NCBI GenBank assembly: GCA_902786815.1
Contig: CADADV010000002.1
Span: 100,252-164,251 of the forward strand
Direction: 5' to 3'
Length of the DNA: 64,000 bases
Source: an uncultured Eubacteriales bacterium
GTDB lineage: Bacteria > Bacillota > Clostridia > Peptostreptococcales > Anaerovoracaceae
Shown: piece by piece, positions 1 to 64,000 of the stretch
How positions within the stretch are numbered: the first letter of the stretch is position 1
Layout: every line of letters begins with the position of its first letter
Notes under the pieces: model-generated
Databases searched by the model: none
Told to the model about the DNA's origin: nothing
What the model saw: only the letters and a program-made list of their open reading frames with translations
Translations under genes and position numbers: made by a program

Positions 1-15
1 CGTTGCGATTCATTG

Positions 16-44
16 TTGCGTTTTATGAACGGAGTCTGTATAAT
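16..44 (+). promoter_or_regulatory. sigma-70-type promoter for the NSS transporter
   Basis: A TTGCGT -35 box (16-21) and a perfect TATAAT -10 box (39-44) are separated by 17 bp. The transporter gene begins about 95 bp downstream, with an AAAGGAGA ribosome binding site just before its ATG. The long leader shows no riboswitch I recognise. Confidence 0.6.
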
Positions 45-140
45 ATCGCATGCGTGTGTCTTTGCGTTTAGGGTGTATGCCTTTGCACTAAGGGCGCGCG
101 GGAATCATCATTATTATTTGTTATCAAAGGAGATAGTTTT

Positions 141-1478
141 ATGGAACGAGAAAGGTTAGGCAGCCGTCTTGGATTCATCCTGCTGAGTGCGGGATGCGCG
201 ATCGGCTGCGGAAACATCTGGAAGTTCCCATGGATGTGCGGTCAGAACGGCGGAGGCGGTTTCGTCCTCGTATACATCTGCTGCCTTCTGCTTCTGGGAC
301 TTCCTGCAATGACAATGGAGTTCTCACTGGGAAGAGCCTCCCAGGCCAGCCCGGTACGCATGTACCAGAAGCTGGAGAGGCCGGGACAGAAGTGGCACAT
401 CCACGGTTATCTTGCTTTTGCAGGAAACGTGTGCTTGATGGCGTTCTACACGGTCGTTACCGGATGGATGATCTACTACTTCGTCAGCTTCGCACTGGGC
501 AATCATAAGGATCTGGGCTTCGTGACGATGATCACCAACCCGGGCGTGAACGTTGGTTACCTGGCGGTAGCTGTCGCGGTCGGATTCATCATCCTCAGCT
601 TCAACCTGCAGGGCGGCCTTGAGAGAGCCACGAAGTTCATGATGATCGTACTGCTGTTCCTCATGCTGGTTCTGGCAGTCCGCAGCATGACTCTTGCCGG
701 CGGCAAAGAAGGACTCTACTTCTATCTGGTACCGGATTTCTCAAAGATCACCGGCAGCGTAGTCGTCGCTGCGATGAACCAGGCGTTCTTCACACTGTCC
801 ATCGGTATCGGTTCGATGGCGATCTTCGGAAGCTACATCGGCAAAGAGCGTTCCCTCATGGGTGAATCCGTGAACGTTATCTGCCTCGATACTTTCGTCG
901 CGCTCATCGCGGGACTGATCATCTTCCCGGCCTGCTTCACCTACGATCTGGAAGTCGGTGCGGGTCCGTCCCTGCTCTTCGACACCATGGCGACCGTATT
1001 CAACAACATGGCCGGCGGTCAGTTCTGGGGAGCTCTGTTCTTCCTGTTCATGACCTTCGCCGCACTGTCAACGGAACTGGCAGTATTCGAAAACATCCTG
1101 GCGTGCGTCCGCGAAATGACGGGACTCAACAGACACAAAGGCAGCATCGTCTGCGGCATCGGCATCTTCCTGATTTCCCTGACGACAGCTCTGGGCTACA
1201 GCGTCCTGCACTTCCAGCCATTCGCAGAAGGCAGCGCATGGCTCGATTTCTGGGACTTCATCGTCAGCACCAACCTGCTGCCGATCGGCGCATTCGTATT
1301 CGCCGTATTCTGCTGCTCCGACCGTTTCGGATGGGGCTGGGACAACCTGGTCGCCGAAGCCAACGCAGGCAAAGGCCTCAAGATCCAGCCTTGGATGAAG
1401 CCGTTCTTCAAGTACGTCGTGCCAATCGTCATCATCGTACTGTACATCATCGGCCTTACATCCTTCCAGTGGAACTAA
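141..1478 (+). CDS. sodium-dependent amino acid/neurotransmitter-type symporter (NSS/SNF family)
   Basis: Predicted inner-membrane Na+-coupled symporter of the NSS (SLC6/LeuT) family. The N-terminus has the family signature: the GSRLGFILLSAGCAIGCGN stretch, then IWKFPW, in TM1 (residues 6-30). This is followed by GGGGFVLVYI and the EFSLGRAS segment of TM2. At 445 residues with about 11-12 hydrophobic segments it has the usual size of bacterial NSS proteins, many of which have 11 TMs. Substrate cannot be read from the sequence; tryptophan, tyrosine and other amino acids are known for bacterial members. The gene is monocistronic, with its own promoter upstream and a strong bidirectional terminator after it. 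The start is supported by AAAGGAGA at about -13. One GCTTTTGC octamer lies inside (414-421). Confidence 0.88.
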   Translation: MERERLGSRLGFILLSAGCAIGCGNIWKFPWMCGQNGGGGFVLVYICCLLLLGLPAMTMEFSLGRASQASPVRMYQKLERPGQKWHIHGYLAFAGNVCLMAFYTVVTGWMIYYFVSFALGNHKDLGFVTMITNPGVNVGYLAVAVAVGFIILSFNLQGGLERATKFMMIVLLFLMLVLAVRSMTLAGGKEGLYFYLVPDFSKITGSVVVAAMNQAFFTLSIGIGSMAIFGSYIGKERSLMGESVNVICLDTFVALIAGLIIFPACFTYDLEVGAGPSLLFDTMATVFNNMAGGQFWGALFFLFMTFAALSTELAVFENILACVREMTGLNRHKGSIVCGIGIFLISLTTALGYSVLHFQPFAEGSAWLDFWDFIVSTNLLPIGAFVFAVFCCSDRFGWGWDNLVAEANAGKGLKIQPWMKPFFKYVVPIVIIVLYIIGLTSFQWN

Positions 1479-1523
1479 ACCCGTGGAACTAGGCCAGCGG
1501 AACTAAGCAAAAGCATCAAAAAA

Positions 1524-1549
1524 CCGGCTGCGGCGCAGCCGGTTTTTTA
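1524..1549. terminator. bidirectional rho-independent terminator
   Basis: A perfect CCGGCTGCG/GCGCAGCCGG-type stem is flanked by an A-run on the left and a T-run on the right. It lies between two convergent genes and can serve both the transporter and ddh. Confidence 0.85.
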
Positions 1550-1565
1550 GTGTCCGCATTGATGT

Positions 1566-2543
1566 CTACAGCATGTGGGCGATGAGTTCTTCGCGCGGTG
1601 TTTCAGCCAGATAGCACGGCGGGATGTCAAAGATGGTCCTGCCGCCTGTCACGCCTTCGGCGGACAGTCTGACGGCGGCTCTGGCGACTGCTGTCAGTAC
1701 GCTTCCAGTGAAGAACGGATTGGATTCCAGATTGAGGGTGAACTCGATGGTATCAAGGTACTCCCCGTCCATTCCTGTCACGCCGCTTCTGAGAACGCTG
1801 CCGCCATGGGGCAGTCCTGTGTGATCGCGGTCCATTTCTTCCTGTGTGATGAATGTGACGGTCGTATCATAATCCGCGAAGTAGTTCGGCATTGTGACAA
1901 TGGCTTCCTCGATGGCCGCTTTGTCCGCGCCCTCTTCCGCTACGACGAAGCATTCTCTCGTGTGCTTGTCGCGGGTGGTCAGTTCCGGATTTTCACCGTT
2001 TCTGACACTGTCGACGGCCGCCTTGACCGGCACGGTATACTGGCGCGCGTCCGCAACGCCGTCGATCCTTCTGATAGCGTCCGAGTGTCCCTGGCTGACG
2101 CCCCTTCCCCAGAATGTATAGTCCTTGCCTGTCGGCAGCGCTGCGTTGGCGTAGAGTCTCGCCACGGAGAACAGACCCGGGTCCCAGCCTACCGAAATGA
2201 TCCCGACGGTACCGGCTGCTTTTGCAGCAGCGTCAACTGCAGCCAGATGCTGCGGGATGTTGGCGTGCGTATCGAAGCTGTCGACTACATTGCACTTTGC
2301 AGCAAGCTGCGGCGTCATCTCCGGCAGATCCGTCGCGCTTCCGCCGCAGAGGATCAGCACGTCAAGGTCTTTCGCCATCTCGTCGAGCTTGTCCATCGGC
2401 AGTACCGGTGCATCCGATGCGATCTTCACTGCTGCCGGATCTCTTCTTGTAAATACTGCGGCAAGCTCCATATCTCCCGCCAGCTGGACCGCCGCTTCCA
2501 CGCCTCTTCCCAGATTTCCGTAACCTACGATTCCTACTTTCAT
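1566..2543 (-). CDS. ddh: meso-diaminopimelate D-dehydrogenase
   Basis: Catalyses reversible NADPH-dependent reductive amination of L-2-amino-6-oxopimelate (tetrahydrodipicolinate, open form) to meso-diaminopimelate. This is the one-step dehydrogenase branch of lysine/DAP synthesis. The N-terminus has the Rossmann motif GYGNLGRG (residues 7-14), and the 325-residue length matches the family (about 320-330). A conserved central segment around SVGWDPGLFSVARLY (about residues 117-131) is typical of Ddh. The enzyme follows DapA and DapB, encoded at 24.3-26.0 kb, and supplies the substrate of MurE (19.9-21.5 kb), so the window holds most of a short DAP route. The gene stands alone, facing the NSS gene across a shared terminator. 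The start is preceded by GAAGG in the right position. Confidence 0.92.
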   Translation of the reverse strand: MKVGIVGYGNLGRGVEAAVQLAGDMELAAVFTRRDPAAVKIASDAPVLPMDKLDEMAKDLDVLILCGGSATDLPEMTPQLAAKCNVVDSFDTHANIPQHLAAVDAAAKAAGTVGIISVGWDPGLFSVARLYANAALPTGKDYTFWGRGVSQGHSDAIRRIDGVADARQYTVPVKAAVDSVRNGENPELTTRDKHTRECFVVAEEGADKAAIEEAIVTMPNYFADYDTTVTFITQEEMDRDHTGLPHGGSVLRSGVTGMDGEYLDTIEFTLNLESNPFFTGSVLTAVARAAVRLSAEGVTGGRTIFDIPPCYLAETPREELIAHML

Positions 2544-2817
2544 TTTGTGTACCTTCTTTCTTTATATCAAGTTGAATTATTAACTTTGTAACATTGACTT
2601 TGGACCATTAACATATTAATGTGCTGTTCACATGAATTATAATAGCACTTTACCCTAAGCAGGGGCAATAATTATTCGAAACAGATATTCTTGCAAGGCC
2701 CACCAGATATGGTGTATCATGCAACTAAAGAATCTGTACTTGTCTAAAGATAGGGATTATTCTGAGCGGGAATAATCTTGACTGCAATAATCTAAACCGA
2801 AAGACACGGGGGCATAT

Positions 2818-3894
2818 ATGGAACCATTATTTTCAAACGAACTGGTCAACAAAGGAAGACAGATCGAACTGGATCTGGCAAAATGTCTTGCGATTTTCTT
2901 TATGATTTTTTTGCACTGCTACTTTGCCACAAGTTATTTTGCAAATGAAATCAGCGTAGGTATGACGCGGCTTGTCAGTCAGCTTTTTGGCGGCCCATTT
3001 GCTGCGCCTGTGTTTATGTTCGCGATGGGCGTCGGCATGGTGTATTCGAAGAATCAGGAGCCGTCCTATCTGATAAAGCGCGGAATAAAACTGATACAGC
3101 TTGGTTTCTTTGTAAACATCGGTGAATTCTTTGTTCCGTATTTCCTTTCAGGAAATTTAATGGATGATTGGGATAGATTTCCGATTGCAAACGGACTGTT
3201 ATTGTTCTGCATCGATATTCTTGCCTTTGCGGGAATTGCGTTTATTCTGGTCGGCGTTCTTAAGAAATTGAAGCTGTCGGCAAAAGGAATGGTAATCGTT
3301 GCTTTGGTACTTTCCATTATCGGTTGGTTCGCCAGATTCCATGACTTTGGAAGCAATGTTCCGAATCTGATCGCGGGATACTTTATTGGAAGCGCAGGAG
3401 GTTTTACGGCATTTCCATTGTTCAACTGGTTCATATTCCCGGCGGTTGGACTCCTTTTTGGAGAATATTATATGAGATGCAATAACAAGGAGAAGCTGCT
3501 GCGTCTTTGGCCGGTAGGTCTTATCGTATCCGTTGCATATTTCGTAGCATCCTGGTTCATTCCGGGAGGATTTCTGTCGGAAACACACCATTATTACTTC
3601 ATGACGACCTATGACGCGATGTTCTGCCTGATGTGTATTTACGGCGTTATCGGCGTTTGTTATCTGATATCAAAACATATACCTGAAGGAGCCGTTAACT
3701 TTTTCTCAAAAACAAGCAGCAATTTGAATACGATCTATGTGATTCAGTGGTTCCTGATCCCGATCACATATGTCCTCATTGTTTATTTCAACAGAGACAT
3801 CGTGTTTGGTGATGCATCGCTTGTTATCATTGCTCTTCTGGAAATGGCAGCCTCAACACTGCTGGCGAGCGGATATAAAAAAATCAGTTTGTAA
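2818..3894 (+). CDS. membrane acyltransferase-like protein (DUF1624/heparan-glucosaminide N-acetyltransferase type)
   Basis: A polytopic membrane protein of 358 residues with about ten hydrophobic segments. It begins with RQIELDLAKCLAIFFMIFLH (residues 14-33), the Arg...Asp...Lys...His pattern typical of integral-membrane acyltransferases of the acyltransferase-3/DUF1624 groups. A second signature is the GGPFAAPVFMFAMGVG segment (about residues 59-74). Likely role is acylation of a sugar or envelope polymer; substrate unknown. It is codon-wise AT-richer than its neighbours (many TTT, ATT and GAT codons) and has no operon partners, which suggests later acquisition. The 274-bp gap before it contains a GATTATTC/GAATAATC inverted repeat (about 2755-2777) that could be an operator. 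The ribosome binding site is weak (GGGGG before ATATATG), so the start is less certain than most here. Confidence 0.6.
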   Translation: MEPLFSNELVNKGRQIELDLAKCLAIFFMIFLHCYFATSYFANEISVGMTRLVSQLFGGPFAAPVFMFAMGVGMVYSKNQEPSYLIKRGIKLIQLGFFVNIGEFFVPYFLSGNLMDDWDRFPIANGLLLFCIDILAFAGIAFILVGVLKKLKLSAKGMVIVALVLSIIGWFARFHDFGSNVPNLIAGYFIGSAGGFTAFPLFNWFIFPAVGLLFGEYYMRCNNKEKLLRLWPVGLIVSVAYFVASWFIPGGFLSETHHYYFMTTYDAMFCLMCIYGVIGVCYLISKHIPEGAVNFFSKTSSNLNTIYVIQWFLIPITYVLIVYFNRDIVFGDASLVIIALLEMAASTLLASGYKKISL

Positions 3895-3906
3895 AGCATC
3901 TCCCCG

Positions 3907-3934
3907 AAAAACAGAAGCAGGCTACGCCTGCTTC
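3907..3934 (-). terminator. rho-independent terminator overlapping the MFS stop codon
   Basis: A perfect GAAGCAGGC/GCCTGCTTC stem (3914-3934) is followed on the minus strand by TGTTTTT. The stop codon of the MFS gene sits in the loop, so the last codons double as terminator stem. Confidence 0.75.
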
Positions 3935-5142
3935 CGCTGATCCACGAGTTTCGATTCTTTCATCCGCATAACGATCGGGATCTCGATCGCGGTCAGGATG
4001 ACGATGCCGATCATCGGTGCCGTGACGGAACCGCTTGCTCCGCTGATTGCTTCGAAGAGAAGTACGAACAGCGCCCCGGAGATCTGCCCCATCAGCAAAA
4101 TCATTCCAAGCGAAGTGCCTTCCTGTGCAGGGTAGGCAACTTCTGAGCTGTGCTGGAAGAGGATCGGCGCAACGCCCATGATCGAGAAACCGGCGATCGC
4201 CGCGATCACAGTCAGGACGATGAAACTTTCCACAAAGGTCAGCCCCAGATACAGCGGCACCAAAAGCGAGACCGCGGCAAGCAGGAACCGGATCCTCACC
4301 CCCACCTTATCTGAAATGATCGGCAGCACGATGGCTCCGATGACGCCTGCGACCACAAAGGCCGCACCGATGATGCCTGCCTCAGCAGGCGTGATCCCGC
4401 GCCCCTTCAGGATCGTTTCGATCAGCGTCAGAATCGTATTGAAAATTCCAATAGAAATAAAAGCACAGATCAGGCACAGCACATAGCCGTGGTTTTTGAA
4501 AAGGCTTGTGATGGCTTTGCGGCTGAAGTCGTCGCGCTCATAGGCCGGGCCGGGTGGCGGCACGGCAGGTTTTTCTCTGATGAAAATCAGAACAGCGAGC
4601 ATCGAAATGACCGCGATGACAGAGTAAACGAAGAGCATCTTCTGCACGCCGACGGACTCCACCAGGATCGGTGAAAGCACCATCGGAATCGCGAATCCCG
4701 CATACTGCGCCATGGTCAGCAGGCCGTCCGCAGTCGCCCTCTCCTCAAAGGGGAACCAGTTGGCGGCTGCTTTTGTTGTGATATTGAGCAGGAACGGCTG
4801 ACCGATGGCAATGATAAACTGCGACACTGCGACAGCCATAAAGCTTCCTGCGAACAGCGCGCGTGTAAGGGCGAATATCCCTGTCAGCAGCGCGCCGATC
4901 ACAAGGGATCTGCGGAATCCGAACCGGTCGATCACGTAAGCCGACGGAAAGCAGAAGATGATGAACATGATCATGTAGCTGGTCGCCAGCATGTCAACGG
5001 CAAAACCGCTGACGCCGTAGTGCTCAGCAATGACGCTGGCGATCGGCGAAAAGGTCAGCCACACCATCTCCGTGGAGATGATGATCGGAATCGCCGCTAT
5101 GAGAATGACCCATCTGTATGGAGATACATTTTCTTTTTTCAT
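3922..5142 (-). CDS. MFS transporter
   Basis: A 406-residue major facilitator with 12 predicted membrane spans. Visible family features include the loop 2-3 motif region (YVIDRFGFRRSLVIGALLTG, about residues 69-88) and its second-half counterpart ISDKVGVRIR. It is the last gene of the minus-strand catabolic operon that starts with the aminotransferase at 9965, 56 bp after the FGGY kinase. The position suggests it imports, or exports by-products of, the compound handled by the aldolase, kinase and aminotransferase. The start is set by GGAGGGG 8-10 nt upstream. Its stop codon is embedded in its terminator. Substrate is unknown. Confidence 0.85.
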   Translation of the reverse strand: MKKENVSPYRWVILIAAIPIIISTEMVWLTFSPIASVIAEHYGVSGFAVDMLATSYMIMFIIFCFPSAYVIDRFGFRRSLVIGALLTGIFALTRALFAGSFMAVAVSQFIIAIGQPFLLNITTKAAANWFPFEERATADGLLTMAQYAGFAIPMVLSPILVESVGVQKMLFVYSVIAVISMLAVLIFIREKPAVPPPGPAYERDDFSRKAITSLFKNHGYVLCLICAFISIGIFNTILTLIETILKGRGITPAEAGIIGAAFVVAGVIGAIVLPIISDKVGVRIRFLLAAVSLLVPLYLGLTFVESFIVLTVIAAIAGFSIMGVAPILFQHSSEVAYPAQEGTSLGMILLMGQISGALFVLLFEAISGASGSVTAPMIGIVILTAIEIPIVMRMKESKLVDQRKQA

Positions 5143-5198
5143 CAGAACCCCTCCTGCCTGCTTTGAACCCCCTGCCTGATCTGAACTTCCTGCCTGCT

Positions 5199-6797
5199 TT
5201 ACCGGTTGATCTGTGCAAACAGCCTCTTGTTGCTGCTGTACACTTTCTTAAACACCTGATAGTTTCTCTCGTAAGCTGCCTTGCCTTCGCTTCCGTAGCT
5301 TCCCGGATAGTATACCAATGCCGGTCTGATCATGTGTGATGCTTTCTCTATATCTTCAATGACACCCGCACCGACTGCAGCGGTCAGCGCTGCCCCGACG
5401 GAGCCTACGTTCTGCGGCTGTGCAGGAACTTCCACCGGCCGGTCCAGAATGTCCGCAAGGATCTGCGACGTCACTTCAGACAAGGCGCCGCCCCCGCAAA
5501 AGCGTATCGTCTTAGCTGTCTTCACTTTTTTGTCCTGACATTCCAGCATCCAGCGCAGGTGATAACACACGCCTTCGACAACGGCGCGGATCATTTCCGT
5601 CTTTCCTGTTTCAAGCGAAATATTAAAGAACATGCCGGCCGCATTCGCATCCTCGAACGGACAGCGGTTCCCGTGCAGCCACGGTGTGAAAATGACGCCG
5701 CCCGCACCCGGCTCGCATGATGCAATCACTTCAGAAAGGTAGTCATACAAACTCCTGTAAACTGCCTCCTGATTTCCTGTGACGTCTTTTTTCTCCATAT
5801 AAATGCCGATCTCATCGAGAGCCAGGTGGTCCCTGACCCACTCTAGGCATTTGCCGGCTGTTTCCATCTCGGCGAAGTAATTGTATTTTCCCGGCTGCGC
5901 GCCAATGGCCGCCGCGATCATATTCGATGTGTCCACAAGCTGCTTTTCGGTGATGGTCGAAACCCAGCCGGATGTGCCGCAGTAGATATGCGTATCGCCG
6001 GTCCTGACACAGCCCGAGCCGATGCCGATGAGCGATGCGTCGCCTCCGCCGCCGTACACAGGTGTGCCCGCGGCAAGTCCGAGCTGCTCCGCCTGCTCCG
6101 CACGGAGCACGCCTGCCTGATCCGTGCTCCGGATGATTGCCGGCAAATGTTTCATTTCTACGCCGAACAGCCCGCAGAGTTCCTTGCTCCACGCTCTTCT
6201 CCCGTCTCTCGTATCAAGCAGCAGCGTCGAGAAGGCGCTGTCTTCGGTCATCACCATTTCGCCTGTGCACCGGCAGATCAGATACTCTTTCACATCGAGC
6301 CACTTATATGCCCGCGCAAAAGCCTCCGGTTCATGATTCCTCACCCAAAGATATTTCCACATAGGATCCTTGACGCTTGCGGAGACAGCTCCGGTCGTAC
6401 GAAGTGATTTCAGCAGTTTCCCGGCGTTCATTCCGGCGATCTTAACGCCCTTGTGAAGCCCTTCATCGATTTCCCGCGTCGCCCTCTGGTCCATGTAGCT
6501 CATAGGATGTCTGACAGGGATCCCTTCCCTGTCCACCAGAACAAGTCCCTGCATCTGCGAGCAGAACGAGATCCCTTCGATGCCGGCAGGATCGACGCCG
6601 GTCTCATTGATCAGCTGCTTCGTGCTGGAACACATGCAGTCCCACCATTCGTCGGCATGCTGCTCGGCGCCCCCGTCCGGAAAGATATACAAACCATATC
6701 CGCAGGAGGCGCTTCCGATCATCCTGATTTCCTGTTCCACGTCAAAGAGGCAGGTCTTGACGCCTGTTGTTCCAATGTCATAAGCGAGTATCAGCAA
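5199..6797 (-). CDS. FGGY-family carbohydrate kinase
   Basis: ATP-dependent sugar or polyol kinase of the FGGY (xylulokinase/glycerol kinase) family, 532 residues. The N-terminal phosphate-binding motif AYDIGTTGVKTCLFD is at residues 5-19. The first-domain substrate region (HPMSYMDQRA) follows, and the C-terminal ATP-binding part has CGGGALSEVTSQILADIL. The active-site Asp is probably in the YGGGGDAS segment. It lies in an operon with a class II aldolase, the usual pairing in which a ketose is phosphorylated and then cleaved. It starts 4 bp after the TetR gene, so translation is probably coupled. The exact sugar cannot be assigned; L-ribulose-, xylulose- or fuculose-like substrates are all compatible. 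Confidence 0.85.
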   Translation of the reverse strand: MLILAYDIGTTGVKTCLFDVEQEIRMIGSASCGYGLYIFPDGGAEQHADEWWDCMCSSTKQLINETGVDPAGIEGISFCSQMQGLVLVDREGIPVRHPMSYMDQRATREIDEGLHKGVKIAGMNAGKLLKSLRTTGAVSASVKDPMWKYLWVRNHEPEAFARAYKWLDVKEYLICRCTGEMVMTEDSAFSTLLLDTRDGRRAWSKELCGLFGVEMKHLPAIIRSTDQAGVLRAEQAEQLGLAAGTPVYGGGGDASLIGIGSGCVRTGDTHIYCGTSGWVSTITEKQLVDTSNMIAAAIGAQPGKYNYFAEMETAGKCLEWVRDHLALDEIGIYMEKKDVTGNQEAVYRSLYDYLSEVIASCEPGAGGVIFTPWLHGNRCPFEDANAAGMFFNISLETGKTEMIRAVVEGVCYHLRWMLECQDKKVKTAKTIRFCGGGALSEVTSQILADILDRPVEVPAQPQNVGSVGAALTAAVGAGVIEDIEKASHMIRPALVYYPGSYGSEGKAAYERNYQVFKKVYSSNKRLFAQINR

Positions 6798-6801
6798 TCT
6801 A

Positions 6802-7443
6802 TCACTCCTTATATCCCAAACCGTTCAGAACAAACCGAACCATCTGGTCTTCCATTTTCTCCTCACTGGCTGCCAGCTGTTTGCCGCAGTAGATATCCAT
6901 TCTCTCTTTGTAGTATGAACAGCTGTAGGCATAGTGAAGCATCATCAGCAGATTGTCAAAGAAGAATGCTCCGACGCCCGGATCAAGCCGTTCATCGATG
7001 CGTCTGTCCTCGACAGCTTTCGTCAGCGCTGCTTTGTAAGCCTGGGCGGATGGCCGCTCGATCAGCTCTGCCAGCTTTTCGCCCTGCTCTGAAGCGTTTC
7101 CTGCAGTGATCTGATGATACATTCTGAAATACTCCGGATGATCCTTGCAGGAAGTCTGGACCTGATGCACCAGCGCTCTGACCAGCTCGGGCAGATCCGC
7201 TCCCTGCGCGTCTACAGCACCGACCTGCTGCAGAACCGTGTCCAGATAATCAAGGGTGTTTTTCACGCATGCGGCAAACAATGCGTCCTTGTCCTCGTAA
7301 TACTTGTAGATCACGCCCACGCTGACGCCTGCGTTTTTCGCGATCCGACTCAGTCCGGCTCCCTTAAAACCTTTGTCTGCAAATTCCAATATCGCTGTGT
7401 CAATAAGTCTGGCCTGCTGTTCTTCAGTTAGTTTTTTCAGCAT
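6802..7443 (-). CDS. TetR/AcrR-family transcriptional regulator
   Basis: A 213-residue one-component regulator. The N-terminal TetR helix-turn-helix is clear: ARLIDTAILEFADKGF, then GLSRIAKNAGVSVGVIYKYY with the YKYYEDKDALF recognition-helix end (about residues 10-60). The C-terminal ligand domain is generic. The ATG at 7443 (MLKKLTEEQQ) is chosen over one 24 bp upstream because AGGAGG lies 7 nt before it. The gene overlaps the 3' end of the aldolase gene by 20 bp and sits inside the operon it probably controls. A perfect palindrome over the operon's transcription start (9984-10017) is the obvious candidate operator, making this a likely autoregulated, ligand-relieved repressor. Confidence 0.85.
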   Translation of the reverse strand: MLKKLTEEQQARLIDTAILEFADKGFKGAGLSRIAKNAGVSVGVIYKYYEDKDALFAACVKNTLDYLDTVLQQVGAVDAQGADLPELVRALVHQVQTSCKDHPEYFRMYHQITAGNASEQGEKLAELIERPSAQAYKAALTKAVEDRRIDERLDPGVGAFFFDNLLMMLHYAYSCSYYKERMDIYCGKQLAASEEKMEDQMVRFVLNGLGYKE

Positions 7444-8479
7444 GTCCTTCCTCCTTGCGTTTCGCATATTTTCTTATATAGAACGCGTGCTCCAGCTCAG
7501 CACTCGCCCTGTCGACCGGCTTCGCACCCTTCTTGAGCGCGAGGAACGCGGCCTGACAATTCTTCTCAAGCACGGTCGCCGCTGCATGAGCCTCATCTTT
7601 ATCCGCAGCGATAATCAGCGCGCCGTCGTTTTTCAGCAGAACGGATCCGCCGTCTTCTGCCAGCCCTTTCAAAAACTCGCGGTTCCCCGGTTCGATGCAC
7701 CGTATGACCGCCCCGCTGATCTGTGCCTGGTCGTCCAGATAGGCGCTGATGCTTTTGCCTCTCCTGCTCATCGCCATGATGAACGGAGTGCGCACGTGAA
7801 TCATGTATCCCTTGTCGATTTCTCCCTCGAGGAGCGCGCCTGATTCGGTCGGCATTTTGCAGCCGCAGCGGATCTCAAAGATCCTTCCGCAGACTTTTTC
7901 CAGTGTATAGGCTGCTTTGAAGGCTTCTTCGTAGTCCGCGCCGAAACACAGGGCGCCGTGGCTTTTCATGAGGAACACGTTCGCGTCCGGGTTTCTGCGG
8001 ATGGCTCTCCTCACATTTGCCGCCAGGGGCTTTGTCGAAGAGATGCCGTACTGCGCCGTCGGGATGATCGTTCCCAGACTCTCCCTCTCCTCGGATGTGA
8101 CGATCCGTTCCGCCCTGAGGTTGCCATTGGATTCGGTCAGCGGGAAGTCCTCGCCAAGCACACTCACCGCCGAAGCGTTGGGCTGATGGGTGTGCACGAT
8201 GAAATCCACTTCCGGTCTGAGTTTATATACTGATGCGTGGATCTCCTTTTCGCTGGACGGCTTGATGTCGCCCTTGTAGGAAAGGTCCCGGATCTTTACG
8301 GTGACGAGATCGGAGGCCTCCAGGGTTTCATAGGCCCTGCCGCTCGGCGTGATGAGGAACAGGTCCTTCGAAAGGCGGATGCTCACGTTGCCCCAGGTCC
8401 GGGCGATGAGTCCGCTGTCCACTAATTCACGGCAGGCCTTCAGCAAAATCTCCTCTGCCTGTTTTTTCTGATATATCAT
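7424..8479 (-). CDS. class II aldolase/adducin-family protein with a degenerate second copy
   Basis: A zinc-dependent class II aldolase/epimerase-type protein. Residues 1-215 form a complete domain: GNVSIR (30-35), the PSSE catalytic-Glu motif (74-77), the metal ligands HTH (96-98) and H174 in the MKSHGAL motif. At 351 residues it is about 130 longer than usual. The extra part (about 225-345) looks like a second, decayed copy: LLKNDGALIIAADKDEAHAA aligns with FLMKSHGALCFGADYEEAFK, but the metal-binding His residues are missing. The protein probably cleaves or isomerises the phosphorylated product of the FGGY kinase in the same operon. The start overlaps nothing, lying 2 bp after the aminotransferase stop. 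Specific substrate unknown. Confidence 0.8.
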   Translation of the reverse strand: MIYQKKQAEEILLKACRELVDSGLIARTWGNVSIRLSKDLFLITPSGRAYETLEASDLVTVKIRDLSYKGDIKPSSEKEIHASVYKLRPEVDFIVHTHQPNASAVSVLGEDFPLTESNGNLRAERIVTSEERESLGTIIPTAQYGISSTKPLAANVRRAIRRNPDANVFLMKSHGALCFGADYEEAFKAAYTLEKVCGRIFEIRCGCKMPTESGALLEGEIDKGYMIHVRTPFIMAMSRRGKSISAYLDDQAQISGAVIRCIEPGNREFLKGLAEDGGSVLLKNDGALIIAADKDEAHAAATVLEKNCQAAFLALKKGAKPVDRASAELEHAFYIRKYAKRKEEGHAEKTN

Positions 8480-8480
8480 G

Positions 8481-9965
8481 TCACCCCTCCAGTTTTCCGC
8501 ACTTCGCGAAGACGCGGTCGAATCTTCCGATGAGGTCGTCGATCATTTCTTCATCATATGCTGCGCTGGTGTAAAGGCGCGAGCCTGCCAGCGTCACGAT
8601 TCCTTCCGCCATGTATGCGGCTCCCATGTGTTCCATTTCCTTCTGGCGTCTGCCTGTTTCCTTCAGGATCTTCGGCAGCTGCCATGGCTTGGACCAGTCG
8701 ATGGCATAGTGCATCGTACCCACCGTGTCCACGTGGCAGATGGAACCCTGATTGAAGATCACAAAGGGCAGATCGTGTTTCGCAGCTGAGGCTTTCAGTC
8801 CTGCGATCAGCCTGTCGGCCATGCGTCCCGCCTTTTCGCAGGCGTTTGTCTCGGCGATTTCCTTGATGGTATGGTAACCTGCGCAGCAGGAAAGCGGAGT
8901 CGCCGCCATAGTCCCGCCGCAAAGGGCTTTCTTGACTTTTTTGCCCGAAGAATCGATTCCTGCACCCAGATGCTGCATGCAGTCCAGATGTCCGCCGATG
9001 CCTCCTGCTCCCGGGTATCCGCCTGCGATGACTTTGCCAAAAATGGTCAGGTCCGGATCCACGCCGAAGTAGGCCTGGGCACCGCCTGTACCGATGCGGA
9101 ACCCGGTGACGACTTCGTCAAAAATGAGCAGCGCGCCGTATGCATGGGCCAGTTCCTCCACGCCTCTGACGAAATCCTTCGTCACCGGCCGTGTGCCGCT
9201 CTCCGGACCGACCGGTTCCAGATAGACCGCCGCCGTTCCGCCGTCCCGTTTATGTTTCTTCAGTTTTTTCTCCAGATCATCGAGGTCCCCGGGGAAGAAC
9301 TCGTCTGTATGTCCAAAGACATAGCTCGGAATTCCTCTGGACTGGATGCCCTTGGTCCCCGGGATCCGGATACCGTAGGCCAGCTGGTCCGACCATCCGT
9401 GGTAGGCACCGCCCATCTTGAGAATATTCTTGTTCTTCGTCTTCAGTCTTGCGACGCGCGCAGCGCACATCGCCGCCTCTGTTCCCGACCCCAGCATCCG
9501 GAACATTTCGACCGACGGCACCAAGTCCGCGATCAGTTTCGCCAGCTTGTATTCATATTCATGGAACAACCCTGTCGAGGGTCCGCAGGTGTTCAGCAGT
9601 TCGATGACCTTCTCACGGACACTTACAGGGTTTGACCCCAACACTGTCGGTCCGCCTGCCTGCAGCAGGTCGTAGTACTCGTTGCCGTCGATGTCCCAGA
9701 GCTTCGCACCCTCGGCCTTTGTCATCACCATCGGGAATGGATAATTGAAGGCCAGGTTGTGCTGCACGCCGCCCGGAATGATCTGACGCGCTTCCTCGAT
9801 CCGCTCCTTTGACCCCGCGCACTTCTTCGCGAAATACTCTTCTTCATACTCCGCCAGCGCCTCCGGCTTCACGCCGTAGATTGGTCCGTCTTTCAGCGCA
9901 TCCAGCTCCGCGACGATCTTCTCCGCGTCCGGATATTCATCGATTGCAAAACCATCATATGCCAT
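8481..9965 (-). CDS. class III aminotransferase (glutamate-1-semialdehyde aminomutase-like)
   Basis: A PLP-dependent class III aminotransferase of 494 residues, closest in motif layout to glutamate-1-semialdehyde 2,1-aminomutase-like enzymes. It has the GSGTEAAMCAARVAR phosphate-binding segment, the LIFDEVVTGFRIGTGG motif with the cofactor-contacting Asp, and the PLP lysine in IFGKVIAGGYPGAGG. A roughly 40-residue N-terminal extension precedes the core. It is probably not a heme-pathway enzyme: no hem genes are nearby. Instead it heads an operon with an aldolase, FGGY kinase, TetR and MFS transporter, so it likely transaminates an amino-sugar-like or amino-alcohol-derived aldehyde in that pathway. 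It has a strong AGGAGGAA ribosome binding site just downstream of the operator palindrome. Confidence 0.8.
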   Translation of the reverse strand: MAYDGFAIDEYPDAEKIVAELDALKDGPIYGVKPEALAEYEEEYFAKKCAGSKERIEEARQIIPGGVQHNLAFNYPFPMVMTKAEGAKLWDIDGNEYYDLLQAGGPTVLGSNPVSVREKVIELLNTCGPSTGLFHEYEYKLAKLIADLVPSVEMFRMLGSGTEAAMCAARVARLKTKNKNILKMGGAYHGWSDQLAYGIRIPGTKGIQSRGIPSYVFGHTDEFFPGDLDDLEKKLKKHKRDGGTAAVYLEPVGPESGTRPVTKDFVRGVEELAHAYGALLIFDEVVTGFRIGTGGAQAYFGVDPDLTIFGKVIAGGYPGAGGIGGHLDCMQHLGAGIDSSGKKVKKALCGGTMAATPLSCCAGYHTIKEIAETNACEKAGRMADRLIAGLKASAAKHDLPFVIFNQGSICHVDTVGTMHYAIDWSKPWQLPKILKETGRRQKEMEHMGAAYMAEGIVTLAGSRLYTSAAYDEEMIDDLIGRFDRVFAKCGKLEG

Positions 9966-9983
9966 GGTTGTTCCTCCTAAAAC

Positions 9984-10043
9984 AATAAGCTCGTGAATGC
10001 CTGTTCACGAGCTTATTTTATCCTTCTAAAGCAGTAATGTCAA
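9984..10043 (-). promoter_or_regulatory. strong promoter with overlapping palindromic operator for the catabolic operon
   Basis: On the minus strand a consensus TTGACA (10038-10043) and TAAAAT (10015-10020) are spaced by exactly 17 bp. Immediately downstream, overlapping the -10 by three bases and covering the expected start site, is a perfect inverted repeat at 9984-10017. Its 14-nt arms read AATAAGCTCGTGAA around TGCCTG (plus strand). No T-run follows before the ribosome binding site, so it is a poor terminator and a good repressor site. The TetR protein encoded in the operon is the likely binder (inference). Confidence 0.75.
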
Positions 10044-10080
10044 TTCAATTTTTCTGAATTTAATCAAATTTTGCATTTAA

Positions 10081-12051
10081 TTAATAAATTTTCGCTCCTG
10101 CCGGGATCTTGTCATCCAGAATGATGAAGTTGAGCATTTCCTTGCCCTCTTCTTCATGGATGGCTGAGAGCAGCATGCCGCAGGAATCGATGCCCATCAT
10201 CTTCCTTGTCGGCAGGTTCGTGATGGCCAGAACGGTCTTGCCGACCAGCTCTTCCGGCTCATACCATTCGTGGATGCCGGAGAGGATCACGCGGTCTTCG
10301 CCTGTTCCGTCGTCGACAACGAACTTGAGGAGCTTCTTGCTCTTTGGTACAGCGCTGCACTCCTTGATCTTCACGACTCTGAAGTCAGACTTGCTGAAGG
10401 TATCGAAGTCCACTTCCTCTTCGAAGAGCGGCTCGATCACGACCTTGGAGAAGTCGATATCTACCGGGGCCGCTTCAGCAGCAACGGTGTCTGCGATCTC
10501 CGGTGCCGGCGCGGCTGCCTTTGCCTTGCCCGGCTCATCCAGCGGCTTCATAGTCGGGAAGAGGATGACGTCGCGGATGGTCGGCGCATTGGTGACGAGC
10601 ATGATGACTCTGTCGATGCCGATGCCCAGGCCGCCTGTCGGAGGAAGTCCGACTTCCAGCGCGTTGACGAAGTCCATATCCATCGGGTGCGCTTCGTCGT
10701 CGATGCCGCAGTCCAGTTCGTGCTGCTGCTCAACAAATCTCTCATACTGGTCGATCGGGTCGTTCAGCTCGGAGAATGCGTTGGCAACTTCCCAGCCGTT
10801 GATGTATGCTTCGAATCTTCTGGTGATTCTCGGGTCCTTCGGGTCTCTCTTCGCGAGAGGTGAGATCTCGACCGGATGACCGATGACGAAGATCGGGCCG
10901 TCCAGGAGTCCCGGATAATCCTCGCAGTATTCCTCGAACATCTCCGCGATGAGCTTGCCTCTGCTCATGCCTTCAACGTCTTCCGCGTCCATGCCGTAGC
11001 CGATGGCTGCCGCGCGGGCGTCCTCATCATTGTCGATCTCGTGGAAGTTCACGCCGGTGATGTCTCTGACTGCATCCGTCATGTCAACTGTCTTCCAAGG
11101 CGGCGTCAGGTCGAACTCCTTACCCTGGTAGTTGATGATCATGCTGCCGGTGGCTGCCTTTGCAGCGTTGGAGATGACCGCTTCAGTAACGCGCATGGTC
11201 GTTTCCATGTTGCCGTATGCATAGTATGCTTCCATGGATGTGAACTCCGGATTGTGGTTCTTGTCCATGCCTTCGTTACGGAACATCTTGCCCATTTCAT
11301 AGACTCTGTCCAGTCCGCCGACGACCAGTCTCTTCAGGTAGAGCTCGTTGGCGATCCTCAGTTTCATCGGCAGATGCAGTGTATTGTGGAAGGTGTTGAA
11401 CGGTCTGGCGTTGGCACCGCCTGCGATCGTTGTCAGGATCGGCGTGTCGACTTCCAGATAACCAAAGTCTTCTTCCATGGTTCTCTTGATTTCTTTGACG
11501 ATGGCAGCCCTCTTGATGAAGCTTTCCTTCACGCCCGGCGTGACGATCAGATCCACGTAGCGCTGTCTGTAACGGATATCCATATCCTTCAGGCCGCTCC
11601 ACTTGTCCGGAAGCACCTGCAGGGACTTGGACAGCAGCACCATCTTCGTAACTTCTACGGTGATCTCTCCGCGGTTGGTCATGAAGACGTTTCCGACGAT
11701 ACCGAAGATGTCGCCGATGTCTGACTTCTTGAACCACTGGTATTCTTCTGTACCCAGAACGTCTCTCTTGACGTGGCACTGGATCCTGCCTTTGTAGTCC
11801 TGGATGTCGATGAATGCAGCCTTACCCATAACGCGCTTGGCCATCATTCTGCCGGCGATGGATACTTCCTTGCCGTCATATTCTTCAAAGTTATCCTTGA
11901 TATCCTGTGAATACGCATCCTGATCCCAGGTTTCCTGGAGGAACGGATTGCGTCCTGCCGCCTGCAGCTCAGACAGCTTGTCTCTTCTGATCTGTGACTG
12001 TTCGTTTCTTTCCTGTTCGGTGATTTCGAATTCTGTTCTCTCTTCGCTCAT
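10081..12051 (-). CDS. lysS: lysyl-tRNA synthetase (class II) with C-terminal tRNA-binding domain
   Basis: Charges tRNA-Lys. Residues 1-500 are a standard class II LysRS: an N-terminal OB-fold anticodon domain (VSIAGRMMAKRVMGKAAFID), then motif 2 (RVYEMGKMFRNEGMDKNHNPEFT) and motif 3 (GLGIGIDRVIML). A low-complexity Ala/Pro/Glu linker (about 502-546) leads to a C-terminal EMAP-II/Trbp111-like OB domain (547-656) with DFRVVKIKECSAVPKSKKLL and LPTRKMMGIDSCGMLLSA. That domain is normally found at the end of MetRS or as a free tRNA-binding protein. Total 656 residues against about 500 for a plain LysRS. The gene follows greA by 39 bp and is probably co-transcribed with it. No T-box leader is visible between them. 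Confidence 0.93.
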   Translation of the reverse strand: MSEERTEFEITEQERNEQSQIRRDKLSELQAAGRNPFLQETWDQDAYSQDIKDNFEEYDGKEVSIAGRMMAKRVMGKAAFIDIQDYKGRIQCHVKRDVLGTEEYQWFKKSDIGDIFGIVGNVFMTNRGEITVEVTKMVLLSKSLQVLPDKWSGLKDMDIRYRQRYVDLIVTPGVKESFIKRAAIVKEIKRTMEEDFGYLEVDTPILTTIAGGANARPFNTFHNTLHLPMKLRIANELYLKRLVVGGLDRVYEMGKMFRNEGMDKNHNPEFTSMEAYYAYGNMETTMRVTEAVISNAAKAATGSMIINYQGKEFDLTPPWKTVDMTDAVRDITGVNFHEIDNDEDARAAAIGYGMDAEDVEGMSRGKLIAEMFEEYCEDYPGLLDGPIFVIGHPVEISPLAKRDPKDPRITRRFEAYINGWEVANAFSELNDPIDQYERFVEQQHELDCGIDDEAHPMDMDFVNALEVGLPPTGGLGIGIDRVIMLVTNAPTIRDVILFPTMKPLDEPGKAKAAAPAPEIADTVAAEAAPVDIDFSKVVIEPLFEEEVDFDTFSKSDFRVVKIKECSAVPKSKKLLKFVVDDGTGEDRVILSGIHEWYEPEELVGKTVLAITNLPTRKMMGIDSCGMLLSAIHEEEGKEMLNFIILDDKIPAGAKIY

Positions 12052-12090
12052 TGTATGTTCCTTTCCATCTTTGTATGTCTTGGCTTTGCC

Positions 12091-12594
12091 TTAGTTTTCC
12101 TTCTTTTCTTCTTTTTCGATCTTCATGATCTTGTAGTTGATGACTCCGTCCGGAATCTCGATCGAAACTGTCTCGCCTTTTTTCTTACCAATGAGCGCTT
12201 TACCAACGGGTGATTCTGTAGAGATCTTACCACTGAACGGATCTGATTCCGTGGCGCCTACTATAGAAAACACCTCTTTTTCTCCTGTATCTGTATCTTT
12301 GACTGTGACTTTAAGGCCGATGTTGACCTTGTCCCCTTTCATCTCTTCTTCTGAAACGATCTTGGCTTTGCGGAGCATCTCCTCCAGTTCGTGGATGCGT
12401 TCTTCCAGCTCAGCCTGCTCGTTTTTCGCTGAATCATATTCAGCGTTTTCGGAAATATCTCCATAGGAGATCGCTTCCTTGATTCTCTCAGCTACTTCCG
12501 CACGTTTGACGGAAACCAGCTCGTCGTGCTCGGCTACGATTTTGTCGTACCCTTCCTGTGTCACCAGTAACTCTTCGTTCATGAATTCGTCCAT
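12091..12594 (-). CDS. greA: transcription elongation factor GreA
   Basis: Rescues backtracked RNA polymerase by stimulating transcript cleavage. The 167-residue protein has an N-terminal antiparallel coiled coil (about residues 10-85), including YDKIVAEHDELVSVKRAEVAERIKEA and the SYGDISENAEYDSAKNEQ tip region with the acidic Asp/Glu residues that reach the polymerase active site. A C-terminal FKBP-like globular domain follows, with GKALIGKKKGETV and IEIPDG. Slightly longer than the usual 157-158 because of short extensions at both ends. The greA-lysS pair is common in Bacillota. A GGAG-type ribosome binding site lies upstream of the ATG. Confidence 0.95.
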   Translation of the reverse strand: MDEFMNEELLVTQEGYDKIVAEHDELVSVKRAEVAERIKEAISYGDISENAEYDSAKNEQAELEERIHELEEMLRKAKIVSEEEMKGDKVNIGLKVTVKDTDTGEKEVFSIVGATESDPFSGKISTESPVGKALIGKKKGETVSIEIPDGVINYKIMKIEKEEKKEN

Positions 12595-12673
12595 TTTTTT
12601 AACTCCTTTTCGCGCATAAAGAACGCTTTTTTTACCCCGGACCGAACGCCTTTCAGCGCATCAAAAATGCACT

Positions 12674-12698
12674 AAAAAAGCACCCTTCCGCAGGGTGC
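12674..12698 (-). terminator. rho-independent terminator
   Basis: The stem GCACCCT/AGGGTGC with loop GCGGA (minus strand) is followed by TTTTTT. It ends the hom-transglutaminase transcript and separates it from greA. Confidence 0.8.
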
Positions 12699-12736
12699 CT
12701 TTATTCTACATGAAATATGTATACGTGTCAACGAGA

Positions 12737-14299
12737 CTATCGGGCAACTGTTCCAAGCGGCCAGGGCACGCCCGGCTGCGGATTCACCTCGTAGGTTTTG
12801 CCGCCCATGGTGATGTAGATATTCTTATGTCCCTTGTTGTACTGCATGTAGTTTCCGTAGATGTCCTTCGGGCCTTTGTCCTTGCCGGCGAAGTGGACCC
12901 TGCTCTTGATGCCCAGATCATTCATGAAATCGTGCATCATCTTCGCGCCGGAGACGCAGGTGCCGTTGCCGCCGTACCAGAGCTGCATTCCCGTCGCGCC
13001 GCCCTTGGAACTGTACTTTCCGCTTGCGATCAGTTTGCCGATCGCGTCAACGATCTGCCAGCTGCTCATGTCTTCTGAGACCAGTGAGCTGATCGTCTTC
13101 GTTCTCCACTTCTTGTAATTCGCACTGGTCTTCTTCGCCTTTGCTTTGCCGCGGAAGCCGTTTATGAACGCAAATTTGACATTCCAGTTTGTCTTCTTGC
13201 CGTCCTGGACTACAACATTCCTGACGGTGAACCGTCCGGGCTTCAGGGCCTTCACAGTGATCTTCACGGTCTTGCCGGAAACGGAGACCTTCACTTTGCC
13301 CTTTTTCTTGTCGTAGGTCGTGCTCTTGAGCTTCATGCCCTTCGGCATTTCGTACTGCCAGAACTCCTGCTGCCCGACAACGAGTGCGAAATCAAACTGC
13401 GTGCGCGGATTCCCGACGGAGTTGTTGAGCACCTTCACCATGCAGATGTAAGTGCTTTTTCCGACCTTGCAGTATACGGTTTCCATGCCGGCTTTGACCG
13501 GCTTGATCTTGACGTACTTTCCCGTCTTCTTGCCGAACTTGATGACGCCGCTGCCTCCAAGGCTCCATTTGCCTTTGCCTTTTTTGAGCTTGATCGTCTT
13601 CGTACCGCCCTTGGCCACCTTGACATAGATGGTCGAAAGTTTTTTCGCGGCGGGGCTCTTGCCCTTTGTCTTCACGGTCTTCACCGCGGACCATTTCGAG
13701 TACCGCATCTTGCCGTTTGTCTTCATGCAGACTCTGACGCGGACATAGTAATATGTCCCCTTCGTCAGTTTTTTGATCGTTTTCGATGTGTTCGTCGCGG
13801 CGGTATATGTCGTTTTGACGTGGTTCTTGAACGTCCTGTTCGTGCAGTACTGGATCTGGATTTTCTTCAGCGTCGCAGCGCTGGGCTTCGCCCACTTGGC
13901 AGTCAGGTAGCTTTTGCCCGCTGTCACAGAAGACAGTTTCACTGCAGGAACTTTTGTCGATGCAGCCGTGGTCGGTGCGACCGTCGTCGTTGTTTCTACT
14001 GCAGGCGGCGCTGTCGTTTCTTCCTCTGTGCCTTCGCTTCCGCCAGCGGCCGGCGGATCTTCAGGGGTCCCGCCGTCCCCCTCGCCGGTGACCGCAGGAT
14101 CCGTAACGTCTCCGTCCCCGGTTCCGTCCGTGCCCTGGTCCACATCAGTTCCCGGGGTTCCTCCCTGCGTATCCCCCGTGCCGACCACCTGGCCATTGCC
14201 GTCCCCTGCATCTCCGGCCGCCGATACGGACGCCGGCGCAAAGGCAAACAGCATCATGACTGATATCAATATTGCAATGTATCGTTTCGTTGATTTCAT
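12737..14299 (-). CDS. secreted FnIII/Ig-like protein with C-terminal transglutaminase-like domain
   Basis: An exported 520-residue protein. A signal peptide (residues 1-27, cleaved near SVSA-AG) is followed by a Gly/Asp/Thr/Pro-rich linker (28-110), an FnIII-like domain (about 115-212) ending in YSKWSAVKTVKTKG, and one or two lysine-rich Ig-like modules (215-385). The C-terminal region resembles a transglutaminase/cysteine-protease core: C448 in NGTCVSGAKMMHDFM, H491 in NKGHKNIYI, and N506 where Asp is usual. No LPXTG, SLH or choline-binding anchor is present, so it may be released or held by charge. The start codon overlaps the hom stop codon by 4 bp (ATGA), an unexpected partner for a biosynthetic dehydrogenase. 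It probably acts on wall peptides or surface proteins. Confidence 0.7.
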   Translation of the reverse strand: MKSTKRYIAILISVMMLFAFAPASVSAAGDAGDGNGQVVGTGDTQGGTPGTDVDQGTDGTGDGDVTDPAVTGEGDGGTPEDPPAAGGSEGTEEETTAPPAVETTTTVAPTTAASTKVPAVKLSSVTAGKSYLTAKWAKPSAATLKKIQIQYCTNRTFKNHVKTTYTAATNTSKTIKKLTKGTYYYVRVRVCMKTNGKMRYSKWSAVKTVKTKGKSPAAKKLSTIYVKVAKGGTKTIKLKKGKGKWSLGGSGVIKFGKKTGKYVKIKPVKAGMETVYCKVGKSTYICMVKVLNNSVGNPRTQFDFALVVGQQEFWQYEMPKGMKLKSTTYDKKKGKVKVSVSGKTVKITVKALKPGRFTVRNVVVQDGKKTNWNVKFAFINGFRGKAKAKKTSANYKKWRTKTISSLVSEDMSSWQIVDAIGKLIASGKYSSKGGATGMQLWYGGNGTCVSGAKMMHDFMNDLGIKSRVHFAGKDKGPKDIYGNYMQYNKGHKNIYITMGGKTYEVNPQPGVPWPLGTVAR

Positions 14300-15306
14300 T
14301 CCTTTGTCTCCGTCAAGATCCTTAACAGATCGCTCAGCACGCCGTAAGCTGTATGATCGATCTCCGGCTCAAAAGGTTCCTCGATGATCGTCGTGGCACC
14401 CATGAGATCCGTATCGATTGTAACATAAGATGCCGTGCCCTGCATAGTGGTCGGGAGAGATCCTTCGTCCACCAGTGTGGGTCTGACAACGCCGACCGGT
14501 CTTCCGCCTTCTACCCGTCCCCTGCAAAGCAGTTTGATGCGTTTGCCCTGCGTTCCGGCGTTCTCGATATCCTCCCGCGTGATCTCGCCGATGCCGGTCC
14601 GGTCGATTTCCAAAGGCGTGATCTGCACGTCCATCAGCACGTTCATCAGCGCTGTCAGCTTAGCCGCCGCGTCCCAGCCGTCGATGTCCATGCTCGCGTC
14701 CGCTTCCACAAACCCCTGCCGCCTGCCTTCCTCGACCGCGTCTTCGAAGCTGACGCCTTTCTCCATTTCCGTCAGGATGAAGTTCGTTGTCGCGTTGAAG
14801 ATGCCGCTGACCTCGGTGATCTCGCAGCCCATCAGAGTCTCCTTCGCCAGATTGTAGACCGGCGTTCCGTCCATGACCGTCGCCTCATGCAAAAACAAGA
14901 CGCCCTTCTCTTTCGCCAGGTCGCGGAGCTCCCGGTAGTGCCACGCGACCGGCCCCTTGTTGGCCGTGATGACATGCTTCCCCAGATCCAGCGCTCTGCG
15001 CACATGATCCGTCGCCGGCTGCCCTGTCATGATGTTGATCGGCGTCAGCTCCATCATGACATCATATTCTCCCGACTCTATGACTGCAAAAGCATCCTTA
15101 TCTTTGTCGAACATGTCGTCGGTCAGCGCTTCGGTGTCGATCCCGTTTTCTCTGATGACGGCGCCCCGGCTCCTGGTGCAGATCCCGGTAATGATTGCCT
15201 TTGCATCAAATGTATCTTTGAGATAATCCTCCCGGCGTTTCAGCATCCGCGCGAAGGCCTGCCCGACATTGCCGTAGCCGATAAGTGCCATTCTGATCGT
15301 TTTCAT
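14296..15306 (-). CDS. hom: homoserine dehydrogenase
   Basis: Reduces L-aspartate semialdehyde to homoserine, the branch point leading to threonine and methionine. The 336-residue protein begins with MKTIRMALIGYGNVGQAF, the NAD(P)-binding GxGxVG motif at residues 9-14. The catalytic region has ITANKGPVAWHYREL and the HEATVMDGTPVYNL segment. It lacks the C-terminal ACT domain of longer forms, so feedback inhibition by threonine through ACT is not expected. The ATG at 15306 is chosen over one 57 bp upstream because GGAGGG (CCCTCC on the plus strand) lies 9 nt before it. It is the first gene of a two-gene transcript with the transglutaminase-like gene. The aspartate pathway also supplies DapA, encoded at 24.3 kb. 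Confidence 0.9.
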   Translation of the reverse strand: MKTIRMALIGYGNVGQAFARMLKRREDYLKDTFDAKAIITGICTRSRGAVIRENGIDTEALTDDMFDKDKDAFAVIESGEYDVMMELTPINIMTGQPATDHVRRALDLGKHVITANKGPVAWHYRELRDLAKEKGVLFLHEATVMDGTPVYNLAKETLMGCEITEVSGIFNATTNFILTEMEKGVSFEDAVEEGRRQGFVEADASMDIDGWDAAAKLTALMNVLMDVQITPLEIDRTGIGEITREDIENAGTQGKRIKLLCRGRVEGGRPVGVVRPTLVDEGSLPTTMQGTASYVTIDTDLMGATTIIEEPFEPEIDHTAYGVLSDLLRILTETKE

Positions 15307-15402
15307 AATATTCTGCCCTCCACGTGTAGTGTAGCGTACTTTCCTGCTTTTGCATAGGTGCATTTAATGCTATACTGATATGGATAAGGAGGGATACTTA
15401 CA

Positions 15403-16515
15403 ATGGCATACATCAAGCACGGCTACCCGAAACTGGTAGTGGATCTGGGGAAACTCAGACATAATATAGAATACGTGAAAGGTCTCTGCGCCGACGAGGG
15501 CGTCGAGATCGCAGGCGTCATCAAAGGCTGCACGGGACTGGTCCCCTGCGCCCGCGAATACGAAAAAGCAGGCGTGAGATTCATCGCGTCTTCCCGTCTC
15601 GAACAGCTGGCCGTGTTGAAAGAGGAAGGGTTCACCACGCCGCTGCTCATGGTCCGCATCCCGATGCTCAGCGAGGCCGAGGACATCGTCCGCTACTGCG
15701 ACTACAGCCTGAACAGCGAGATGGTAGTGCTGCGGGAACTGGATCGCTGCGCCGGTCTTCAAGGGAAGACACACAACGTCATTCTGATGGCGGACTGCGG
15801 CGACCTGCGCGAAGGCTGGTGGGACAAGGACGAAATGGTTGCGGCTGCCCTGACTGTTGAGAAAGAGCTCGAGCATCTTCATCTGGCGGGCGTCGGCTTC
15901 AACGTTGGCTGCTACGGATCCATCGTCGCGACCCCTGAGAAGATCGGCGAACTGATCGAGGTCGCAGACCGTATCGAGGCTGCCCTCGGCCGTCCGCTGG
16001 AGATCCTGTCCGGCGGCGCGACCAGTTCCTTTATGCGCGTCCTGGACGGCAACCTGCCGGAGCGCGTGAACATGCTGCGCATCGGCGAAGCGATCCTGCT
16101 TGCCTACGACCTGCCGGTACTGTACGGGTATGATCTTAGTGAGATGCATCAGGACGTGTTCACACTCCAGGCAGAAGTCATCGAGGTCAAAGACAAGCCG
16201 TCCCACCCGGTTGGGGAGCGCGGCTTCGACGCCTTCGGTCATCAGATCGAATATGTGGACCGCGGCATCCGCCGCCGGGCGCTGATCGCCCTCGGCAAGT
16301 GCGACTACGGTGATCCGGACGATCTCCTGCCGCGCATGGAAGGCATCGAGATCCTGGGCGCTTCCTCCGATCACACCATCCTGGACATCCAGGACCTGGT
16401 CGATCAAGGCGGTTCCCTTGAAGTTGGCGACATCATCGAGTTCGACCTCAAGTACTCCACCATGGTGTACCTCACCAACTCCGCGAACATCGAGAAGATA
16501 TACGTGGGAGAGTGA
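15403..16515 (+). CDS. alanine/ornithine racemase-family PLP enzyme
   Basis: A fold-type III PLP enzyme (TIM barrel plus beta domain), 370 residues. The cofactor lysine is in IAGVIKGCTGL (K about residue 46, with the start at MAYIKHGYPKLVVDLGKLRHNIEYVKGLC). The GGATSSFMRV and RIGEAILL segments bind the PLP phosphate. Architecture and N-terminus match the group containing clostridial ornithine racemase and YhfX-like proteins rather than classical Alr. Likely role is interconversion of D- and L- forms of an amino acid; ornithine is the best guess and alanine is possible. Divergent from hom, with a GGAGGG ribosome binding site and its own terminator at 16618. Confidence 0.75.
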   Translation: MAYIKHGYPKLVVDLGKLRHNIEYVKGLCADEGVEIAGVIKGCTGLVPCAREYEKAGVRFIASSRLEQLAVLKEEGFTTPLLMVRIPMLSEAEDIVRYCDYSLNSEMVVLRELDRCAGLQGKTHNVILMADCGDLREGWWDKDEMVAAALTVEKELEHLHLAGVGFNVGCYGSIVATPEKIGELIEVADRIEAALGRPLEILSGGATSSFMRVLDGNLPERVNMLRIGEAILLAYDLPVLYGYDLSEMHQDVFTLQAEVIEVKDKPSHPVGERGFDAFGHQIEYVDRGIRRRALIALGKCDYGDPDDLLPRMEGIEILGASSDHTILDIQDLVDQGGSLEVGDIIEFDLKYSTMVYLTNSANIEKIYVGE

Positions 16516-16617
16516 TTGCCGTCTTCTAACGTGCATGACCGCGCATGTGTCATTCAGGCGCGGCAGCGTTGACTCCACCATAACGCCCTCAGCCGACACT
16601 ACTAAGTTGAAGAACAG

Positions 16618-16645
16618 ATCCGGGAGAAGCGCCTCCCGGATTTTT
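16618..16645 (+). terminator. rho-independent terminator
   Basis: The stem ATCCGGGAG/CTCCCGGAT is followed by TTTTT, 100 bp after the racemase gene. Confidence 0.85.
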
Positions 16646-16814
16646 CGTTTGGAAATAGACATTATGGAGCCGGCTGGCTCATATGATCTAAAAAGTCCCT
16701 AAAAGTGGAGTAACCCCAAGCTATTCTCCCCTTCTTGCTTGACAATATTTACCATTTATGGCATATTATACATGCCGTCCAGCCTTTGGATGGGATAATG
16801 TAAGCAGGTGTATT

Positions 16815-16953
16815 CCTTCTCAACGAAAAGTGTATTCCTATAGGAATACATGTTTTCAAGAGAAGGTACAAAAAATCTCCCTTAACTGTCGAAACCTTGT
16901 ACCTTTTCTGGAATTTGTTTGTTCCTATAGGAATACACTTTTTCGTCAGAAGG
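16815..16953. repeat. large imperfect inverted repeat (63-nt arms) with TTCCTATAGGAA palindromes
   Basis: The arms at 16815-16877 and 16891-16953 are inverted copies over 63 nt (about 47 of 63 positions match by eye), around a 13-nt centre. Each arm contains the palindrome TTCCTATAGGAA (16835-16846 and 16922-16933) and an AAGGTACAA block. The left one extends to the perfect 20-mer palindrome TGTATTCCTATAGGAATACA (16831-16850). An extra GTGTATTCC half-site lies at 16808. The rest of the 16516-16995 spacer holds only the racemase terminator and AT-rich DNA. The repeat sits just upstream of an orphan nuclease-like ORF; it could be an operator array, a cruciform or the end of a small mobile unit. 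Confidence 0.75.
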
Positions 16954-16995
16954 GACACAACGGAAAATCGGCGATTTCAGGAGGGATTTGGGATT

Positions 16996-17820
16996 ATGAA
17001 AGATATGTTCATTGAAGCGATAAAAGTCGAGCAGGAGCGAATTCAGAGGTTCATTGATTTAAGCCGCTCTGATGCAACCGGGCGAGGCAGTCTGAAGTTG
17101 CAGAAACGAGTGCATCAAGTCTATGCCTATGAAAGGTGGCAGAAAAAAGGAGAACCTGAGCGCATGCTCTATCTCGGACCTCTTGATTCAGCTCCTGTCC
17201 GTGAACTCGTTTCCATCAAGTTTCAGGAGAAAAGGTTGGCCCGCCTGCTCCATGACCGGAAACTACTGCAGAGGCTTGCAAGGCAGTATCAGAAATATGA
17301 CTTCGCAACGATTCTCTCGGAAATGCCCCGGGCTTATCGTATCGCGTTGAGGGAGAACTCTTTTAATCAACGCTATGAGGAAGTCCGGAAGTGGGCAAAT
17401 GCAGACTATCCCAAGAATACATATCCATTTCCCGAAGCGGAGATTTACGCAGAAGACGGGACCCGCCAGCGTTCCAAGGGGGAGTGCATCTGGTACAACC
17501 TGATGAAGGGACGCGGGATTCTGTTCCGCTATGACTGTGCGATGGAAATCGTGGATCAGGACGGGAATGTCAGAATGCTTTATCCGGATTTCATGATTCA
17601 ATGTCTTGATGGAACGATCATTATCATTGAGCATCTTGGGAAACTGAGTAGTCTCAAGTATGCTATGGATTTCGGTGAGAAATGCCACTGGTACTTTCGG
17701 GAAGGCTTTGTTCTGAACAAGAATTTCTTCGTAACAAGTGATGACCCCCATTACGGGACTGACAGTCAGCTTATTGCGAAAGTCGTCGATCAGATCGAGC
17801 ACATGTTTTTCGGATTCTAA
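16996..17820 (+). CDS. orphan PD-(D/E)XK-like hypothetical protein
   Basis: A 274-residue protein of no assigned function. The N-terminal half (1-150) is helical and highly charged. The C-terminal half has the layout of restriction-endonuclease-like folds: E163 in the RSKGECIWYNLM helix, D198 in LYPDFMI, then a hydrophobic strand ending IIIEHLGK (E212, K216), followed by helices and a strand ending in FVTSDD. A similar E...YPDF...EH.G pattern occurs in a common family of uncharacterised Bacillota proteins. The start at 16996 is chosen because AGGAGGG (16979-16985) lies 10 nt upstream; an earlier ATG at 16897 would read through the inverted repeat. It is AT-richer than its neighbours and has no partner genes. 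Possibly a mobile or defence-associated nuclease; unproven. Confidence 0.55.
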   Translation: MKDMFIEAIKVEQERIQRFIDLSRSDATGRGSLKLQKRVHQVYAYERWQKKGEPERMLYLGPLDSAPVRELVSIKFQEKRLARLLHDRKLLQRLARQYQKYDFATILSEMPRAYRIALRENSFNQRYEEVRKWANADYPKNTYPFPEAEIYAEDGTRQRSKGECIWYNLMKGRGILFRYDCAMEIVDQDGNVRMLYPDFMIQCLDGTIIIIEHLGKLSSLKYAMDFGEKCHWYFREGFVLNKNFFVTSDDPHYGTDSQLIAKVVDQIEHMFFGF

Positions 17821-17971
17821 AAACCGATGCCGCTACGGGCACCGATTTTACAGAACTATGTCGCTGTGTTACTGCGGGCATTGTCTGGCAGAACTGTGCT
17901 GCCATGCGTGCCGCGGACATATCCGGCGGCTTGATTTCGCTGCGTCGCCGCGGGAACAGGCACGACCAAAT

Positions 17972-18553
17972 CTATTTCGCGCCCCCTGCCGGTTTCTTCG
18001 GTTCGGGAATCTCCAGCTCGCCGTTCAGATACTGCTCGATGATCTCGGCGGCATCCATGATGCAGCCATCGCATGACCGCAGGACTTTCTTCGTGTCGAC
18101 GCCTTTGATCTCGCGGCAGATGACGGAGCCGTTCTTCTCCGCAAAGGCCTTGTGCATGGCCTTTGAAACGGCATAGGATTTCTTCTTGGTGGAAGAGTTG
18201 CCCGGCTCGGCGCAGGACTCCTTCATGCCGATGACGGCAGTCATGGCTGAGACAGCGCCGCAAACGCTCATGGTTCCCATTCCGAAGCCAAAGCCTTCCA
18301 TCATGGCGAAAACTTCCGCTTCATCATATCCGAAATCTGATGCAAAAGCACACGCGACTGCCTGCGCGCAGTTGTATTTGCTGTGGTGGTTGATCAGCGC
18401 TTTCTGCACCTTCTCGCTCTTGCCCTCCAGCTGCTTCTTCCACGCGTCCGGATCAGGCTTGGCGGCTGCCGGTGCGGCGTCCGCTGCCGGTGCAGCGCCT
18501 GCGGCTCCAGTGGCAGCCGCTGCAGTATCACATAACTTCGTTACATCACTCAT
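17972..18553 (-). CDS. C_GCAxxG_C_C family redox protein
   Basis: A 193-residue protein of the C_GCAxxG_C_C family, small Cys-rich proteins of anaerobes thought to bind a metal or redox centre. The core (about 55-180) shows NCAQAVACAFA, the FGFGMGTMSVCGAVSAMTAVIG glycine-cysteine segment, then spaced cysteines in KESCAEP, SVICREI and LRSCDGCIMDAAEII. Residues 10-36 are an Ala/Pro/Gly-rich leader, one of several low-complexity segments in this window. It is encoded 33 bp after the FAD-dependent oxidoreductase in the same direction, so the two may form a redox pair. A GGAGG site precedes the ATG. Function of the family is not established. Confidence 0.75.
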   Translation of the reverse strand: MSDVTKLCDTAAAATGAAGAAPAADAAPAAAKPDPDAWKKQLEGKSEKVQKALINHHSKYNCAQAVACAFASDFGYDEAEVFAMMEGFGFGMGTMSVCGAVSAMTAVIGMKESCAEPGNSSTKKKSYAVSKAMHKAFAEKNGSVICREIKGVDTKKVLRSCDGCIMDAAEIIEQYLNGELEIPEPKKPAGGAK

Positions 18554-18586
18554 AGTGTTTCCTCCTCAACTGGCTTGGTCAACAGA

Positions 18587-19966
18587 TCAATACTTCTCTG
18601 CCAGGATCCTGGCGACGTGCACGCCGCTGGCGGACGCCTGGGACAGGGAATGGGTCACGCCGGATCCATCGCCCAGTGCGTACATGCGCGGCACGGATGT
18701 CTCCAGATTGCCGTCGACCTTAACGACGGAATTGTAGAACTTGACCTCGACGCCGTAGAGCAGCGTGTCTTCGTTGGCTGTTCCCGGCGCGATCTTGTCC
18801 AGCGCGTAGATCATCTCGATGATGTCGTCCAGCTGGCGCTTCGGGATGACCAGGGAAAGGTCACCCGGCGTTGCCTGCAGTGTCGGCTGTGTGAAGCACT
18901 TGCGCATTCTGCGTTCGCTGGAGCGACGTCCTTTGACCAGATCGCCGAACCGCTGGAGCAGCACGCCTCCGCCCAGCATATTAGAAAGCTTGGCGATGGA
19001 TTCGCCGTACTCGTTGCTGTCGTCGAACGGCTCCGTGAAGTGGTTCGATACGAGCAGCGCGAAGTTGGTGTTCTGCGTATGCAGGGACGGGTCGTCGTAG
19101 CTGTGCCCGTTGACGGTGACGATGCCGTTGGTGTTTTCGGATACGACCTCGCCGTACGGATTCATGCAGAATGTCCTGACCAGGTCATTGTATTTATCTG
19201 TCTGGTAGATGATCTTGCTCTCATAAACATCATCTGTAATGTGCTTGAAGATCTCCGCCGGCAGCTCGACGCGGACGCCGATGTCTACGCGGTTCTTCTT
19301 TTGTTCCACGCCCATCTTGTCGCAGATCTGGGAGATCCACTTGGAGCCGGAACGCCCGGTGGCCAGCACCAGATCCTTGCAGCGGAATGCTTCTCCGGCG
19401 GAGGTGGTCACGATAAAGGATCCGTCCTCTTCCCGCGTCACATCGGAAACAACCGTGTGGAACTGCATGTCGATTTTGTCTTTGCAGTAGTTGTACATTT
19501 CGCCGAGGATCCTGACGTTGCGGTCTGTGCCCAGATGCCGGACCTTGGCTTCCAGCAGATGCAGGTCGTACTTGAGGCACTCGGTCTTCAACTGTGAGTT
19601 GCCGGTGGAGTAGAGTTTGGCAGATGCTCCGCCCATGCTGCAGAGGACTTCATCCACATACTCCATGAGTTCCATGGCCTTGTCTACGCCGACGTAGTTG
19701 TGCAGATCGCCGCCGAACTGTGTTGTGATGTTGTACTTTCCATCAGACAGAGTTCCCGCGCCGCCGTATCCGTTCATGATATGGCACGGATTGCACTTGA
19801 CGCAGCTCTTCGTCAGTCCACGCTTGATCGGGCAGACTCTCTCTTCAAGCCGGCTGCCCTTGTCCAGGACCAGCACCTTCGCGTTCACGTTCAGCTTAGC
19901 CAGTTCGTAGCTCATGAATACGCCGCTGGCGCCAGCTCCTGCTATGATAATGTCATACTGTTTCAT
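18587..19966 (-). CDS. FAD-dependent oxidoreductase (COG2509-like)
   Basis: A 459-residue flavoprotein. The N-terminal dinucleotide-binding motif is IIIAGAGASGVFMSYEL (residues 6-22). A Cys-rich segment follows, CPIKRGLTKSCVKCNPCH, then GYGGAGTLSDGKYNI, as in the group of uncharacterised FAD dehydrogenases often encoded near cell-wall or redox genes. The C-terminus has the second FAD contact MYALGDGSGVTHSLSQAS. The reaction is unknown. The start overlaps the murE stop by 4 bp (ATGA), so it is translated with murE, and the C_GCAxxG_C_C gene follows. Confidence 0.75.
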   Translation of the reverse strand: MKQYDIIIAGAGASGVFMSYELAKLNVNAKVLVLDKGSRLEERVCPIKRGLTKSCVKCNPCHIMNGYGGAGTLSDGKYNITTQFGGDLHNYVGVDKAMELMEYVDEVLCSMGGASAKLYSTGNSQLKTECLKYDLHLLEAKVRHLGTDRNVRILGEMYNYCKDKIDMQFHTVVSDVTREEDGSFIVTTSAGEAFRCKDLVLATGRSGSKWISQICDKMGVEQKKNRVDIGVRVELPAEIFKHITDDVYESKIIYQTDKYNDLVRTFCMNPYGEVVSENTNGIVTVNGHSYDDPSLHTQNTNFALLVSNHFTEPFDDSNEYGESIAKLSNMLGGGVLLQRFGDLVKGRRSSERRMRKCFTQPTLQATPGDLSLVIPKRQLDDIIEMIYALDKIAPGTANEDTLLYGVEVKFYNSVVKVDGNLETSVPRMYALGDGSGVTHSLSQASASGVHVARILAEKY

Positions 19967-21489
19967 TTCAGTTCCTCCAATATTTCCTTGATCAGGACGC
20001 GTTCGTCCATGTCGTATTTCACACCGTTGATTTCCTGGTAAGTCTCATGGCCTTTGCCTGCGCAGATGATGATGTCGCCCGGCTCGCCGTGCTCGATGGC
20101 GTACTTCATGGCGTCTTTGCGGTTGATGATCTCCACGTACTTGCCGTCGGTTTTGCTGATGCCGGTCTTGATGTCATCAATGATCGCCTGCGGATCTTCG
20201 TTTCTCGGATTGTCGCTGGTGATGATGGTCAGGTCCGCCAGTTTGCCGGAGACTTCTCCCATCTCGAAGCGTCTGTCGCGGGCGCGGTTTCCGCCGCATC
20301 CGAAGACGGTCACGAGCCTGTGCGGATTGTATTCGCGCAAAGTCTCGAGCAGGCTCTGCAGTGCCATTGCGTTATGGGCGTAATCGATCATCAATGCAAA
20401 ATCATCACTGACTTTGATGAGTTCGACGCGGCCTTTCACATGGATGCCCTTCAGCGCTTCCGTGATCGCTTCAGGACTGACGCCGAAGTGTCTGCAGATG
20501 GCGATGGCCGTCAGGGAATTGTAGACGCTGAACTTGCCCGGAATGTCGATCTCCACCGGGAAGTCCATCATGCCCTTCACGTGGTATTTGATGCCCAGAT
20601 ATCCCGGACGGGATACGAGTTCCATGTCCTCTGCCCTGAGGTCGGCCGCAGGGTCGACCAGCTTCGGAGCATCTGCGCTGCTGCCCGGTTCGCTTCCTGG
20701 AGCACCGATTCCGTAAGTCTCGATTTGACAGCCTGCTCCCTCCAGGATCTGCGCCAGATGCTCATCGTCACGGTTGACGATTCCCACGCGGCACTGATTA
20801 AGGAGCATCTTCTTGCACTCGAGGTAGTGCTCGAAATCACGGTGCTCGTTCGGCCCGATGTGGTCAGGCTCAATGTTGGTGAAGATACCGAAGTCAAAGG
20901 TGAATCCTGCTGTCCGGTGGAGCATGAACCCCTGTGACGATGCTTCCATGACGACGCAGTCGCAGCCGTTCTCCACCATCTCGGCGAAGTACTTCTGGAC
21001 CAGATAGGACTCCGGCGTTGTATTTGCTGCCGGGATGGTCCGTGAACCGGTATCCGCTTCAATGGTTCCGATCAGGCCCACTTTGTGGCCGGTGTTTTCC
21101 AGGATCGCCTTGACCATGTAGGTCGTGGTGGTTTTGCCTTTGGTGCCGGTGATGCCGATGGTCTTCAGTTTCTCTGCCGGGTGACCGAACCAGGCTGCGC
21201 TGATGCATGCCAGTGCGTAGCGGCTGTCCGGGACTTTCACGACTGCAGGCGCTGTGCCAGCCGGCAGTTCGATCTCATCCTCGACGACGATGACTGCCGC
21301 GCCTTTCGCAGCAACATCCGGCGCGAATTTGTGGCCGTCCGCCACGGCACCCTTGATGCAGGTGAACAGAACCCCGGGCTCTGCCTTTCTGGAATCGAGG
21401 ACAATGTCCGCCACATCCGTATCCAGGCCTGCCGGCCCCTCGTTCAGTATTTCATAGTTCAGATCTTTCAGTAAATCTCTCAGTTTCAT
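19963..21489 (-). CDS. murE: UDP-N-acetylmuramoyl-tripeptide synthetase, meso-DAP type
   Basis: Cytoplasmic Mur ligase adding the third amino acid to UDP-MurNAc-L-Ala-D-Glu. The 508-residue protein has the MurE N-domain (SRKAEPGVLFTCIKG), the ATP-binding loop GTKGKTTTTY (115-124), and the C-domain motif DNPR at 426-429, which marks meso-DAP specificity. A hydrophilic Gly/Ser/Ala/Pro/Asp insertion lies at residues 262-285 (20635-20706). Substrate supply is local: Ddh (1.6 kb) and DapA/DapB (24.3 kb). An extended -10 promoter is probable at 21531. GGAGG lies about 14 nt before the ATG, slightly far. Followed by the overlapping FAD oxidoreductase gene. Confidence 0.93.
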   Translation of the reverse strand: MKLRDLLKDLNYEILNEGPAGLDTDVADIVLDSRKAEPGVLFTCIKGAVADGHKFAPDVAAKGAAVIVVEDEIELPAGTAPAVVKVPDSRYALACISAAWFGHPAEKLKTIGITGTKGKTTTTYMVKAILENTGHKVGLIGTIEADTGSRTIPAANTTPESYLVQKYFAEMVENGCDCVVMEASSQGFMLHRTAGFTFDFGIFTNIEPDHIGPNEHRDFEHYLECKKMLLNQCRVGIVNRDDEHLAQILEGAGCQIETYGIGAPGSEPGSSADAPKLVDPAADLRAEDMELVSRPGYLGIKYHVKGMMDFPVEIDIPGKFSVYNSLTAIAICRHFGVSPEAITEALKGIHVKGRVELIKVSDDFALMIDYAHNAMALQSLLETLREYNPHRLVTVFGCGGNRARDRRFEMGEVSGKLADLTIITSDNPRNEDPQAIIDDIKTGISKTDGKYVEIINRKDAMKYAIEHGEPGDIIICAGKGHETYQEINGVKYDMDERVLIKEILEELK

Positions 21490-21530
21490 ATTATTTTCAT
21501 TTGCCTCCGTTGCAATATTAATCCATTATG

Positions 21531-21539
21531 ATTATAGCA
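21531..21539 (-). promoter_or_regulatory. extended -10 promoter of murE
   Basis: The minus strand reads TGCTATAAT, an extended -10 (TGn plus TATAAT), 42 bp before the murE start. The -35 region is weak (CCCACA at 17 bp spacing). Confidence 0.45.
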
Positions 21540-21584
21540 CAAACTGCTATTGATGTGGGAGTAAACAAAACTGTGGAAATAAAC

Positions 21585-21613
21585 AAACTCCGGGAGGTCT
21601 GGTCCCGGAGTTT
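21585..21613 (-). terminator. rho-independent terminator of the sigma/anti-sigma operon
   Basis: AAACTCCGGGA and TCCCGGAGTTT form an 11-bp stem with a 7-nt loop. TTTGTTTATTT follows on the minus strand. It lies 85 bp beyond the anti-sigma stop codon. Confidence 0.8.
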
Positions 21614-21698
21614 TGTTTATGTCCGTGTATGCGGCGATCCGAATCTGTCGCCATCGGTCGTCATCGTCATCGGTCGTCACCGTCATCAGTCATCGTCA

Positions 21699-23051
21699 TC
21701 AGTCGTCATCGTCGTCATCATCGTCATCATCATCGTCATCGTCGTCATGATCATCGTCGTGGTCGTCGTCATCATCATGATCGTCGTCATCATCATGATC
21801 GTCGTCATCATCATGATCGTCGTCATCGACATCATCCCGATCATCGTCATCGCGGTCATCCGCATCGTCGTCGTCATCCGCGTCATCGTCATCATCGTCA
21901 TCGTCATCGACGTCATCCTCGGATTCGATGATCTCGCCGGTTTCGGCGTTGATGTCATATTCGTACTCACGGCCCCCTGCTGTGAATTCGACTTCGTAGG
22001 TGATGATGCCGTCGTCGCAGTCGAACTCAGCGCGGACTGCATCCGGCTGCACGTCTGTGCGGCCCGCTTTCTGCAGGGCGATCGCCTTTGCTTCATCTTC
22101 GGAAATGTACTTGCTCGTGTTCGCACTGCCATAGGAATCATCGGTTTTGACGCCCCGCTCCTGACTCAGCAGAATCAGTTCCTGTGTCGGCAGGCTAAGC
22201 AGCGCCTCCTCAGTCATGTGCTTGCTGCCGGTCGCCAGCAGGTTCTTGATCAGCCAGGCTTTGCCCGGTGAAATCCCGTTTTCTGACGCAAAGGCTTCCA
22301 GTTCCTGATCGTCGCCGACATACTGTCCCAGAACAGCCCCAATGACTTCGGAATCTCCGATCGAGTCATTCAAATCACTCGAGATCATGTGCTCGATTTC
22401 CTGTCCGCCGGCCTTATCTTCTGACCGGACTGAAACGAGTACGGAATTGGTCAGCTCCGAAAGATACCCCTGCCGCACCATCGACCCGATCAGCGCATTG
22501 CAGGCAACCTTGACATCAGTCCCGGCCAGATCCATTCCATCCAGGATCGCTGTCCCGTCCTCGTTCAGGGCTTTCGCTTCGATCACGTCCTGATCCTTGT
22601 TGATGGACAGCTCCACGCTCGGATTCACGTCAAGATTCACGACCGCGAACACATCGTTCTGGCTTTTGTTGAACATCGTGAAGGCGCCCGTGAAGATCAT
22701 CACGGCTGCGGCGCATGCTGCAAATGCCTGATACCATCTGCGGCGTTTGCGCCTCGATGCCGCGATCTGTCTGGCCGCTGCAGCCTCTGATGCGGCCAGC
22801 GCCTGACCAAGTCCGGAGATCTCCAATTCGGTTTCCGCTGCAGCCACTTCGCCGGCTGCCATTTCTACGCCTGCTGCCGCCTCTGCACCGGCCCCTGCAA
22901 ATTCCGCAGCCGCTGTCAGTTCCTGCTCCGCCGCTGCCTGCTCCTGCGCGATCTCCGCCATCAGCTCATCTAAAATATCGGGGGTGGATTCTTCGACTGC
23001 CTGTTTCAGATAACGTTCGATTTTCTCGCCTGTCATTTTTTCTGCCATCAT
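21699..23051 (-). CDS. RsgI-like anti-sigma factor with PepSY domain and Asp/His repeat tail
   Basis: A single-pass membrane protein of 450 residues, encoded directly after its sigma factor with a 4-bp overlap. The N-terminal cytoplasmic part (1-105) contains an Ala/Glu-rich stretch; one membrane span is at about 107-126. The extracytoplasmic part starts with VFAVVNLDVNPSVELSINK (135-152), the hallmark of RsgI-type anti-sigma proteins, and continues with a PepSY-like domain (about 315-375: ISEDEAKAIALQKAG, EYEYDINAETGEII). The tail (378-450) is almost pure Asp with interspersed His, Ala and Arg, encoded by GAY repeats. Such a tail could bind Ca2+ or other divalent cations and act as sensor (inference). 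The repeat DNA continues past the stop codon in another frame. Confidence 0.75.
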   Translation of the reverse strand: MMAEKMTGEKIERYLKQAVEESTPDILDELMAEIAQEQAAAEQELTAAAEFAGAGAEAAAGVEMAAGEVAAAETELEISGLGQALAASEAAAARQIAASRRKRRRWYQAFAACAAAVMIFTGAFTMFNKSQNDVFAVVNLDVNPSVELSINKDQDVIEAKALNEDGTAILDGMDLAGTDVKVACNALIGSMVRQGYLSELTNSVLVSVRSEDKAGGQEIEHMISSDLNDSIGDSEVIGAVLGQYVGDDQELEAFASENGISPGKAWLIKNLLATGSKHMTEEALLSLPTQELILLSQERGVKTDDSYGSANTSKYISEDEAKAIALQKAGRTDVQPDAVRAEFDCDDGIITYEVEFTAGGREYEYDINAETGEIIESEDDVDDDDDDDDDADDDDDADDRDDDDRDDVDDDDHDDDDDHDDDDDHDDDDDHDDDHDDDDDDDDDDDDDDD

Positions 23052-23581
23052 TCCTCCCCCCTTCCTTCGATTTCTTTTCTCATTTTGGCCAATGAACGTT
23101 TGTACTTGGACGTTACAGTACCCGTCGGAAGATCCAGAAGCTCCGCGATTTCCCTGTGCTTCATGCCGGTCAGTGCATGCAGGACCACGATCTGTCTGTC
23201 CTCGAAGGGCAGCATATCCAGCGCCTTCTGCAAAACCATCCGGTCCACGGTCTGCTCGCCTTCGTTGACGTGCAGCAGGTCTTCGTATTGGGAGATATCT
23301 TCGCAGATGTCACCGCTTTTCAGCTTGGTGTAACAGAGATTCCGGACGATCGTCAGTATCCAGGCCATGGGCTTGCCCATCGGCTTGTAAGCAGCCGCGC
23401 TTCTGTGGATCCTGAGGTAGGCGTCGTGCATGACGTTCTCCGCATCATGCACGTTCCGCAGGATCGACAGGGCGAACCCGTAAACAGCGCTCGAGGTCTG
23501 TTCATACAGATCCCGGAAGGCATCATTGTCGCCTTCCGCCATCCGCAGTATTAATTTTTCATCGAGTTCCAATGTATTCAT
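23048..23581 (-). CDS. sigma-70 family (ECF-type) RNA polymerase sigma factor
   Basis: A 177-residue alternative sigma factor containing only regions 2 and 4. Region 2 has the FRDLYEQTSSAVYGFALSI and DAENVMHDAYLRIHRSA segments. Region 4 ends in the helix-turn-helix GMKHREIAELLDLPTGTVTSKYKRSLAKM (about residues 140-168). It is the middle gene of an operon: its 5' end overlaps the PepSY gene by 23 bp, and its stop overlaps the start of the RsgI-like anti-sigma gene. Activity is probably held by that membrane protein and released by an envelope or ion signal. No cognate promoter could be recognised with confidence. Confidence 0.88.
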   Translation of the reverse strand: MNTLELDEKLILRMAEGDNDAFRDLYEQTSSAVYGFALSILRNVHDAENVMHDAYLRIHRSAAAYKPMGKPMAWILTIVRNLCYTKLKSGDICEDISQYEDLLHVNEGEQTVDRMVLQKALDMLPFEDRQIVVLHALTGMKHREIAELLDLPTGTVTSKYKRSLAKMRKEIEGRGEE

Positions 23582-24086
23582 ATTCCCACTCTATGATTTT
23601 CCCGTTCGGCGCCTTCAGTTCGTACTCATACTTATAGTTTGTGGTGCGGAACTTGACCTTGTACTTGCCTTCTTTTTCTTTATAGGTGTACTTGCAGGTC
23701 CCTTTTTTGACCACATTGTAGCTTGTGCCGGAAGCCTTCGCAACGATTTTTCTTGCTTTTGTCTTGCCGATCTTTTTCTTTGATTTTGATTTCTTATACT
23801 TGTGCTCTACGCACTTTTCCAAAATCTTTCCGTCCTTGATTGCGATCTCGAAGTCGAATTCAGTGCCGTTGCTCTTTTTGGTGAACTCGACGTCATAATG
23901 TTTCTTTTCTTTATCGACTTCGATATTCTTTGCCTGTGATTTCGCAATGCCTACGTTGTTAAGCGCGATGCTCAGGGCTTCACTTTTGCTGTCGACCGAC
24001 CCTCCTGCAGCAAACACAGAAACGCTCATGCCGATCGCCATGATGAATGCCATGACACCTATGCTGATTCTTCTCATGGTTTTCAT
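23559..24086 (-). CDS. secreted PepSY-domain protein
   Basis: A small exported protein (175 residues) with a signal peptide (1-26, cleaved near VFA-AGG) and two PepSY-like repeats. The first spans about 33-90 (SKSEALSIALNNVG through FEIAIKDGKILEK), the second about 107-172 (GKTKARKIVAKASG through YELKAPNGKIIEWE). It is strongly basic. It is first in the operon with the sigma factor and the PepSY-containing anti-sigma protein, overlapping the sigma gene by 23 bp. Sharing a domain with the anti-sigma sensor suggests it modulates the sensor or is a target of the same pathway (inference). AGGAGG precedes the start. Confidence 0.75.
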   Translation of the reverse strand: MKTMRRISIGVMAFIMAIGMSVSVFAAGGSVDSKSEALSIALNNVGIAKSQAKNIEVDKEKKHYDVEFTKKSNGTEFDFEIAIKDGKILEKCVEHKYKKSKSKKKIGKTKARKIVAKASGTSYNVVKKGTCKYTYKEKEGKYKVKFRTTNYKYEYELKAPNGKIIEWEYEYIGTR

Positions 24087-24216
24087 ATTCTTATCCTCCT
24101 GTTCAGTCTGTTGTACCCCTTTATATAATTAACTGTCGAATCGGGCGTCTTGTTGCATCGTTTTTAAAAAAACATCGAAAAATTTCCATGCCGATCGACT
24201 TTGCATTTTCTATATC

Positions 24217-24246
24217 TTGTGGGTCTGCGGTAGTCTGTAGTATAAT
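24217..24246 (+). promoter_or_regulatory. promoter of dapA
   Basis: TTGTGG (24217-24222) and a perfect TATAAT (24241-24246) with 18 bp spacing lie 62 bp before dapA. The leader is too short for a lysine riboswitch. Confidence 0.55.
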
Positions 24247-24307
24247 GTAGGCGAAATCAAGGATTTCGTGATTTTGCGTTACAGAAAATTGCTAAGGAGG
24301 TATTCAT

Positions 24308-25201
24308 ATGGCAAGCAGCTTTGATATAAAGGGCTCCATGGTCGCCCTGATCACACCATTCAACGAGGACAAGAGCATCAACTATGACAAGCTCGAAGAA
24401 CTCCTCGAGTTCCACATCGCGAACAAGACCGACTGCGTTCTGATTCTGGGAACGACCAGCGAGTCGCCGACCTTCACCTGGGAAGAGGACTACGAGATCG
24501 TCAAGCGCAGCGTCGAGGTATGCAAAGGCAGGATGCCGCTGATGGCCAACGCGGGCTCTAACGACACGCGCACATCTTTCGAGAAAGCGAAGCGCTTCGC
24601 CGACGCCGGCGTGGACGCCCTGCTCTGCATTTCCCCATATTACAACAAAGCCAACAAGACGGGCCTCTACCACCACATCGCGGACGTGGCGGATTCCGTT
24701 GATGTTCCGGTCGTCGTCTACAACATTCCGGGACGTACCGGCATCAACATCCCGATCGATGTCATGACAGAGCTCGCCAAGAAGGACAACATCGCGGGCG
24801 TCAAGGAAGCGACCGGCGACATGAGCTACGTGGCCAAACTTGCAAAGGCAACCCGCGGCATGGACTTCAACATCTGGAGCGGCAACGATGATATCACCAT
24901 CCCGATGATGGCCCTCGGCGGCGCAGGCTGCATCTCCGTATGGGCGAACCTGCAGCCGGACAAGACTGTGGAAATGACCCACGCTTTCCTGAACGGCGAC
25001 ACACAGCACGCCATCGACATGCAGCTCGAATACATGACCCTGATCAACGATTTCTTCATCGAAGTCAACCCAATCCCGATCAAGGAAGCCATGAACATGG
25101 CCGGCATGGGCGTCGGCGGATTCAGAATGCCGCTGTGCCCGATGAGCGATGAGAATCGCGAGATCCTGCGGGCCGAAATGCAGAAACTGGGGATCATCTA
25201 G
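24308..25201 (+). CDS. dapA: 4-hydroxy-tetrahydrodipicolinate synthase
   Basis: Condenses pyruvate and aspartate semialdehyde, the first step committed to DAP/lysine. A TIM-barrel protein of 297 residues, the family length. Visible signatures are GTTSESPTFTWEED (the GTTGE-like pyruvate-binding loop), YYNKANKTGLYHHI with the catalytic Tyr, VVVYNIPGRTG, and the Schiff-base lysine in IAGVKEATGD. The CISVWANLQP segment is also family-typical. It is followed by dapB across a hairpin-containing spacer, and served by a TATAAT promoter. AAGGAGG is optimally placed before the ATG. The product pathway continues with Ddh at 1.6 kb. Confidence 0.95.
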   Translation: MASSFDIKGSMVALITPFNEDKSINYDKLEELLEFHIANKTDCVLILGTTSESPTFTWEEDYEIVKRSVEVCKGRMPLMANAGSNDTRTSFEKAKRFADAGVDALLCISPYYNKANKTGLYHHIADVADSVDVPVVVYNIPGRTGINIPIDVMTELAKKDNIAGVKEATGDMSYVAKLAKATRGMDFNIWSGNDDITIPMMALGGAGCISVWANLQPDKTVEMTHAFLNGDTQHAIDMQLEYMTLINDFFIEVNPIPIKEAMNMAGMGVGGFRMPLCPMSDENREILRAEMQKLGII

Positions 25202-25239
25202 CGGATGGTCCGGCAGACACCGATAAACTGACATAAAAA

Positions 25240-25272
25240 AGCCGCCGTGGCAGCATCTGCTGTGCGGCGGCA
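25240..25272 (+). other. dapA-dapB intergenic hairpin
   Basis: GCCGCCG/CGGCGGC and GCAGCA/TGCTG form a two-tier stem with an internal TG/TG loop. No T-run follows before the dapB ribosome binding site, so it is more likely an mRNA stabiliser or partial attenuator than a full terminator. Confidence 0.5.
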
Positions 25273-25296
25273 TATCAATACATAAGGAGATTTAAG

Positions 25297-26010
25297 ATGA
25301 AAGTACTGATTACAGGTTACGGCCGCATGGGCCGTCTGATAGAAGATACACTTGTGAAAGCAGGCGATGAGATCGCCGGATGGATCGATGTCGAGAACGT
25401 GAGCGAACTGGACTCGTCAAAGAAGATCGCGGATGTGATCATGGACTTCAGCAATCCGTCCCTGACAGATACTGTCGTTGCTTACGCCTCCCGTACAGGC
25501 ACGCCGCTGCTGTCCGGCACGACAAACATGAGCGTCGCGCAGCATGAAGCGCTGGCTGAATTGGCAGAGAAGGTCCCGGTCATCTGGGCTTCGAACTACT
25601 CGCTGGGCATCAATCTGTTCATGCACATCCTGCCTCAGATCAAGGCCGCCCTGCCTGACTGGGACGTCGAGATCACCGAAACGCATCACAATAAGAAAGT
25701 GGACGCCCCGAGCGGCACAGCCAAATCTCTTGCCGACGCCATCGATCCGTTGGGCGACTACGAGCGCGTCTACGGCAGAAGCGGCAACTGCGGCGAGCGC
25801 ACACACCGTGAGATCGGAATGCACGCCCTCCGCGGCGGCACCGTCACCGGCGAACACCGCGTCGACTTCTTCGGCAATGACGAAGTCTTCGAGATTACGC
25901 ACAAGGCCGGCAGCCGCCAGATCCTCGTGGACGGCGCCATCGCCGCCGCACGGAAACTCGTTGAGAAACAGCCGGGTCTCTACACCATGGAGACACTGCT
26001 GTTTGAATAA
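25297..26010 (+). CDS. dapB: 4-hydroxy-tetrahydrodipicolinate reductase
   Basis: NAD(P)H-dependent second enzyme of DAP synthesis. At 237 residues it is on the short side for DapB (about 240-270). Seen: the N-terminal GYGRMGRLIEDTL nucleotide-binding motif, VIMDFSNPSLT, the GTTNMS loop, SNYSLGINLFMHI, and the catalytic block ETHHNKKVDAPSGTA (His pair plus Lys). It lies 95 bp after dapA, in the same transcript if the intervening hairpin is read through, with GGAG before the ATG. The product feeds the dehydrogenase (Ddh) branch in this genome. Confidence 0.95.
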   Translation: MKVLITGYGRMGRLIEDTLVKAGDEIAGWIDVENVSELDSSKKIADVIMDFSNPSLTDTVVAYASRTGTPLLSGTTNMSVAQHEALAELAEKVPVIWASNYSLGINLFMHILPQIKAALPDWDVEITETHHNKKVDAPSGTAKSLADAIDPLGDYERVYGRSGNCGERTHREIGMHALRGGTVTGEHRVDFFGNDEVFEITHKAGSRQILVDGAIAAARKLVEKQPGLYTMETLLFE

Positions 26011-26054
26011 AGACAACTATCAGTAGTGCAAAAGAGTATGGAGGAAAAATCGTT

Positions 26055-27404
26055 ATGAAGAAAGGATTATTGCTTTGGGTGACGATGCTTGCTTTGGCAT
26101 TCGTCATGTCGTTCGCGACAGTCCTGACATTTGCGGACACCCCGGCAGACGACGCGGTCGTAACAGATGATCCGGTCGCGGCGGAAGAACCGGCTGCGGC
26201 GGAAGAACCGGCTGCGGCGGAGGATCAGGTTGTGACAAACGCACCGGAAGGGACTGATTCCGAACAGGCCAACGTCGTTCTCTTTAATGAGGGCGGCACA
26301 GATGTGAATACCGCAGAACCGGCAGATCTGGCAGCCTGCGCAATAACGTGGCCTGAGACCGTCAACTACAATGACGGCGAGGCGATCAATGCCAAGGTGA
26401 CTGTCAAACTGCCGAGCGGCGAAATTGTTCCCGAAAGCGACTATGAAGTCATCGTGGGGGAGACCGAAGTAATGAAGAGTGCAGAGATCTCCGTTAGAGC
26501 ATATGACGAAAGTACGCGGATCAAGGGAGAAGTTTTTAACACTGTCGCGATTGTTTATCCCATGTCCAAATACGTCAAGATCACGCTCAGCAAGACTTCT
26601 ATTCCTTTGAAGTACGTTTACGATGAAGATTACAATGTCGTGGCCAAGGTGCAGAGACCGACAGTCAAGGTCACGAATACAGCTACAGGCGAGACCCTGA
26701 AGAGCAGTGATTACACAGTCGTATACACCAATAAGAATTCAAGGAACGCAGGCACCTATTATGTTTCAGTAAAGGCCAAATCCGGCAGTGATTACACCGG
26801 ACAAACGAAAAAAAGCAAATACAAAATCACGCCGAAGAAACTGAACAGCACGGAGTTCTCTGCCGGCGCTTCCAACAAGTATTATACAGGCAAAAAAATC
26901 AAGCCAAAGAAAGTCTTTGTCGACTATTATGACAAAAAAACCGAAGCCTATATGAATCTGGTCAAAGGCAAACACTATACCGTTACCAAGAAGGCAACAT
27001 TCTCAAACAATAAGAAAGTCGGCATCGCAAAGATCAAAATGACAATCAAAGGCAAAGGCAATTTCACCGGCACCAAGACGATCACCGGTGTCTTCTTCAT
27101 CAGTCCTGAAAAGGCTAAAATCAAAAGCGTCAAAGCAGGCAAAAAGAAGATTACGGTAAAGTGGAAGAAGTCCAAGCACGCTGACGGGTATTTCATCGAT
27201 TGTTACGGGACGAACGGCAAAGGTAAAGAATCCTACAAGTTTATCGAAGTCAAATCCAAGAATACTGTCAAGAAGACCATCAAGAACCTGAAATCAGGTT
27301 ACACCTACGAAGTACGCGTTCTGCCGTACAAAAAAATGAAGAACGCGAAACCGTCAAAATGGTACAACTGGACCAACTCGTGTAAGAAGGTCAAAGTCAA
27401 ATAA
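26055..27404 (+). CDS. secreted lysine-rich MBG/FnIII repeat protein
   Basis: An exported 449-residue protein. The signal peptide (1-27) ends near LTFA-DT. An acidic, repeat-bearing linker (EEPAAA units, 28-75) precedes about three beta-rich modules between 90 and 350 resembling MBG/Ig-like repeats (DYTVVYTNKNSRNAGTYYVS, KGKHYTVTKKATFSNN). A C-terminal FnIII-like domain (about 352-449) reads SVKAGKKKITVKWKKSKHADGYFI and ends in KVKVK. No LPXTG, SLH or membrane anchor is visible. Probably an extracellular adhesin or matrix protein; the basic modules may bind wall polymers. It follows dapB by 44 bp with GGAGG, so it may share the dap transcript, and it has its own terminator. Confidence 0.65.
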   Translation: MKKGLLLWVTMLALAFVMSFATVLTFADTPADDAVVTDDPVAAEEPAAAEEPAAAEDQVVTNAPEGTDSEQANVVLFNEGGTDVNTAEPADLAACAITWPETVNYNDGEAINAKVTVKLPSGEIVPESDYEVIVGETEVMKSAEISVRAYDESTRIKGEVFNTVAIVYPMSKYVKITLSKTSIPLKYVYDEDYNVVAKVQRPTVKVTNTATGETLKSSDYTVVYTNKNSRNAGTYYVSVKAKSGSDYTGQTKKSKYKITPKKLNSTEFSAGASNKYYTGKKIKPKKVFVDYYDKKTEAYMNLVKGKHYTVTKKATFSNNKKVGIAKIKMTIKGKGNFTGTKTITGVFFISPEKAKIKSVKAGKKKITVKWKKSKHADGYFIDCYGTNGKGKESYKFIEVKSKNTVKKTIKNLKSGYTYEVRVLPYKKMKNAKPSKWYNWTNSCKKVKVK

Positions 27405-27441
27405 CGACGCGTGCCATTCGGCAGACAGCAGAGCAACACAA

Positions 27442-27478
27442 AAGGCTGACGCCCGGGTTCTCCGGCGCCAGCCTTCTT
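27442..27478. terminator. bidirectional terminator between convergent genes
   Basis: AAGGCTG/CAGCCTT with an inner CGCC/GGCG stem. T-rich sequence follows on both strands, between the secreted-protein gene and the DUF1292 gene. Confidence 0.7.
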
Positions 27479-27523
27479 ATTTGTCTTGGTTCAGAATTTG
27501 TCTTGATTCAGAACTCTGCAGAC

Positions 27524-27805
27524 TTATTCTGCTACCAGTTCTGCGTCGATCAGGCTTTCGAATTCCTTGATGGCCTTCTCGAATTCTTCATCGGTCAGGT
27601 TGTCCATCAATTCGAAATCCTCGTCGTATTCTTTGTAGCCGTAGATATAGACCTCGCCGGTTCCCAGCGGATTCAGGGCGATGTAGTCCTTGCCATCCAC
27701 ATCAAATACGCCGACGATACCGCACTCTTCTTCTTCGCCGTTGTCATACTCCAGCGTAATGATATCGTCTTCTTCGTATCCGTATAATTCCTTATCTTCT
27801 GCCAT
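27524..27805 (-). CDS. DUF1292-family acidic protein
   Basis: A 93-residue, very acidic protein matching the DUF1292 family of Bacillota. It has EEDDIITLEYDNGEEEECGIVGVFDVDGKDYIAL, then LGTGEVYIYGYKEYDEDFELMDNLTDEEFEKAI, the typical beta-rich core followed by a C-terminal helix. Function of the family is unknown. Monocistronic, with a strong GGAGA site before its ATG. It lies downstream of the YgjV-like gene, 96 bp away. Confidence 0.8.
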   Translation of the reverse strand: MAEDKELYGYEEDDIITLEYDNGEEEECGIVGVFDVDGKDYIALNPLGTGEVYIYGYKEYDEDFELMDNLTDEEFEKAIKEFESLIDAELVAE

Positions 27806-27901
27806 TATATTATCTCCTTTCGGTATTTGTTCCTCTAAGATTTGTTACGGTAACTATACCATCTGAATGCATTTTTCTCAACCTTTATTTGTTCCGTCAA
27901 G

Positions 27902-28465
27902 CTACTCGGAGTCGCTGTCGGTCTGTTTCTGACAGAAGCCGGAGTTCGGATCTCCGAGGTTCTTCCACCCGAAACGCCAGATGGAAATCAGGATGGATGT
28001 GATGGTGATGACCTCATTGAGGATGCCGGCATAGGAATGAAAGATGATGTCGTAGATCATCCATGCAGGGCAAGCGACGAAGAGGTTCGCCTTGCGGATG
28101 TTCAGGGCGTTGTCTGTCCAGAAGGCGACTGTACAGGTGGCCAGGGCCAGGAACGGAAGTATACTCGTCCATCCGTCCCATGTGAAGAGCATCGCTCCTA
28201 CGAAGATAGCGATGAATACCGGGACCCAGATCTTGCTGCGTGCCCAGGCATGTTTGCCGAACTGCATCACAATCAGATTCCGGATGATGCCCAGCGCCAG
28301 ATTGATGCAGCCTGTATACCCTCCCAGAAGCAGGAACTGGATCATGAAAAACACGTTCCCGACGGTCTGCGCGATGTACAGTTTCAGGTTGGATTTCAGC
28401 TGGTAGGACAGCAAGTAGCAGAACAGCCCTGCGAACCCGATCAGCTGTACAAGGATGGGATTCAT
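27902..28465 (-). CDS. YgjV-family inner-membrane protein
   Basis: A 187-residue integral membrane protein with six or so hydrophobic segments, matching the YgjV family: IGFAGLFCYLLSYQLKSNLKLY near the N-terminus, GGYTGCINLALGIIRNLIVM in the middle, and NEVITITSILISIWRF near the end. The family has no proven function; many members have an N-terminal helix with the SYQ motif, as here. The start overlaps the uvrC stop codon by 4 bp (ATGA), so it is translated after UvrC. The last residues (about 170-187) are polar. Confidence 0.7.
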   Translation of the reverse strand: MNPILVQLIGFAGLFCYLLSYQLKSNLKLYIAQTVGNVFFMIQFLLLGGYTGCINLALGIIRNLIVMQFGKHAWARSKIWVPVFIAIFVGAMLFTWDGWTSILPFLALATCTVAFWTDNALNIRKANLFVACPAWMIYDIIFHSYAGILNEVITITSILISIWRFGWKNLGDPNSGFCQKQTDSDSE

Positions 28466-30648
28466 CGGCTGCTCCTTCCGCCCGCGCCGCTGTCAGTTGC
28501 ACTTTCACTGGTGCTATCTGCGTCTTCGCTGCTGCCGAAGAACCGGCACACGCTCTCAGCGGAGCGGCGGTCCACACCGTCGGCACGCATGAGGACGCTG
28601 ACCGGCTCGTTCGCACCCGCGCCGTCTTCACCGGATATACCTGTACCGCCTTCACCAGATGCGCCTGCGGCACCCGTCGCGATCCGTTTGATTTCTTCCA
28701 CACTCCCAAAGGCTTCAAGAAGCGCTTTGCGGCGTTTGGGGCCAATGCCTTCGATGTCATCCAAAACGGAGTGTTCGATGTTCTTGCTCCGCAGTTTGTG
28801 GTGGTAGGTGATGGCGAAGCGGTGGACTTCTTCCTGCATGGTTCCGATGTACTTGTACAGGATCGGCTTGTCGGCGAGGGATATCTCCTTCCACTCGAAG
28901 GCCTCTCCGATGTACGGGCGGGCCTCGCCGGCACTTGCGCCACCGGCATCTCTGCCGTCGTTCGGACCGGCATCTCTGCCGTCGTTCGGGCCCCCGTCAC
29001 CGCCGTTCGGACCAGCATCTTCGCCGTCGTTCAGACCTGCCTCACCGGCGTTCGGGTTTCCGGCTGCCGGCATGCGCACGATCAGCGCTCTCGTCCGGTG
29101 GCGGTCGTCCTTGACCATGCCGACGACGGGGATGTCGAATCCTGTAGCTTCGATGACTTCGAGGGCGCAGGTGACGTGGCCTTTGCCGCCGTCCATGAAG
29201 ATGATGTCCGGGAGCACGGCGAATTTTTCGTCGCCACTGAACACGCGCATGAATCTGCGCGAAAGGACTTCACGCATGGAGGCGTAGTCGTCCTGTCCCT
29301 GCACTGTCCGGACGCGGAACTTCCGGTAGCTTTGCTTGTCCGGTTTCAGTCCATCGTAGACGACCATAGCGCCCACGGTATCGACGCCGTTGGTGTTGGA
29401 AATATCATAGGCTTCCGCGCGGAACTGGCGGCCGTCATAGGACTCGTGCTCCGATGCTCCCATGGTGTCGAGTACAGCCCATATCTCGCGGCCAAGCTGC
29501 TCCCGTCTGGAAGCGGCTGCCTTTGCCTTGCGGTCGATGGTGTCGGCAAGGACCGCTGCGTCGTTTACGGCGAGTTTCAGCAGCGCCTTTTTCTCGCCGC
29601 GCTCCGGCCGGAGGATCTTCACATTGTGAGCGGAGATCTCCGTCAGATACTGTTCGAGAAGCTGTGCGTCTGACGGCAGCTCGGGCACGATGATTTCCCG
29701 GGGCACATCGGGGACGTTGCTGTAATGCTGGTTCAGAAACGCGCTCAGCACGCTGGCGCGGCTCTCGTCAATGGACGAGGTCATATCCATGCGGAAGGTC
29801 TCCCGTCCGATGAGCTTGCCTTCCCGAACCGAAAAGACCGCGAAGGAATCTGTCGTCTTCTCGCCCTTTCCCACGCGGACGACAATGTCCGCTTCATTGG
29901 AATGGTGCAGCACCACACGCTGGGTCTCGCTGAGGGACTGAGCCGCTTCGATATAGTCGCGGTACTCGGCCGCCTTCTCGAAGTCCAGCGCATCGGAAGC
30001 CTCCTTCATGCGCTGTCTCATAACGTTCACCAGGGGCGCCGAATGACCGCGCAGAAACTCCCTGGCGCCGGCCAGCGCTTCTTCATAGTCGTCCTTCGAA
30101 ACCGTGCCGGTGCAGATGCCCCTGCACTGGTTGATATGGTAATTCAGGCACGGCCTGAATCCCGGCGCAAAAGCCACCGCGCTGCAGCGTTTCAGCGCGA
30201 AGCTGGAATTGAGCAGGTCGACGATCCTGTTGACCGCTCCTGCGTCGCTGTAAGGGCCGAAGTAGCTGCCGCCGTCCTTGCGGACGAGCCGGGTCTTGAC
30301 GATCCGCGGCCATTCTTCGTTTGTGATCTTGATATACGGATAGGTTTTGTCATCGCGGAGCAGGATGTTGTATTTGGGCCGGTGCTTTTTGATCAGATTG
30401 CATTCGAGAATCAGCGCTTCCATCTCGCTGTCAACGGTAATGTACTCGAACTCACTGATCTGACTGACCATGCTCCGGACCTTTGGATCCATGTTCCGGG
30501 ACGACTGGAAATACTGACGGACACGGTTGCGCAGACTAACAGCCTTGCCAACGTAGATCACGTTGCCAAGGCTGTCTTTGTGCATATAAACGCCGGGGCT
30601 GTCCGGCAATTGTTTCAGGGCTTCCTTAATGTTTTCAGGAACGTCCAT
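28462..30648 (-). CDS. uvrC: excinuclease ABC subunit C with low-complexity insertions
   Basis: Makes both incisions in nucleotide excision repair. The domain order is standard: GIY-YIG nuclease (15-95; PGVYMHKDSLGNVIYVGKA), a Cys-containing linker, UVR motif (about 205-240; DALDFEKAAEYRDYI), RNase H-like nuclease (380-525, FMDGGKGH), then helix-hairpin-helix (DIEGIGPKRRKALLEAFGSVEEIKRI, 631-656). At 728 residues it is about 110-130 longer than usual. Two insertions explain it: 528-577, built from 8-residue PNDGRDAG-like repeats inside the nuclease domain, and 657-686, a Gly/Glu/Ala-rich segment splitting the helix-hairpin-helix pair. A Ser/Gly-rich tail follows. The reading frame is intact, so the enzyme is probably functional. 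About 40 bp after the carboxypeptidase gene. Confidence 0.93.
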   Translation of the reverse strand: MDVPENIKEALKQLPDSPGVYMHKDSLGNVIYVGKAVSLRNRVRQYFQSSRNMDPKVRSMVSQISEFEYITVDSEMEALILECNLIKKHRPKYNILLRDDKTYPYIKITNEEWPRIVKTRLVRKDGGSYFGPYSDAGAVNRIVDLLNSSFALKRCSAVAFAPGFRPCLNYHINQCRGICTGTVSKDDYEEALAGAREFLRGHSAPLVNVMRQRMKEASDALDFEKAAEYRDYIEAAQSLSETQRVVLHHSNEADIVVRVGKGEKTTDSFAVFSVREGKLIGRETFRMDMTSSIDESRASVLSAFLNQHYSNVPDVPREIIVPELPSDAQLLEQYLTEISAHNVKILRPERGEKKALLKLAVNDAAVLADTIDRKAKAAASRREQLGREIWAVLDTMGASEHESYDGRQFRAEAYDISNTNGVDTVGAMVVYDGLKPDKQSYRKFRVRTVQGQDDYASMREVLSRRFMRVFSGDEKFAVLPDIIFMDGGKGHVTCALEVIEATGFDIPVVGMVKDDRHRTRALIVRMPAAGNPNAGEAGLNDGEDAGPNGGDGGPNDGRDAGPNDGRDAGGASAGEARPYIGEAFEWKEISLADKPILYKYIGTMQEEVHRFAITYHHKLRSKNIEHSVLDDIEGIGPKRRKALLEAFGSVEEIKRIATGAAGASGEGGTGISGEDGAGANEPVSVLMRADGVDRRSAESVCRFFGSSEDADSTSESATDSGAGGRSSR

Positions 30649-30687
30649 CTTGCCCTCTCTCAGTTATTGTATCTCAGTTATTGTATC

Positions 30688-32595
30688 TTAGTTGTCTTTA
30701 CGCGTATTTCTCCTGCGCTTTCTTGCGCTCTTTTTGCTCTTCTTAGATTTGCCGGAGGCAGATTCGTGCGCCGCCCGCTCGTCTAAGTTGTAGCGCGCTC
30801 TGACACGCTCCATGTCTGTCTTCGCGTTTTCGTACGCCTCTCTGTCGTAGGTCGCCGTATCGCGCGGCGGGTTGTCGTAGCTCACTCTTTGCGTTGGTCT
30901 TTCGTGGGACGAGGACGTACGGGTCCGCTGCCGGCTGCCGGACGAACCGCTGCTGCGCTTCGTGCTGCCATGAGATCCGCTGCCGTGTGATGAACTGCCG
31001 TGCGATGAACTGCTGTGCGATTCGCTGCCGTGTGATGCGCTTCCATGCGGCGCGCTGCCGTATGGCTCGCCTCCGGGCGGCATACCGTAACCGCCGTACT
31101 GCATGGCTTCTGCTTCCGCGGCTCTGCGCTCTGCGCGTCTGCGCCGTCTCGCGAGGTTTCTCCTCTTGATCCGGATGTATGCCAGAAGCAGCAGCAGGAT
31201 GATGAGAATCAGCACCACGATGACGATGAACTTCGGCACGTCCTCATCGGCGATGCCGATGTAGGAAAGCGGACCGCCCTTTCCAACGGACTCCAGCGCG
31301 ATCAGATCCTGGCTGCCCACTTTTTCTCCATTTTCGTAGGCAACAAGCTGACCGACGACTGCACCCTTATCGATCGGAGCCTTCGGCTTCTCTTCTGTCA
31401 GTTCGATTTCCGTTGTCACAGTTTCAGACGGTGTTTCTTTCTTCAGAGCCGTCATGCAGAGGTCCTCCGGGATGCCCAGTTCGATCTCCCGCAGGGTTCC
31501 CCGCTTCACCTTCATTTCGTACTCGAAGTCAGATGCCTTCTGCGCTGTGTAGTTTTTGAAATTGTTAAATCCGTACTTCCAGAATTTCTTGGCTTCTTTG
31601 AACTTGGTTGAGGTGTGTGCGGAGTTCAGGAAGACAGCAATGATCGTGGTGTTTCCTTTCTTCGCGACGCCTGCGAAGCAGTCTCCGGCGGTGCTGGAAT
31701 AACCGGTCTTGACGCCGCAGCATGGTTTGTACATATACCCGGCTGCTGCCTTTGCCTGGTTCAGCGCGATATCCCGCGCCATCTCATCATCGACCGACTC
31801 GTCGATGTAGTTGTACGGATTGCTCCGGTATTCCTGCGCGTACTTGTCCAGCGCTTTCTTGTCGCCCTTCGCGACCGCAACGACCTGATCGTCCCAAAGG
31901 CACCTGTTGGAATTGGTCATGATCCTTTTTTTATGCTTGTTGGTCTTCGGGATCGTGTACTGACGCGTACTGACGATGTCGCGGAACCGCTTGTCCTTCA
32001 TGCCTTCCTTGACCATCAGGGCGATATCATACGCCGTAGTGACGTTGTTGACTTCCTTCGGATTCAGGCCGTTCGGATTGTTGTATTTCGTGTCTTTGGC
32101 ACCGATGGATTTTGCTTTCTTGTTCATCATGTCGCAGAAGGTTTCCATCTCGCCGTCGCCTTTGCCGGTGCGGGCGCAGAGGTATCCCAGATACTCGGCG
32201 CCGTCGTTGGCGGACCAGAGCATCATGCCGTAAGCAATGTCTCCGACCTTGATGGTCTCGCCGTTGGCAAGCTGCATGGTGCTCCCCTCGCCCGTCGTGG
32301 TTTTATCAACTGTGACCGTCTCATCGAAGTTGAGACAGTCCAGGCACACGAGCAGGTTCAGGATCTTCGTCACGCTGGCCGGGTCGCGTTTCTTATGCCC
32401 GTTCTTCTCGTAGAGCACGTCGCCGGTGGCCGCGTTCATCACGCAGATGGAAGTGGCGGTTGCGTCAGGCGGCTCCCCTGCTCCTTCATAGACGGTTTCT
32501 CCTGCAAAAGACGGCACTGTCCCCATAAGAGCCAGTGCCGCCGCGATTACTACAGTCGTTAAGGTTTTGAATAATCTATTTCTTTTATTTTGCAT
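30688..32595 (-). CDS. D-alanyl-D-alanine carboxypeptidase (PBP5-like) with long Ser/His-rich tail
   Basis: Trims the terminal D-Ala from peptidoglycan stems. A signal peptide (1-31) is followed by an SxxK serine at S74-K77 (DPASVTKILN), the SAN motif at 128-130 and KTG at 296-298 (CCGVKTGYSSTAG). A roughly 45-residue insertion between about 235 and 280 precedes KTG. Instead of the usual amphipathic C-terminal anchor there is a true membrane span (455-474) followed by an Arg-rich stop-transfer and a 160-residue cytoplasmic tail: SHGS repeats at about 516-544, then basic and Lys/Arg-rich to the end. At 635 residues it is far longer than PBP5 (about 400). Its 5' end overlaps serC by 11 bp. Confidence 0.85.
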   Translation of the reverse strand: MQNKRNRLFKTLTTVVIAAALALMGTVPSFAGETVYEGAGEPPDATATSICVMNAATGDVLYEKNGHKKRDPASVTKILNLLVCLDCLNFDETVTVDKTTTGEGSTMQLANGETIKVGDIAYGMMLWSANDGAEYLGYLCARTGKGDGEMETFCDMMNKKAKSIGAKDTKYNNPNGLNPKEVNNVTTAYDIALMVKEGMKDKRFRDIVSTRQYTIPKTNKHKKRIMTNSNRCLWDDQVVAVAKGDKKALDKYAQEYRSNPYNYIDESVDDEMARDIALNQAKAAAGYMYKPCCGVKTGYSSTAGDCFAGVAKKGNTTIIAVFLNSAHTSTKFKEAKKFWKYGFNNFKNYTAQKASDFEYEMKVKRGTLREIELGIPEDLCMTALKKETPSETVTTEIELTEEKPKAPIDKGAVVGQLVAYENGEKVGSQDLIALESVGKGGPLSYIGIADEDVPKFIVIVVLILIILLLLLAYIRIKRRNLARRRRRAERRAAEAEAMQYGGYGMPPGGEPYGSAPHGSASHGSESHSSSSHGSSSHGSGSHGSTKRSSGSSGSRQRTRTSSSHERPTQRVSYDNPPRDTATYDREAYENAKTDMERVRARYNLDERAAHESASGKSKKSKKSARKRRRNTRKDN

Positions 32596-33676
32596 TTTCT
32601 TCTTTGAATTTCTCCATGAATTCGATCAGTTTATCAATACCTTCTTCCGGCATAGCGTTGTAGATGGACGCTCTCATGCCGCCGATGGATCTGTGACCGC
32701 CGAGGTTGTGCAGTCCGGCTGCCTTTGCTTCAGCAACGAACTTCTTCTCAACGTCCTTGTCGCCGATGACGAAGACAACGTTCATCAGTGATCTGTCTTC
32801 CTTGCGGACAGGAGCTTTGTAGTATCCGCTGCCGTCGATGTAATCATAGAGCTTGGTTGCCTTTGCAACATTCTTCTTGTTCATCGCTGCGAGTCCGCCG
32901 TTTCTCTTCAGATACTTGAAGACTTCACCTGCTACATAGATGGAGAATGTGTTCGGTGTGTTGTATGCGGAATCGTTGTCAGCGTGGATTTTGTAATCCA
33001 GATAAGTAGGAATGTCTGCCGCTGCCTTGCCGAGAAGGTCTTCTCTGATGATGACGACTGCTACGCCTGACGGAGCAACGTTCTTCTGGACGCCTGCCCA
33101 GATGATGCCGAACTTCGTAACATCGATTTCCTCGGAAAGGATGCAGGATGACATGTCCGCTACGAGAGGAATATCGCCTGTGTCCGGAATGTACGGATAG
33201 TGTGTTCCGTAGATCGTGTTGTTGTAGCAGATGTGGACATAGTCAGCGTCCGGTCTGAAGTCTTCCTTCTTGACCTCCGGAATGTAGGTGAAGGTATCTT
33301 CTTCGGAGGAAGCTACGACCTTGGTGTCATAACCCATCTTGACAGCTTCCTTATAAGCTTTTTTCGCCCAGTTGCCTGTCACGATGAAGTCGATCTTTCC
33401 TGTGTTGACAGCCAGATTCAGTGGTACCATGGCAAACTGCAGTGTACCGCCGCCCTGTACGAACAGCACCTTGTAGTTGTCCGGAATATTCATGATGTCT
33501 CTGAGTGTAGCTTCTGCGTCAGCCAGGATTTCTTTGAATTCTGCTGATCTGTGTGACATCTCCATAACAGACTCACCGCATTCGTGATAGTTCAGAAGAT
33601 TGTCTGCTACATCTTTGATGACCTCTTCCGGAAGCATCGATGGACCTGCCGAAAAATTATAAGCTCTTTCTTTCAT
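32585..33676 (-). CDS. serC: phosphoserine aminotransferase
   Basis: Second step of serine synthesis (3-phosphohydroxypyruvate plus glutamate). A class V PLP aminotransferase of 363 residues. The N-terminal signature is YNFSAGPSMLPEEVI. The PLP lysine is in IIWAGVQKNVAPSGVAVVI, and the C-terminal HRSIGGMRASIYNAMP block is characteristic. The ATG at 33676 is used because GGAGGT lies 7 nt upstream, and an in-frame ATG 15 bp earlier overlaps that site. Divergent from serA across a 200-bp promoter region, and co-transcribed with the carboxypeptidase gene, which overlaps its end. Confidence 0.95.
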   Translation of the reverse strand: MKERAYNFSAGPSMLPEEVIKDVADNLLNYHECGESVMEMSHRSAEFKEILADAEATLRDIMNIPDNYKVLFVQGGGTLQFAMVPLNLAVNTGKIDFIVTGNWAKKAYKEAVKMGYDTKVVASSEEDTFTYIPEVKKEDFRPDADYVHICYNNTIYGTHYPYIPDTGDIPLVADMSSCILSEEIDVTKFGIIWAGVQKNVAPSGVAVVIIREDLLGKAAADIPTYLDYKIHADNDSAYNTPNTFSIYVAGEVFKYLKRNGGLAAMNKKNVAKATKLYDYIDGSGYYKAPVRKEDRSLMNVVFVIGDKDVEKKFVAEAKAAGLHNLGGHRSIGGMRASIYNAMPEEGIDKLIEFMEKFKEENAK

Positions 33677-33741
33677 TCTAAATACCTCCATATATAATGT
33701 TAAATTTTAATTCTTACGGATTCATTGTCAACGTGGATTTA

Positions 33742-33750
33742 ATTATAACA
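33742..33750 (-). promoter_or_regulatory. extended -10 promoter of serC
   Basis: The minus strand reads TGTTATAAT about 65 bp upstream of the serC start, within the serC-serA divergent region. No good -35 box is present. Confidence 0.5.
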
Positions 33751-33877
33751 CGCGACCGCAATTTTTTGTGTGTGGATTTTGTTTTTTATGATTATTTTTA
33801 CTACATTTTGTGTTAGAATAATTTCCAGGCAAAACCCCGGCTTCTGCCGGCAAGTATCAGATAAAGAGGTGAACGTA

Positions 33878-35017
33878 ATGTACAAAATCGGAACTTTCAA
33901 CAAAATCTCCCCTGTAGGTATGGGCAAGCTGACTGATGACTACGTTGTCGTCGAAAATCCGGATGAAGCCAACGGCATCATCTTGAGAAGCTATGACATG
34001 CACGACATGGAATTTTCAGATGAACTGCTGGCCATCGGCAGAGCAGGCGCAGGCACCAACAATGTTCCTGTAGACAGATGCAGCGAACTGGGAATCGTCG
34101 TGTTCAACGCCCCTGGCGCGAATGCGAACGCTGTCAAGGAACTGTGCATCTGCGGCATGATCATGGCTGCCCGCAACGTACCGGACGGTCTCGCGTGGGC
34201 GAAGACGCTCAAAGGCAGCGAAGGCGTTGGCAAGCAGATCGAAAAAGGCAAAGGCCAGTTTGCCGGCACAGAGATCATGGGCAAGACCCTCGGCATCATC
34301 GGCCTGGGCGCCATCGGCCGTCTCGTCGCAGAATCCGCCGTTATGCTTGGCATGAATGTCATCGGCTATGACGCGTTCATGACGGACGCAGTCAGGGAAA
34401 TGCTCCCGCCGCCTGTTCAGGTAGTCGACGATCTCAGCGAACTCTATCCGCAGTGCGATTACATTTCGATCCACGTTCCTGCCAACGACGCAACCAAAGG
34501 CATGATGAACGCGGCAGCATTCGCGCAGATGAAAGACGGCGTGATCTTCCTGAACTTCGCACGCGACAAACTGATGAACGACGACGATCTGCTGGCTGCT
34601 CTGGCTTCCGGCAAGGTCGCTAAATATGTGACAGACTTTGCTGACGACGCAGTGCTCAATTCCGACGAGCCGGGCATCATCGTTCTGCCGCATCTAGGCG
34701 CTTCCTCCGCAGAGGCTGAGGACAACTGCGCAACCATGGCAGTAACGCAGGTCATGGACTACATCGAGAACGGCAACATCCTGAACTCCGTCAACATGCC
34801 GACCGTAATCCTCGGACCGAAGAAGGACTGCCCGCGTCTGTCCGTCATCTGCAAAGCCAGTGCTGAATCAGACGTCATGTTCAAGCTGAACCAGCTGGAA
34901 CTGTCCGACGTCGTTTCCGGCAAACGCGGCGAGTACGCTTACATCCTGGCCGATCTGGAAGACAAGAAGGTCGACCTCGAAGTAGCAGGCATCATCAGAC
35001 AGAGAGTGATTGAATAG
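33878..35017 (+). CDS. serA: D-3-phosphoglycerate dehydrogenase
   Basis: First step of serine synthesis. The 379-residue protein has the D-2-hydroxyacid dehydrogenase fold. NAD is bound by LGIIGLGAIGRLVAESAVMLG. The catalytic Arg is in AGAGTNNVPVDRC, and the proton-relay His is in LPHLGASSAEAEDN. A short C-terminal regulatory part (about 315-379) resembles a degenerate ACT domain, with LSVICKASAESDVMF. The ATG at 33878 follows AGAGGTG; an upstream in-frame ATG at 33770 would add a hydrophobic leader foreign to the family. Paired with divergent serC, and ended by a strong terminator. Confidence 0.92.
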   Translation: MYKIGTFNKISPVGMGKLTDDYVVVENPDEANGIILRSYDMHDMEFSDELLAIGRAGAGTNNVPVDRCSELGIVVFNAPGANANAVKELCICGMIMAARNVPDGLAWAKTLKGSEGVGKQIEKGKGQFAGTEIMGKTLGIIGLGAIGRLVAESAVMLGMNVIGYDAFMTDAVREMLPPPVQVVDDLSELYPQCDYISIHVPANDATKGMMNAAAFAQMKDGVIFLNFARDKLMNDDDLLAALASGKVAKYVTDFADDAVLNSDEPGIIVLPHLGASSAEAEDNCATMAVTQVMDYIENGNILNSVNMPTVILGPKKDCPRLSVICKASAESDVMFKLNQLELSDVVSGKRGEYAYILADLEDKKVDLEVAGIIRQRVIE

Positions 35018-35033
35018 ACTGCAGCAGCAGAAA

Positions 35034-35057
35034 AGAGCGGCGCGCGCCGCTCTTTTT
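35034..35057 (+). terminator. rho-independent terminator of serA
   Basis: The perfect stem AGAGCGGCGC/GCGCCGCTCT is followed by TTTTT. Confidence 0.9.
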
Positions 35058-35107
35058 ATTCTTGGTTCAATACCAGTTTCCTGGTTCACGGTCATCTTCT
35101 TCGTTCA

Positions 35108-35180
35108 CGGTCAAACTGTTTGTCCGGTCGCGTTCCGTTCTCGTTCCGTTCTTGCTCTGTTCTCGTTCCGGTCTCGTTCC
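35108..35180. repeat. short tandem GTTCCGTTCTC-like repeats
   Basis: Five or so degenerate copies of a 10-11 bp unit (GTTCCGTTCT, CTCGTTCCG) run from about 35125 to 35180 in the serA-nth spacer. No convincing ORF covers them. Confidence 0.55.
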
Positions 35181-35237
35181 GTTCTGACAAAGGCGGGATT
35201 CCAGCTGAAGTACAAGTAAATTCGAATTATTCTTCCT

Positions 35238-35454
35238 ATCTTGTACAGCCGTACAAGATATGGTTCGGATTCCCACTTCTCTTGTACATGATGGCAGTGT
35301 ATGTACAAGAGATGAGGACCATAACGGCATTTCTTGTACATGACCGGTGGAGTAATCAGCATTTCACGGTCTGTAGGGCAAGAAGTCCTCGATTATTCTG
35401 TATATCTTGTCCCGCTGTACAAGAATTCGACGATGAGATCATATTTCTTGTACA
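35238..35454. repeat. cluster of CTTGTACA inverted repeats
   Basis: Seven copies of TTGTAC/GTACAA occur in about 215 bp. Two form perfect hairpins: ATCTTGTAC/GTACAAGAT (35238-35259, 4-nt loop) and TCTCTTGTACAT/ATGTACAAGAGA (35278-35312, 11-nt loop). Others lie at 35331, 35405-35424 and 35445. With the terminator and the tandem repeats at 35465 they fill the 524-bp spacer, which contains no gene I can support. Confidence 0.75.
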
Positions 35455-35464
35455 CCGCAGTGAT

Positions 35465-35516
35465 CCTGAACTGCTGGACCTCACGGCAGTCCTGAACTGC
35501 TGGACCTCACGGCAGT
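35465..35516. repeat. 26-bp perfect tandem repeat, two copies
   Basis: The units at 35465-35490 and 35491-35516 are identical, beginning CCTGAACTGCTGG. A truncated third copy (CCTGAA) starts at 35517. It lies just beyond the nth stop codon. Confidence 0.85.
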
Positions 35517-35541
35517 CCTGAAAATACTGTCCTCCCTGACC

Positions 35542-36327
35542 CTACACGCCTGTCTTCCGGCAGAGTTTTTCGATGGGGCAGCTCCCGCACTTGGGGTTTC
35601 TGGCGGTGCAGCACTTGCGGCCGTGCCAGATCAGGCTGTGGTGGGCTTCGGTCCAGCGGTCGCCGGGCAGGATCTTCATGAGTTCCTGCTCCGTGGCGAG
35701 GACATTCTTCTCCCCGGCGTCCTTCGCCCGGATCTTACTCTGACCGGATGCACCGTTCTTGCCGGCACCACTCTTGCCGCCTGCACCCTTCGCCGCAGCC
35801 GCACTGCCCGCACCGGTTTTACCGGCTGCAGCTACGCCCGCGGTCATCCCCGCGCTGGCGTCGCTTGCCAGTCCGATCCGGTGGGATACGCGGAAGACGT
35901 GGGTGTCTACGGCGATTCGCTGCTGGCCGAAGCCGACGGCGAGGACCACGTTGGCGGTTTTACGGCCGACGCCCGGCAGTGCAACGAGTGCGTCGTAGTC
36001 TTCCGGCACCTGTCCGTCATACTTTTCGCAGAGGGCGCGGGCCAGGGCGATGATGTTCTTCGACTTGGTCTTGTACATTCCGATGGTGCGGATGATTTCC
36101 ATCACATCTTCCTGTGAGGCGTCCGCCAGCGCAAAAGCATCCGGGTACGCTGCGAAGAGCGCCGGCGAAACCTTGTTGACGCTGGCGTCGGTCGTCTGGG
36201 CGGAGAGCACCACGCAGACGATGAGCTCGTATACGTTCACATGCTCCAGAGCGCAGCCGGCCTCCGGGTATGCCTCCTTCAACAGATCAAGGATCTCTAC
36301 TGTCTTCTTTTTTGAGATGCGTGCCAT
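35542..36327 (-). CDS. nth: endonuclease III with Ala/Gly/Lys-rich insertion
   Basis: A bifunctional DNA glycosylase/AP lyase removing oxidised pyrimidines. The helix-hairpin-helix LPGVGRKTANVV carries the catalytic lysine (K123), and D141 is in VDTHVFRV. A [4Fe-4S] cluster motif C-x6-C-x2-C-x5-C (CTARNPKCGSCPIEKLC) is near the end. Residues 154-208 are an inserted low-complexity segment (Ala, Gly, Lys and Ser) placed between the HRIGL and EQELMKILP elements that are normally almost adjacent. This gives 261 residues against about 210. The start at 36327 (MARISKKK) fits the family; an in-frame ATG 123 bp upstream adds an atypical leader and is rejected. The ribosome binding site is weak (GAAGGGA). 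Confidence 0.93.
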   Translation of the reverse strand: MARISKKKTVEILDLLKEAYPEAGCALEHVNVYELIVCVVLSAQTTDASVNKVSPALFAAYPDAFALADASQEDVMEIIRTIGMYKTKSKNIIALARALCEKYDGQVPEDYDALVALPGVGRKTANVVLAVGFGQQRIAVDTHVFRVSHRIGLASDASAGMTAGVAAAGKTGAGSAAAAKGAGGKSGAGKNGASGQSKIRAKDAGEKNVLATEQELMKILPGDRWTEAHHSLIWHGRKCCTARNPKCGSCPIEKLCRKTGV

Positions 36328-36540
36328 CTTGGATTCCCTTCTTTTTTCCCTCCCGGCAGTGATGCTTTTGCATTCCTGCCTTTGCTTAAGACTTATTATA
36401 CAGTTCTGACGTTTAATAATCTTGCGGTGATAGATGGCGTAACAAGACAAATGTGCTCCGATATTATGAAAGTAGTTACAAAGTCCGAATTACCGCGGAT
36501 TATCTTAATAAATCGACAAAAAAAAATGGCAAAAAATACG

Positions 36541-36568
36541 TTACAATTTTCACACTTTGGTGTATAAT
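36541..36568 (+). promoter_or_regulatory. promoter of the NCS1 permease gene
   Basis: TTACAA (36541-36546) and TATAAT (36563-36568) at 16 bp spacing lie 43 bp before the gene. The rest of the 284-bp spacer shows only an octamer copy at 36364 and AT-rich DNA. Confidence 0.55.
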
Positions 36569-36611
36569 CTTGTCGTAATAATATATTTCTAATTTCAAAT
36601 GGAGGTGTTTT

Positions 36612-38180
36612 ATGGCAACTTACACACAAGTTGAGACGAACGGCCTGTTTGAACTTTCAGATGAAGCGCGTGCGGAGCTGTCAAGTTCCTCATACTACAA
36701 TGAGGACCTGAAGCCGACCACAGTAGCTGAAAGAAAATGGACCACGTACAACATCACGATGCTGTGGGTTGGTATGTCGATTTGTATCCCATCCCTCTCA
36801 CTGGCATCCGGACTCATCGGCATGGGCGTATCCCCATGGCTGTCAGTTCTGAACGTAGCGCTCGGAAACATCGCCATCCTTATTCCAATCCAGTTGAACT
36901 CCAACGTTGGTACTAAGTATGGTATTCCGTTCCCGCTCTTCGCAAGACTGACATTCGGCTCCATCGGAGCTCAGATCCCGGCACTGCTGAGGGCACTCAC
37001 CGCTTGCGGATGGTGTTCTGTACAGGCCTGGGTAGGCGGCGGTGCTGTTGGCGCTATCATCGGCGTATTCATCAGCAAGTTCGCTGATCAGAACTGGATG
37101 ATGAGCCTTCCTTCCTGGGGCGGCATGGCTCCTGTAATGGTAGGACAGTTCATCGGCTACATCATCTTCATGTTCTTCATTTGGTGGGTAGCTTACCACG
37201 GCATGGATAGAATTAAATTCATCCAGAACTGGGGCGGCCCGATCCTGATCGCTGTTATGATCGCACTGCTGGCATGGTCATACTCCCTCATCCACGGACA
37301 GATGGGATTCTGGGAAGTAATGAGCATGGGCAATGACGATGCTCTGATCGAACAGAACGGCGGCTGGTGGATGGTATACATGGGAGGTCTCATGGGTAAC
37401 ATCGCATTCTGGGCTACACTGGCTCTGAATATCCCTGACTTCTCCAGATATGCGAGATCACAGAAAGACCAGTTCTGGGGCCAGATGCTCGGTATGCCGA
37501 TCCCGATGGCGTTCTGCGCATTCGTTGGTGCGTACTATGCACAGGCTTCCAAGGTTGCGTTCGGCGAAGCTATGTTCGACCCGACCATGGTTCTGTACTA
37601 TCTGGACAACAAGATCATCGTACTGATTTCCGCTCTGGGTACTGTAGCTGCTACAATCACAACCTGCGTAGCTGCTAACGTAGTAGCTCCGGCTAACGGA
37701 ATTGCTAACATCAACCCGAAGAAGATCAGCTACAAGATGGGCGTTGTTATCACCGTACTGTTCGCATTCTTCATCCTGCAGGCATGGTGGATCTATGGTT
37801 CCGGTGCTGCATACTTCACATGGATGAACGCTTACGGCACAATCCTGTCACCGATCGCTGCTATCCTGATCGCTGACTACTGGATCGTTAAGAAGCAGAG
37901 AATCGACGTTAACGACCTGTTCAAGGGTCCGCAGGGCAGATACTGGTACTCCGGTGGCTGGAACTGGGCTGCAGTTATTTCATGGGTATGCGCATTTATC
38001 CTGCCGCTGCTGCTCTACTTCGGAGCTTCCGGTCCATTCTTCGCATTCGTTAACTCCATCAACTACGTATGGTCATTCTTCGTAGCCTTCATCCTGTACA
38101 TCATCCTGATGAAGACAAGCCTGGCTGGAAACTCATACGTAACAGAGGAAGAGCACGAAGCATTCACAAAGAGAGCTTAA
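36612..38180 (+). CDS. NCS1-family nucleobase/hydantoin:cation symporter
   Basis: A 522-residue permease of the nucleobase:cation symporter-1 family with about 12 membrane spans. The N-terminal hallmark is present: KPTTVAERKWTTYNITMLWVG, with the Trp-rich TM1 start, then GIPFPLFARLTFGSIGAQIPALLRA and the central NIPDFSRYARS motif. It lies 188 bp before a dihydropyrimidinase gene, so the likely cargo is a hydantoin, dihydropyrimidine or related cyclic ureide (inference). A strong GGAGG precedes the ATG. Codon use is biased toward that of highly expressed genes (repeated GTA, GCT, AAC). Confidence 0.88.
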   Translation: MATYTQVETNGLFELSDEARAELSSSSYYNEDLKPTTVAERKWTTYNITMLWVGMSICIPSLSLASGLIGMGVSPWLSVLNVALGNIAILIPIQLNSNVGTKYGIPFPLFARLTFGSIGAQIPALLRALTACGWCSVQAWVGGGAVGAIIGVFISKFADQNWMMSLPSWGGMAPVMVGQFIGYIIFMFFIWWVAYHGMDRIKFIQNWGGPILIAVMIALLAWSYSLIHGQMGFWEVMSMGNDDALIEQNGGWWMVYMGGLMGNIAFWATLALNIPDFSRYARSQKDQFWGQMLGMPIPMAFCAFVGAYYAQASKVAFGEAMFDPTMVLYYLDNKIIVLISALGTVAATITTCVAANVVAPANGIANINPKKISYKMGVVITVLFAFFILQAWWIYGSGAAYFTWMNAYGTILSPIAAILIADYWIVKKQRIDVNDLFKGPQGRYWYSGGWNWAAVISWVCAFILPLLLYFGASGPFFAFVNSINYVWSFFVAFILYIILMKTSLAGNSYVTEEEHEAFTKRA

Positions 38181-38304
38181 GCTCATTTGTGACCAACAGA
38201 ACATTTGAGGCTTTTGCTTCAAAGACAATATGAGGCTTTTGTCTCATGAGGCTTCCGAAGTCTCACAACCGTATAAAGTCTGATTATAACTTTATATAAC
38301 ACGC

Positions 38305-38332
38305 AAGGGCCTTTGAAACATCAAAGGCCCTT
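38305..38332 (+). terminator. strong hairpin between NCS1 and dihydropyrimidinase genes
   Basis: AAGGGCCTTTGA/TCAAAGGCCCTT forms a perfect 12-bp stem with an AACA loop. Only a weak T-rich tail follows, so partial read-through into hydA is plausible. Imperfect TGAGGCTTTTG direct repeats precede it (38205-38260). Confidence 0.6.
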
Positions 38333-38367
38333 TGCATAATTACTTACTAAAGTAAGGAGGGATTACT

Positions 38368-39795
38368 ATGGATCTTTTAATCAAAGGCGGAAAAGTCGTA
38401 ACAGCGAAAAGCACGTTCAAAGCTGACGTTGCTGTAAAGAACGGCAAGATCTCCGCGATCGGAACAAACCTGAAACCAGAACCTGGTACAGAAGTTGTCG
38501 ATGCAAAGGGCAAGCTGGTACTGCCGGGCGCTATTGATGGTCATACCCATATGGCAATGCCATTCGGCGGAACGATTTCAACGGATGATTACTTCACAGG
38601 CACAAGAGCTGCTGCCTGCGGCGGAACAACAACAATCATCAACTTTGAAACACAGCCTGTAGGCGTGAAGATGTCAAAGTTCCTGGACGAGAAACTGGAA
38701 CTGGCAGAATCACAGGGACCTGCTGTTGACTACTCCATCCACATGGGCGTAGGCGATGTAACAACACAGGAAATGCTGGACGACATGGAAGAGGTTGTCA
38801 AGAAAGGCGTAACCTCCTTCAAGGTATTCATGGTTTATGATTTCGGCGTTGACGATGGTCAGTTCTATGCAACTCTCTGCAAGGCGAAAGAAATCGGCGC
38901 ACTGGTAGGTGTACACGCAGAGAACAAGAACGTAAATGACTACCTCGTTAAGAAGTATCTGAGCGAAAAGAAGATTTCACCTTGGTATCACTATATGTCA
39001 AAGAACGAAGCAGTTGCTGGTGAAGCTGATGAAAGAGCGATCAACCTGGCTAAGATGGCAGGTGCTCCTCTCTACATCGTACACCTCGACAACGCGCAGG
39101 GTGTTGCTGCTGTTGCAAAAGCAAGAGCAGAAGGATATCCGATCTTCGCAGAGACATGCCCACAGTACCTCTTCTTCACGAAGGAAGTATACAAGGATGG
39201 CAGACCGGAATTCAAACTCCGTCCGCAGGACTTCGTATGCTCACCTCCAATGAAGGGCAAAGAGTCAAAGGATGCTCTTTGGGATGGAATCAGAAACGGC
39301 GTTATCTCCACACTGTCAACTGACCACTGTCCGTTCCTGAAGAAGGAAAAGGATTGGGGCAAGAAGACAAAGGATGGCAAGAATGGCAACTTCACAACCA
39401 TTCCTAATGGATGCGCTGGTGTTGAGAACATGTATCCATTCATCCTGTCCGAAGCTAACAAGGGCAAGATCACGTTCAACAAGGCAGTAGAAATCGCTTC
39501 CACGAACCAGGCTAAGCTGTTCGGTATGGACTACTGCAAGGGCGCGATCGAAGTTGGCCTCGATGCTGATATCGTAATCTACGATCCTAAGAAGAACGTT
39601 GTTATCAACAACAAGAAGAATCAGCATGGTGCTCTGGACCACACTGTTTGGGAAGGCGTTGAGTGCAAAGGATATCCTTGCGCAGTATTCAGCCACGGCA
39701 AACTGGTATTCGACGGAACTGACTTCGTCGGCAAACAGGGTGCAGGCAGCTTCGTTAAGCAGAAGAAAGTTCACCACAAGGGCCCGACCTTCTAA
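38368..39795 (+). CDS. hydA: dihydropyrimidinase/D-hydantoinase
   Basis: A zinc amidohydrolase that opens the ring of dihydrouracil, dihydrothymine or hydantoins. The 475-residue protein has the full set of binuclear-site ligands: H59 and H61 (GAIDGHTHMAMP), the carboxylated lysine K152 (TSFKVFMVYD), H183 (GVHAEN), H239 (IVHLDNAQG) and D319 (STDHCPF). This completeness argues for an active hydrolase rather than a DRP-like relative. With the upstream NCS1 permease it makes a two-gene import-and-hydrolyse unit. The next enzyme (beta-ureidopropionase or carbamoylase) is not in the window. AAGGAGG lies before the ATG. Confidence 0.92.
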   Translation: MDLLIKGGKVVTAKSTFKADVAVKNGKISAIGTNLKPEPGTEVVDAKGKLVLPGAIDGHTHMAMPFGGTISTDDYFTGTRAAACGGTTTIINFETQPVGVKMSKFLDEKLELAESQGPAVDYSIHMGVGDVTTQEMLDDMEEVVKKGVTSFKVFMVYDFGVDDGQFYATLCKAKEIGALVGVHAENKNVNDYLVKKYLSEKKISPWYHYMSKNEAVAGEADERAINLAKMAGAPLYIVHLDNAQGVAAVAKARAEGYPIFAETCPQYLFFTKEVYKDGRPEFKLRPQDFVCSPPMKGKESKDALWDGIRNGVISTLSTDHCPFLKKEKDWGKKTKDGKNGNFTTIPNGCAGVENMYPFILSEANKGKITFNKAVEIASTNQAKLFGMDYCKGAIEVGLDADIVIYDPKKNVVINNKKNQHGALDHTVWEGVECKGYPCAVFSHGKLVFDGTDFVGKQGAGSFVKQKKVHHKGPTF

Positions 39796-39839
39796 GCTGC
39801 AGTAAAATGGTAATCCGACCAACTTGATTGGTCACGAAG

Positions 39840-39868
39840 GAGCCGGTTCACACAGAGCCGGCTCTTTT
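39840..39868 (+). terminator. rho-independent terminator of hydA
   Basis: GAGCCGG/CCGGCTC stem followed by TTTTAT. A separate GACCAA/TTGGTC hairpin lies just upstream. Confidence 0.75.
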
Positions 39869-39895
39869 ATTGCGCTGATTATTACGCGCGGGCTG

Positions 39896-39925
39896 TTGGG
39901 CGGTCAGGCTTATCTGTGTTATAAT
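39896..39925 (+). promoter_or_regulatory. promoter of gltX
   Basis: TTGGGC (39896-39901) and TGTTATAAT, an extended -10 with TATAAT at 39920-39925, at 18 bp spacing. Confidence 0.6.
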
Positions 39926-39968
39926 GAAAACTACAATATGAACCACATTATTACAAAGGAGCTTATCA

Positions 39969-41768
39969 ATGGACTACAACAAACTGGCGGAGCTGCTGTT
40001 TCCGCAGATCGATAAAACACCGGAAGACTACGAGGCCATATACCCGCCGCGCGCAAATGCAGAAAGCGGCGCGGTCATCACGAGACTGGGGCCCTCCCCC
40101 ACCGGCTTCATCCACCTGGGCAACCTTTACGGGGCGTTCGTAGATGAACGTCTGGCCCACCAGAGCAAGGCTGCCGACGGCACGCCGGGAACCTTCTACC
40201 TGAGGATCGAAGACACGGACGACAAGCGCTATGTGGAAGGCGCCGTCGATACGATCATCAACTCGCTGAAGTTCTTCGGCATCAGCTTCGATGAAGGCGC
40301 CGGCTGCGGCGCACCGGGATGCGCGACCGACGGCGCACCGGGTGAAGACGGCACGCCGACAGACGCCGGCGACTATGGTCCTTACTACCAGTCCCAGCGC
40401 GGTCCGATCTATCAGGCGTTCGTCAAATCCCTCGTCAGCCAAGGCAAGGCGTACCCCTGCTTCCTCACCGAGGAGGAGCTCAACGACATCCGGGCACAGC
40501 AGGAAGCCGCGAAGGAAACGACGGGCATCTACGGCAAGTACGCGGAGAAGAGCCGCAACCTGTCCTATGAGGAAATCGAGGAGAACATCAAAGCGGGCAA
40601 GCCCTATGTCATCCGCCTCAAGTCAAAAGGCAACGCCATCGACCCTGCAAACTGCTGCATGGAAAACGGCGCCACCTGCAAAGGCAGCTCCGGCAATGTG
40701 ACCTACCAGAACCGGGACGGCGTGATGTACATCATCGTCAATGACGCCATCCGCGGAGAAGTCGCTATGCCTTGCAACGATCAGGACGTCGTCATCCTCA
40801 AGGCGACCGGCATCCCGACCTATCACTTTGCCCATGTCATCGACGACCATCTCATGAGAACGACCCACGTGGTCCGCGGAGAGGAATGGCTTATGTCCTT
40901 GCCGATCCATGTGGAACTCTTCGAAGCGCTCCGATTCAAGATGCCGACCTACTGCCACACGGCGGTGCTCATGAAGCTGGACGACGAATCCGGCAACAAG
41001 CGCAAGCTCAGCAAGCGTAAGGATCCGGAGCTTTCCTTGGACTACTACCGCAACGAAGGATACCATCCGCAGGCAGTCAAGGAGTACCTGCTGACCATCC
41101 TCAACTCCAACTTCGAAGAATGGCGCATGGCCAATCCGGATGCGGACATCGACGAGTTCCGGTTCACCACAGAGAAGATGAGCAGCGCAGGCGCCCTCTT
41201 CGACCTGAACAAACTGAACGACGTGTCAAAGGATGTCCTCCTGAAGATCCCGGCTGAAGAGCTGGCAGACTTCATGGTGGACTGGGCAAAGGAATTCAAA
41301 CCAAAGGCCGCCGAAGCCATGAGCGACAAGGAATACCTGACAAAGATCCTCGACATCGGCAGACACGATGCAAAACCAAGAAAAGACCTGATCTACGCGA
41401 AGCAGATCTTCGACTTCATCAGCTACTTCTATGACGAGTACTTCGTGATCGAAGAGCGCATCCCGGAACAGGTCAGCGATGAAGACGCCAAGGAGATCCT
41501 GAAGCGTTACCTTGAAACCTACGACCACAGCGACGACCAGTCCCAGTGGTTCGAGAAGATCCGGACCATCACGGCAGACCTGGGCTACGCCGTCAAACCG
41601 AAGGATTACAAGAAACATCCGGACGAATACAAAGGCTCCGTCGCCCACGTAAGCACGGTGATCCGTATCGCCGTCATGGGCAGAAGCCAGTCCCCGGACG
41701 TCTGGACCATCCAGCAGATTCTGGGCGAAGAAAAAGTCAGAGCCCGCATCAGCGAGCTCATTGGATGA
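39969..41768 (+). CDS. gltX: glutamyl-tRNA synthetase with N-terminal extension and low-complexity insertion
   Basis: A class I synthetase charging tRNA-Glu (and tRNA-Gln where GatCAB is used). The HIGH-type motif is in LGPSPTGFIHLGNLYGA (41-55) and the KMSKS equivalent is KLSKRKDPE. The GEEWLMSLPIH and FRITDTD-like LRIEDTDDKRY elements are present. At 599 residues it is 50-120 longer than usual. It has an N-terminal addition of about 33 residues before VITRLGPSP and an insertion at 111-135 (Gly/Ala/Asp/Pro/Thr) after FFGISFDEG, where the normal enzyme continues directly to GPYYQSQR. Monocistronic, with promoter and terminator visible. Confidence 0.93.
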   Translation: MDYNKLAELLFPQIDKTPEDYEAIYPPRANAESGAVITRLGPSPTGFIHLGNLYGAFVDERLAHQSKAADGTPGTFYLRIEDTDDKRYVEGAVDTIINSLKFFGISFDEGAGCGAPGCATDGAPGEDGTPTDAGDYGPYYQSQRGPIYQAFVKSLVSQGKAYPCFLTEEELNDIRAQQEAAKETTGIYGKYAEKSRNLSYEEIEENIKAGKPYVIRLKSKGNAIDPANCCMENGATCKGSSGNVTYQNRDGVMYIIVNDAIRGEVAMPCNDQDVVILKATGIPTYHFAHVIDDHLMRTTHVVRGEEWLMSLPIHVELFEALRFKMPTYCHTAVLMKLDDESGNKRKLSKRKDPELSLDYYRNEGYHPQAVKEYLLTILNSNFEEWRMANPDADIDEFRFTTEKMSSAGALFDLNKLNDVSKDVLLKIPAEELADFMVDWAKEFKPKAAEAMSDKEYLTKILDIGRHDAKPRKDLIYAKQIFDFISYFYDEYFVIEERIPEQVSDEDAKEILKRYLETYDHSDDQSQWFEKIRTITADLGYAVKPKDYKKHPDEYKGSVAHVSTVIRIAVMGRSQSPDVWTIQQILGEEKVRARISELIG

Positions 41769-41840
41769 GCGATCCGTTTGATCTGCCGGCTGCACCGCAG
41801 CCGCACCAGAGGCAACAGAAAAAACAGAGGTAACAGAACA

Positions 41841-41868
41841 GCCGTCGCAGAAATGCGGCGGCCGTTTT
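41841..41868 (+). terminator. rho-independent terminator of gltX
   Basis: A 9-bp GCCGTCGCA/TGCGGCGGC stem (one G-U pair) closed by a GAAA tetraloop and followed by TTTTT. Confidence 0.85.
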
Positions 41869-41887
41869 TATCGGAACGGTGCGAGAA

Positions 41888-41930
41888 TGTGTCAAAAGGA
41901 ACCGTCCCTAATGACACACTTCATGACACA
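41888..41930. repeat. TGTGTCA...TGACACA intergenic hairpin element
   Basis: TGTGTCA (41888-41894) pairs with TGACACA (41912-41918), around AAAGGAACCGTCCCTAA. A second TGACACA is at 41924-41930. The form matches a hairpin sequence of the type GTGTCA...GGGACGGT...TGACAC that I recall as dispersed in many Bacillota genomes. It abuts the ahcY stop codon. Confidence 0.55.
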
Positions 41931-43202
41931 TCACACTTGCCAGCTCTTCAGGTACGCTTCCTGCTCGGGCGTCAGCTGATCGATCTCGATGCCCCAGGCG
42001 GCCAGGCGCCGGCGGGCGATGATGTCATCGATCTCGGCAGAGACGTCGATGACTTTGGCCGGGCGGCCGGACGCCGGTGCAAGCTCATCGCGGTGCTCGA
42101 GAATATACAGGGCGCTCATGGTCTGCACGGCGAAGCTCAGATCCATGACTTCTGCCGGATGTCCGTTTCCTGCCGCAATGTTGGCGAGCTTGCCCTCGCC
42201 GATGACGTTGACCATCTTCCCATTCGGCAGTGTATAACCCGTGATGTTTTCCCGCGTCTCGCGCTTGCCGGTCGCCGCCTCCTCCAGGCCGGCCATGTCG
42301 ATCTCCACATTGAAGTGTCCGGCGTTGGCCAGGATCGCGCGGTCTTTCATGGTCATCATATGTTCGACGGTGATGGTGTGCTTGCATCCGGTGGCGGTGA
42401 CGAAGATGTCGCCCAGCGGCGCGGCTTTTGCCATCGGCATGACGTCGTAGCCGTCCATCTTGGCTTCCATGGCTTTGATCGGATCGATCTCGGTCACGAT
42501 GACGCGACCGCCGAGGGCCGCTGCTCGCATCGCGATGCCGCGGCTGCACCATCCATATCCGACGACGACCACGCACTTGCCGGCAACGATCAGATTGGTG
42601 TTGTGCATGATGCTGTCCCACACGCTCTGTCCTGTGCCGTACCGGTTGTCGAAGAGGTGCTTGCAGTCGGCGTCGTTGACGGCCAGCATCGGGAACTTAA
42701 GCACGCCGTCACGCTCCATGGCGCGCAGGCGTATAATCCCTGTGGTGGTCTCCTCGCAGCCGCCCCAGACTTCTTCTGCCAGATCAGGGCGCGCGCCGTG
42801 GACCAGTCCAACCAGGTCTCCCCCGTCGTCGATGATGATGTTCGGCTTTTGCTCAAGGCACATCTCGATGTGCCGGTTATATTCTTCTTCTGTCGCTCCG
42901 TGGTAGGCGTACACACTGATGCCGTCTTCCACCAGGGCTGCACAGATATCATCCTGTGTGCTCAGGTTGTTGCTGCCTGTGGCCGCCATCTGCGCGCCGC
43001 CCGCCGCCAGGACTTTGCAGAGGTAAGCTGTCTTTGCTTCCAGGTGGATGGACAGGCTGATCTTCACGCCTTCGAAGGGCTTCGTCCTAAGGAACTCTTC
43101 CTCAAAGGCCCTCAGCAAAGGCATATTGTTCCTGACCCATTCGATTTTGGTGTGGCCATAAGGGGCCAGGTTGATGTCTCGGATGTCGTATTTTACAGTC
43201 AT
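41931..43202 (-). CDS. ahcY: S-adenosyl-L-homocysteine hydrolase (AdoHcyase)
   Basis: Splits S-adenosylhomocysteine to adenosine and homocysteine in the methyl cycle. The 423-residue protein has ATGSNNLSTQDDICAAL, the catalytic NRYGTGQSVWD motif, and NAD binding by VVVVGYGWCSRGIAMRAAALG. It ends at LKSWQV, without the Lys/Tyr tail and without the 40-residue insertion of the eukaryotic/proteobacterial type, so it is the short Thermotoga/archaeal-like form. The start is 43202 (MTVKYDI); an ATG 54 bp upstream lacks a ribosome binding site and family similarity. AHC hydrolase is less common in Clostridia than the Pfs/LuxS route. Confidence 0.94.
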   Translation of the reverse strand: MTVKYDIRDINLAPYGHTKIEWVRNNMPLLRAFEEEFLRTKPFEGVKISLSIHLEAKTAYLCKVLAAGGAQMAATGSNNLSTQDDICAALVEDGISVYAYHGATEEEYNRHIEMCLEQKPNIIIDDGGDLVGLVHGARPDLAEEVWGGCEETTTGIIRLRAMERDGVLKFPMLAVNDADCKHLFDNRYGTGQSVWDSIMHNTNLIVAGKCVVVVGYGWCSRGIAMRAAALGGRVIVTEIDPIKAMEAKMDGYDVMPMAKAAPLGDIFVTATGCKHTITVEHMMTMKDRAILANAGHFNVEIDMAGLEEAATGKRETRENITGYTLPNGKMVNVIGEGKLANIAAGNGHPAEVMDLSFAVQTMSALYILEHRDELAPASGRPAKVIDVSAEIDDIIARRRLAAWGIEIDQLTPEQEAYLKSWQV

Positions 43203-43250
43203 TGTGTTTTTCTCCTTGTTATTCCTTATCGCAGATCCAAAGCCAAAATG

Positions 43251-43443
43251 TATCACGATTTCAGGCAGAAACGGCCAAATAGTGTTAGTTTCGCATCAAT
43301 ATCCCTCTTCAGAGGCGGTCCTGTTTAGAAAACTATCACGATTCAATCACTGAGAGGCTGAATCGTGATACTCATTTTTCTAAAAGACTGATTTCCGAGG
43401 AAAACTATCACGATTCACCACAATAACAGGCAAATGGTGATAG
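43251..43443. repeat. TATCACGATTCA repeat cluster in the ahcY-nagA spacer
   Basis: The 17-mer AAAACTATCACGATTCA is present at 43329-43345 and 43401-43417. An inverted copy TGAATCGTGATA at 43359-43370 makes a 12-bp hairpin with the first. A further TATCACGATT is at 43251, and GTGATAG at 43437-43443 can pair with the last CTATCAC. The element lies upstream of ahcY and downstream of nagA. Confidence 0.7.
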
Positions 43444-43460
43444 GTTTTGGCTTTTGACAA

Positions 43461-44621
43461 TCACTTCCCTCCAAGGAAAATCTTCTCTGGTTTCAATTCT
43501 TTGTCGCAGATGATAAAGTCTGCGTACTTGCCTACGGCGATGGAGCCAATCAGATCATCGGCGCCGATTTCGCGGGCCGGCGTGATGGTCGCTGCCGCAA
43601 CGGCTGTCTCAACAGGAATGCCGTACTCGATGGCGTTCAGCATGCACTGGTAGACATTGGTCGCGGACCCTGCGATGGTGCCGTCCTCCAGGCGGGCAAC
43701 GCCGCCTTCCAGAAATACGTCCTGTCCGCCCAGCTCATACTTCCCGTCCGGCATGCCGCAGCAGCGGAGGGAATCGCTGATCAGGCAGATGCGCCCCGGG
43801 AACAGCTTGAAGGCCATACGCACCGAACTCGGATGAACATGGTAGCCATCGCAGATCAGCTCCGCGATAACGCCGCGGCCTTCTGCAGCATCGTCTCGGC
43901 CAGCTGCCCCGCCGTCCCGCTCTGATCCTGCGCCGATGACACCGGGCTTTCTGTGGTGGATCGGCGGCATGGCGTTGTACAAGTGCGTCAGGTGAGAAGC
44001 TCCCGCATCGAGCACCGCACAGGCCTCTTCATAGGTCGCGTCGGTATGCGCGATGGAGACCGTCGTGATTTCGGATGCCTTTGCTGCAAAATCCACCGCG
44101 CCGGGCAGTTCCGGTGCGACGTCAACGATCCTTACAAGACCCCCACAGCCGTCATAGAGCTCCTTGAACGCGTCGAAGTCAGGATCCCTGAGGTACGCGC
44201 CGTTCTGTGCGCCTTTTTTCTTCTCAGAGAAGAATGGGCCCTCCATGTGGATGCCCATGAGCCGCGCGCAGCCGGCAGGCGCCTCGTCGTGCAGGCGTTT
44301 GCCTGTTGCAAAAGCAGCCGCCAGGGTTTCATAAGGCAGTGTCATGCCAGCCGGGGCGAACGATGTCACGCCGCAACCAGCCAGGTAAGCTGCCATGGAC
44401 TTCAGCCCTTCGTAGTCCCCGTCGGAAAAGTCCGCGTTCATGCTGCCGTGGGTGTGTACGTCCACGAGCCCGGGGATCACGCAGTGTCCGTCCAGGTCGA
44501 CTTCATCTTCATGGGACGGCAGATAGGGATTGCCGAGCGCTGCGAACTTACCGTCGAGCACTTCGAAATCACAGACCCTAAAGTGTCCGTCTATAAAAAC
44601 CAATGCATTTCTGTAAATCAT
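43461..44621 (-). CDS. nagA: N-acetylglucosamine-6-phosphate deacetylase
   Basis: Removes acetate from GlcNAc-6-P, leading toward glucosamine-6-P. The 386-residue amidohydrolase has H56/H58 (VDVHTHGSMNADF), the metal-binding E127 (GIHMEGPFFS), H192 (SIAHTDATYEE), H210/H213 (SHLTHLYNAMPP) and the catalytic Asp in CLISDSLRCCG. An insertion at 231-249 (Gly/Ala/Asp/Arg-rich) splits the usual GVIGA-to-AELICDGYHVHP stretch. Last gene of a three-gene amino-sugar operon with the ROK protein and the NahK-like kinase. The product can meet GlmS/GlmM, encoded next door. Confidence 0.93.
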   Translation of the reverse strand: MIYRNALVFIDGHFRVCDFEVLDGKFAALGNPYLPSHEDEVDLDGHCVIPGLVDVHTHGSMNADFSDGDYEGLKSMAAYLAGCGVTSFAPAGMTLPYETLAAAFATGKRLHDEAPAGCARLMGIHMEGPFFSEKKKGAQNGAYLRDPDFDAFKELYDGCGGLVRIVDVAPELPGAVDFAAKASEITTVSIAHTDATYEEACAVLDAGASHLTHLYNAMPPIHHRKPGVIGAGSERDGGAAGRDDAAEGRGVIAELICDGYHVHPSSVRMAFKLFPGRICLISDSLRCCGMPDGKYELGGQDVFLEGGVARLEDGTIAGSATNVYQCMLNAIEYGIPVETAVAAATITPAREIGADDLIGSIAVGKYADFIICDKELKPEKIFLGGK

Positions 44622-44639
44622 GTTATTTCACCTCCGCCG

Positions 44640-46079
44640 TTACAGCGTAACCTCCGGAAGGCTGGCGGCAGCCACTGACTGTCCCACCCTTCTCATCTTT
44701 TCATCCGGCAGCATGACTGTGATCTTGTCGTACAGCTCCGGATATTCTTCGGCCAGCACGCGGTTGCACTCCCCTACCAGGATCTCGCCGCCCGTGCCGG
44801 ATGCGACACGTCCCAGGATCAGGACGTACTTCAGATCATAGAACAGTCCGTAGAGCACCAGAGTGTGCGCCAGATAGCAGCCGATCGACTTGAAGATATC
44901 GACCGCGCCTTTGAGCTGCGGATTGCTTCCTGCGTCCGCCGCAGCACCGGCATCAGCACTGGCGTCCGCCGCGCCGGCGCCCTCCAGAATGTTCTGGACG
45001 ACTTTGAGTTTCTCGGCCGGTGCAAGCGACTCATCCAGCGGGATCCCCGCAGCCGGTGCAAGCTTGATGACCGAATCCTGCGAGAAGTAGGTGGCGCCGA
45101 CGCCTGTATCGCCGGACCACGGATCAGCCATGGATTCCTGGTTCAGATCCACCGGCGCGAAGGCCAGTTCGTTGAACCATCCGAGGACGTTCCGGTCCGC
45201 GTTGACGTAGCCACCTGCTTCGCTCGTTCCCATAGCGATGCCCATGACCGGCGCCACATCCATACTCATGGCGCCCGCGAGGGCTGTGACATCGCCGTCA
45301 TTGGCGACGACGATCGGCACATCGCCAATCTCAAGGGCCGCTCTGTCGTAGACGGTTTTGACCTCGTCCCAGTTGTCCCGGGAGATCTTCAAAAAGATGC
45401 TGGACACCATCGGGGCGTTGCCGATCAGCACGCCCGCCGTCGACACGCCGATGCCGTCGACCCTGGGCATCTTAGACGCCGCTGTCTTGAAGGAATCAAC
45501 GATACCGTCGTACTGATAGGAAATGTCTTCCGAAAGTTTCGGATGCCATACGACCTCTTCGGAGTAAACCGTTTCGCCATCAATGACAGCAGAGACTTTG
45601 CGGTCCGAGCCGCCCGCGTCGAAGCCGATCCTGCAGCCTTCCAGATGTCCGCCGACGGATTTGTCCGTATCGTTTGCGGCCGGCAGTTCGTCCGGCGCGC
45701 AGATCTCAAACTCGAAAGGACGCTCGTACGTATTCATCATAAAGTTCACGTCGAAGTCGCGCGGTCCGCCGAGCACGTACTCTTCGCGCACGCGGGCCGC
45801 CTCTTCATCGCAGCCGCATACAGTCACCTTCCAGCCGCCCACGCTCCAGAGGCAGAACTTGATGTACCGCTCCAGATAGCGCAGGTTAGCTTCCTCAAAT
45901 GAAGTGTCCCGCAGCTTCGTTTCAAAGACCGTGACCTTGCCTTCTTCCCGCTCGATGGCAATGCCGACCGGACGAGTAGCTTCCTTCTCATACTCGATCA
46001 TCCACGGCCCCATCGGGATGAAATCCTGATCGAGGACCGGCAGGTTTCGGATGCTTAAATCAATTCCCAGATAATTCAT
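44640..46079 (-). CDS. ROK-family protein, probable amino-sugar kinase
   Basis: A 479-residue protein whose central part is a ROK/actin-fold sugar kinase. The first phosphate loop is CRIGFDAGGSDRKVSAVIDG (about 149-168). The ROK Asp-containing segment is IVVANDGDVTALAGAM, and the second nucleotide motif is VMGIAMGTSEAGGYV. The first about 145 residues are an unusual extra domain, and a low-complexity Ala/Asp/Gly insertion occupies 367-386. No zinc-binding CxCGxxGC motif is visible, which is atypical for ROK glucokinases. Its start overlaps the NahK-like gene by 20 bp and nagA follows after 18 bp, so an amino-hexose substrate is likely. Confidence 0.75.
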   Translation of the reverse strand: MNYLGIDLSIRNLPVLDQDFIPMGPWMIEYEKEATRPVGIAIEREEGKVTVFETKLRDTSFEEANLRYLERYIKFCLWSVGGWKVTVCGCDEEAARVREEYVLGGPRDFDVNFMMNTYERPFEFEICAPDELPAANDTDKSVGGHLEGCRIGFDAGGSDRKVSAVIDGETVYSEEVVWHPKLSEDISYQYDGIVDSFKTAASKMPRVDGIGVSTAGVLIGNAPMVSSIFLKISRDNWDEVKTVYDRAALEIGDVPIVVANDGDVTALAGAMSMDVAPVMGIAMGTSEAGGYVNADRNVLGWFNELAFAPVDLNQESMADPWSGDTGVGATYFSQDSVIKLAPAAGIPLDESLAPAEKLKVVQNILEGAGAADASADAGAAADAGSNPQLKGAVDIFKSIGCYLAHTLVLYGLFYDLKYVLILGRVASGTGGEILVGECNRVLAEEYPELYDKITVMLPDEKMRRVGQSVAAASLPEVTL

Positions 46080-47250
46080 TTACGATCTCCTTCATCTTTT
46101 CCATATTAGCTTCCATATCCGCGGCGAGGGCGAACTGCGCCCGGCATCTGTCCAGATTGTGCCCCGGATACTTCGTCGCGAAATATTTATCTCCATCCAG
46201 CCAGTCGGTCAGGAATCTGACGCCCAGCTCCAGTGTGATCGTGCGTGCGCCCTCAGGCAAAAGTTCGATTTCCAGGTCCGTGAGGCCTTTGCAGCTCTCC
46301 AGGAACCCGCGCGTGAAGACTTCGAAGAGATGCAGGTCGCAGTGGATCTTGGTAAGGTCCTGCTCGTCCTCTGCCGCTGTGGCCGCGCCGAAGCGGATGC
46401 AGTCGCCGTAGTCGTAGAGGGACAGGCCCGGCATAACGGTGTCCAGGTCGATCACGTACAGCAGCGACCGGCTGTCTTCATCGAGAAGCACGTTGTTCAG
46501 TTTCGTGTCGTTGTGGGTGACCCGCGTCGGCAGCTCGCCTGCGTCTCTGAGCTGCTGCAGCTTCCCTGCGCTTGCTTCGCGCTCCATTGCAAAAGCAATC
46601 TCTCCGGCTGCGTCCAGCACTCTGTGCGTCAGCGCCGGATCCTTCCTCGCCCGGTCCAGTGTCTCGTGAAGGATCCTGTACCGGTCCGGCGTGTTGTGGA
46701 AGTTAGGGATCGTCTCGTGGAGCGTCTCCGCGGGATAGTCCGCCAGCTCGGAGATGAATGTTCCAAAAGCAACCGCGCACCGGTAGAAGTCCTCGTCGGA
46801 CTCAGGCTTTTCGAGGCAGATGGAATGCTCCGCGAAAGGCGTCACCCGGTAGTAGCCGGGAGCAGCGTCCGCACCGGCGGCCGCATCTCCGGGAGCATCC
46901 GCATCTCCGGGAGCACCTTCACCGGCAGCCGCAGCCGTGTCGCACGCGTCTGCACTGTCCGTCACGTGCACGTACGTCAGCCCATCCTTCGTCTGCACCG
47001 GCGGGAGCACGTGGCAGGCTCCGCCTGATGCTTTTGCTTTTGCTTCGAGGAACTGCGCTATGCCGGAAATGTTCTCCATCAGTGCGGGGACGTCTTTGAA
47101 GGCTTCTTCGTTCAGCCTCTGGAGAATGTAGCGTGTGCCCTTTTCGGTCGTGACCAGGAACGTGTCGTTGATGTGCCCGTTCCCATAAGGCTCACAGCTG
47201 ACGGGCTTGCTGTCCAATAAGAAACAGCTGAGTATTTCAGTTGTGTTCAT
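46060..47250 (-). CDS. N-acetylhexosamine 1-kinase-like phosphotransferase
   Basis: A kinase of the aminoglycoside-phosphotransferase fold, closest to NahK (LnpB), which phosphorylates GlcNAc/GalNAc at C1. It shows the YGNGHINDTFLV N-lobe loop, RYILQRLNEEAF, the catalytic loop THNDTKLNNVLLDE and the metal Asp in VIDLDTVMPGLSLYDYGDCIRFG. The last is nearly diagnostic for NahK-type proteins. At 396 residues it is about 35 longer than Bifidobacterium NahK because of an Ala/Gly/Asp/Pro insertion at 98-131 (18-bp repeats in the DNA). First gene of the operon with ROK and nagA. It suggests use of mucin-, host-glycan- or wall-derived HexNAc. Confidence 0.82.
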   Translation of the reverse strand: MNTTEILSCFLLDSKPVSCEPYGNGHINDTFLVTTEKGTRYILQRLNEEAFKDVPALMENISGIAQFLEAKAKASGGACHVLPPVQTKDGLTYVHVTDSADACDTAAAAGEGAPGDADAPGDAAAGADAAPGYYRVTPFAEHSICLEKPESDEDFYRCAVAFGTFISELADYPAETLHETIPNFHNTPDRYRILHETLDRARKDPALTHRVLDAAGEIAFAMEREASAGKLQQLRDAGELPTRVTHNDTKLNNVLLDEDSRSLLYVIDLDTVMPGLSLYDYGDCIRFGAATAAEDEQDLTKIHCDLHLFEVFTRGFLESCKGLTDLEIELLPEGARTITLELGVRFLTDWLDGDKYFATKYPGHNLDRCRAQFALAADMEANMEKMKEIVNELSGN

Positions 47251-47303
47251 CCGGAATCCTCCTGTTGTTTCCTGCAGTCGAAATAATACTGCACTTATAA
47301 CAC

Positions 47304-47327
47304 GCGGCGGATACTGTGATCCGCCGC
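47304..47327 (-). terminator. hairpin terminator after glmS
   Basis: GCGGCGGAT/ATCCGCCGC stem with a 6-nt loop, between glmS and the NahK-like gene. Only a weak T-rich tail (GTGTTAT) follows on the minus strand. Confidence 0.55.
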
Positions 47328-47347
47328 ACTCCTGCGTTCATATTATA

Positions 47348-49177
47348 TTATTCTACCGTAACGGACTTGGCCAGGTTCTTCGGCTTGTCAATATTGCAGC
47401 CCTTTTCGAGCGCCACATAGTAAGCGAAGATCTGCAGCGGAACGACCGCGAGGACCGGCGCCACTTCATCCGCGCACTGCGGAATGTAGATGACCTCGTC
47501 GCTGGTCTTTTCGATCTCAGTCTTGCCCTCCTTGGCAAGGCCGATGATGCGCGCTCCGCGGGCCTGCACTTCGACGATGTTCGAAACCATCTTCTCGTAC
47601 AGCTTATCCTGCGTCGCCAGGGCAACAACGAGCGTATCCGAATCCATCAGGGCGATGGTTCCGTGTTTCAGTTCGCCGGCCGCAATAGCGAATGAATGGA
47701 TGTAGGAGATTTCCTTGAGCTTCAGGGAGCCCTCATAGGAAACGCCGCTGTCCAGTCCGCGTCCGATGAAGAAGACGTTGTCTCTGTAGTGGTATCTCTC
47801 AGCCAGCTCTTTGATGACCGGCTCGCTTTCGATGACCTTGTTCACCTTCGCCGGAAGAGCTTTGAGCTCGCCCAGCATGTAGTTGTAGTACTCCTTGTCG
47901 ATGGTGCCTTTGGTGCTTCCCATATACAGGCCGATCAGATACATGCAGATCAGCTGGGTCGTGTATGCTTTTGTAGAAGCGACCGCCACTTCCGGACCGG
48001 CAAGAGTGTAGAACACATCATGGGACTCTCTGGCGATGGAGCTTCCTACGGCGTTGACCACGCTGAGGATCCGCGCGCCTCTGTCCTTGGCGTCGCGCAG
48101 CGCTGCCAGGGTGTCGAGGGTCTCACCTGACTGTGAGATCGCAATGAACAATGTCTTGTCGTCGATAAATGTGTCTCTGTATCTGAACTCAGAAGCCACA
48201 TCGATCTCCACCGGAATGTGGGCCATCTTTTCGATGACCATCTTGCCGACGAGACCGGCGTGGTAAGCCGTTCCGCAGGCCACGATGTAGATCTTGTTGA
48301 TGTTGTCGATGTCTTCCTTGGTCAGGCTGATGTCGTCCAGCCGGATGGAATCGTCCGGGTTGAGTCTGCTCATGAGCGTCTCGCTGATGACCGCCGGCTG
48401 CTCGTGGATCTCCTTGAGCATGTAGTGGTCATAGTCAGCCTTATCAGCGGCGTCGGCTTTCCAGTTGACGACGTAAACTTCTCTGTCGACCTTGTTGCCG
48501 TTTTCGTCGTAGATGACGATCTCGTCCTTTGTCAGGACGACGGTCTCGTTGTTCTCGATGAGATAAACATCGCGGACATACTTGAGGACCGCCGGGATGT
48601 CGGAAGCGATGAAGTTGAACCCGTCACCGATGCCCGCGATCAGCGGCGCGTCTTTTCTGACGGCTACGATCTTGTCCGGTTCGTCCGCCGCGATGGCTGC
48701 AACTGCATATGCGCCGCGCATCTCGGCTACCGCCTTGTTGACTGCGTCCAGCAGATCTCCGTTATAGAAGAGCCCGATCAGGTGGGCGATGACTTCAGAG
48801 TCCGTCTCCGATTTGAACTTGATACCGTACTCCGTTGCCAGCCACTCACGGATCTCCTGATAGTTCTCGATGATCCCGTTGTGGACGATGGCTACCGTCT
48901 CCTCTTCGTTCAGATGCGGATGGGCGTTGATCTCTGTCGGTTTGCCGTGGGTCGCCCAACGTGTGTGGCCGATTCCCACCGGCGCGTCGAAATCAGGGGA
49001 AGCGATCTTGGCTTCCAGGTTCTTGATCTCGCCGACTGCCTTCTGCACCTGTATTTTCCCATTGATCGGAAGGGCGATGCCTGCCGAGTCGTATCCTCTG
49101 TATTCCAGACGTTTCAGTCCGTCGATGATCTTTTCTTTGGCGTGGTCAGTGCCTACATATCCTACTATTCCGCACAT
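47348..49177 (-). CDS. glmS: glucosamine-fructose-6-phosphate aminotransferase (isomerising)
   Basis: Makes glucosamine-6-phosphate from fructose-6-P and glutamine for wall synthesis. The 609-residue protein starts at MCGIVGYVG, whose Cys2 is the glutaminase nucleophile. GHTRWATHGKPTEINAHPH and two SIS domains (SQSGETLDTLAAL, STKAYTTQLICMYL) follow. The C-terminus ends in KNLAKSVTVE as in the family. The ATG at 49177 is set by AAGGAGGG, and an upstream in-frame start at 49219 would lie inside glmM. Last gene of cdaA-cdaR-glmM-glmS, beginning 11 bp after glmM, which leaves no room for a glmS ribozyme. Confidence 0.96.
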   Translation of the reverse strand: MCGIVGYVGTDHAKEKIIDGLKRLEYRGYDSAGIALPINGKIQVQKAVGEIKNLEAKIASPDFDAPVGIGHTRWATHGKPTEINAHPHLNEEETVAIVHNGIIENYQEIREWLATEYGIKFKSETDSEVIAHLIGLFYNGDLLDAVNKAVAEMRGAYAVAAIAADEPDKIVAVRKDAPLIAGIGDGFNFIASDIPAVLKYVRDVYLIENNETVVLTKDEIVIYDENGNKVDREVYVVNWKADAADKADYDHYMLKEIHEQPAVISETLMSRLNPDDSIRLDDISLTKEDIDNINKIYIVACGTAYHAGLVGKMVIEKMAHIPVEIDVASEFRYRDTFIDDKTLFIAISQSGETLDTLAALRDAKDRGARILSVVNAVGSSIARESHDVFYTLAGPEVAVASTKAYTTQLICMYLIGLYMGSTKGTIDKEYYNYMLGELKALPAKVNKVIESEPVIKELAERYHYRDNVFFIGRGLDSGVSYEGSLKLKEISYIHSFAIAAGELKHGTIALMDSDTLVVALATQDKLYEKMVSNIVEVQARGARIIGLAKEGKTEIEKTSDEVIYIPQCADEVAPVLAVVPLQIFAYYVALEKGCNIDKPKNLAKSVTVE

Positions 49178-49187
49178 ACTACCCTCC

Positions 49188-50537
49188 TTAACTGAAACGC
49201 TTCGTAATGAGTCTGGCAAGTTTCTGGGCTTTTGCAGTAATATCTTCGATATCCTGTCCCTCGATCATGACCCGGACGAGCGGCTCCGTGCTGGACGGTC
49301 TGATCAGCACACGTCCTTCTTCGCCGAGCTCCTCGCAGATCTGATCGACCTCTGCATTGACCTCTTCGTCTCTGTCGTACTTGAACTTGTTCTCGATCCT
49401 GACGCGGGCGTTCTTGAGCACCTGCGGGTACAGCTCGATTTCTTCGCTGGCCTGGCTGGCCGTCTTGCCGGAGCTGATCATCGCCTGCAAAAGCTGCAGA
49501 CTGCTCAGGATCCCGTCGCCTGTGGTCGCATGGTTGAGGAAGATGATGTGTCCCGACTGCTCGCCGCCGAAGACTGCGCCGTCTTCCAGCATTTTGTCCA
49601 GGACATACCTGTCACCGACTTCCGTGATGCCGACTTCAAACCCTTCTTTCTTCATGAACTTATGGAATCCCACATTGCTCATCAGCGTCGAGATCACTTT
49701 GTTATCGGGAAGTTCGTCCCGCTCTTTCAGCATGTGGGCGCAAATGCACATGAGCTTGTCTCCGTCGATGATGTTTCCCTTCTCGTCGCAGGCGATCAAT
49801 CTGTCTGCATCTCCGTCATATGCAAAACCCATAAAGGCTCCGTTCTCCACGACTTGTTTCTGGATGAGTTCGGGATGGGTGCTGCCGCAGTGGGCGTTGA
49901 TGTTGAGTCCGTCCGGCTCGTTTCCGATCATGACAACGTCGGCACCCAGATCTGTGAACACCTTCTCCGCCACCTTGTAGGCGGAACCGTTGGCGCAGTC
50001 GACGACCAGCTTCAGGCCTTTGATGTCCGCGTCGATCGTGCCTTCCAGATACTTGGCGTATCTGTCTTCGGCTTCGTCATCCACTTCGAGGCACTTGCCG
50101 AGGCCCTCTCCCGAAACGTGGCTGTCCATATGTATATTGCGCAAAAGAATCGTTTCCACTTCGTCCTCGAAGGCGTCGTCCATCTTGAAGCCTTCGCTGT
50201 TGTAGAACTTGATCCCGTTGTATTCAAATGAATTGTGTGATGCCGAAACGATGACGCCTGCGTCTGCTCCGTATGCCTTGACCAGATACGCGATGGCGGG
50301 CGTCGGAAGCACGCCGACCTTGATGACATTGGCGCCCGTGGACATAAAGCCTGCGCTCAGTGCATCCTCCAGCATGTCGCCGGAAAGTCTCGTGTCCTTG
50401 CCGATGAGGAACACCGGCTTGTCTTTGGTTTTGCCGAGCACATATCCTGTCGCCTTCCCCAGCTTGAATGCCAGATCCGGTGTCAGCTCTGTGTTCGCGA
50501 TGCCTCTGACATCACCATTTCCGAATAAGCTTCCCAT
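49188..50537 (-). CDS. glmM: phosphoglucosamine mutase
   Basis: Interconverts glucosamine-6-P and glucosamine-1-P ahead of UDP-GlcNAc synthesis. The 449-residue alpha-D-phosphohexomutase has the phosphoserine loop GVIVSASHNSFEYNGIKFY (S100), the metal loop AYDGDADRLIACD, GEQSGHII for sugar recognition, and the C-terminal phosphate-binding RPSSTEPLVRVMIEG. The N-terminus reads GSLFGNGDVRGIAN, with Ser-Leu where family members usually have Arg-Tyr-Phe-Gly-Thr, a small deviation. Encoded between cdaR and glmS; CdaA and GlmM are known to interact in other Bacillota. Confidence 0.95.
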   Translation of the reverse strand: MGSLFGNGDVRGIANTELTPDLAFKLGKATGYVLGKTKDKPVFLIGKDTRLSGDMLEDALSAGFMSTGANVIKVGVLPTPAIAYLVKAYGADAGVIVSASHNSFEYNGIKFYNSEGFKMDDAFEDEVETILLRNIHMDSHVSGEGLGKCLEVDDEAEDRYAKYLEGTIDADIKGLKLVVDCANGSAYKVAEKVFTDLGADVVMIGNEPDGLNINAHCGSTHPELIQKQVVENGAFMGFAYDGDADRLIACDEKGNIIDGDKLMCICAHMLKERDELPDNKVISTLMSNVGFHKFMKKEGFEVGITEVGDRYVLDKMLEDGAVFGGEQSGHIIFLNHATTGDGILSSLQLLQAMISSGKTASQASEEIELYPQVLKNARVRIENKFKYDRDEEVNAEVDQICEELGEEGRVLIRPSSTEPLVRVMIEGQDIEDITAKAQKLARLITKRFS

Positions 50538-50548
50538 ACCTTTTCCTC

Positions 50549-50926
50549 CTATTTGACCGTAAACACTGCGGTCTCACTTGAGATTTCTTCTACTGTTACA
50601 CCCCTCGCTTTATCGGGGATCTTGATGTATATTTCCGTTTCGTTCTTCCCGTATTCACAGGTCGATACGTCGATATATGCTTTGATGCCTTTGTCCTTTG
50701 CTTTCTTGACCTGAGACCGCTTGCCCTCGATGGTCACGGATACGATCTTCGGTTTGTTCAGCGTGGCCGTCAGTCCCTGGTCATCCAGCGAATCCGTTCC
50801 CTGCATCTCGACCTCGATCCCGTTCACCCGATCGCTCACCTCGGGGTCCACATTCCCCATGACGAACATCCAAAGTCCGATCGCAATCAGAAGGGATACG
50901 AGCATGAGCATTTTTTTATTTGTCAT
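50549..50926 (-). CDS. cdaR: CdaR-like protein with a single YbbR domain
   Basis: A regulator of the diadenylate cyclase, encoded between cdaA and glmM as in other Bacillota. It has an N-terminal membrane helix (residues 4-22, KMLMLVSLLIAIGLWMFVMG) followed by one YbbR-like beta module (about 35-125): NGIEVEMQGTDSLDDQGL, KIVSVTIEGKRSQV and the C-terminal AVFTVK strand. Typical CdaR proteins have three or four such modules and 300-480 residues. This one has 125, with an intact reading frame and a normal end. It overlaps cdaA by 11 bp. Confidence 0.82.
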   Translation of the reverse strand: MTNKKMLMLVSLLIAIGLWMFVMGNVDPEVSDRVNGIEVEMQGTDSLDDQGLTATLNKPKIVSVTIEGKRSQVKKAKDKGIKAYIDVSTCEYGKNETEIYIKIPDKARGVTVEEISSETAVFTVK

Positions 50927-51848
50927 CGTCGCGATCCTCCCTTCTGTGTCTGGACGGGCCTGACTTGCCGTAAATCATCTCACTCTTTTTGGCGGATTCA
51001 TCCGCCGCTTTATCGAATGCGCTGCGGGCACTTGAGAACCTGGTGATTCCCTTTCTGATCTTGCTGCCGCCGAGATAGATATCGAGCAGTCTCTTCTCGA
51101 CTGTTCTCGTATCAAGGAACCGCTCCAGCTTGCCGTCTTCTGCCATGCTGATGATGCCGGTCTCTTCAGAGACGATGAGAACGACGGCGTCCGAATTCTC
51201 TGTGATGCCGATTCCTGCTCTGTGGCGGGTTCCGAGGTCTTTGCTGATGGTCTGGTTCTTCGAGAGCGGGAGCATGCATCCGGCAGCGTATATTTCCATG
51301 CCGCTGATGATGATGGCTCCGTCATGGAGCGGCGCCCCCTCATAAAAGAGATTGCCCAGAAGCTGTTCTGTGATCGCTGCGTCCAGGATCGTGCCTGTCT
51401 CTGCGTAGTCTTCGAGGATCGTCTGCCGCTCGAAGACGATCAGTGCGCCGGTCTTCTCATTGCTGAATTTTTCTACGGCGTTTGTGATCGCATTGACAAC
51501 ACGCTTGCTGTTCTCCTTGTCGCCGGCTCCGATGCCTCGCACGATTCGGCCTCTGCCCATGAATTCAAGGGCACGGCGCAGTTCTGGCTGCAGCACGATG
51601 AGCACAGCGACAGCACCCAAAGTCAGGGCCCCCTTGCACATCCAGTTCAGAGTGTGCAGGTCCATCACGTCCGATATAAACGTGGCTGCGACGAGCACCA
51701 GAATGCCCTTGATGATCTGCTGCGCACGCGTTTCGAGAATGAGTTTGAGCAGATAATACACAACAAAAGTGACGATAATAATATCGATCGCATCTGTTAA
51801 TCCAAAGTCTGAAAATGTATTCGCGAAGAACTGAATGATATCGTTCAT
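50916..51848 (-). CDS. cdaA: diadenylate cyclase, membrane type
   Basis: Synthesises c-di-AMP from two ATP. The 310-residue protein has three N-terminal membrane segments (about 19-38, 46-63, 73-88), then the DisA_N catalytic domain. The DGA motif is at 176-178 (APLHDGAIIISG) and RHR at 208-210 (LGTRHRAGIG), both needed for catalysis. The C-terminal tail (about 270-310) is basic and charged. First gene of cdaA-cdaR-glmM-glmS, linking c-di-AMP, osmolyte/potassium control and wall precursor supply. Confidence 0.95.
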   Translation of the reverse strand: MNDIIQFFANTFSDFGLTDAIDIIIVTFVVYYLLKLILETRAQQIIKGILVLVAATFISDVMDLHTLNWMCKGALTLGAVAVLIVLQPELRRALEFMGRGRIVRGIGAGDKENSKRVVNAITNAVEKFSNEKTGALIVFERQTILEDYAETGTILDAAITEQLLGNLFYEGAPLHDGAIIISGMEIYAAGCMLPLSKNQTISKDLGTRHRAGIGITENSDAVVLIVSEETGIISMAEDGKLERFLDTRTVEKRLLDIYLGGSKIRKGITRFSSARSAFDKAADESAKKSEMIYGKSGPSRHRREDRDDDK

Positions 51849-51979
51849 TTCTCTTTCTGCTCCCTCGTTACGCCAGCTGTTTTTTCCGCAGAATTTATCA
51901 CTTTATTTTACTATATTTAGTGGTATGTTTTCAACGGCTGCCTACAAATTGTTAATGTTTTTTAAGACGTTTTTAAGAT

Positions 51980-52006
51980 AAAAAAAGGAGACCCGAATGG
52001 GTCTCC
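51980..52006 (-). terminator. rho-independent terminator of hpf
   Basis: The stem GGAGACCC/GGGTCTCC with an ATTC loop is followed by seven T residues on the minus strand. Confidence 0.9.
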
Positions 52007-52022
52007 AGGATGCTTATAATCT

Positions 52023-52556
52023 TTAATATGTTGTCTCCAGTACGCCGTAGTTTCCGTCCTTTCTCTTATATACGACGTTGACGGAGTCTGTCTCCATGTT
52101 CAGATATACGAAGAAGTCGTGGTTGAGCATTTCCATCTGCATGATCGCTTCCTCTTCGCCCATCGGCTCGAGCTGGAACCTCTTGGCTCTGACGACCTTG
52201 AGTTCTTCCTGTTCTTCCTCTAATTCATCCGCCGGAAGATCTTCGAATCCAACGTCCTTCTGGCCTTTGTACTTCTTCTGGAGCTTGGTCTTGAATCTGC
52301 TCATCTGGTTCGACAGCTTCTCAATGCATCTGTCCACGCAGTCGTACGGATCCCCTGATCTTGTTTCAGCTCTGAAGATCGTTCCGTTCGCCTTGATCGT
52401 TGCCTCTACCTTATACGTACCCTTTTCTTTGATTGTCAGTACGTTTGCTGTGATATCATCCGAGAAGTACTTGTCCAGCTTCGCGAACTTCTTTTCGATG
52501 ATGTCTTTGAGCTTTTCGCTAGGAGCGTAATTCTTGCCGGTAATAACAGTCTTCAT
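52023..52556 (-). CDS. hpf: ribosome hibernation promoting factor, long form (raiA/HPF)
   Basis: Binds the 30S decoding centre and dimerises ribosomes into 100S particles in stationary phase. The 177-residue protein has the N-terminal S30AE/RaiA domain (1-98; VITGKNYAPSEKLKDIIEKKFAKLDKYF, ADVTIKANGT-like core) and the long-form C-terminal dimerisation domain (about 118-177) with VRAKRFQLEPMGEEEAIMQMEMLNHDFFVYLN. The ATG at 52556 follows AGGAGGTT; an earlier in-frame ATG is rejected. Gene order hpf, RNA locus, comFC on one strand is the known context of the raiA-motif RNA. Confidence 0.94.
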   Translation of the reverse strand: MKTVITGKNYAPSEKLKDIIEKKFAKLDKYFSDDITANVLTIKEKGTYKVEATIKANGTIFRAETRSGDPYDCVDRCIEKLSNQMSRFKTKLQKKYKGQKDVGFEDLPADELEEEQEELKVVRAKRFQLEPMGEEEAIMQMEMLNHDFFVYLNMETDSVNVVYKRKDGNYGVLETTY

Positions 52557-52643
52557 AATAACAACCTCCTTCGGGCACAATATCTTGTGCCACTTTTTCT
52601 TTATTTTAACACAGTTAGGGAGTGCTTACAATGCAAAAGCACG

Positions 52644-52669
52644 AAAAACGGCCCGCCGCGCAGCGGGCC
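52644..52669 (-). terminator. rho-independent terminator
   Basis: GGCCCGC/GCGGGCC with loop TGCGCG, then GTTTTTCG on the minus strand, after the secreted Ig-like protein gene. Confidence 0.8.
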
Positions 52670-52688
52670 ACCGGGGTTATAATATGCA

Positions 52689-54266
52689 CTATTTGACTTT
52701 CACTTTGAACGTTACTGTCTTCGTGATCTTCTTGTACTTGGCGTTTCCGGCTGCGGTGACTTTGACCTTGACTTTATAGGTGCCTTTTTTGAGTCCCTTT
52801 TTCACCGTGACCTTGCCGGTCGATTTGGCGATCGTGATCTTCTTGCTGCCGCCGGACTTCACATAAGTCTTCGTGCCCTGACCCTTGTTCTTGAAGTTGA
52901 TCACCTTAGAGACGCTCAGCGTCTGCTTCTTTTTCTTGACTGCGGAGCGCTTGACAGTGGCTGTTTTGCCGGCGATGTTGAGCGGATTTGTCAGTTTATT
53001 GACTGTTACCGTACACTTGGCAGTGTACTTGCCCTGGATGGTACGGACTGTGATCGTCGTCTTGCCGGCGGCCTTGCCGGTCACTTTACCGGATGCGGAG
53101 ACAGTCGCGATCTTCGTATTCGCGCTTGTGAAGACAAGGTCCTTGTTCGTCGCATTTGACGGCGTGATCTTCGCGCTCAATGCGGCACTCTTTCCAACGC
53201 CAATGGATTTGCTGCCCGGAAGGCTTACTCCTGAAACAGGGACAATGGACATGTCGACCCTGTATATGCCGTTCTTGTCCTGATTGGTATTGTTCAATCC
53301 ATTGAAGTACACATTGCCTGCGGCGTCTGTCCCTACGCCTTCAACATTCGTCGGGGTATCGATGATCGCATCTGCCGTGTTGCTTCCGTGCTTGAATATC
53401 GCCACCTGATTACTGTTCCTTCCGGCAACCGCGACAGTTCCGTAATCGTCTGCGCATATATCATAGATCCAGGTAAACAGGATATTCACACTGCCGGATG
53501 AAAAATACATCGGTGTGACTTCGTCGGTCGAAGGATCGTATTTGTACACCCCATTAAGCGATGCAGGCGTTCCGCTTGAATAGCCTTTGTCTGCAATATA
53601 GATGTTGCCTGCTCCGTCAACCGCAATGCTCTGCGGGTAGCAGTTTTTATCGCTTGCGGGCGCTGTATAACCGGGCTCATATGTATTTGTCCAGTTGATC
53701 ACTCCCCCGTCCGGAAGTGCCAGCACATCCGACAGCTTCGCGCGGGAGATCTTTGTCGCTTTCTTTCCCGCTCTTTCAGCGGCGCTGTTCACACTGTACA
53801 GATATCCGTCGCTGCTTACTGCGACTGCCGCGCTTCTTTCTCCGGCGCTCAGTGTCTTGTATGGCAGTTCATCCGGCGACGACAGTACCTTCTTCGGTTC
53901 CACAACGAATATTTTCTTGTTATTGTCGGGATCGTAAGAGAGCGTATATCCCGAGGTGAAGAGATCGTCCTTATATGCGCACAGATTCGTGCATTGTGCC
54001 GGCATGTCTATATCAAACTTTTCGGCCCCGTCCGCATCAAATCCGACGATGGATCTTCCCGTCATTCCGACTATTGTCCCGTCATCCATGACCTCGACAC
54101 TGTGCGTCAGGTTCTGCGCATTCACGACCCGCGTGACATTGTAGTCTTCCGCTGTATCAGTTCCGTCCGCAAAGGACATCTGCGGCACGAATACGATGAC
54201 CATCATCAGCGCCAGGAGCATTGCCAGCGCCATTCTTGCCTTTGCTTGTTTCAACGAGTTACTCAT
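52689..54266 (-). CDS. secreted beta-propeller plus Big2-type protein
   Basis: An exported 525-residue protein. The signal peptide (1-33) has a KQAKARMALAMLLALMMVIVF core and ends near SFA-DG. Residues about 45-335 look like a six- or seven-bladed propeller (NHL-like: YPQSIAVDGAGNIYIADKGY, WIYDICADDYGTVAVAGRNSNQ, VGTDAAGNVYFNG). A Big2-type Ig module follows (about 340-425: SIGVGKSAALSAKITPSNATNKDLVFTS, GKVTGKAAGKTTITV), then a basic C-terminal Ig-like domain ending TFKVKVK. No covalent anchor motif. It resembles the other lysine-rich secreted proteins of the window. Its promoter lies in or downstream of the RNA locus. GGAG is before the ATG. Confidence 0.65.
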   Translation of the reverse strand: MSNSLKQAKARMALAMLLALMMVIVFVPQMSFADGTDTAEDYNVTRVVNAQNLTHSVEVMDDGTIVGMTGRSIVGFDADGAEKFDIDMPAQCTNLCAYKDDLFTSGYTLSYDPDNNKKIFVVEPKKVLSSPDELPYKTLSAGERSAAVAVSSDGYLYSVNSAAERAGKKATKISRAKLSDVLALPDGGVINWTNTYEPGYTAPASDKNCYPQSIAVDGAGNIYIADKGYSSGTPASLNGVYKYDPSTDEVTPMYFSSGSVNILFTWIYDICADDYGTVAVAGRNSNQVAIFKHGSNTADAIIDTPTNVEGVGTDAAGNVYFNGLNNTNQDKNGIYRVDMSIVPVSGVSLPGSKSIGVGKSAALSAKITPSNATNKDLVFTSANTKIATVSASGKVTGKAAGKTTITVRTIQGKYTAKCTVTVNKLTNPLNIAGKTATVKRSAVKKKKQTLSVSKVINFKNKGQGTKTYVKSGGSKKITIAKSTGKVTVKKGLKKGTYKVKVKVTAAGNAKYKKITKTVTFKVKVK

Positions 54267-54375
54267 CGTTCCAATCTCCTCACTTACATTAATGATTCCC
54301 AGTAAGAATATTTTACCACGATAGAGCGCCAGACAGAAACAAATGCGCGGTTTTTTGTTCGAAAAAGTAAAGGTT

Positions 54376-54564
54376 CTAAAAAAATGTTGGGGTTGCTCAC
54401 GAAATATGAGTTGTCTTTCGCCTGAAGTCGATGATCATCGGACACCCGCTTCTATTCGCAGGCTTGCCTGTCTGAGAGAAATGCCGCGGTAATCGGAATC
54501 TCTCGAACCAAGAGTCAAATGAAAGAGGTTCTGAAATCCTTGGAGTATCCGTCACCCCAACATT
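54376..54564 (-). ncRNA. second structured RNA domain with intrinsic terminator
   Basis: Read on the minus strand, AATGTTGGGGT (54564-54554) pairs perfectly with ACCCCAACATT (54393-54383), which is followed by seven T residues. This encloses a 182-nt domain. Inside, CGGATAC/GTGTCCG (with a G-U pair), CCAAG/CTTGG, GAGAGA/TCTCTC with inner CCG/CGG, CAGGC/GCCTG and CTCA/TGAG helices can form. It begins 23 nt after the raiA-like domain, so both may belong to one transcript of about 440 nt. No protein family matches the ORF here. Class unknown to me. Confidence 0.55.
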
Positions 54565-54587
54565 CTTTACAGAGCCAAAGTAAACAA

Positions 54588-54781
54588 AGAGCGCTCTGCA
54601 TATGACTCGGCTGACCTGATCTTTGCCCCCACACTTGCCTTGACCGGAGTTTCTCCGAGGACTTACTTCTAAACTACGCCATGATCGCCGCCTACTCTCC
54701 TTCAACGGTTTACGTGGAGCCCTTCGCCCGTAGCTGGCATGGCCTTTCAATCACAGACCCGAATCATATGCAGAGCGCTCT
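54588..54781 (-). ncRNA. candidate raiA-motif noncoding RNA
   Basis: A 194-nt region closed by a 23-bp terminal helix: the arms 54759-54781 and 54588-54610 are inverted copies starting AGAGCGCTCTGCATATGA. The only variant position is U-G paired if the minus strand is the RNA, but would be an A-C mismatch for the plus strand. Internal pairings include GCCATG/CATGGC, CTAC/GTAG, CTCC/GGAG over an ACG/CGT hairpin with a TAAAC loop, and CGGAG-AAA-CTCCG. Size and location between comFC and hpf on the same strand match the raiA motif of Bacillota and Actinomycetota, an abundant RNA linked to sporulation and aggregation in Clostridium. Assignment rests on synteny and structure, not on a recalled consensus. 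Confidence 0.65.
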
Positions 54782-54823
54782 CGCTTGTAGCTCTCGCTTG
54801 TTGTTTTTGTTCGTCGTGCCCGC

Positions 54824-54832
54824 ATTGTAACA
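54824..54832 (-). promoter_or_regulatory. extended -10 promoter for the structured RNA
   Basis: The minus strand reads TGTTACAAT: TGn plus TACAAT (54824-54829). The expected transcript start is near 54817, about 36 nt before the closing helix of the RNA. The -35 region is poor. Confidence 0.5.
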
Positions 54833-54849
54833 TACTCGGGCGCGGAATG

Positions 54850-55203
54850 CTACAGGAGTTTTTCCTCCCAGTCTTTCTGCTTGAATCCGGGCAGGACGTA
54901 ATCCTTCCCGATCAGCAAAGGCCGCTTCACCAGCATGCCGTCGCTTGCCAGCAGTTTGAACTGTTCATCCTCCGGCATATCCGGCAGTTTCTTCGCCAGT
55001 TCCAGCTCCCGGTACAGCATGCCGCTCGTATTGAAGAACCGCTTCAGCGGCAGCCCGCTCATCTTATGATATTTACGCAAAAGCTTTTCATCCGGGTGAT
55101 CCGCCTTGATGTCGATCACTTCATGCTCGACGCCCTGCTCCTGCAGCCACTTCAGTGCCTTCTTGCAGGTGGAGCATCTCTCGTAACAATATACCTCGAT
55201 CAT
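54850..55203 (-). CDS. ArsC/Spx-family protein (arsenate reductase-like)
   Basis: A 117-residue thioredoxin-fold protein of the ArsC/Spx/YusI group. It starts MIEVYCYERCSTCKKALKWLQEQG, with a CxxC pair (CSTC), followed by EVIDIKADHPDEKLLRKYHKMSGLPLKRFFNTSG and MLVKRPLLIGKDYVLPGF. The RPLLI segment and length fit YusI-like members rather than the RNA-polymerase-binding Spx proper. Redox role likely, substrate unknown; arsenate reduction is not implied because no ars genes are near. The start at 55203 follows GAAAGGAAG, and an earlier in-frame ATG is rejected. Located just upstream of the structured RNA. Confidence 0.8.
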   Translation of the reverse strand: MIEVYCYERCSTCKKALKWLQEQGVEHEVIDIKADHPDEKLLRKYHKMSGLPLKRFFNTSGMLYRELELAKKLPDMPEDEQFKLLASDGMLVKRPLLIGKDYVLPGFKQKDWEEKLL

Positions 55204-55355
55204 ATGTGCACTTCCTTTCTCTTCTGTGTTTGCGCTTCTATTATAGCACGATATATCACGCTGCATCACAATATCACGCCCAGGTTGCATTCTGCTTGTC
55301 CTGAGAATATACTATTTCCTATCCAAGGCTGTATCCAAGAGTATCGGAGGGAAGT

Positions 55356-55805
55356 ATGAACAAAGGGAAATCATTTCTGTTCAGCGAATGGAATCTGAGC
55401 AAAAGAAACTCTTATCTTGTTCTGGCCTTATCGATCCTGGCGGAACAGATCGGAACAGCCTGCCTGGAAGCATCCGAGGGATATACGATCCTGAAGTTCT
55501 CTGTCCTGACGGTATTGCTGTATACTTTCACTTACTATACTTTCTGCAAGATCCTCAACCAGATCGATCTCGCTGTGGCCTATGCGACCTGGAGCGCCGT
55601 CGGTTCTGTCGGCGCGACGCTGATCGGCATCTGGCTGTTCGGCCAGCCGATGTCTCTCATCGGATGGCTCTCCATTGCGGGGATGATCCTCGGTGTATTT
55701 CTGCTCAATTGCTTCGGCACCCCGAAGGAAGATCCCGACCCTGCAGAAGATTTCAAGCAAGATCTCAAACACGATCTCACAGAAGAAAGCGAGGTGGCGG
55801 AATGA
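55356..55805 (+). CDS. SMR-family transporter subunit A (larger, with acidic tail)
   Basis: A small multidrug resistance-type protein, 149 residues with four membrane spans. The key glutamate of TM1 is present in LALSILAEQIGTACLEASEG. IDLAVAYATWSAVGSVGATLIGIWLFGQ is the TM3 signature. Residues 1-17 and a C-terminal acidic extension (about 125-149) are additions to the roughly 105-residue norm. Its stop codon overlaps the start of a second SMR gene (ATGA), the arrangement of heterodimeric pumps such as EbrAB or YkkCD. Cargo unknown; guanidinium or cationic drugs are possible. GGAGGG precedes the ATG. Confidence 0.85.
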   Translation: MNKGKSFLFSEWNLSKRNSYLVLALSILAEQIGTACLEASEGYTILKFSVLTVLLYTFTYYTFCKILNQIDLAVAYATWSAVGSVGATLIGIWLFGQPMSLIGWLSIAGMILGVFLLNCFGTPKEDPDPAEDFKQDLKHDLTEESEVAE

Positions 55806-56122
55806 TCCAGGCTTATATTCTTCTCGCCATTTCGATTGCATTCGAGGTCTTTGCGACCTCCCTGCTTCCGGCAACAAAAGGCTTCACAGTCCGGAAACCG
55901 ACTGTCTTGGCCATCATATGTTACATCATCTGTTTTGCCGCATTCGGCAAAAGCCTCCTGCTGCTGAACCTCGGCATCGCCTGGGCGACCTGGGGTGCGA
56001 TCGGCACTGCCGTGACGCCCATCGTCGGCTATCTCTTCTATAAGCAAAAGCTCACCAAAACCGGCGTGATTGGGCTGGTTCTGATCATCGTCAGCACGAT
56101 CACACTGAACCTGTACGGCTAG
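55802..56122 (+). CDS. SMR-family transporter subunit B
   Basis: A 106-residue, four-span SMR protein of standard size. The TM1 glutamate is in LLAISIAFEVFATSLLPATKG, and LGIAWATWGAIGTAVTPIVGYLFYKQ is the TM3 region. Translation is coupled to the first SMR gene by a 4-bp overlap, so the two probably form an antiparallel heterodimer. It converges on comFC 22 bp away. Three GCAAAAGC octamers lie near this gene (55947 and 56044 within it, 55077 nearby). Confidence 0.88.
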   Translation: MIQAYILLAISIAFEVFATSLLPATKGFTVRKPTVLAIICYIICFAAFGKSLLLLNLGIAWATWGAIGTAVTPIVGYLFYKQKLTKTGVIGLVLIIVSTITLNLYG

Positions 56123-56143
56123 AATCCCTGCGGCTGAGCGCGT

Positions 56144-57001
56144 CTAGTCCTCCTTCGGCCTGCGGTTTCCGCCGGAGCAGAGGGTCAGGAGATAAACTGC
56201 GGAGGCACCTGCGTCGAGCAAGACCTTGCTGCAGGCGTCCGCGGTGGCGCCTGTGGTGTAGATATCATCTACCAGCAATACGTTTTGGCCTATGATGCGG
56301 TGCTGCAGTGCGGGCGCTACGGCGAAGGCGCCGTGCAGGGCGAGACGGCGCTCTTCCGGGTTCAGGCTGCGCAGCATGGTGGTCTCTTTCTGCCGGACCA
56401 GCACGTGGGTCTCGAGTACCGGACAGAGGCAACGCGCGACGTCACACCCGGTCGCTGTCACTGTTTCCGCTTCCCGCGCAAAATCCTTCCACCGCTTGAC
56501 GAACTGGCGGGCCATGAGTTCCGACTGGTTGTAGCCGCGCTTGGCCAAGCGCTTCTGGCTCACCGGAACCGGGATCACCATATCGAACGGGAGCATGCTT
56601 TCCGACAGGGCTGTTTCGATCAGATGCTCCATGCGGTCGAACATCACATCGCCCATCTTGCGGGCAATGTAGCCTTTGCCATTGTATTTGATATCCATCA
56701 TGACCTCGCGCTCGTGGAGGCCGTAGGTCAGACAGCTCCAGCCGCGGGTGAAATCATGGGAACGCATCTGGCAGTCGTAGCAGACGGGACGGCCGTCAGA
56801 GTCGCGGCCAAGATAGGTGTCAGGAAGCGCTTTGCCGCAGATGCTGCAGGTCCGGCCTGTGATCCAGTGCATCTGCGTAACGCATTCATCACAAAGTGAA
56901 TATGTGCGGCTCCTATCGATCAGGCTGCCGCACACGATACAGTAAATATTAGACGGAAAAATCGCCTCCGTCACTTCTTCTAACAGATCCCTGATTCTCA
57001 T
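56144..57001 (-). CDS. comFC: ComFC-like phosphoribosyltransferase
   Basis: Competence-associated protein (ComF/GntX family) needed for processing incoming single-stranded DNA in transformable species. The 285-residue protein has an N-terminal zinc ribbon (CIVCGSLI, CDEC, CSICGKALP, CYDCQ, residues about 22-80) and a C-terminal phosphoribosyltransferase domain with the PRPP motif LLVDDIYTTGATADACSKVLL and VIPVPVSQKRLAKRGYNQSELMA. At about 285 it is slightly longer than B. subtilis ComFC. Last gene of the YhaM-like/CCA-like/recD2/amidase/comFC run. The hpf gene lies beyond it on the same strand, with the structured RNA between. Confidence 0.88.
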   Translation of the reverse strand: MRIRDLLEEVTEAIFPSNIYCIVCGSLIDRSRTYSLCDECVTQMHWITGRTCSICGKALPDTYLGRDSDGRPVCYDCQMRSHDFTRGWSCLTYGLHEREVMMDIKYNGKGYIARKMGDVMFDRMEHLIETALSESMLPFDMVIPVPVSQKRLAKRGYNQSELMARQFVKRWKDFAREAETVTATGCDVARCLCPVLETHVLVRQKETTMLRSLNPEERRLALHGAFAVAPALQHRIIGQNVLLVDDIYTTGATADACSKVLLDAGASAVYLLTLCSGGNRRPKED

Positions 57002-57022
57002 TCTCTCTTCCCCATTCGCAAG

Positions 57023-58213
57023 CTACCACTTTACCCCCAGGTAGCTGCACACGCCCATTGCCAGGCCTTTGCCGTAGGCGTCGGACTTTTTGCGCAGGAT
57101 CTTGTTGTCCTTCTTGATGTTTCCTGTCTCGAACAGGCATGTCGTGCAGTACTTCTTCGTCCTGTTCAGCGTCATGAGATCCTTTCGTTTTTTGAGGCCG
57201 CGGTCTTTGATCTTCACGGTCTTGTGGACGCCTGCGTTAAGACATTTGGCGAGCTTTTTCTGTTCCTTGTACCGGTACAAAGGCAGCGTCCCCCGCGGCG
57301 CTTTTTTGTAGTCGCAGTGAACGTTGACGAGGACGCTCACATCGTAGTTCTTGATATGCTTCACAAGCCAGAACAGATTCCGGTTGTTGCCTTTGAAGGC
57401 GTCGGTGTAGACGTACACGCCTTTGGACCGCAGATACTTGGTCATGGATTGGCAGATCGGAATCATCAGCTTCGCTTCCTGGTACTTTTTCCAGACGCAG
57501 CCGGGATCCCATCTTCCCCGGCTGTCGATCCCGTGACCGGCCTCGATGTACACGCGGTAGATGACATTCGATGCAGGTTTGGAGTAACCGTAGAAACCGC
57601 CCGTCTTCTTGTGGGCGCGCACTCTGTAATACGCCCGCTTGCCGGATTTCACCTTCACATCACGGAAGGCAGTTTTGCCCCGAACACGCTTCAGCAGTTT
57701 TCCTTTTTTGCCGCGCTCGTAGCTTCTGTAGACCTCGTAATAGTTGACGCCCTGGATCTTCGTCCAGCCAACGCGAAGTCCTGAACCCTTGGGGGTCACC
57801 TTGACTTTCGGAACCGTCGGCTTTGCTTTTGTCGTAGTCGTTGAAGGCTTCGTTGCTTTCGTTGTTGTTTTCGTTGTAGTCTTCGTCGTTGATTCCGTGG
57901 TCGTTTCACTTGTGTCTGACGGCGTCTCCGTCTCATCGCCCGAGGCGGTCGTTGAGTCGTCAGAAGAACCTGTGCTGCCGGGATCCAGATTGCCGGGATC
58001 TGTACCTCCCGGACCCGATGGATCCGATCCATCGCCTGTACCCGTACCGCTGTCCCGCACCATCTCAGCCGCCGTCTTCGTTGGCTCAGTCGGATCAGGC
58101 TGCCCCGCTGCTCCGGGATCCTGCGCGTACGCAAAAGCCCCGGCCTGCCCCATGGTCAGTGCCAGGATCACCGCAAGGATCGCTGTCACCAGTTGTCTTG
58201 CTTTTGCATTCAT
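57023..58213 (-). CDS. secreted N-acetylmuramoyl-L-alanine amidase with FnIII-like domain
   Basis: A peptidoglycan amidase (Amidase_3). A signal peptide (1-29) is followed by a Thr/Ser/Pro/Gly linker (30-130), an FnIII-like module (about 133-213: GLRVGWTKIQGVNYYEVYRSYERG) and the zinc amidase domain (215-396). The ligands are seen: VYIEAGHG (His), the Glu in WKKYQEAKL, NVHCD (His), and the catalytic Glu in LFETGNI. The linker contains Thr-Lys-Thr repeats. No anchor. The gene is 3 bp after recD2 and shares the transcript ending in comFC. Probably acts in cell separation or wall turnover. Confidence 0.88.
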   Translation of the reverse strand: MNAKARQLVTAILAVILALTMGQAGAFAYAQDPGAAGQPDPTEPTKTAAEMVRDSGTGTGDGSDPSGPGGTDPGNLDPGSTGSSDDSTTASGDETETPSDTSETTTESTTKTTTKTTTKATKPSTTTTKAKPTVPKVKVTPKGSGLRVGWTKIQGVNYYEVYRSYERGKKGKLLKRVRGKTAFRDVKVKSGKRAYYRVRAHKKTGGFYGYSKPASNVIYRVYIEAGHGIDSRGRWDPGCVWKKYQEAKLMIPICQSMTKYLRSKGVYVYTDAFKGNNRNLFWLVKHIKNYDVSVLVNVHCDYKKAPRGTLPLYRYKEQKKLAKCLNAGVHKTVKIKDRGLKKRKDLMTLNRTKKYCTTCLFETGNIKKDNKILRKKSDAYGKGLAMGVCSYLGVKW

Positions 58214-58216
58214 ATC

Positions 58217-60514
58217 CTACTCCGCGTCTATATCAAAAAACTTCTTCAGTCTCCAGGCCAGCCCGGAATACCGCTGGCTGATCCTGTTGTTGTCCACCAT
58301 GGCGTTCATCTTGTCTTCGGAACCGACGAGCACGACGATCTGCTTGCCGCGTGTCACGCCGGTGTAGAGCAGATTGCGCGTGGCGAGGATCGGCGGGAAC
58401 CAGCTCATGGGCATAACCACGATCGGGAACTCGCTGCCCTGGCTCTTGTGCACGGTGATGGCGTAGGCCAGTTCCAGTTCGTCCAGCTGGCTGAAGGTGT
58501 AGGTCACGTAGCGGACATCGTCGAACACGACGATCACCTCGTTGAACTCTGTGTCGATGGTCCGGATGAATCCCACGTCGCCGTTGAACACGCCCTCGCC
58601 GTCCGTGAAGTCCTCGTGGTTCTTCCAGGACAGTTCGTAGTTGTTCCTGATCTGCATGACCTTGTCGCCCTCGCGGAACAGTTTCTCACCGTATGTCTTC
58701 TCCATCTTCTCCGGATTGCCGAAGGCATCATAGGTCTGCGGATTCAGGATCTGCTGAAGTTCCTTGTTCAGATTGATGCAGCCGATCGTCCCTTTGCGGA
58801 CGGGCGTCAGCACCTGAATGTCACGGACAGACTTCAGGCCTCCCGGAACAAGATCCGCATAGTAACCCGGCAGACGTGTCAGGCAAAGTTCCTTGATGGT
58901 TTCCAGCATCGCTTTCTCACCCTGGCAGCGCAGCAGGAAGAAGTCCTTGTCTTTGGCGTTGCAGTCGGGATACTCTCCCTTGTTGATCCGATGGGCGTTG
59001 ACGACGATCATGCTCTCGCCGGCCTGACGGAAGATCTGATTCAGCTTCGTGCAGTGGACGTACTCACTGGCGATGATGTCACGCAGGACGTTTCCCGCGC
59101 CGACGGACGGCAGCTGGTCATCATCCCCCACGATGATGAACCGGCTTCCCGGAAGGATGGCGTTCACCAGTCCGTTCATGAGCATCAGATCGATCATGGA
59201 CGCCTCATCCACGATGACGGCGTCATACTCCAGCGGGTTCTCGGCGTTGCGCCCGAACTGCCCGCGGCTGTGTCCTTCCCCGCCGCTTTCAAAAAACGAG
59301 TATTCCAGCAGGCGGTGAATGGTCGACGCGGGGTGGCCGCTCGTTTCAGTGATGCGCTTGGCGGCTCTGCCTGTCGGCGCCGCGATGGCCGTCTTCAGCC
59401 CGCTGTCTTCCAGTATATTGATGATGGAATTGATAATCGTAGTTTTGCCGGTTCCCGGGCCGCCTGTGATGACGGACACGCCTTCGCCCAGACAGTTCTT
59501 GACTGCGCGCTTCTGCTGCTCGCTCAGCTCGATCCCGGTCGAGACCTCTGTACGTTCGATGAGAACTTCCGGGCTGCCCTGGATCGGTTTCAGATCCGCG
59601 TGCACGAGCGCGCGCAGCCGCCCGGCTACATTCTGTTCCGCCATGTAATAGGCCGCCAGATAGGCGACTTTCTGCCCTTCGATCACGTCCATAAACACAT
59701 CGCCGAATACTGCCATCTGCGCGATGTAATCCGCGATGAGTTCCCGCGGCTGTTCCAGCAGAACGCCGGCCTTTTCACAGAGCACTGCCTCCGGCAGATA
59801 GGTGTTGCCTTCTCCGGCAAACCAGCTGAGTGTAAACTTGATGCCGCTCTTGATGCGGAACGGATCGTCCGGCGCGACGCCGATCTTGCCCGCGATGGCG
59901 TCGGCTTTTTTGAATCCGATGCCAAAGACTTCGTCCGTCAGGCGGTACGGATTCTCCATGACTTTTTCTACGGTCTCGCCGCCGTAGGCCTCGTACAGCT
60001 TCATGGTCTGCGATGCGGTGATCCCGTATTGTTGCAGGCTCATGGATACCCTGGCAAACTCCCGGTGCAACGCAAAAGCCTCCGAGATCCGCTGGGCAAC
60101 TTTGTCGCCGATCCCCGGGATCTGCTTCAGCTTTTCCGGGTGGTTCTCGATGATGTCGAAGGTGTCCTCCCCGAATTTTGCCACGATGGCGGCGGCCGTT
60201 TTTTTGCCGACGCCTTTGATCGTTCCTGAGGAGAGGAAGTCTTTGATGCCCTGTTTTGTCGAGGGGATCGTCTCCTCCCAGGTGCTCACTTTGAGCTGCT
60301 CGCCGTATCTGGGGTCATCCACGAACACGCCCTGGATCTTATAGCTTTTGCCTGAGGCCGCGCCGGGGATCGTGCCGACGATGGTGAAGTAATCTTCCGC
60401 CTCTTCTCCGGACTCATCGCGCGCCAGCTCAAAAACGGCTACAGTGTAGCCGTTTTCTTTGTTATGAAATATCATCTCGGCGATCACGCCTTCGTATTCT
60501 TTTATCTCACCCAT
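58217..60514 (-). CDS. recD2: RecD2-type DNA helicase
   Basis: A 5'-3' DNA helicase of the RecD2 family, acting in repair and replication-stress responses without RecBC. The 765-residue protein has an N-terminal OB-like domain and a helix-hairpin-helix (about 85-160: GVGKKTAAAIVAKFGEDTF, PGIGDKVAQRISEAF). The SF1B core has Walker A VITGGPGTGKTTIINSI and Walker B VIVDEASMIDL. A C-terminal motif reads AITVHKSQGSEFPIV, followed by NLLYTGVTRGKQIV. Length matches the family (about 740-800). The start overlaps the CCA-like gene by 13 bp. Confidence 0.93.
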   Translation of the reverse strand: MGEIKEYEGVIAEMIFHNKENGYTVAVFELARDESGEEAEDYFTIVGTIPGAASGKSYKIQGVFVDDPRYGEQLKVSTWEETIPSTKQGIKDFLSSGTIKGVGKKTAAAIVAKFGEDTFDIIENHPEKLKQIPGIGDKVAQRISEAFALHREFARVSMSLQQYGITASQTMKLYEAYGGETVEKVMENPYRLTDEVFGIGFKKADAIAGKIGVAPDDPFRIKSGIKFTLSWFAGEGNTYLPEAVLCEKAGVLLEQPRELIADYIAQMAVFGDVFMDVIEGQKVAYLAAYYMAEQNVAGRLRALVHADLKPIQGSPEVLIERTEVSTGIELSEQQKRAVKNCLGEGVSVITGGPGTGKTTIINSIINILEDSGLKTAIAAPTGRAAKRITETSGHPASTIHRLLEYSFFESGGEGHSRGQFGRNAENPLEYDAVIVDEASMIDLMLMNGLVNAILPGSRFIIVGDDDQLPSVGAGNVLRDIIASEYVHCTKLNQIFRQAGESMIVVNAHRINKGEYPDCNAKDKDFFLLRCQGEKAMLETIKELCLTRLPGYYADLVPGGLKSVRDIQVLTPVRKGTIGCINLNKELQQILNPQTYDAFGNPEKMEKTYGEKLFREGDKVMQIRNNYELSWKNHEDFTDGEGVFNGDVGFIRTIDTEFNEVIVVFDDVRYVTYTFSQLDELELAYAITVHKSQGSEFPIVVMPMSWFPPILATRNLLYTGVTRGKQIVVLVGSEDKMNAMVDNNRISQRYSGLAWRLKKFFDIDAE

Positions 60515-61767
60515 TTAACATCCCTGAATGTCCTGCGCAGGCGGCTCTTGTTGAACGCCCTCGCGAACTTGAGCAGTTTATCCCTTTCGTTGTTTGACAC
60601 ATCTCTGTGCAGCGGCGTCAGCAAGAGCTCCAACAGATACTGCGCTCTCTCCGGATCGTCCGTGATGCCGGCTTCGATGATGTCGTCCGCATCGATGACC
60701 ATGTCCTCGATGAAGATCGGCTGGTGCTGGTGCAGGATCACCTTGATGATCTCGTCACGGGCGAACTGCTGCATATTGTCCAGCTCATATACGATGTTCT
60801 GCGCCTTCAGCATCTTGTCGTAGAAGTTGTATTTCTTCCATCCCATGCTGGCGATGAAGTCCTTGAGCTGCTCTTCGTTCTTGCAGAAGTACAGCTTCGG
60901 GCAGAGGCGCTTGGCCTCTTCCAGATAGTCCAGCGTCTCCTCTTCCTGCGGCAGATAGTGCAGCGCCTTCTTGTAGTTTTTATCGAACACCAGATAGAAC
61001 AGTCCCATTCTCCTGAGCGGGATCGGCTTGGTCTTGCCGATGTTCTCGGACAGCTTGTCGTACTCCTTGCGCTCGCGGGGAACGGAAGATTTTCCCTCCG
61101 GTCCGATGATGGCTTCGAGCAGATCCAGGCCCTTCAGCATCTTCAGGAACTTGCCGGCGTAAGGTCCCGTGATCGCGATCGTGAATTCGTTCAGGATCAG
61201 TTCCTTGTCGACGATGCTGATCAGTTCTTTGTTGGACTTGATCGCTTCATAGATGTCTCTGTTCAGGTCGAAATCATACAGACCGACATAACGCAAAGCC
61301 TTCCACGCCAGTTCGGGATGCTTTTTCATTTTCTCCCTGATGTCTCCCACCGGCTTGAGGAGCTTTTGCTTCATGTCTTTGCGGCCGCCGTACGGGTCGA
61401 CGATCGATCCGTTGGCGTGCTCCCCGGTCGCCTCGCAGGTGAAATCGTAGATGGCCAGCTGCTCCTCGATGGGTCCCTGCAGTGTGATCAGGTCTGCGAT
61501 CACGCCGTCGAAGTGATCCGCCTCATTGACGTGCTGGGATTCTACGAATTCCGTGTAGTCCAGGCGCGTGGTCCGCTTGCCGATCGGCTCCCCGTCCGGG
61601 AACATCTCGCGGATCTGCTCCTGGGAGCATTCCGTATACAGGTCCCAGTCCAAAGGCTGCTCCCCCATGACGGATCCGGTGATGCACTCTCCCGCATATA
61701 TCACATCCTTACCGATCCTGTCGAATTTCTTGATTATCTCATTGATTTCATCGGGTCTTTTAATCAT
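60502..61767 (-). CDS. divergent CCA-adding/poly(A)-polymerase-like nucleotidyltransferase
   Basis: A 421-residue protein with the class II tRNA nucleotidyltransferase layout. The head nucleotidyltransferase core is reduced: VIYAGECITGSVMGEQPLDWDLYTECS stands where GGxVRDxLLGxxxxDxD is usual, retaining the DxD pair (DWD) but not the usual Gly-Gly-x-Val-Arg. The second conserved Asp region may be ADLITLQGPIEEQLAIYDFTCEA, then VDPYGGRKDMKQKLLKPVGD, like the DPFGGxxDL motif of CCA enzymes. The long helical C-terminus has no HD motif. It may add CCA or another nucleotide, or be a specialised paralogue. It sits between the YhaM-like exonuclease and recD2. Confidence 0.62.
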   Translation of the reverse strand: MIKRPDEINEIIKKFDRIGKDVIYAGECITGSVMGEQPLDWDLYTECSQEQIREMFPDGEPIGKRTTRLDYTEFVESQHVNEADHFDGVIADLITLQGPIEEQLAIYDFTCEATGEHANGSIVDPYGGRKDMKQKLLKPVGDIREKMKKHPELAWKALRYVGLYDFDLNRDIYEAIKSNKELISIVDKELILNEFTIAITGPYAGKFLKMLKGLDLLEAIIGPEGKSSVPRERKEYDKLSENIGKTKPIPLRRMGLFYLVFDKNYKKALHYLPQEEETLDYLEEAKRLCPKLYFCKNEEQLKDFIASMGWKKYNFYDKMLKAQNIVYELDNMQQFARDEIIKVILHQHQPIFIEDMVIDADDIIEAGITDDPERAQYLLELLLTPLHRDVSNNERDKLLKFARAFNKSRLRRTFRDVKWVR

Positions 61768-61775
61768 CTATCCTT

Positions 61776-62735
61776 TCATCCTTTCCTGTGGTAAATCGTC
61801 CTGTTGTCCAGGGTCCAGACGCGGTCGCTGAAGTCGCCCGGTTCTGCTTTATTGACAGCTTCCTCCATATCGAACATCTTCGCGTCGATCATGTCCAGAT
61901 AATGGAGCATCTCCGCCTCCGGGAACAGCGGCCTGATCGGGCTGCCGAAGTCCGGCTGGTAATGATGGGAGATGATCATGTGCTCCAGCATGATCCGCTT
62001 CTCGTCGTCCATGCCCATTTCGGTGCAGTACTTCTCCAGTTCGCGCACTCCCAGGACCAGATGCCCCAGCATCTTGCCTTCAAAGGAGTACCCGGGAGAT
62101 ATTCCAAGCTCATTGGACATGATCTCTGTCATCTTCTCGATATCGTGGAGGATGACGCCCGTCATCAGCAGATCCTTGTCCAGATTCGTATAGACCTCGC
62201 AGGCCTTCTCGCCCAGCATGAGCATGCGCTTGACGTGCCACAGCAGACCTGCCATTTCCGCATGGTGGTTCTTCGCGGCGGCCGGATAATACATGAGCTT
62301 ATCCTTATGCTCCTCCAGCACCTTCACGCAAAGGCTCCGCAGCTGGCTGTCCGCAATGCTGTTTGCCTTGCCGAGGATGTATCCGTACATATCCTCCGGC
62401 TTTTCGGGAGCGGCCTTGACGAAATCCGATATGTCCAGATTGTCCTCTGCTCCGGTCAGTCTGATGCGGGAGATCCGCAGCTGCTTCATACTGTTCCATT
62501 CCGTGACCAGCGCGCGGACTTTGATGATGTTTCCTTCTTTGATCCGCTCCAGACCCGGGATCTCTTCGTCTGCGATATCCCACTTCTTGCCGTTGATCTC
62601 CCCGCTGCTGTCGCAAAGCAAAAGATCCAGGTATGTCTTTCTGTTCGATCCTACTTTCAGCGCAACTGACTTGACCATAAAGTAGGATGTGATTTCATCG
62701 TTCGTCTTCAGGTTGCTAATAAAACAGTCTTTCAT
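61776..62735 (-). CDS. YhaM-family 3'-5' exonuclease (OB-fold plus HD domain)
   Basis: Matches the YhaM/CBF1-type exoribonuclease in architecture. An N-terminal OB nucleic-acid-binding domain (about 10-100; TYLDLLLCDSSGEINGKKWD, GNIIKVRALVTEW) precedes an HD phosphohydrolase domain (about 155-290; His in GLLWHVKRM, HD in GVILHDIEKMTEI, SHHYQ later). Slightly longer tail than usual. Degrades RNA and DNA 3' ends with metal dependence in the family. Followed after 8 bp by the CCA-like gene; the pair may form a 3'-end processing unit (inference). Confidence 0.88.
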   Translation of the reverse strand: MKDCFISNLKTNDEITSYFMVKSVALKVGSNRKTYLDLLLCDSSGEINGKKWDIADEEIPGLERIKEGNIIKVRALVTEWNSMKQLRISRIRLTGAEDNLDISDFVKAAPEKPEDMYGYILGKANSIADSQLRSLCVKVLEEHKDKLMYYPAAAKNHHAEMAGLLWHVKRMLMLGEKACEVYTNLDKDLLMTGVILHDIEKMTEIMSNELGISPGYSFEGKMLGHLVLGVRELEKYCTEMGMDDEKRIMLEHMIISHHYQPDFGSPIRPLFPEAEMLHYLDMIDAKMFDMEEAVNKAEPGDFSDRVWTLDNRTIYHRKG

Positions 62736-62837
62736 GTTCTGTCCTTTCTCAAATCCCCTTACCTCTCATGTTTCTTTACCCCGTGCGCGGCATTTGAGGC
62801 GCCTTTCGGGCGCTTTCCGCGCACCGCTATTTTACCA

Positions 62838-62866
62838 TAAAAAAGACGGCCTATAAAGACCGTCTT
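62838..62866 (-). terminator. rho-independent terminator of tuf
   Basis: AAGACGG/CCGTCTT stem followed by TTTTTT on the minus strand, 36 bp beyond the tuf stop. Confidence 0.85.
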
Positions 62867-62902
62867 TGGAATTTTTTGTAATTTCCGGTTGTATCAATAT
62901 GA

Positions 62903-63999
62903 TTATTCGATAACCTCTGTTACAACGCCGGATCCTACTGTTCTTCCGCCTTCTCTGATAGCGAATCTCAGTCCTTCTTCGATAGCGATCGGGGTGATCA
63001 GCTTGATCGTCATGGTGATGTTGTCACCAGGCATGCACATCTCTACGCCTTCCGGCAGTGTCAGGTCGCCGGTTACGTCTGTTGTTCTGAAGTAGAACTG
63101 CGGTCTGTAGCCGTTGAAGAACGGTGTGTGACGGCCGCCTTCTTCCTTCTTCAGTACGTATACTTCGCCTTTGAACTCTGTATGCGGATGGATCGTTCCC
63201 GGATGAGCCAGTACCTGGCCTCTTTCGATCTCTGTTCTCTGTACGCCTCTCAGCAGTGCGCCGATGTTGTCACCAGTCTGTGCCTGGTCAAGCAGCTTTC
63301 TGAACATCTCTACGCCTGTTACGACGACTTTTCTCTTCTCTTCTGTCAGTCCTACGATCTCTACTTCTTCGCCGACCTTCAGTGTTCCTCTCTCTACTCT
63401 TCCTGTCGCTACTGTTCCGCGGCCTGTGATCGAGAATACGTCCTCTACCGGCATCAGGAATGGCTTCTCTGTGTCTCTTTCCGGTTCCGGAATGTATGTG
63501 TCTACTGCTTCCATCAGCTCGATGATCTTGTCTGCCCATGGGCCTGTCGGGTCTTCCAGTGCCATCAGTGCAGATCCCTTGATGATCGGTGTGTCGTCTC
63601 CCGGGAATTCGTACTCGTCCAGCAGCTCTCTGACTTCCATCTCTACCAGCTCAAGCAGCTCCTCGTCGTCTACCATGTCGCACTTGTTCAGGAATACGAT
63701 GATGTATGGTACGCCTACCTGTCTTGACAGCAGGATGTGCTCTCTTGTCTGCGGCATCGGGCCGTCTGTTGCTGCTACTACCAGGATCGCTCCGTCCATC
63801 TGAGCTGCTCCTTGATTCCTCTTTCCTTCTCTTCCGGCGCCTTGTCGATCTCGTCGAATGCTACGTCGCCGCCCAGTCCGTACTTTCTGTTCAGTACGCT
63901 TGTGATTGCAGCTGTCAGCGTTGTCTTGCCGTGGTCAACGTGACCGATCGTTCCGATGTTGATGTGTGGCTTAGTTCTTTCGAATTTTTCTTTTGCCAT
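62903..63999 (-). pseudogene. tuf: elongation factor Tu, disrupted by an internal deletion
   Basis: EF-Tu is otherwise well conserved: the G1 loop GHVDHGKTT near the N-terminus, NKCD (G4), GSAL (G5), domain 2 and domain 3 through VTEVIE. But KERGI (minus strand, near 63825) is joined almost directly to GAAQMDG. About 97 nt are missing, including the switch I end and the G3 motif DCPGH, and the frame shifts. The 5' part therefore ends as [11 protein letters not shown] and stops at 63778, while the 3' part is open from 62903 to 63799. The junction lies at about 63810-63825, next to an ATCA microhomology. It is either a true pseudogene beside another intact tuf or an assembly join across two tuf copies. 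Confidence 0.85.
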
Positions 64000-64000
64000 T

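Follow-up and report, generated by a model that had tools for sequence, protein, structure and literature searches.

A highly iterated octamer motif with clade-specific dialects in one Bacillota genus: a candidate DNA uptake sequence

The window analyzed here, a 64,000-nt stretch of DNA, raises the question of why one octamer should recur so often within it, and of what might read such a word. All 32 GCAAAAGC sites noted in the original prediction are present (17 forward and 15 reverse), bearing out its claim of at least 32 occurrences; 31 of the coordinates are exact, but the last site starts at 61362 rather than at 61363. Its estimate of about two chance copies on both strands at this composition also holds, with an order-0 expectation of 1.9. 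The corresponding expectations are 2.9, 3.7, 3.6 and 4.1 for Markov models of orders 1 to 4, 11.1 at order 5 and 29.2 at order 6. At order 6 the expectation comes close to the observed count, since the motif's own 7-mers are likewise over-abundant, and this test was set aside as uninformative; codon-preserving shuffles are a better null for GCAAAAGC than high-order Markov models. The predicted motif was right but incomplete, having overlooked enriched flanking bases and a sister word, GCAAAGGC, which with 33 copies is the commonest octamer of the window. The sites of both words are as follows.

414..421, minus strand, GCAAAAGC
1507..1514, plus strand, GCAAAAGC, intergenic by gene call
2218..2225, minus strand, GCAAAAGC
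5496..5503, plus strand, GCAAAAGC
6316..6323, plus strand, GCAAAAGC
7751..7758, minus strand, GCAAAAGC
13910..13917, minus strand, GCAAAAGC
15086..15093, plus strand, GCAAAAGC
15346..15353, minus strand, GCAAAAGC
18342..18349, plus strand, GCAAAAGC
30167..30174, plus strand, GCAAAAGC
36131..36138, plus strand, GCAAAAGC
36364..36371, minus strand, GCAAAAGC
38210..38217, minus strand, GCAAAAGC, intergenic by gene call
39115..39122, plus strand, GCAAAAGC
42424..42431, minus strand, GCAAAAGC
42845..42852, minus strand, GCAAAAGC
44308..44315, plus strand, GCAAAAGC
46589..46596, plus strand, GCAAAAGC
47030..47037, minus strand, GCAAAAGC, overlapping the 47036..47043 site by 2 bases
47036..47043, minus strand, GCAAAAGC
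49228..49235, minus strand, GCAAAAGC
49487..49494, plus strand, GCAAAAGC
52633..52640, plus strand, GCAAAAGC, intergenic by gene call
55077..55084, plus strand, GCAAAAGC
55947..55954, plus strand, GCAAAAGC, intergenic by gene call
56044..56051, plus strand, GCAAAAGC, intergenic by gene call
58131..58138, plus strand, GCAAAAGC
58200..58207, minus strand, GCAAAAGC
60072..60079, plus strand, GCAAAAGC
60344..60351, minus strand, GCAAAAGC
61362..61369, minus strand, GCAAAAGC
79..86, minus strand, GCAAAGGC, intergenic by gene call
1369..1376, plus strand, GCAAAGGC
3223..3230, minus strand, GCAAAGGC, intergenic by gene call
10517..10524, minus strand, GCAAAGGC
11156..11163, minus strand, GCAAAGGC
13137..13144, minus strand, GCAAAGGC
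13571..13578, minus strand, GCAAAGGC
14238..14245, plus strand, GCAAAGGC
15197..15204, minus strand, GCAAAGGC
18141..18148, plus strand, GCAAAGGC
20050..20057, minus strand, GCAAAGGC
22084..22091, minus strand, GCAAAGGC
22288..22295, plus strand, GCAAAGGC
24522..24529, plus strand, GCAAAGGC
24842..24849, plus strand, GCAAAGGC
27052..27059, plus strand, GCAAAGGC
29179..29186, minus strand, GCAAAGGC
29519..29526, minus strand, GCAAAGGC
31748..31755, minus strand, GCAAAGGC
32158..32165, minus strand, GCAAAGGC
32721..32728, minus strand, GCAAAGGC
32859..32866, minus strand, GCAAAGGC
34248..34255, plus strand, GCAAAGGC
36378..36385, minus strand, GCAAAGGC
40678..40685, plus strand, GCAAAGGC
43115..43122, plus strand, GCAAAGGC
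44077..44084, minus strand, GCAAAGGC
46285..46292, minus strand, GCAAAGGC
54238..54245, minus strand, GCAAAGGC
54915..54922, plus strand, GCAAAGGC
56672..56679, minus strand, GCAAAGGC
57065..57072, minus strand, GCAAAGGC
62328..62335, plus strand, GCAAAGGC

GCAAARGC, the motif that covers GCAAAAGC and GCAAAGGC, is found 1,660 times in the genome to which the window belongs (G000, 2.21 Mb), that of a metagenome-derived gut bacterium; this is a whole-genome density of 752 per Mb or about one per 1.3 kb. Genome-wide, GCAAAAGC is found 907 times compared with 143 for the reversed octamer, and its copies lie in both orientations (433/474), in agreement with the balanced, non-polar distribution proposed earlier.

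Could so frequent a word be a by-product of codon usage, codon pairs or composition? The order-6 model does predict the window count (29.2), and the GCAAAGGC excess leans to sense frames, with 106 of 151 genic sites in G000 in sense frames 0 and 1 (GCA-AAG-GC or xGC-AAA-GGC). Against this, three kinds of synonymous shuffle of a 464-kb sample (the window plus 400 kb, 328 genes) gave 24.7 to 30.6 genic copies of GCAAAAGC, whereas 158 are observed (z 23 to 29). Genic GCAAAGGC is present 149 times versus 37.6 in codon-preserving shuffles of the same sample, and the reversed control CGAAAACG is flat (28 versus 29 to 34). An unbiased screen of all 9-mers in these 464 kb ranks GCAAAAGCA, GCTTTTGCA and GCAAAGGCA at the top. 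In each of the six frame/strand classes GCAAAAGC outnumbers its synonymous shuffles, by 3.6- to 35-fold, and it is enriched in spacers as well, where 28 copies are found versus 3.7 under a dinucleotide model. The motif is therefore not confined to one reading frame, and the original argument that it lies in spacers and several frames, beyond the reach of a one-frame codon preference, stands. Under the same dinucleotide model, spacers of G000 hold 35 copies of GCAAARGC versus 6.3, and 7 of GCAAAGGC versus 2.6; in 8 sister genomes the spacer count for GCAAAGGC is 47 versus 2.5. We count GCAAAGGC as the same motif as GCAAAAGC because their flanks are mostly common and because of this spacer excess in the sisters, although in G000 GCAAAGGC taken alone resembles codon usage in part. 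For GCAAAAGC, shuffles, spacers and frame classes rule out codon usage as the source. GCAAARGC is a DNA-level motif, and a coding or compositional origin is barely credible.

Base preferences around the core reach from -5 to +16 and persist after codon-position correction (z up to 12.8). The extended form in G000 spans ∼22 bp: C at -5, T at -4, A at -2 and T at -1, the core GCAAARGC, then A at +8, C at +10, A or C at +11, and C at +15 and +16. In 344 kb, GCAAAAGC is found 66 times on the G-rich strand and 76 times on the C-rich strand, showing no replichore orientation bias of the Chi type, while GCAAAGGC favours the G-rich strand (70 versus 38). Even spacing was sought and not found, the intervals being near Poisson (CV 1.08), and the 344 contiguous kb contain four gaps of more than 6 kb. 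Eight of 232 two-kb windows fall below 42% GC; they lack both GCAAAAGC and the control octamer and contain a single GCAAAGGC, numbers too small to carry weight. In a crude pattern test covering 145 intergenic sites from four sets, motif pairs rarely form hairpins (8 hairpin-like cases), and 22 of 46 pairs within 60 bp are inverted, roughly the chance level. A terminator role for the motif is thus unsupported.

Motif density in part of one genus is far above that in the rest of the family. Those relatives matched to database records are all metagenome assemblies, several of them from rumen or gut. A tree of one gene, ClpB, took in 42 of the 49 genus members; 29 of the 42 are motif-rich, and all 13 poor genomes fall within one clade of 15. 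Against the dinucleotide model, spacers contain 82 copies of GCAAARGC versus 6.4 in the 8 sister genomes, and 9 versus 1.4, 20 versus 1.7, 14 versus 2.8 and 12 versus 1.1 in the other rich clades, compared with 6 versus 3.5 in 8 poor genomes. GCAAAAGC is near its codon-shuffle expectation in pooled poor genomes (10 versus 8.1, 13 versus 10.8 and 6 versus 4.6), which also argues against a coding by-product. Codons inside the motif are more often identical in relatives than are the same codons at other positions; z is at least 2 in 7 of 14 comparisons (for example, 66 versus 50.8 and 38 versus 25.5). Comparisons with poor genomes show such an excess as well (41 versus 31.3).

CAAA and the C at +7 are nearly fixed, whereas the R and the tail vary. 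The base at +8 differs among clades (chi-square p 5e-37, pooled sites): it is A in G000 and clades Ic and Ib, C or T in clade II, and T in half of clade III (the T tail appears in only 3 of its 6 genomes). In codon shuffles, the clade III form CAAAGGCTG is expected 0.5 times and found 17 times, the clade II form GCAAAGGCC 3.1 and 33 times, and the clade Ic form CAAAGGCAG 9.8 and 85 times. A further word, GCAAAGCGC, is raised over its reversed control in some genomes of the poor clade (G187, 93/6; G172, 94/2; G316, 125/4; G243, 214/6; G315, 51/6). It is also raised in two rich genomes (G261, 93 versus 14; G304, 77 versus 22), and therefore is not a clean replacement of GCAAARGC. An iterated motif model for the poor genome G187 drifted to noise (134 real versus 114 shuffled) and was rejected.

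The original prediction had pointed to a competence gene in the window, comFC, as support for uptake:

56144..57001, minus strand, ComF-family gene (the earlier comFC)

This support fails, because the gene scores 79.4 bits against TIGR00201, whose curated cut-off is 233.55, and because competence genes are found in motif-poor relatives too. Its double zinc ribbon is above cut-off and its phosphoribosyltransferase domain below. Elsewhere, G000 encodes ComEC above the curated cut-off, a ComEA-type helix-hairpin-helix gene (TIGR00426), DprA, and a PilT/PilC operon whose sole ATPase is of the PilT family. Four small proteins of this operon are encoded at L189:9835-11405 (minus strand), and the ComEA-type gene is at about 6527-6712 of G000:C4. 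The ComEC, ComEA-type and DprA genes occur in rich and poor genomes alike and do not track the motif. Among good-quality genomes, the operon's PilC-like gene turns up in 8 of the 10 rich ones and in 3 of the 8 poor ones, where the matches are distant (23–25% identity). No PilC-like match was found in G269, which is rich and 98% complete, and the operon is unsupported as the sole explanatory gene set.

How, then, might the motif be maintained? The reading we favour, though we judge it only about as likely as not, is that GCAAARGC works like a DNA uptake sequence, in a Bacillota lineage. As in uptake sequences, an exact short word recurs hundreds to thousands of times, more often than codon or composition nulls predict, in both orientations and in genes and spacers; its dialects vary around a fixed core and follow phylogeny, as judged from the one-gene tree of 42 of 49 genomes. 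Competence machinery is present in G000, though poor genomes have competence genes too. Close inverted pairs acting as terminator hairpins, which are characteristic of established uptake sequences, are not a feature of the 145 intergenic sites in the four sets. The uptake-sequence pattern recognized originally is thus upheld by density, strand balance, the extended asymmetric motif and clade dialects, but not by comFC or by terminator inverted pairs. What we infer beyond the observed sequence, extent, coding independence, dialects and density is a receptor, uptake and a drive. A surface DNA receptor, belonging either to the competence pilus or to the ComEA/ComEC entry system, would prefer motif-bearing DNA, which would be taken up mostly from kin and then recombined in. 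This bias, an uptake drive, would multiply the motif across the genome up to about one copy per 1.3 kb, and drift of the receptor would shift the preferred tail, giving clade-specific dialects. More tentatively, an uptake sequence for recognizing self DNA may have arisen, in several dialects, within one Bacillota genus and may be read at a single-membrane cell surface, perhaps via the unusual operon whose one ATPase belongs to the PilT family. Such tags are known from two proteobacterial families, far from Bacillota.

Other DNA-reading systems could leave a similar trace. Some other DNA-binding protein might use GCAAARGC as its chromosomal site: a nucleoid organizer, a factor for segregation or repair, or a defence system that reads the word as a mark of self. 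Asymmetric extended flanks in genes and spacers are compatible with any sequence-specific DNA protein, and Poisson-like spacing is explicable without uptake. However, sites of a regulatory or nucleoid kind should hardly alter synonymous codons at intervals of about 1.3 kb or switch dialect between sister clades, and the A form, GCAAAAGC, lacks strand polarity; we consider this reading unlikely. A recombination hotspot recognized by AddAB or RecBCD has also been considered: Chi sites are over-represented words too, five to eight bases long, and GCAAAGGC is commoner on the G-rich strand, presumably the leading one. Yet that asymmetry accompanies the sense-frame 0 and 1 excess of GCAAAGGC, while GCAAAAGC is balanced and preferred flanks lie on either side of the core, making a Chi-like role very improbable.

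The motif might also be made and kept by a DNA methyltransferase together with a mismatch-repair bias, a drive that has been proposed for HIP1, with dialects following a change of enzyme. The cyanobacterial HIP1 (GCGATCGC) is likewise a short, highly iterated octamer, swapped for alternates in some lineages, each with a methyltransferase (PMC4390886, in excerpt), and our clade dialects would also follow a changing methyltransferase. However, HIPs are palindromic and GC-rich and GCAAARGC is neither, not being its own reverse complement, and flanks reaching -5 and +16 would be wide for a methyltransferase site. A [DNS]PP[YFW] scan of 508 kb of G000 (∼23% of the genome) matched one protein, although so crude and weak a scan is little evidence. 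We regard such a drive as quite unlikely.

Even under another cause, an iterated motif that runs through part of a genus in several dialects imposes a strong and unexplained constraint on the sequence of these genomes. If the uptake-sequence reading is true, the Bacillota case would be independent, implying that sequence-tagged sex evolves repeatedly and that no outer membrane is required. A genus with several dialects and motif-lacking genomes would also make uptake drive versus selection testable by comparison.

Searches of open-licence papers for these octamers, or for uptake sequences in Clostridia, Firmicutes or Gram-positive bacteria, showed nothing on GCAAARGC. In excerpts of the sources cited here, the nearest work screened two Veillonella parvula genomes for over-represented words as possible DUS, and none of at least 10 bp reached 100 copies (PMC5397411); Riemerella columbina (Flavobacteriaceae) is reported to prefer its own DNA, in a passage that names no motif (PMC7965970). 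Like HIP1, GCAAARGC is highly iterated with lineage-specific variants, but HIP is a palindrome, which GCAAARGC is not, and is associated with orphan methyltransferases. Neisseriaceae DUS is present as ∼1,900 exact 10-mers in the N. meningitidis and N. gonorrhoeae genomes, with dialects that vary around an invariant inner core and a form, wadDUS, that differs by an inserted base (PMC3630211); the minor pilin ComP binds this sequence (PMC12040237), and Neisseria terminator hairpins often contain it (PMC1852404). GCAAARGC is similarly short and non-palindromic with dialects around a core, and GCAAAGCGC may parallel the inserted base of wadDUS. It differs from DUS in its word, in having a putative receptor only, in the rarity of motif-pair hairpins and in its Bacillota hosts. 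The Pasteurellaceae USS has a 9-base core, weaker discontinuous flanks and two dialects following phylogeny, and its receptor, the minor pilin PpdA/ComN, is only predicted (PMC12616744). GCAAARGC shares the core with weaker flanks, but USS flanks are downstream and AT-rich, whereas those of GCAAARGC are single-base preferences on either side. In density, balance and dialects, GCAAARGC resembles both neisserial DUS and Pasteurellaceae USS.

All 32 copies of GCAAAAGC reported for the window in the original prediction are real, with 17 on the forward and 15 on the reverse strand, although one coordinate was off by one. The commonest octamer in the window is the sister sequence GCAAAGGC, which occurs 33 times versus 32 for GCAAAAGC. 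Most one-mismatch neighbors occur at about chance levels, with GCAAAACC (10 copies) and GCAAAATC (7) slightly raised. Because the two leading forms are one base apart, we describe the motif as GCAAARGC, which has 65 sites in the 64-kb window. In the whole genome to which the window belongs (G000; 2,208,635 bases in 45 contigs), GCAAAAGC occurs 907 times and GCAAARGC 1,660 times, versus 143 and 352 for the respective reversed controls. Our search of open-licence papers found no report of this motif.

Dependence on coding was examined in the window plus 400 kb more of G000, with genes called from codon usage by a simple script of our own. In 328 genes, GCAAAAGC was observed 158 times versus 24.7 to 30.6 expected from three kinds of synonymous shuffle, and GCAAAGGC 149 times versus 37.6 to 41.2. 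When all 8- and 9-mers were screened in 334 genes with no motif supplied, the top 9-mers were GCAAAAGCA, GCTTTTGCA and GCAAAGGCA. As the original prediction held, the enrichment is not confined to one frame: GCAAAAGC is enriched in all six frame/strand classes (observed/expected 45/12.5, 20/4.7, 13/1.3, 46/8.0, 6/1.2 and 28/0.8), where the reversed control stays close to expectation. Spacers contain 28 copies of GCAAAAGC and 7 of GCAAAGGC, versus 3.7 and 2.6 expected from a dinucleotide model. The enrichment of GCAAARGC is not a coding effect. In the genes of this 464-kb sample, we also observed that GCTAGC is very rare (4 versus 69 by codon shuffle), the corresponding values being 8 versus 56 for CGCTAG and 27 versus 86 for CGCTAA.

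The motif extends beyond its core. Flank preferences, corrected for codon position, were derived from 184 GCAAAAGC and 158 GCAAAGGC sites. Upstream of GCAAAAGC, C is preferred at −5 (83 versus 51 expected), T at −4, A at −2 and T at −1. Downstream, A is preferred at +8 (115 versus 43 expected), C at +10 and A at +11, T is avoided at +13, and C is again preferred at +15 and +16 (87 versus 51 expected). Most of these preferences are common to the GCAAAGGC sites, C at +15 being the exception. An iterated weight matrix, in which CAAA and the C at +7 are nearly invariant and R at +5 is kept, identifies 616 sites in 464 kb at a genic false rate of roughly one quarter. Spacing between motifs is near random (CV 1.08), and 22 of 46 pairs within 60 bp, counted over four sets (G000, Ic, Ib, and II with III), are inverted, about as expected by chance. 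Two inverted pairs overlap, at 115781 and 151355 of G000 contig C1, where a minus site is followed 6 bases later by a plus site to give a 14-base palindrome; around position 15407 of another locus (L095), one spacer hairpin combines the motif with a near copy of its own complement.

In a set of 247 family genomes that includes 9 from this genus, the three densest all belong to the genus (G261, ∼762; G000, 752; G269, ∼504 GCAAARGC per Mb). The 238 genomes from other genera reach at most ∼400 per Mb; those inspected were G349 (402), G142 (356) and G460 (291). Counts in two of these, both small genomes, are well above the reversed control (392 versus 41 in G142, 291 versus 37 in G460); other genera may thus carry the motif in weaker form. 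Across 49 genomes of the genus, densities per Mb, based on rounded genome sizes, range from 52 for GCAAAGGC and 18 for GCAAAAGC (G297) to 401 and 461 (G323). We classed genomes with 300 or more per Mb, both octamers summed, as rich. On a midpoint-rooted tree of a single gene, ClpB, covering the 42 of the 49 genomes for which a ClpB sequence was obtained, the 29 rich and 13 poor genomes require 3 changes versus 11.2 with shuffled labels. All 13 poor genomes fall within one 15-member clade, whose remaining two members (G313 and G243) are barely above threshold.

The tail of the motif differs among clades of the genus when read from sequence pooled per clade. It is (T)GCAAARGCA in G000 and its own clade Ic, TGCAAAGGCAG with some GCAAAACCA in Ib, GCAAARGC followed by A, C or T in Ia, CGCAAAGGC followed by C or T in II, and CGCAAAGGCTGG in III. 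These tails are backed by an excess over codon shuffles, and the +8 base varies among clades with p = 5e-37 for sites pooled over related genomes. Within III, the T tail is present in G302, G306 and G329 and is not seen in G325, G292 and G324 (5 or 6 sites each). Every rich clade shows an intergenic excess, whose counterpart in 8 poor genomes is weak (6 versus 3.5). In Ib, GCAAAACCA occurs 15 times versus 1.0 expected and is possibly a secondary dialect with C at +6. Another sequence with the same start as the motif, GCAAAGCGC, is raised in G187 (93 versus 6), G172 (94 versus 2), G316 (125 versus 4), G243 (214 versus 6) and G315 (51 versus 6), which together with G299 (8 versus 1) form one subclade with moderate support, and also in two rich Ia genomes (G261, 93 versus 14; G304, 77 versus 22). 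GCAAAGCGC could represent an additional dialect or a secondary form that is shared.

Site retention was measured in aligned sister genomes of ∼80% identity, with same-phase octamers as controls. GCAAAGGC was kept at 13/22, 9/15 and 9/13 sites in G289, G303 and G298, versus 0.22 to 0.28 for controls. GCAAAAGC was exact at 5/22 sites in G289 (control 0.17) and 3/14 in G303 (control 0.21). Another 4 and 2 sites, respectively, had become GCAAAGGC. Where a pair offered few sites, results went in both directions. With amino acid and codon fixed, motif codons are identical above expectation in 13 of 14 comparisons, with z of at least 2 in 7 of them, including the sisters G289 (66 versus 50.8, z 3.4), G298 (38 versus 25.5, z 3.9) and G303 (44 versus 33.1, z 3.0). 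Only G261 does not fit (0/2), and clade II is weak (16 versus 13.6). The excess is also seen against poor genomes (41 versus 31.3, z 2.3), and part of it is therefore ordinary conservation. A separate observation concerns the 656-residue lysyl-tRNA synthetase at 10081-12051 of the window: in many relatives the best segment aligns only to about residue 506, so its C-terminal extension seems to have been gained or lost among them.

G000 encodes ComEC (above the curated cut-off), DprA and a ComEA-type helix-hairpin-helix protein matching TIGR00426. It also carries a compact pilus-like operon, found as well at locus L191 in G323:

8786-12455 of locus L189 (G000 contig C7), minus strand, compact pilus-like operon

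The operon has a single ATPase, which scores 403 bits against the PilT family (cut-off 319); a second ATPase of G000, of the T2SSE family, reads by eye as Tad-like. The operon further encodes a GspF/PilC-like protein and four small membrane proteins, of which one contains DUF4860. By eye these four look to have one membrane segment each, and none was clearly matched by a known pilin model. Across the 49 genomes, ComEC is found in 40, and the ComEA model and DprA exceed their cut-offs in 43 and 45, in rich and poor genomes alike. The PilC-like gene is present in 29 of the 49 and, among 18 good-quality genomes classed by the same density threshold, in 8/10 rich and 3/8 poor. Uptake equipment thus exists, but no receptor is singled out. 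The motif persists in G269, G292 and G311, all without a match to the pilus operon gene; the gene may have been lost recently or missed through gaps in the assemblies, another pilus may serve, or the motif may have a different cause. The PilC-like protein itself occurs in two deeply different versions that cut across the ClpB tree, one at 40-100% identity (Ia, Ic, part of III, G281 and G326) and one at 23-28% (Ib, G314 and poor genomes).

Several causes could be proposed for this pattern. That GCAAARGC arises as a by-product of codon choice is extremely improbable, given the enrichment of GCAAAAGC in all frame/strand classes and the excess in spacers. We regard a Chi-like site as improbable too, albeit less so. 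A drive by methylation or repair, like that proposed for the cyanobacterial octamer HIP1, is unlikely, and binding by another chromosomal protein is only slightly less doubtful. Roughly even weight falls on the reading that GCAAARGC, as a putative uptake sequence, works like the DNA uptake sequences (DUS) of Neisseriaceae or the uptake signal sequences (USS) of Pasteurellaceae.

Membership in these families is unproven, because preferred uptake is a prediction here and because terminator hairpins made of motif pairs, one of their hallmarks, are not a feature of GCAAARGC. For Neisseria, PMC1852404 places the tag inside ∼55% of terminators, whereas only 8 of 145 intergenic GCAAARGC sites, drawn from four sets (G000, Ic, Ib, and II with III), lie in hairpin-like arrangements. 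The near-random spacing and the persistence of the motif in G269, G292 and G311 likewise count against uptake. In its density, strand balance, core-plus-flank structure and dialects, GCAAARGC resembles DUS and USS.
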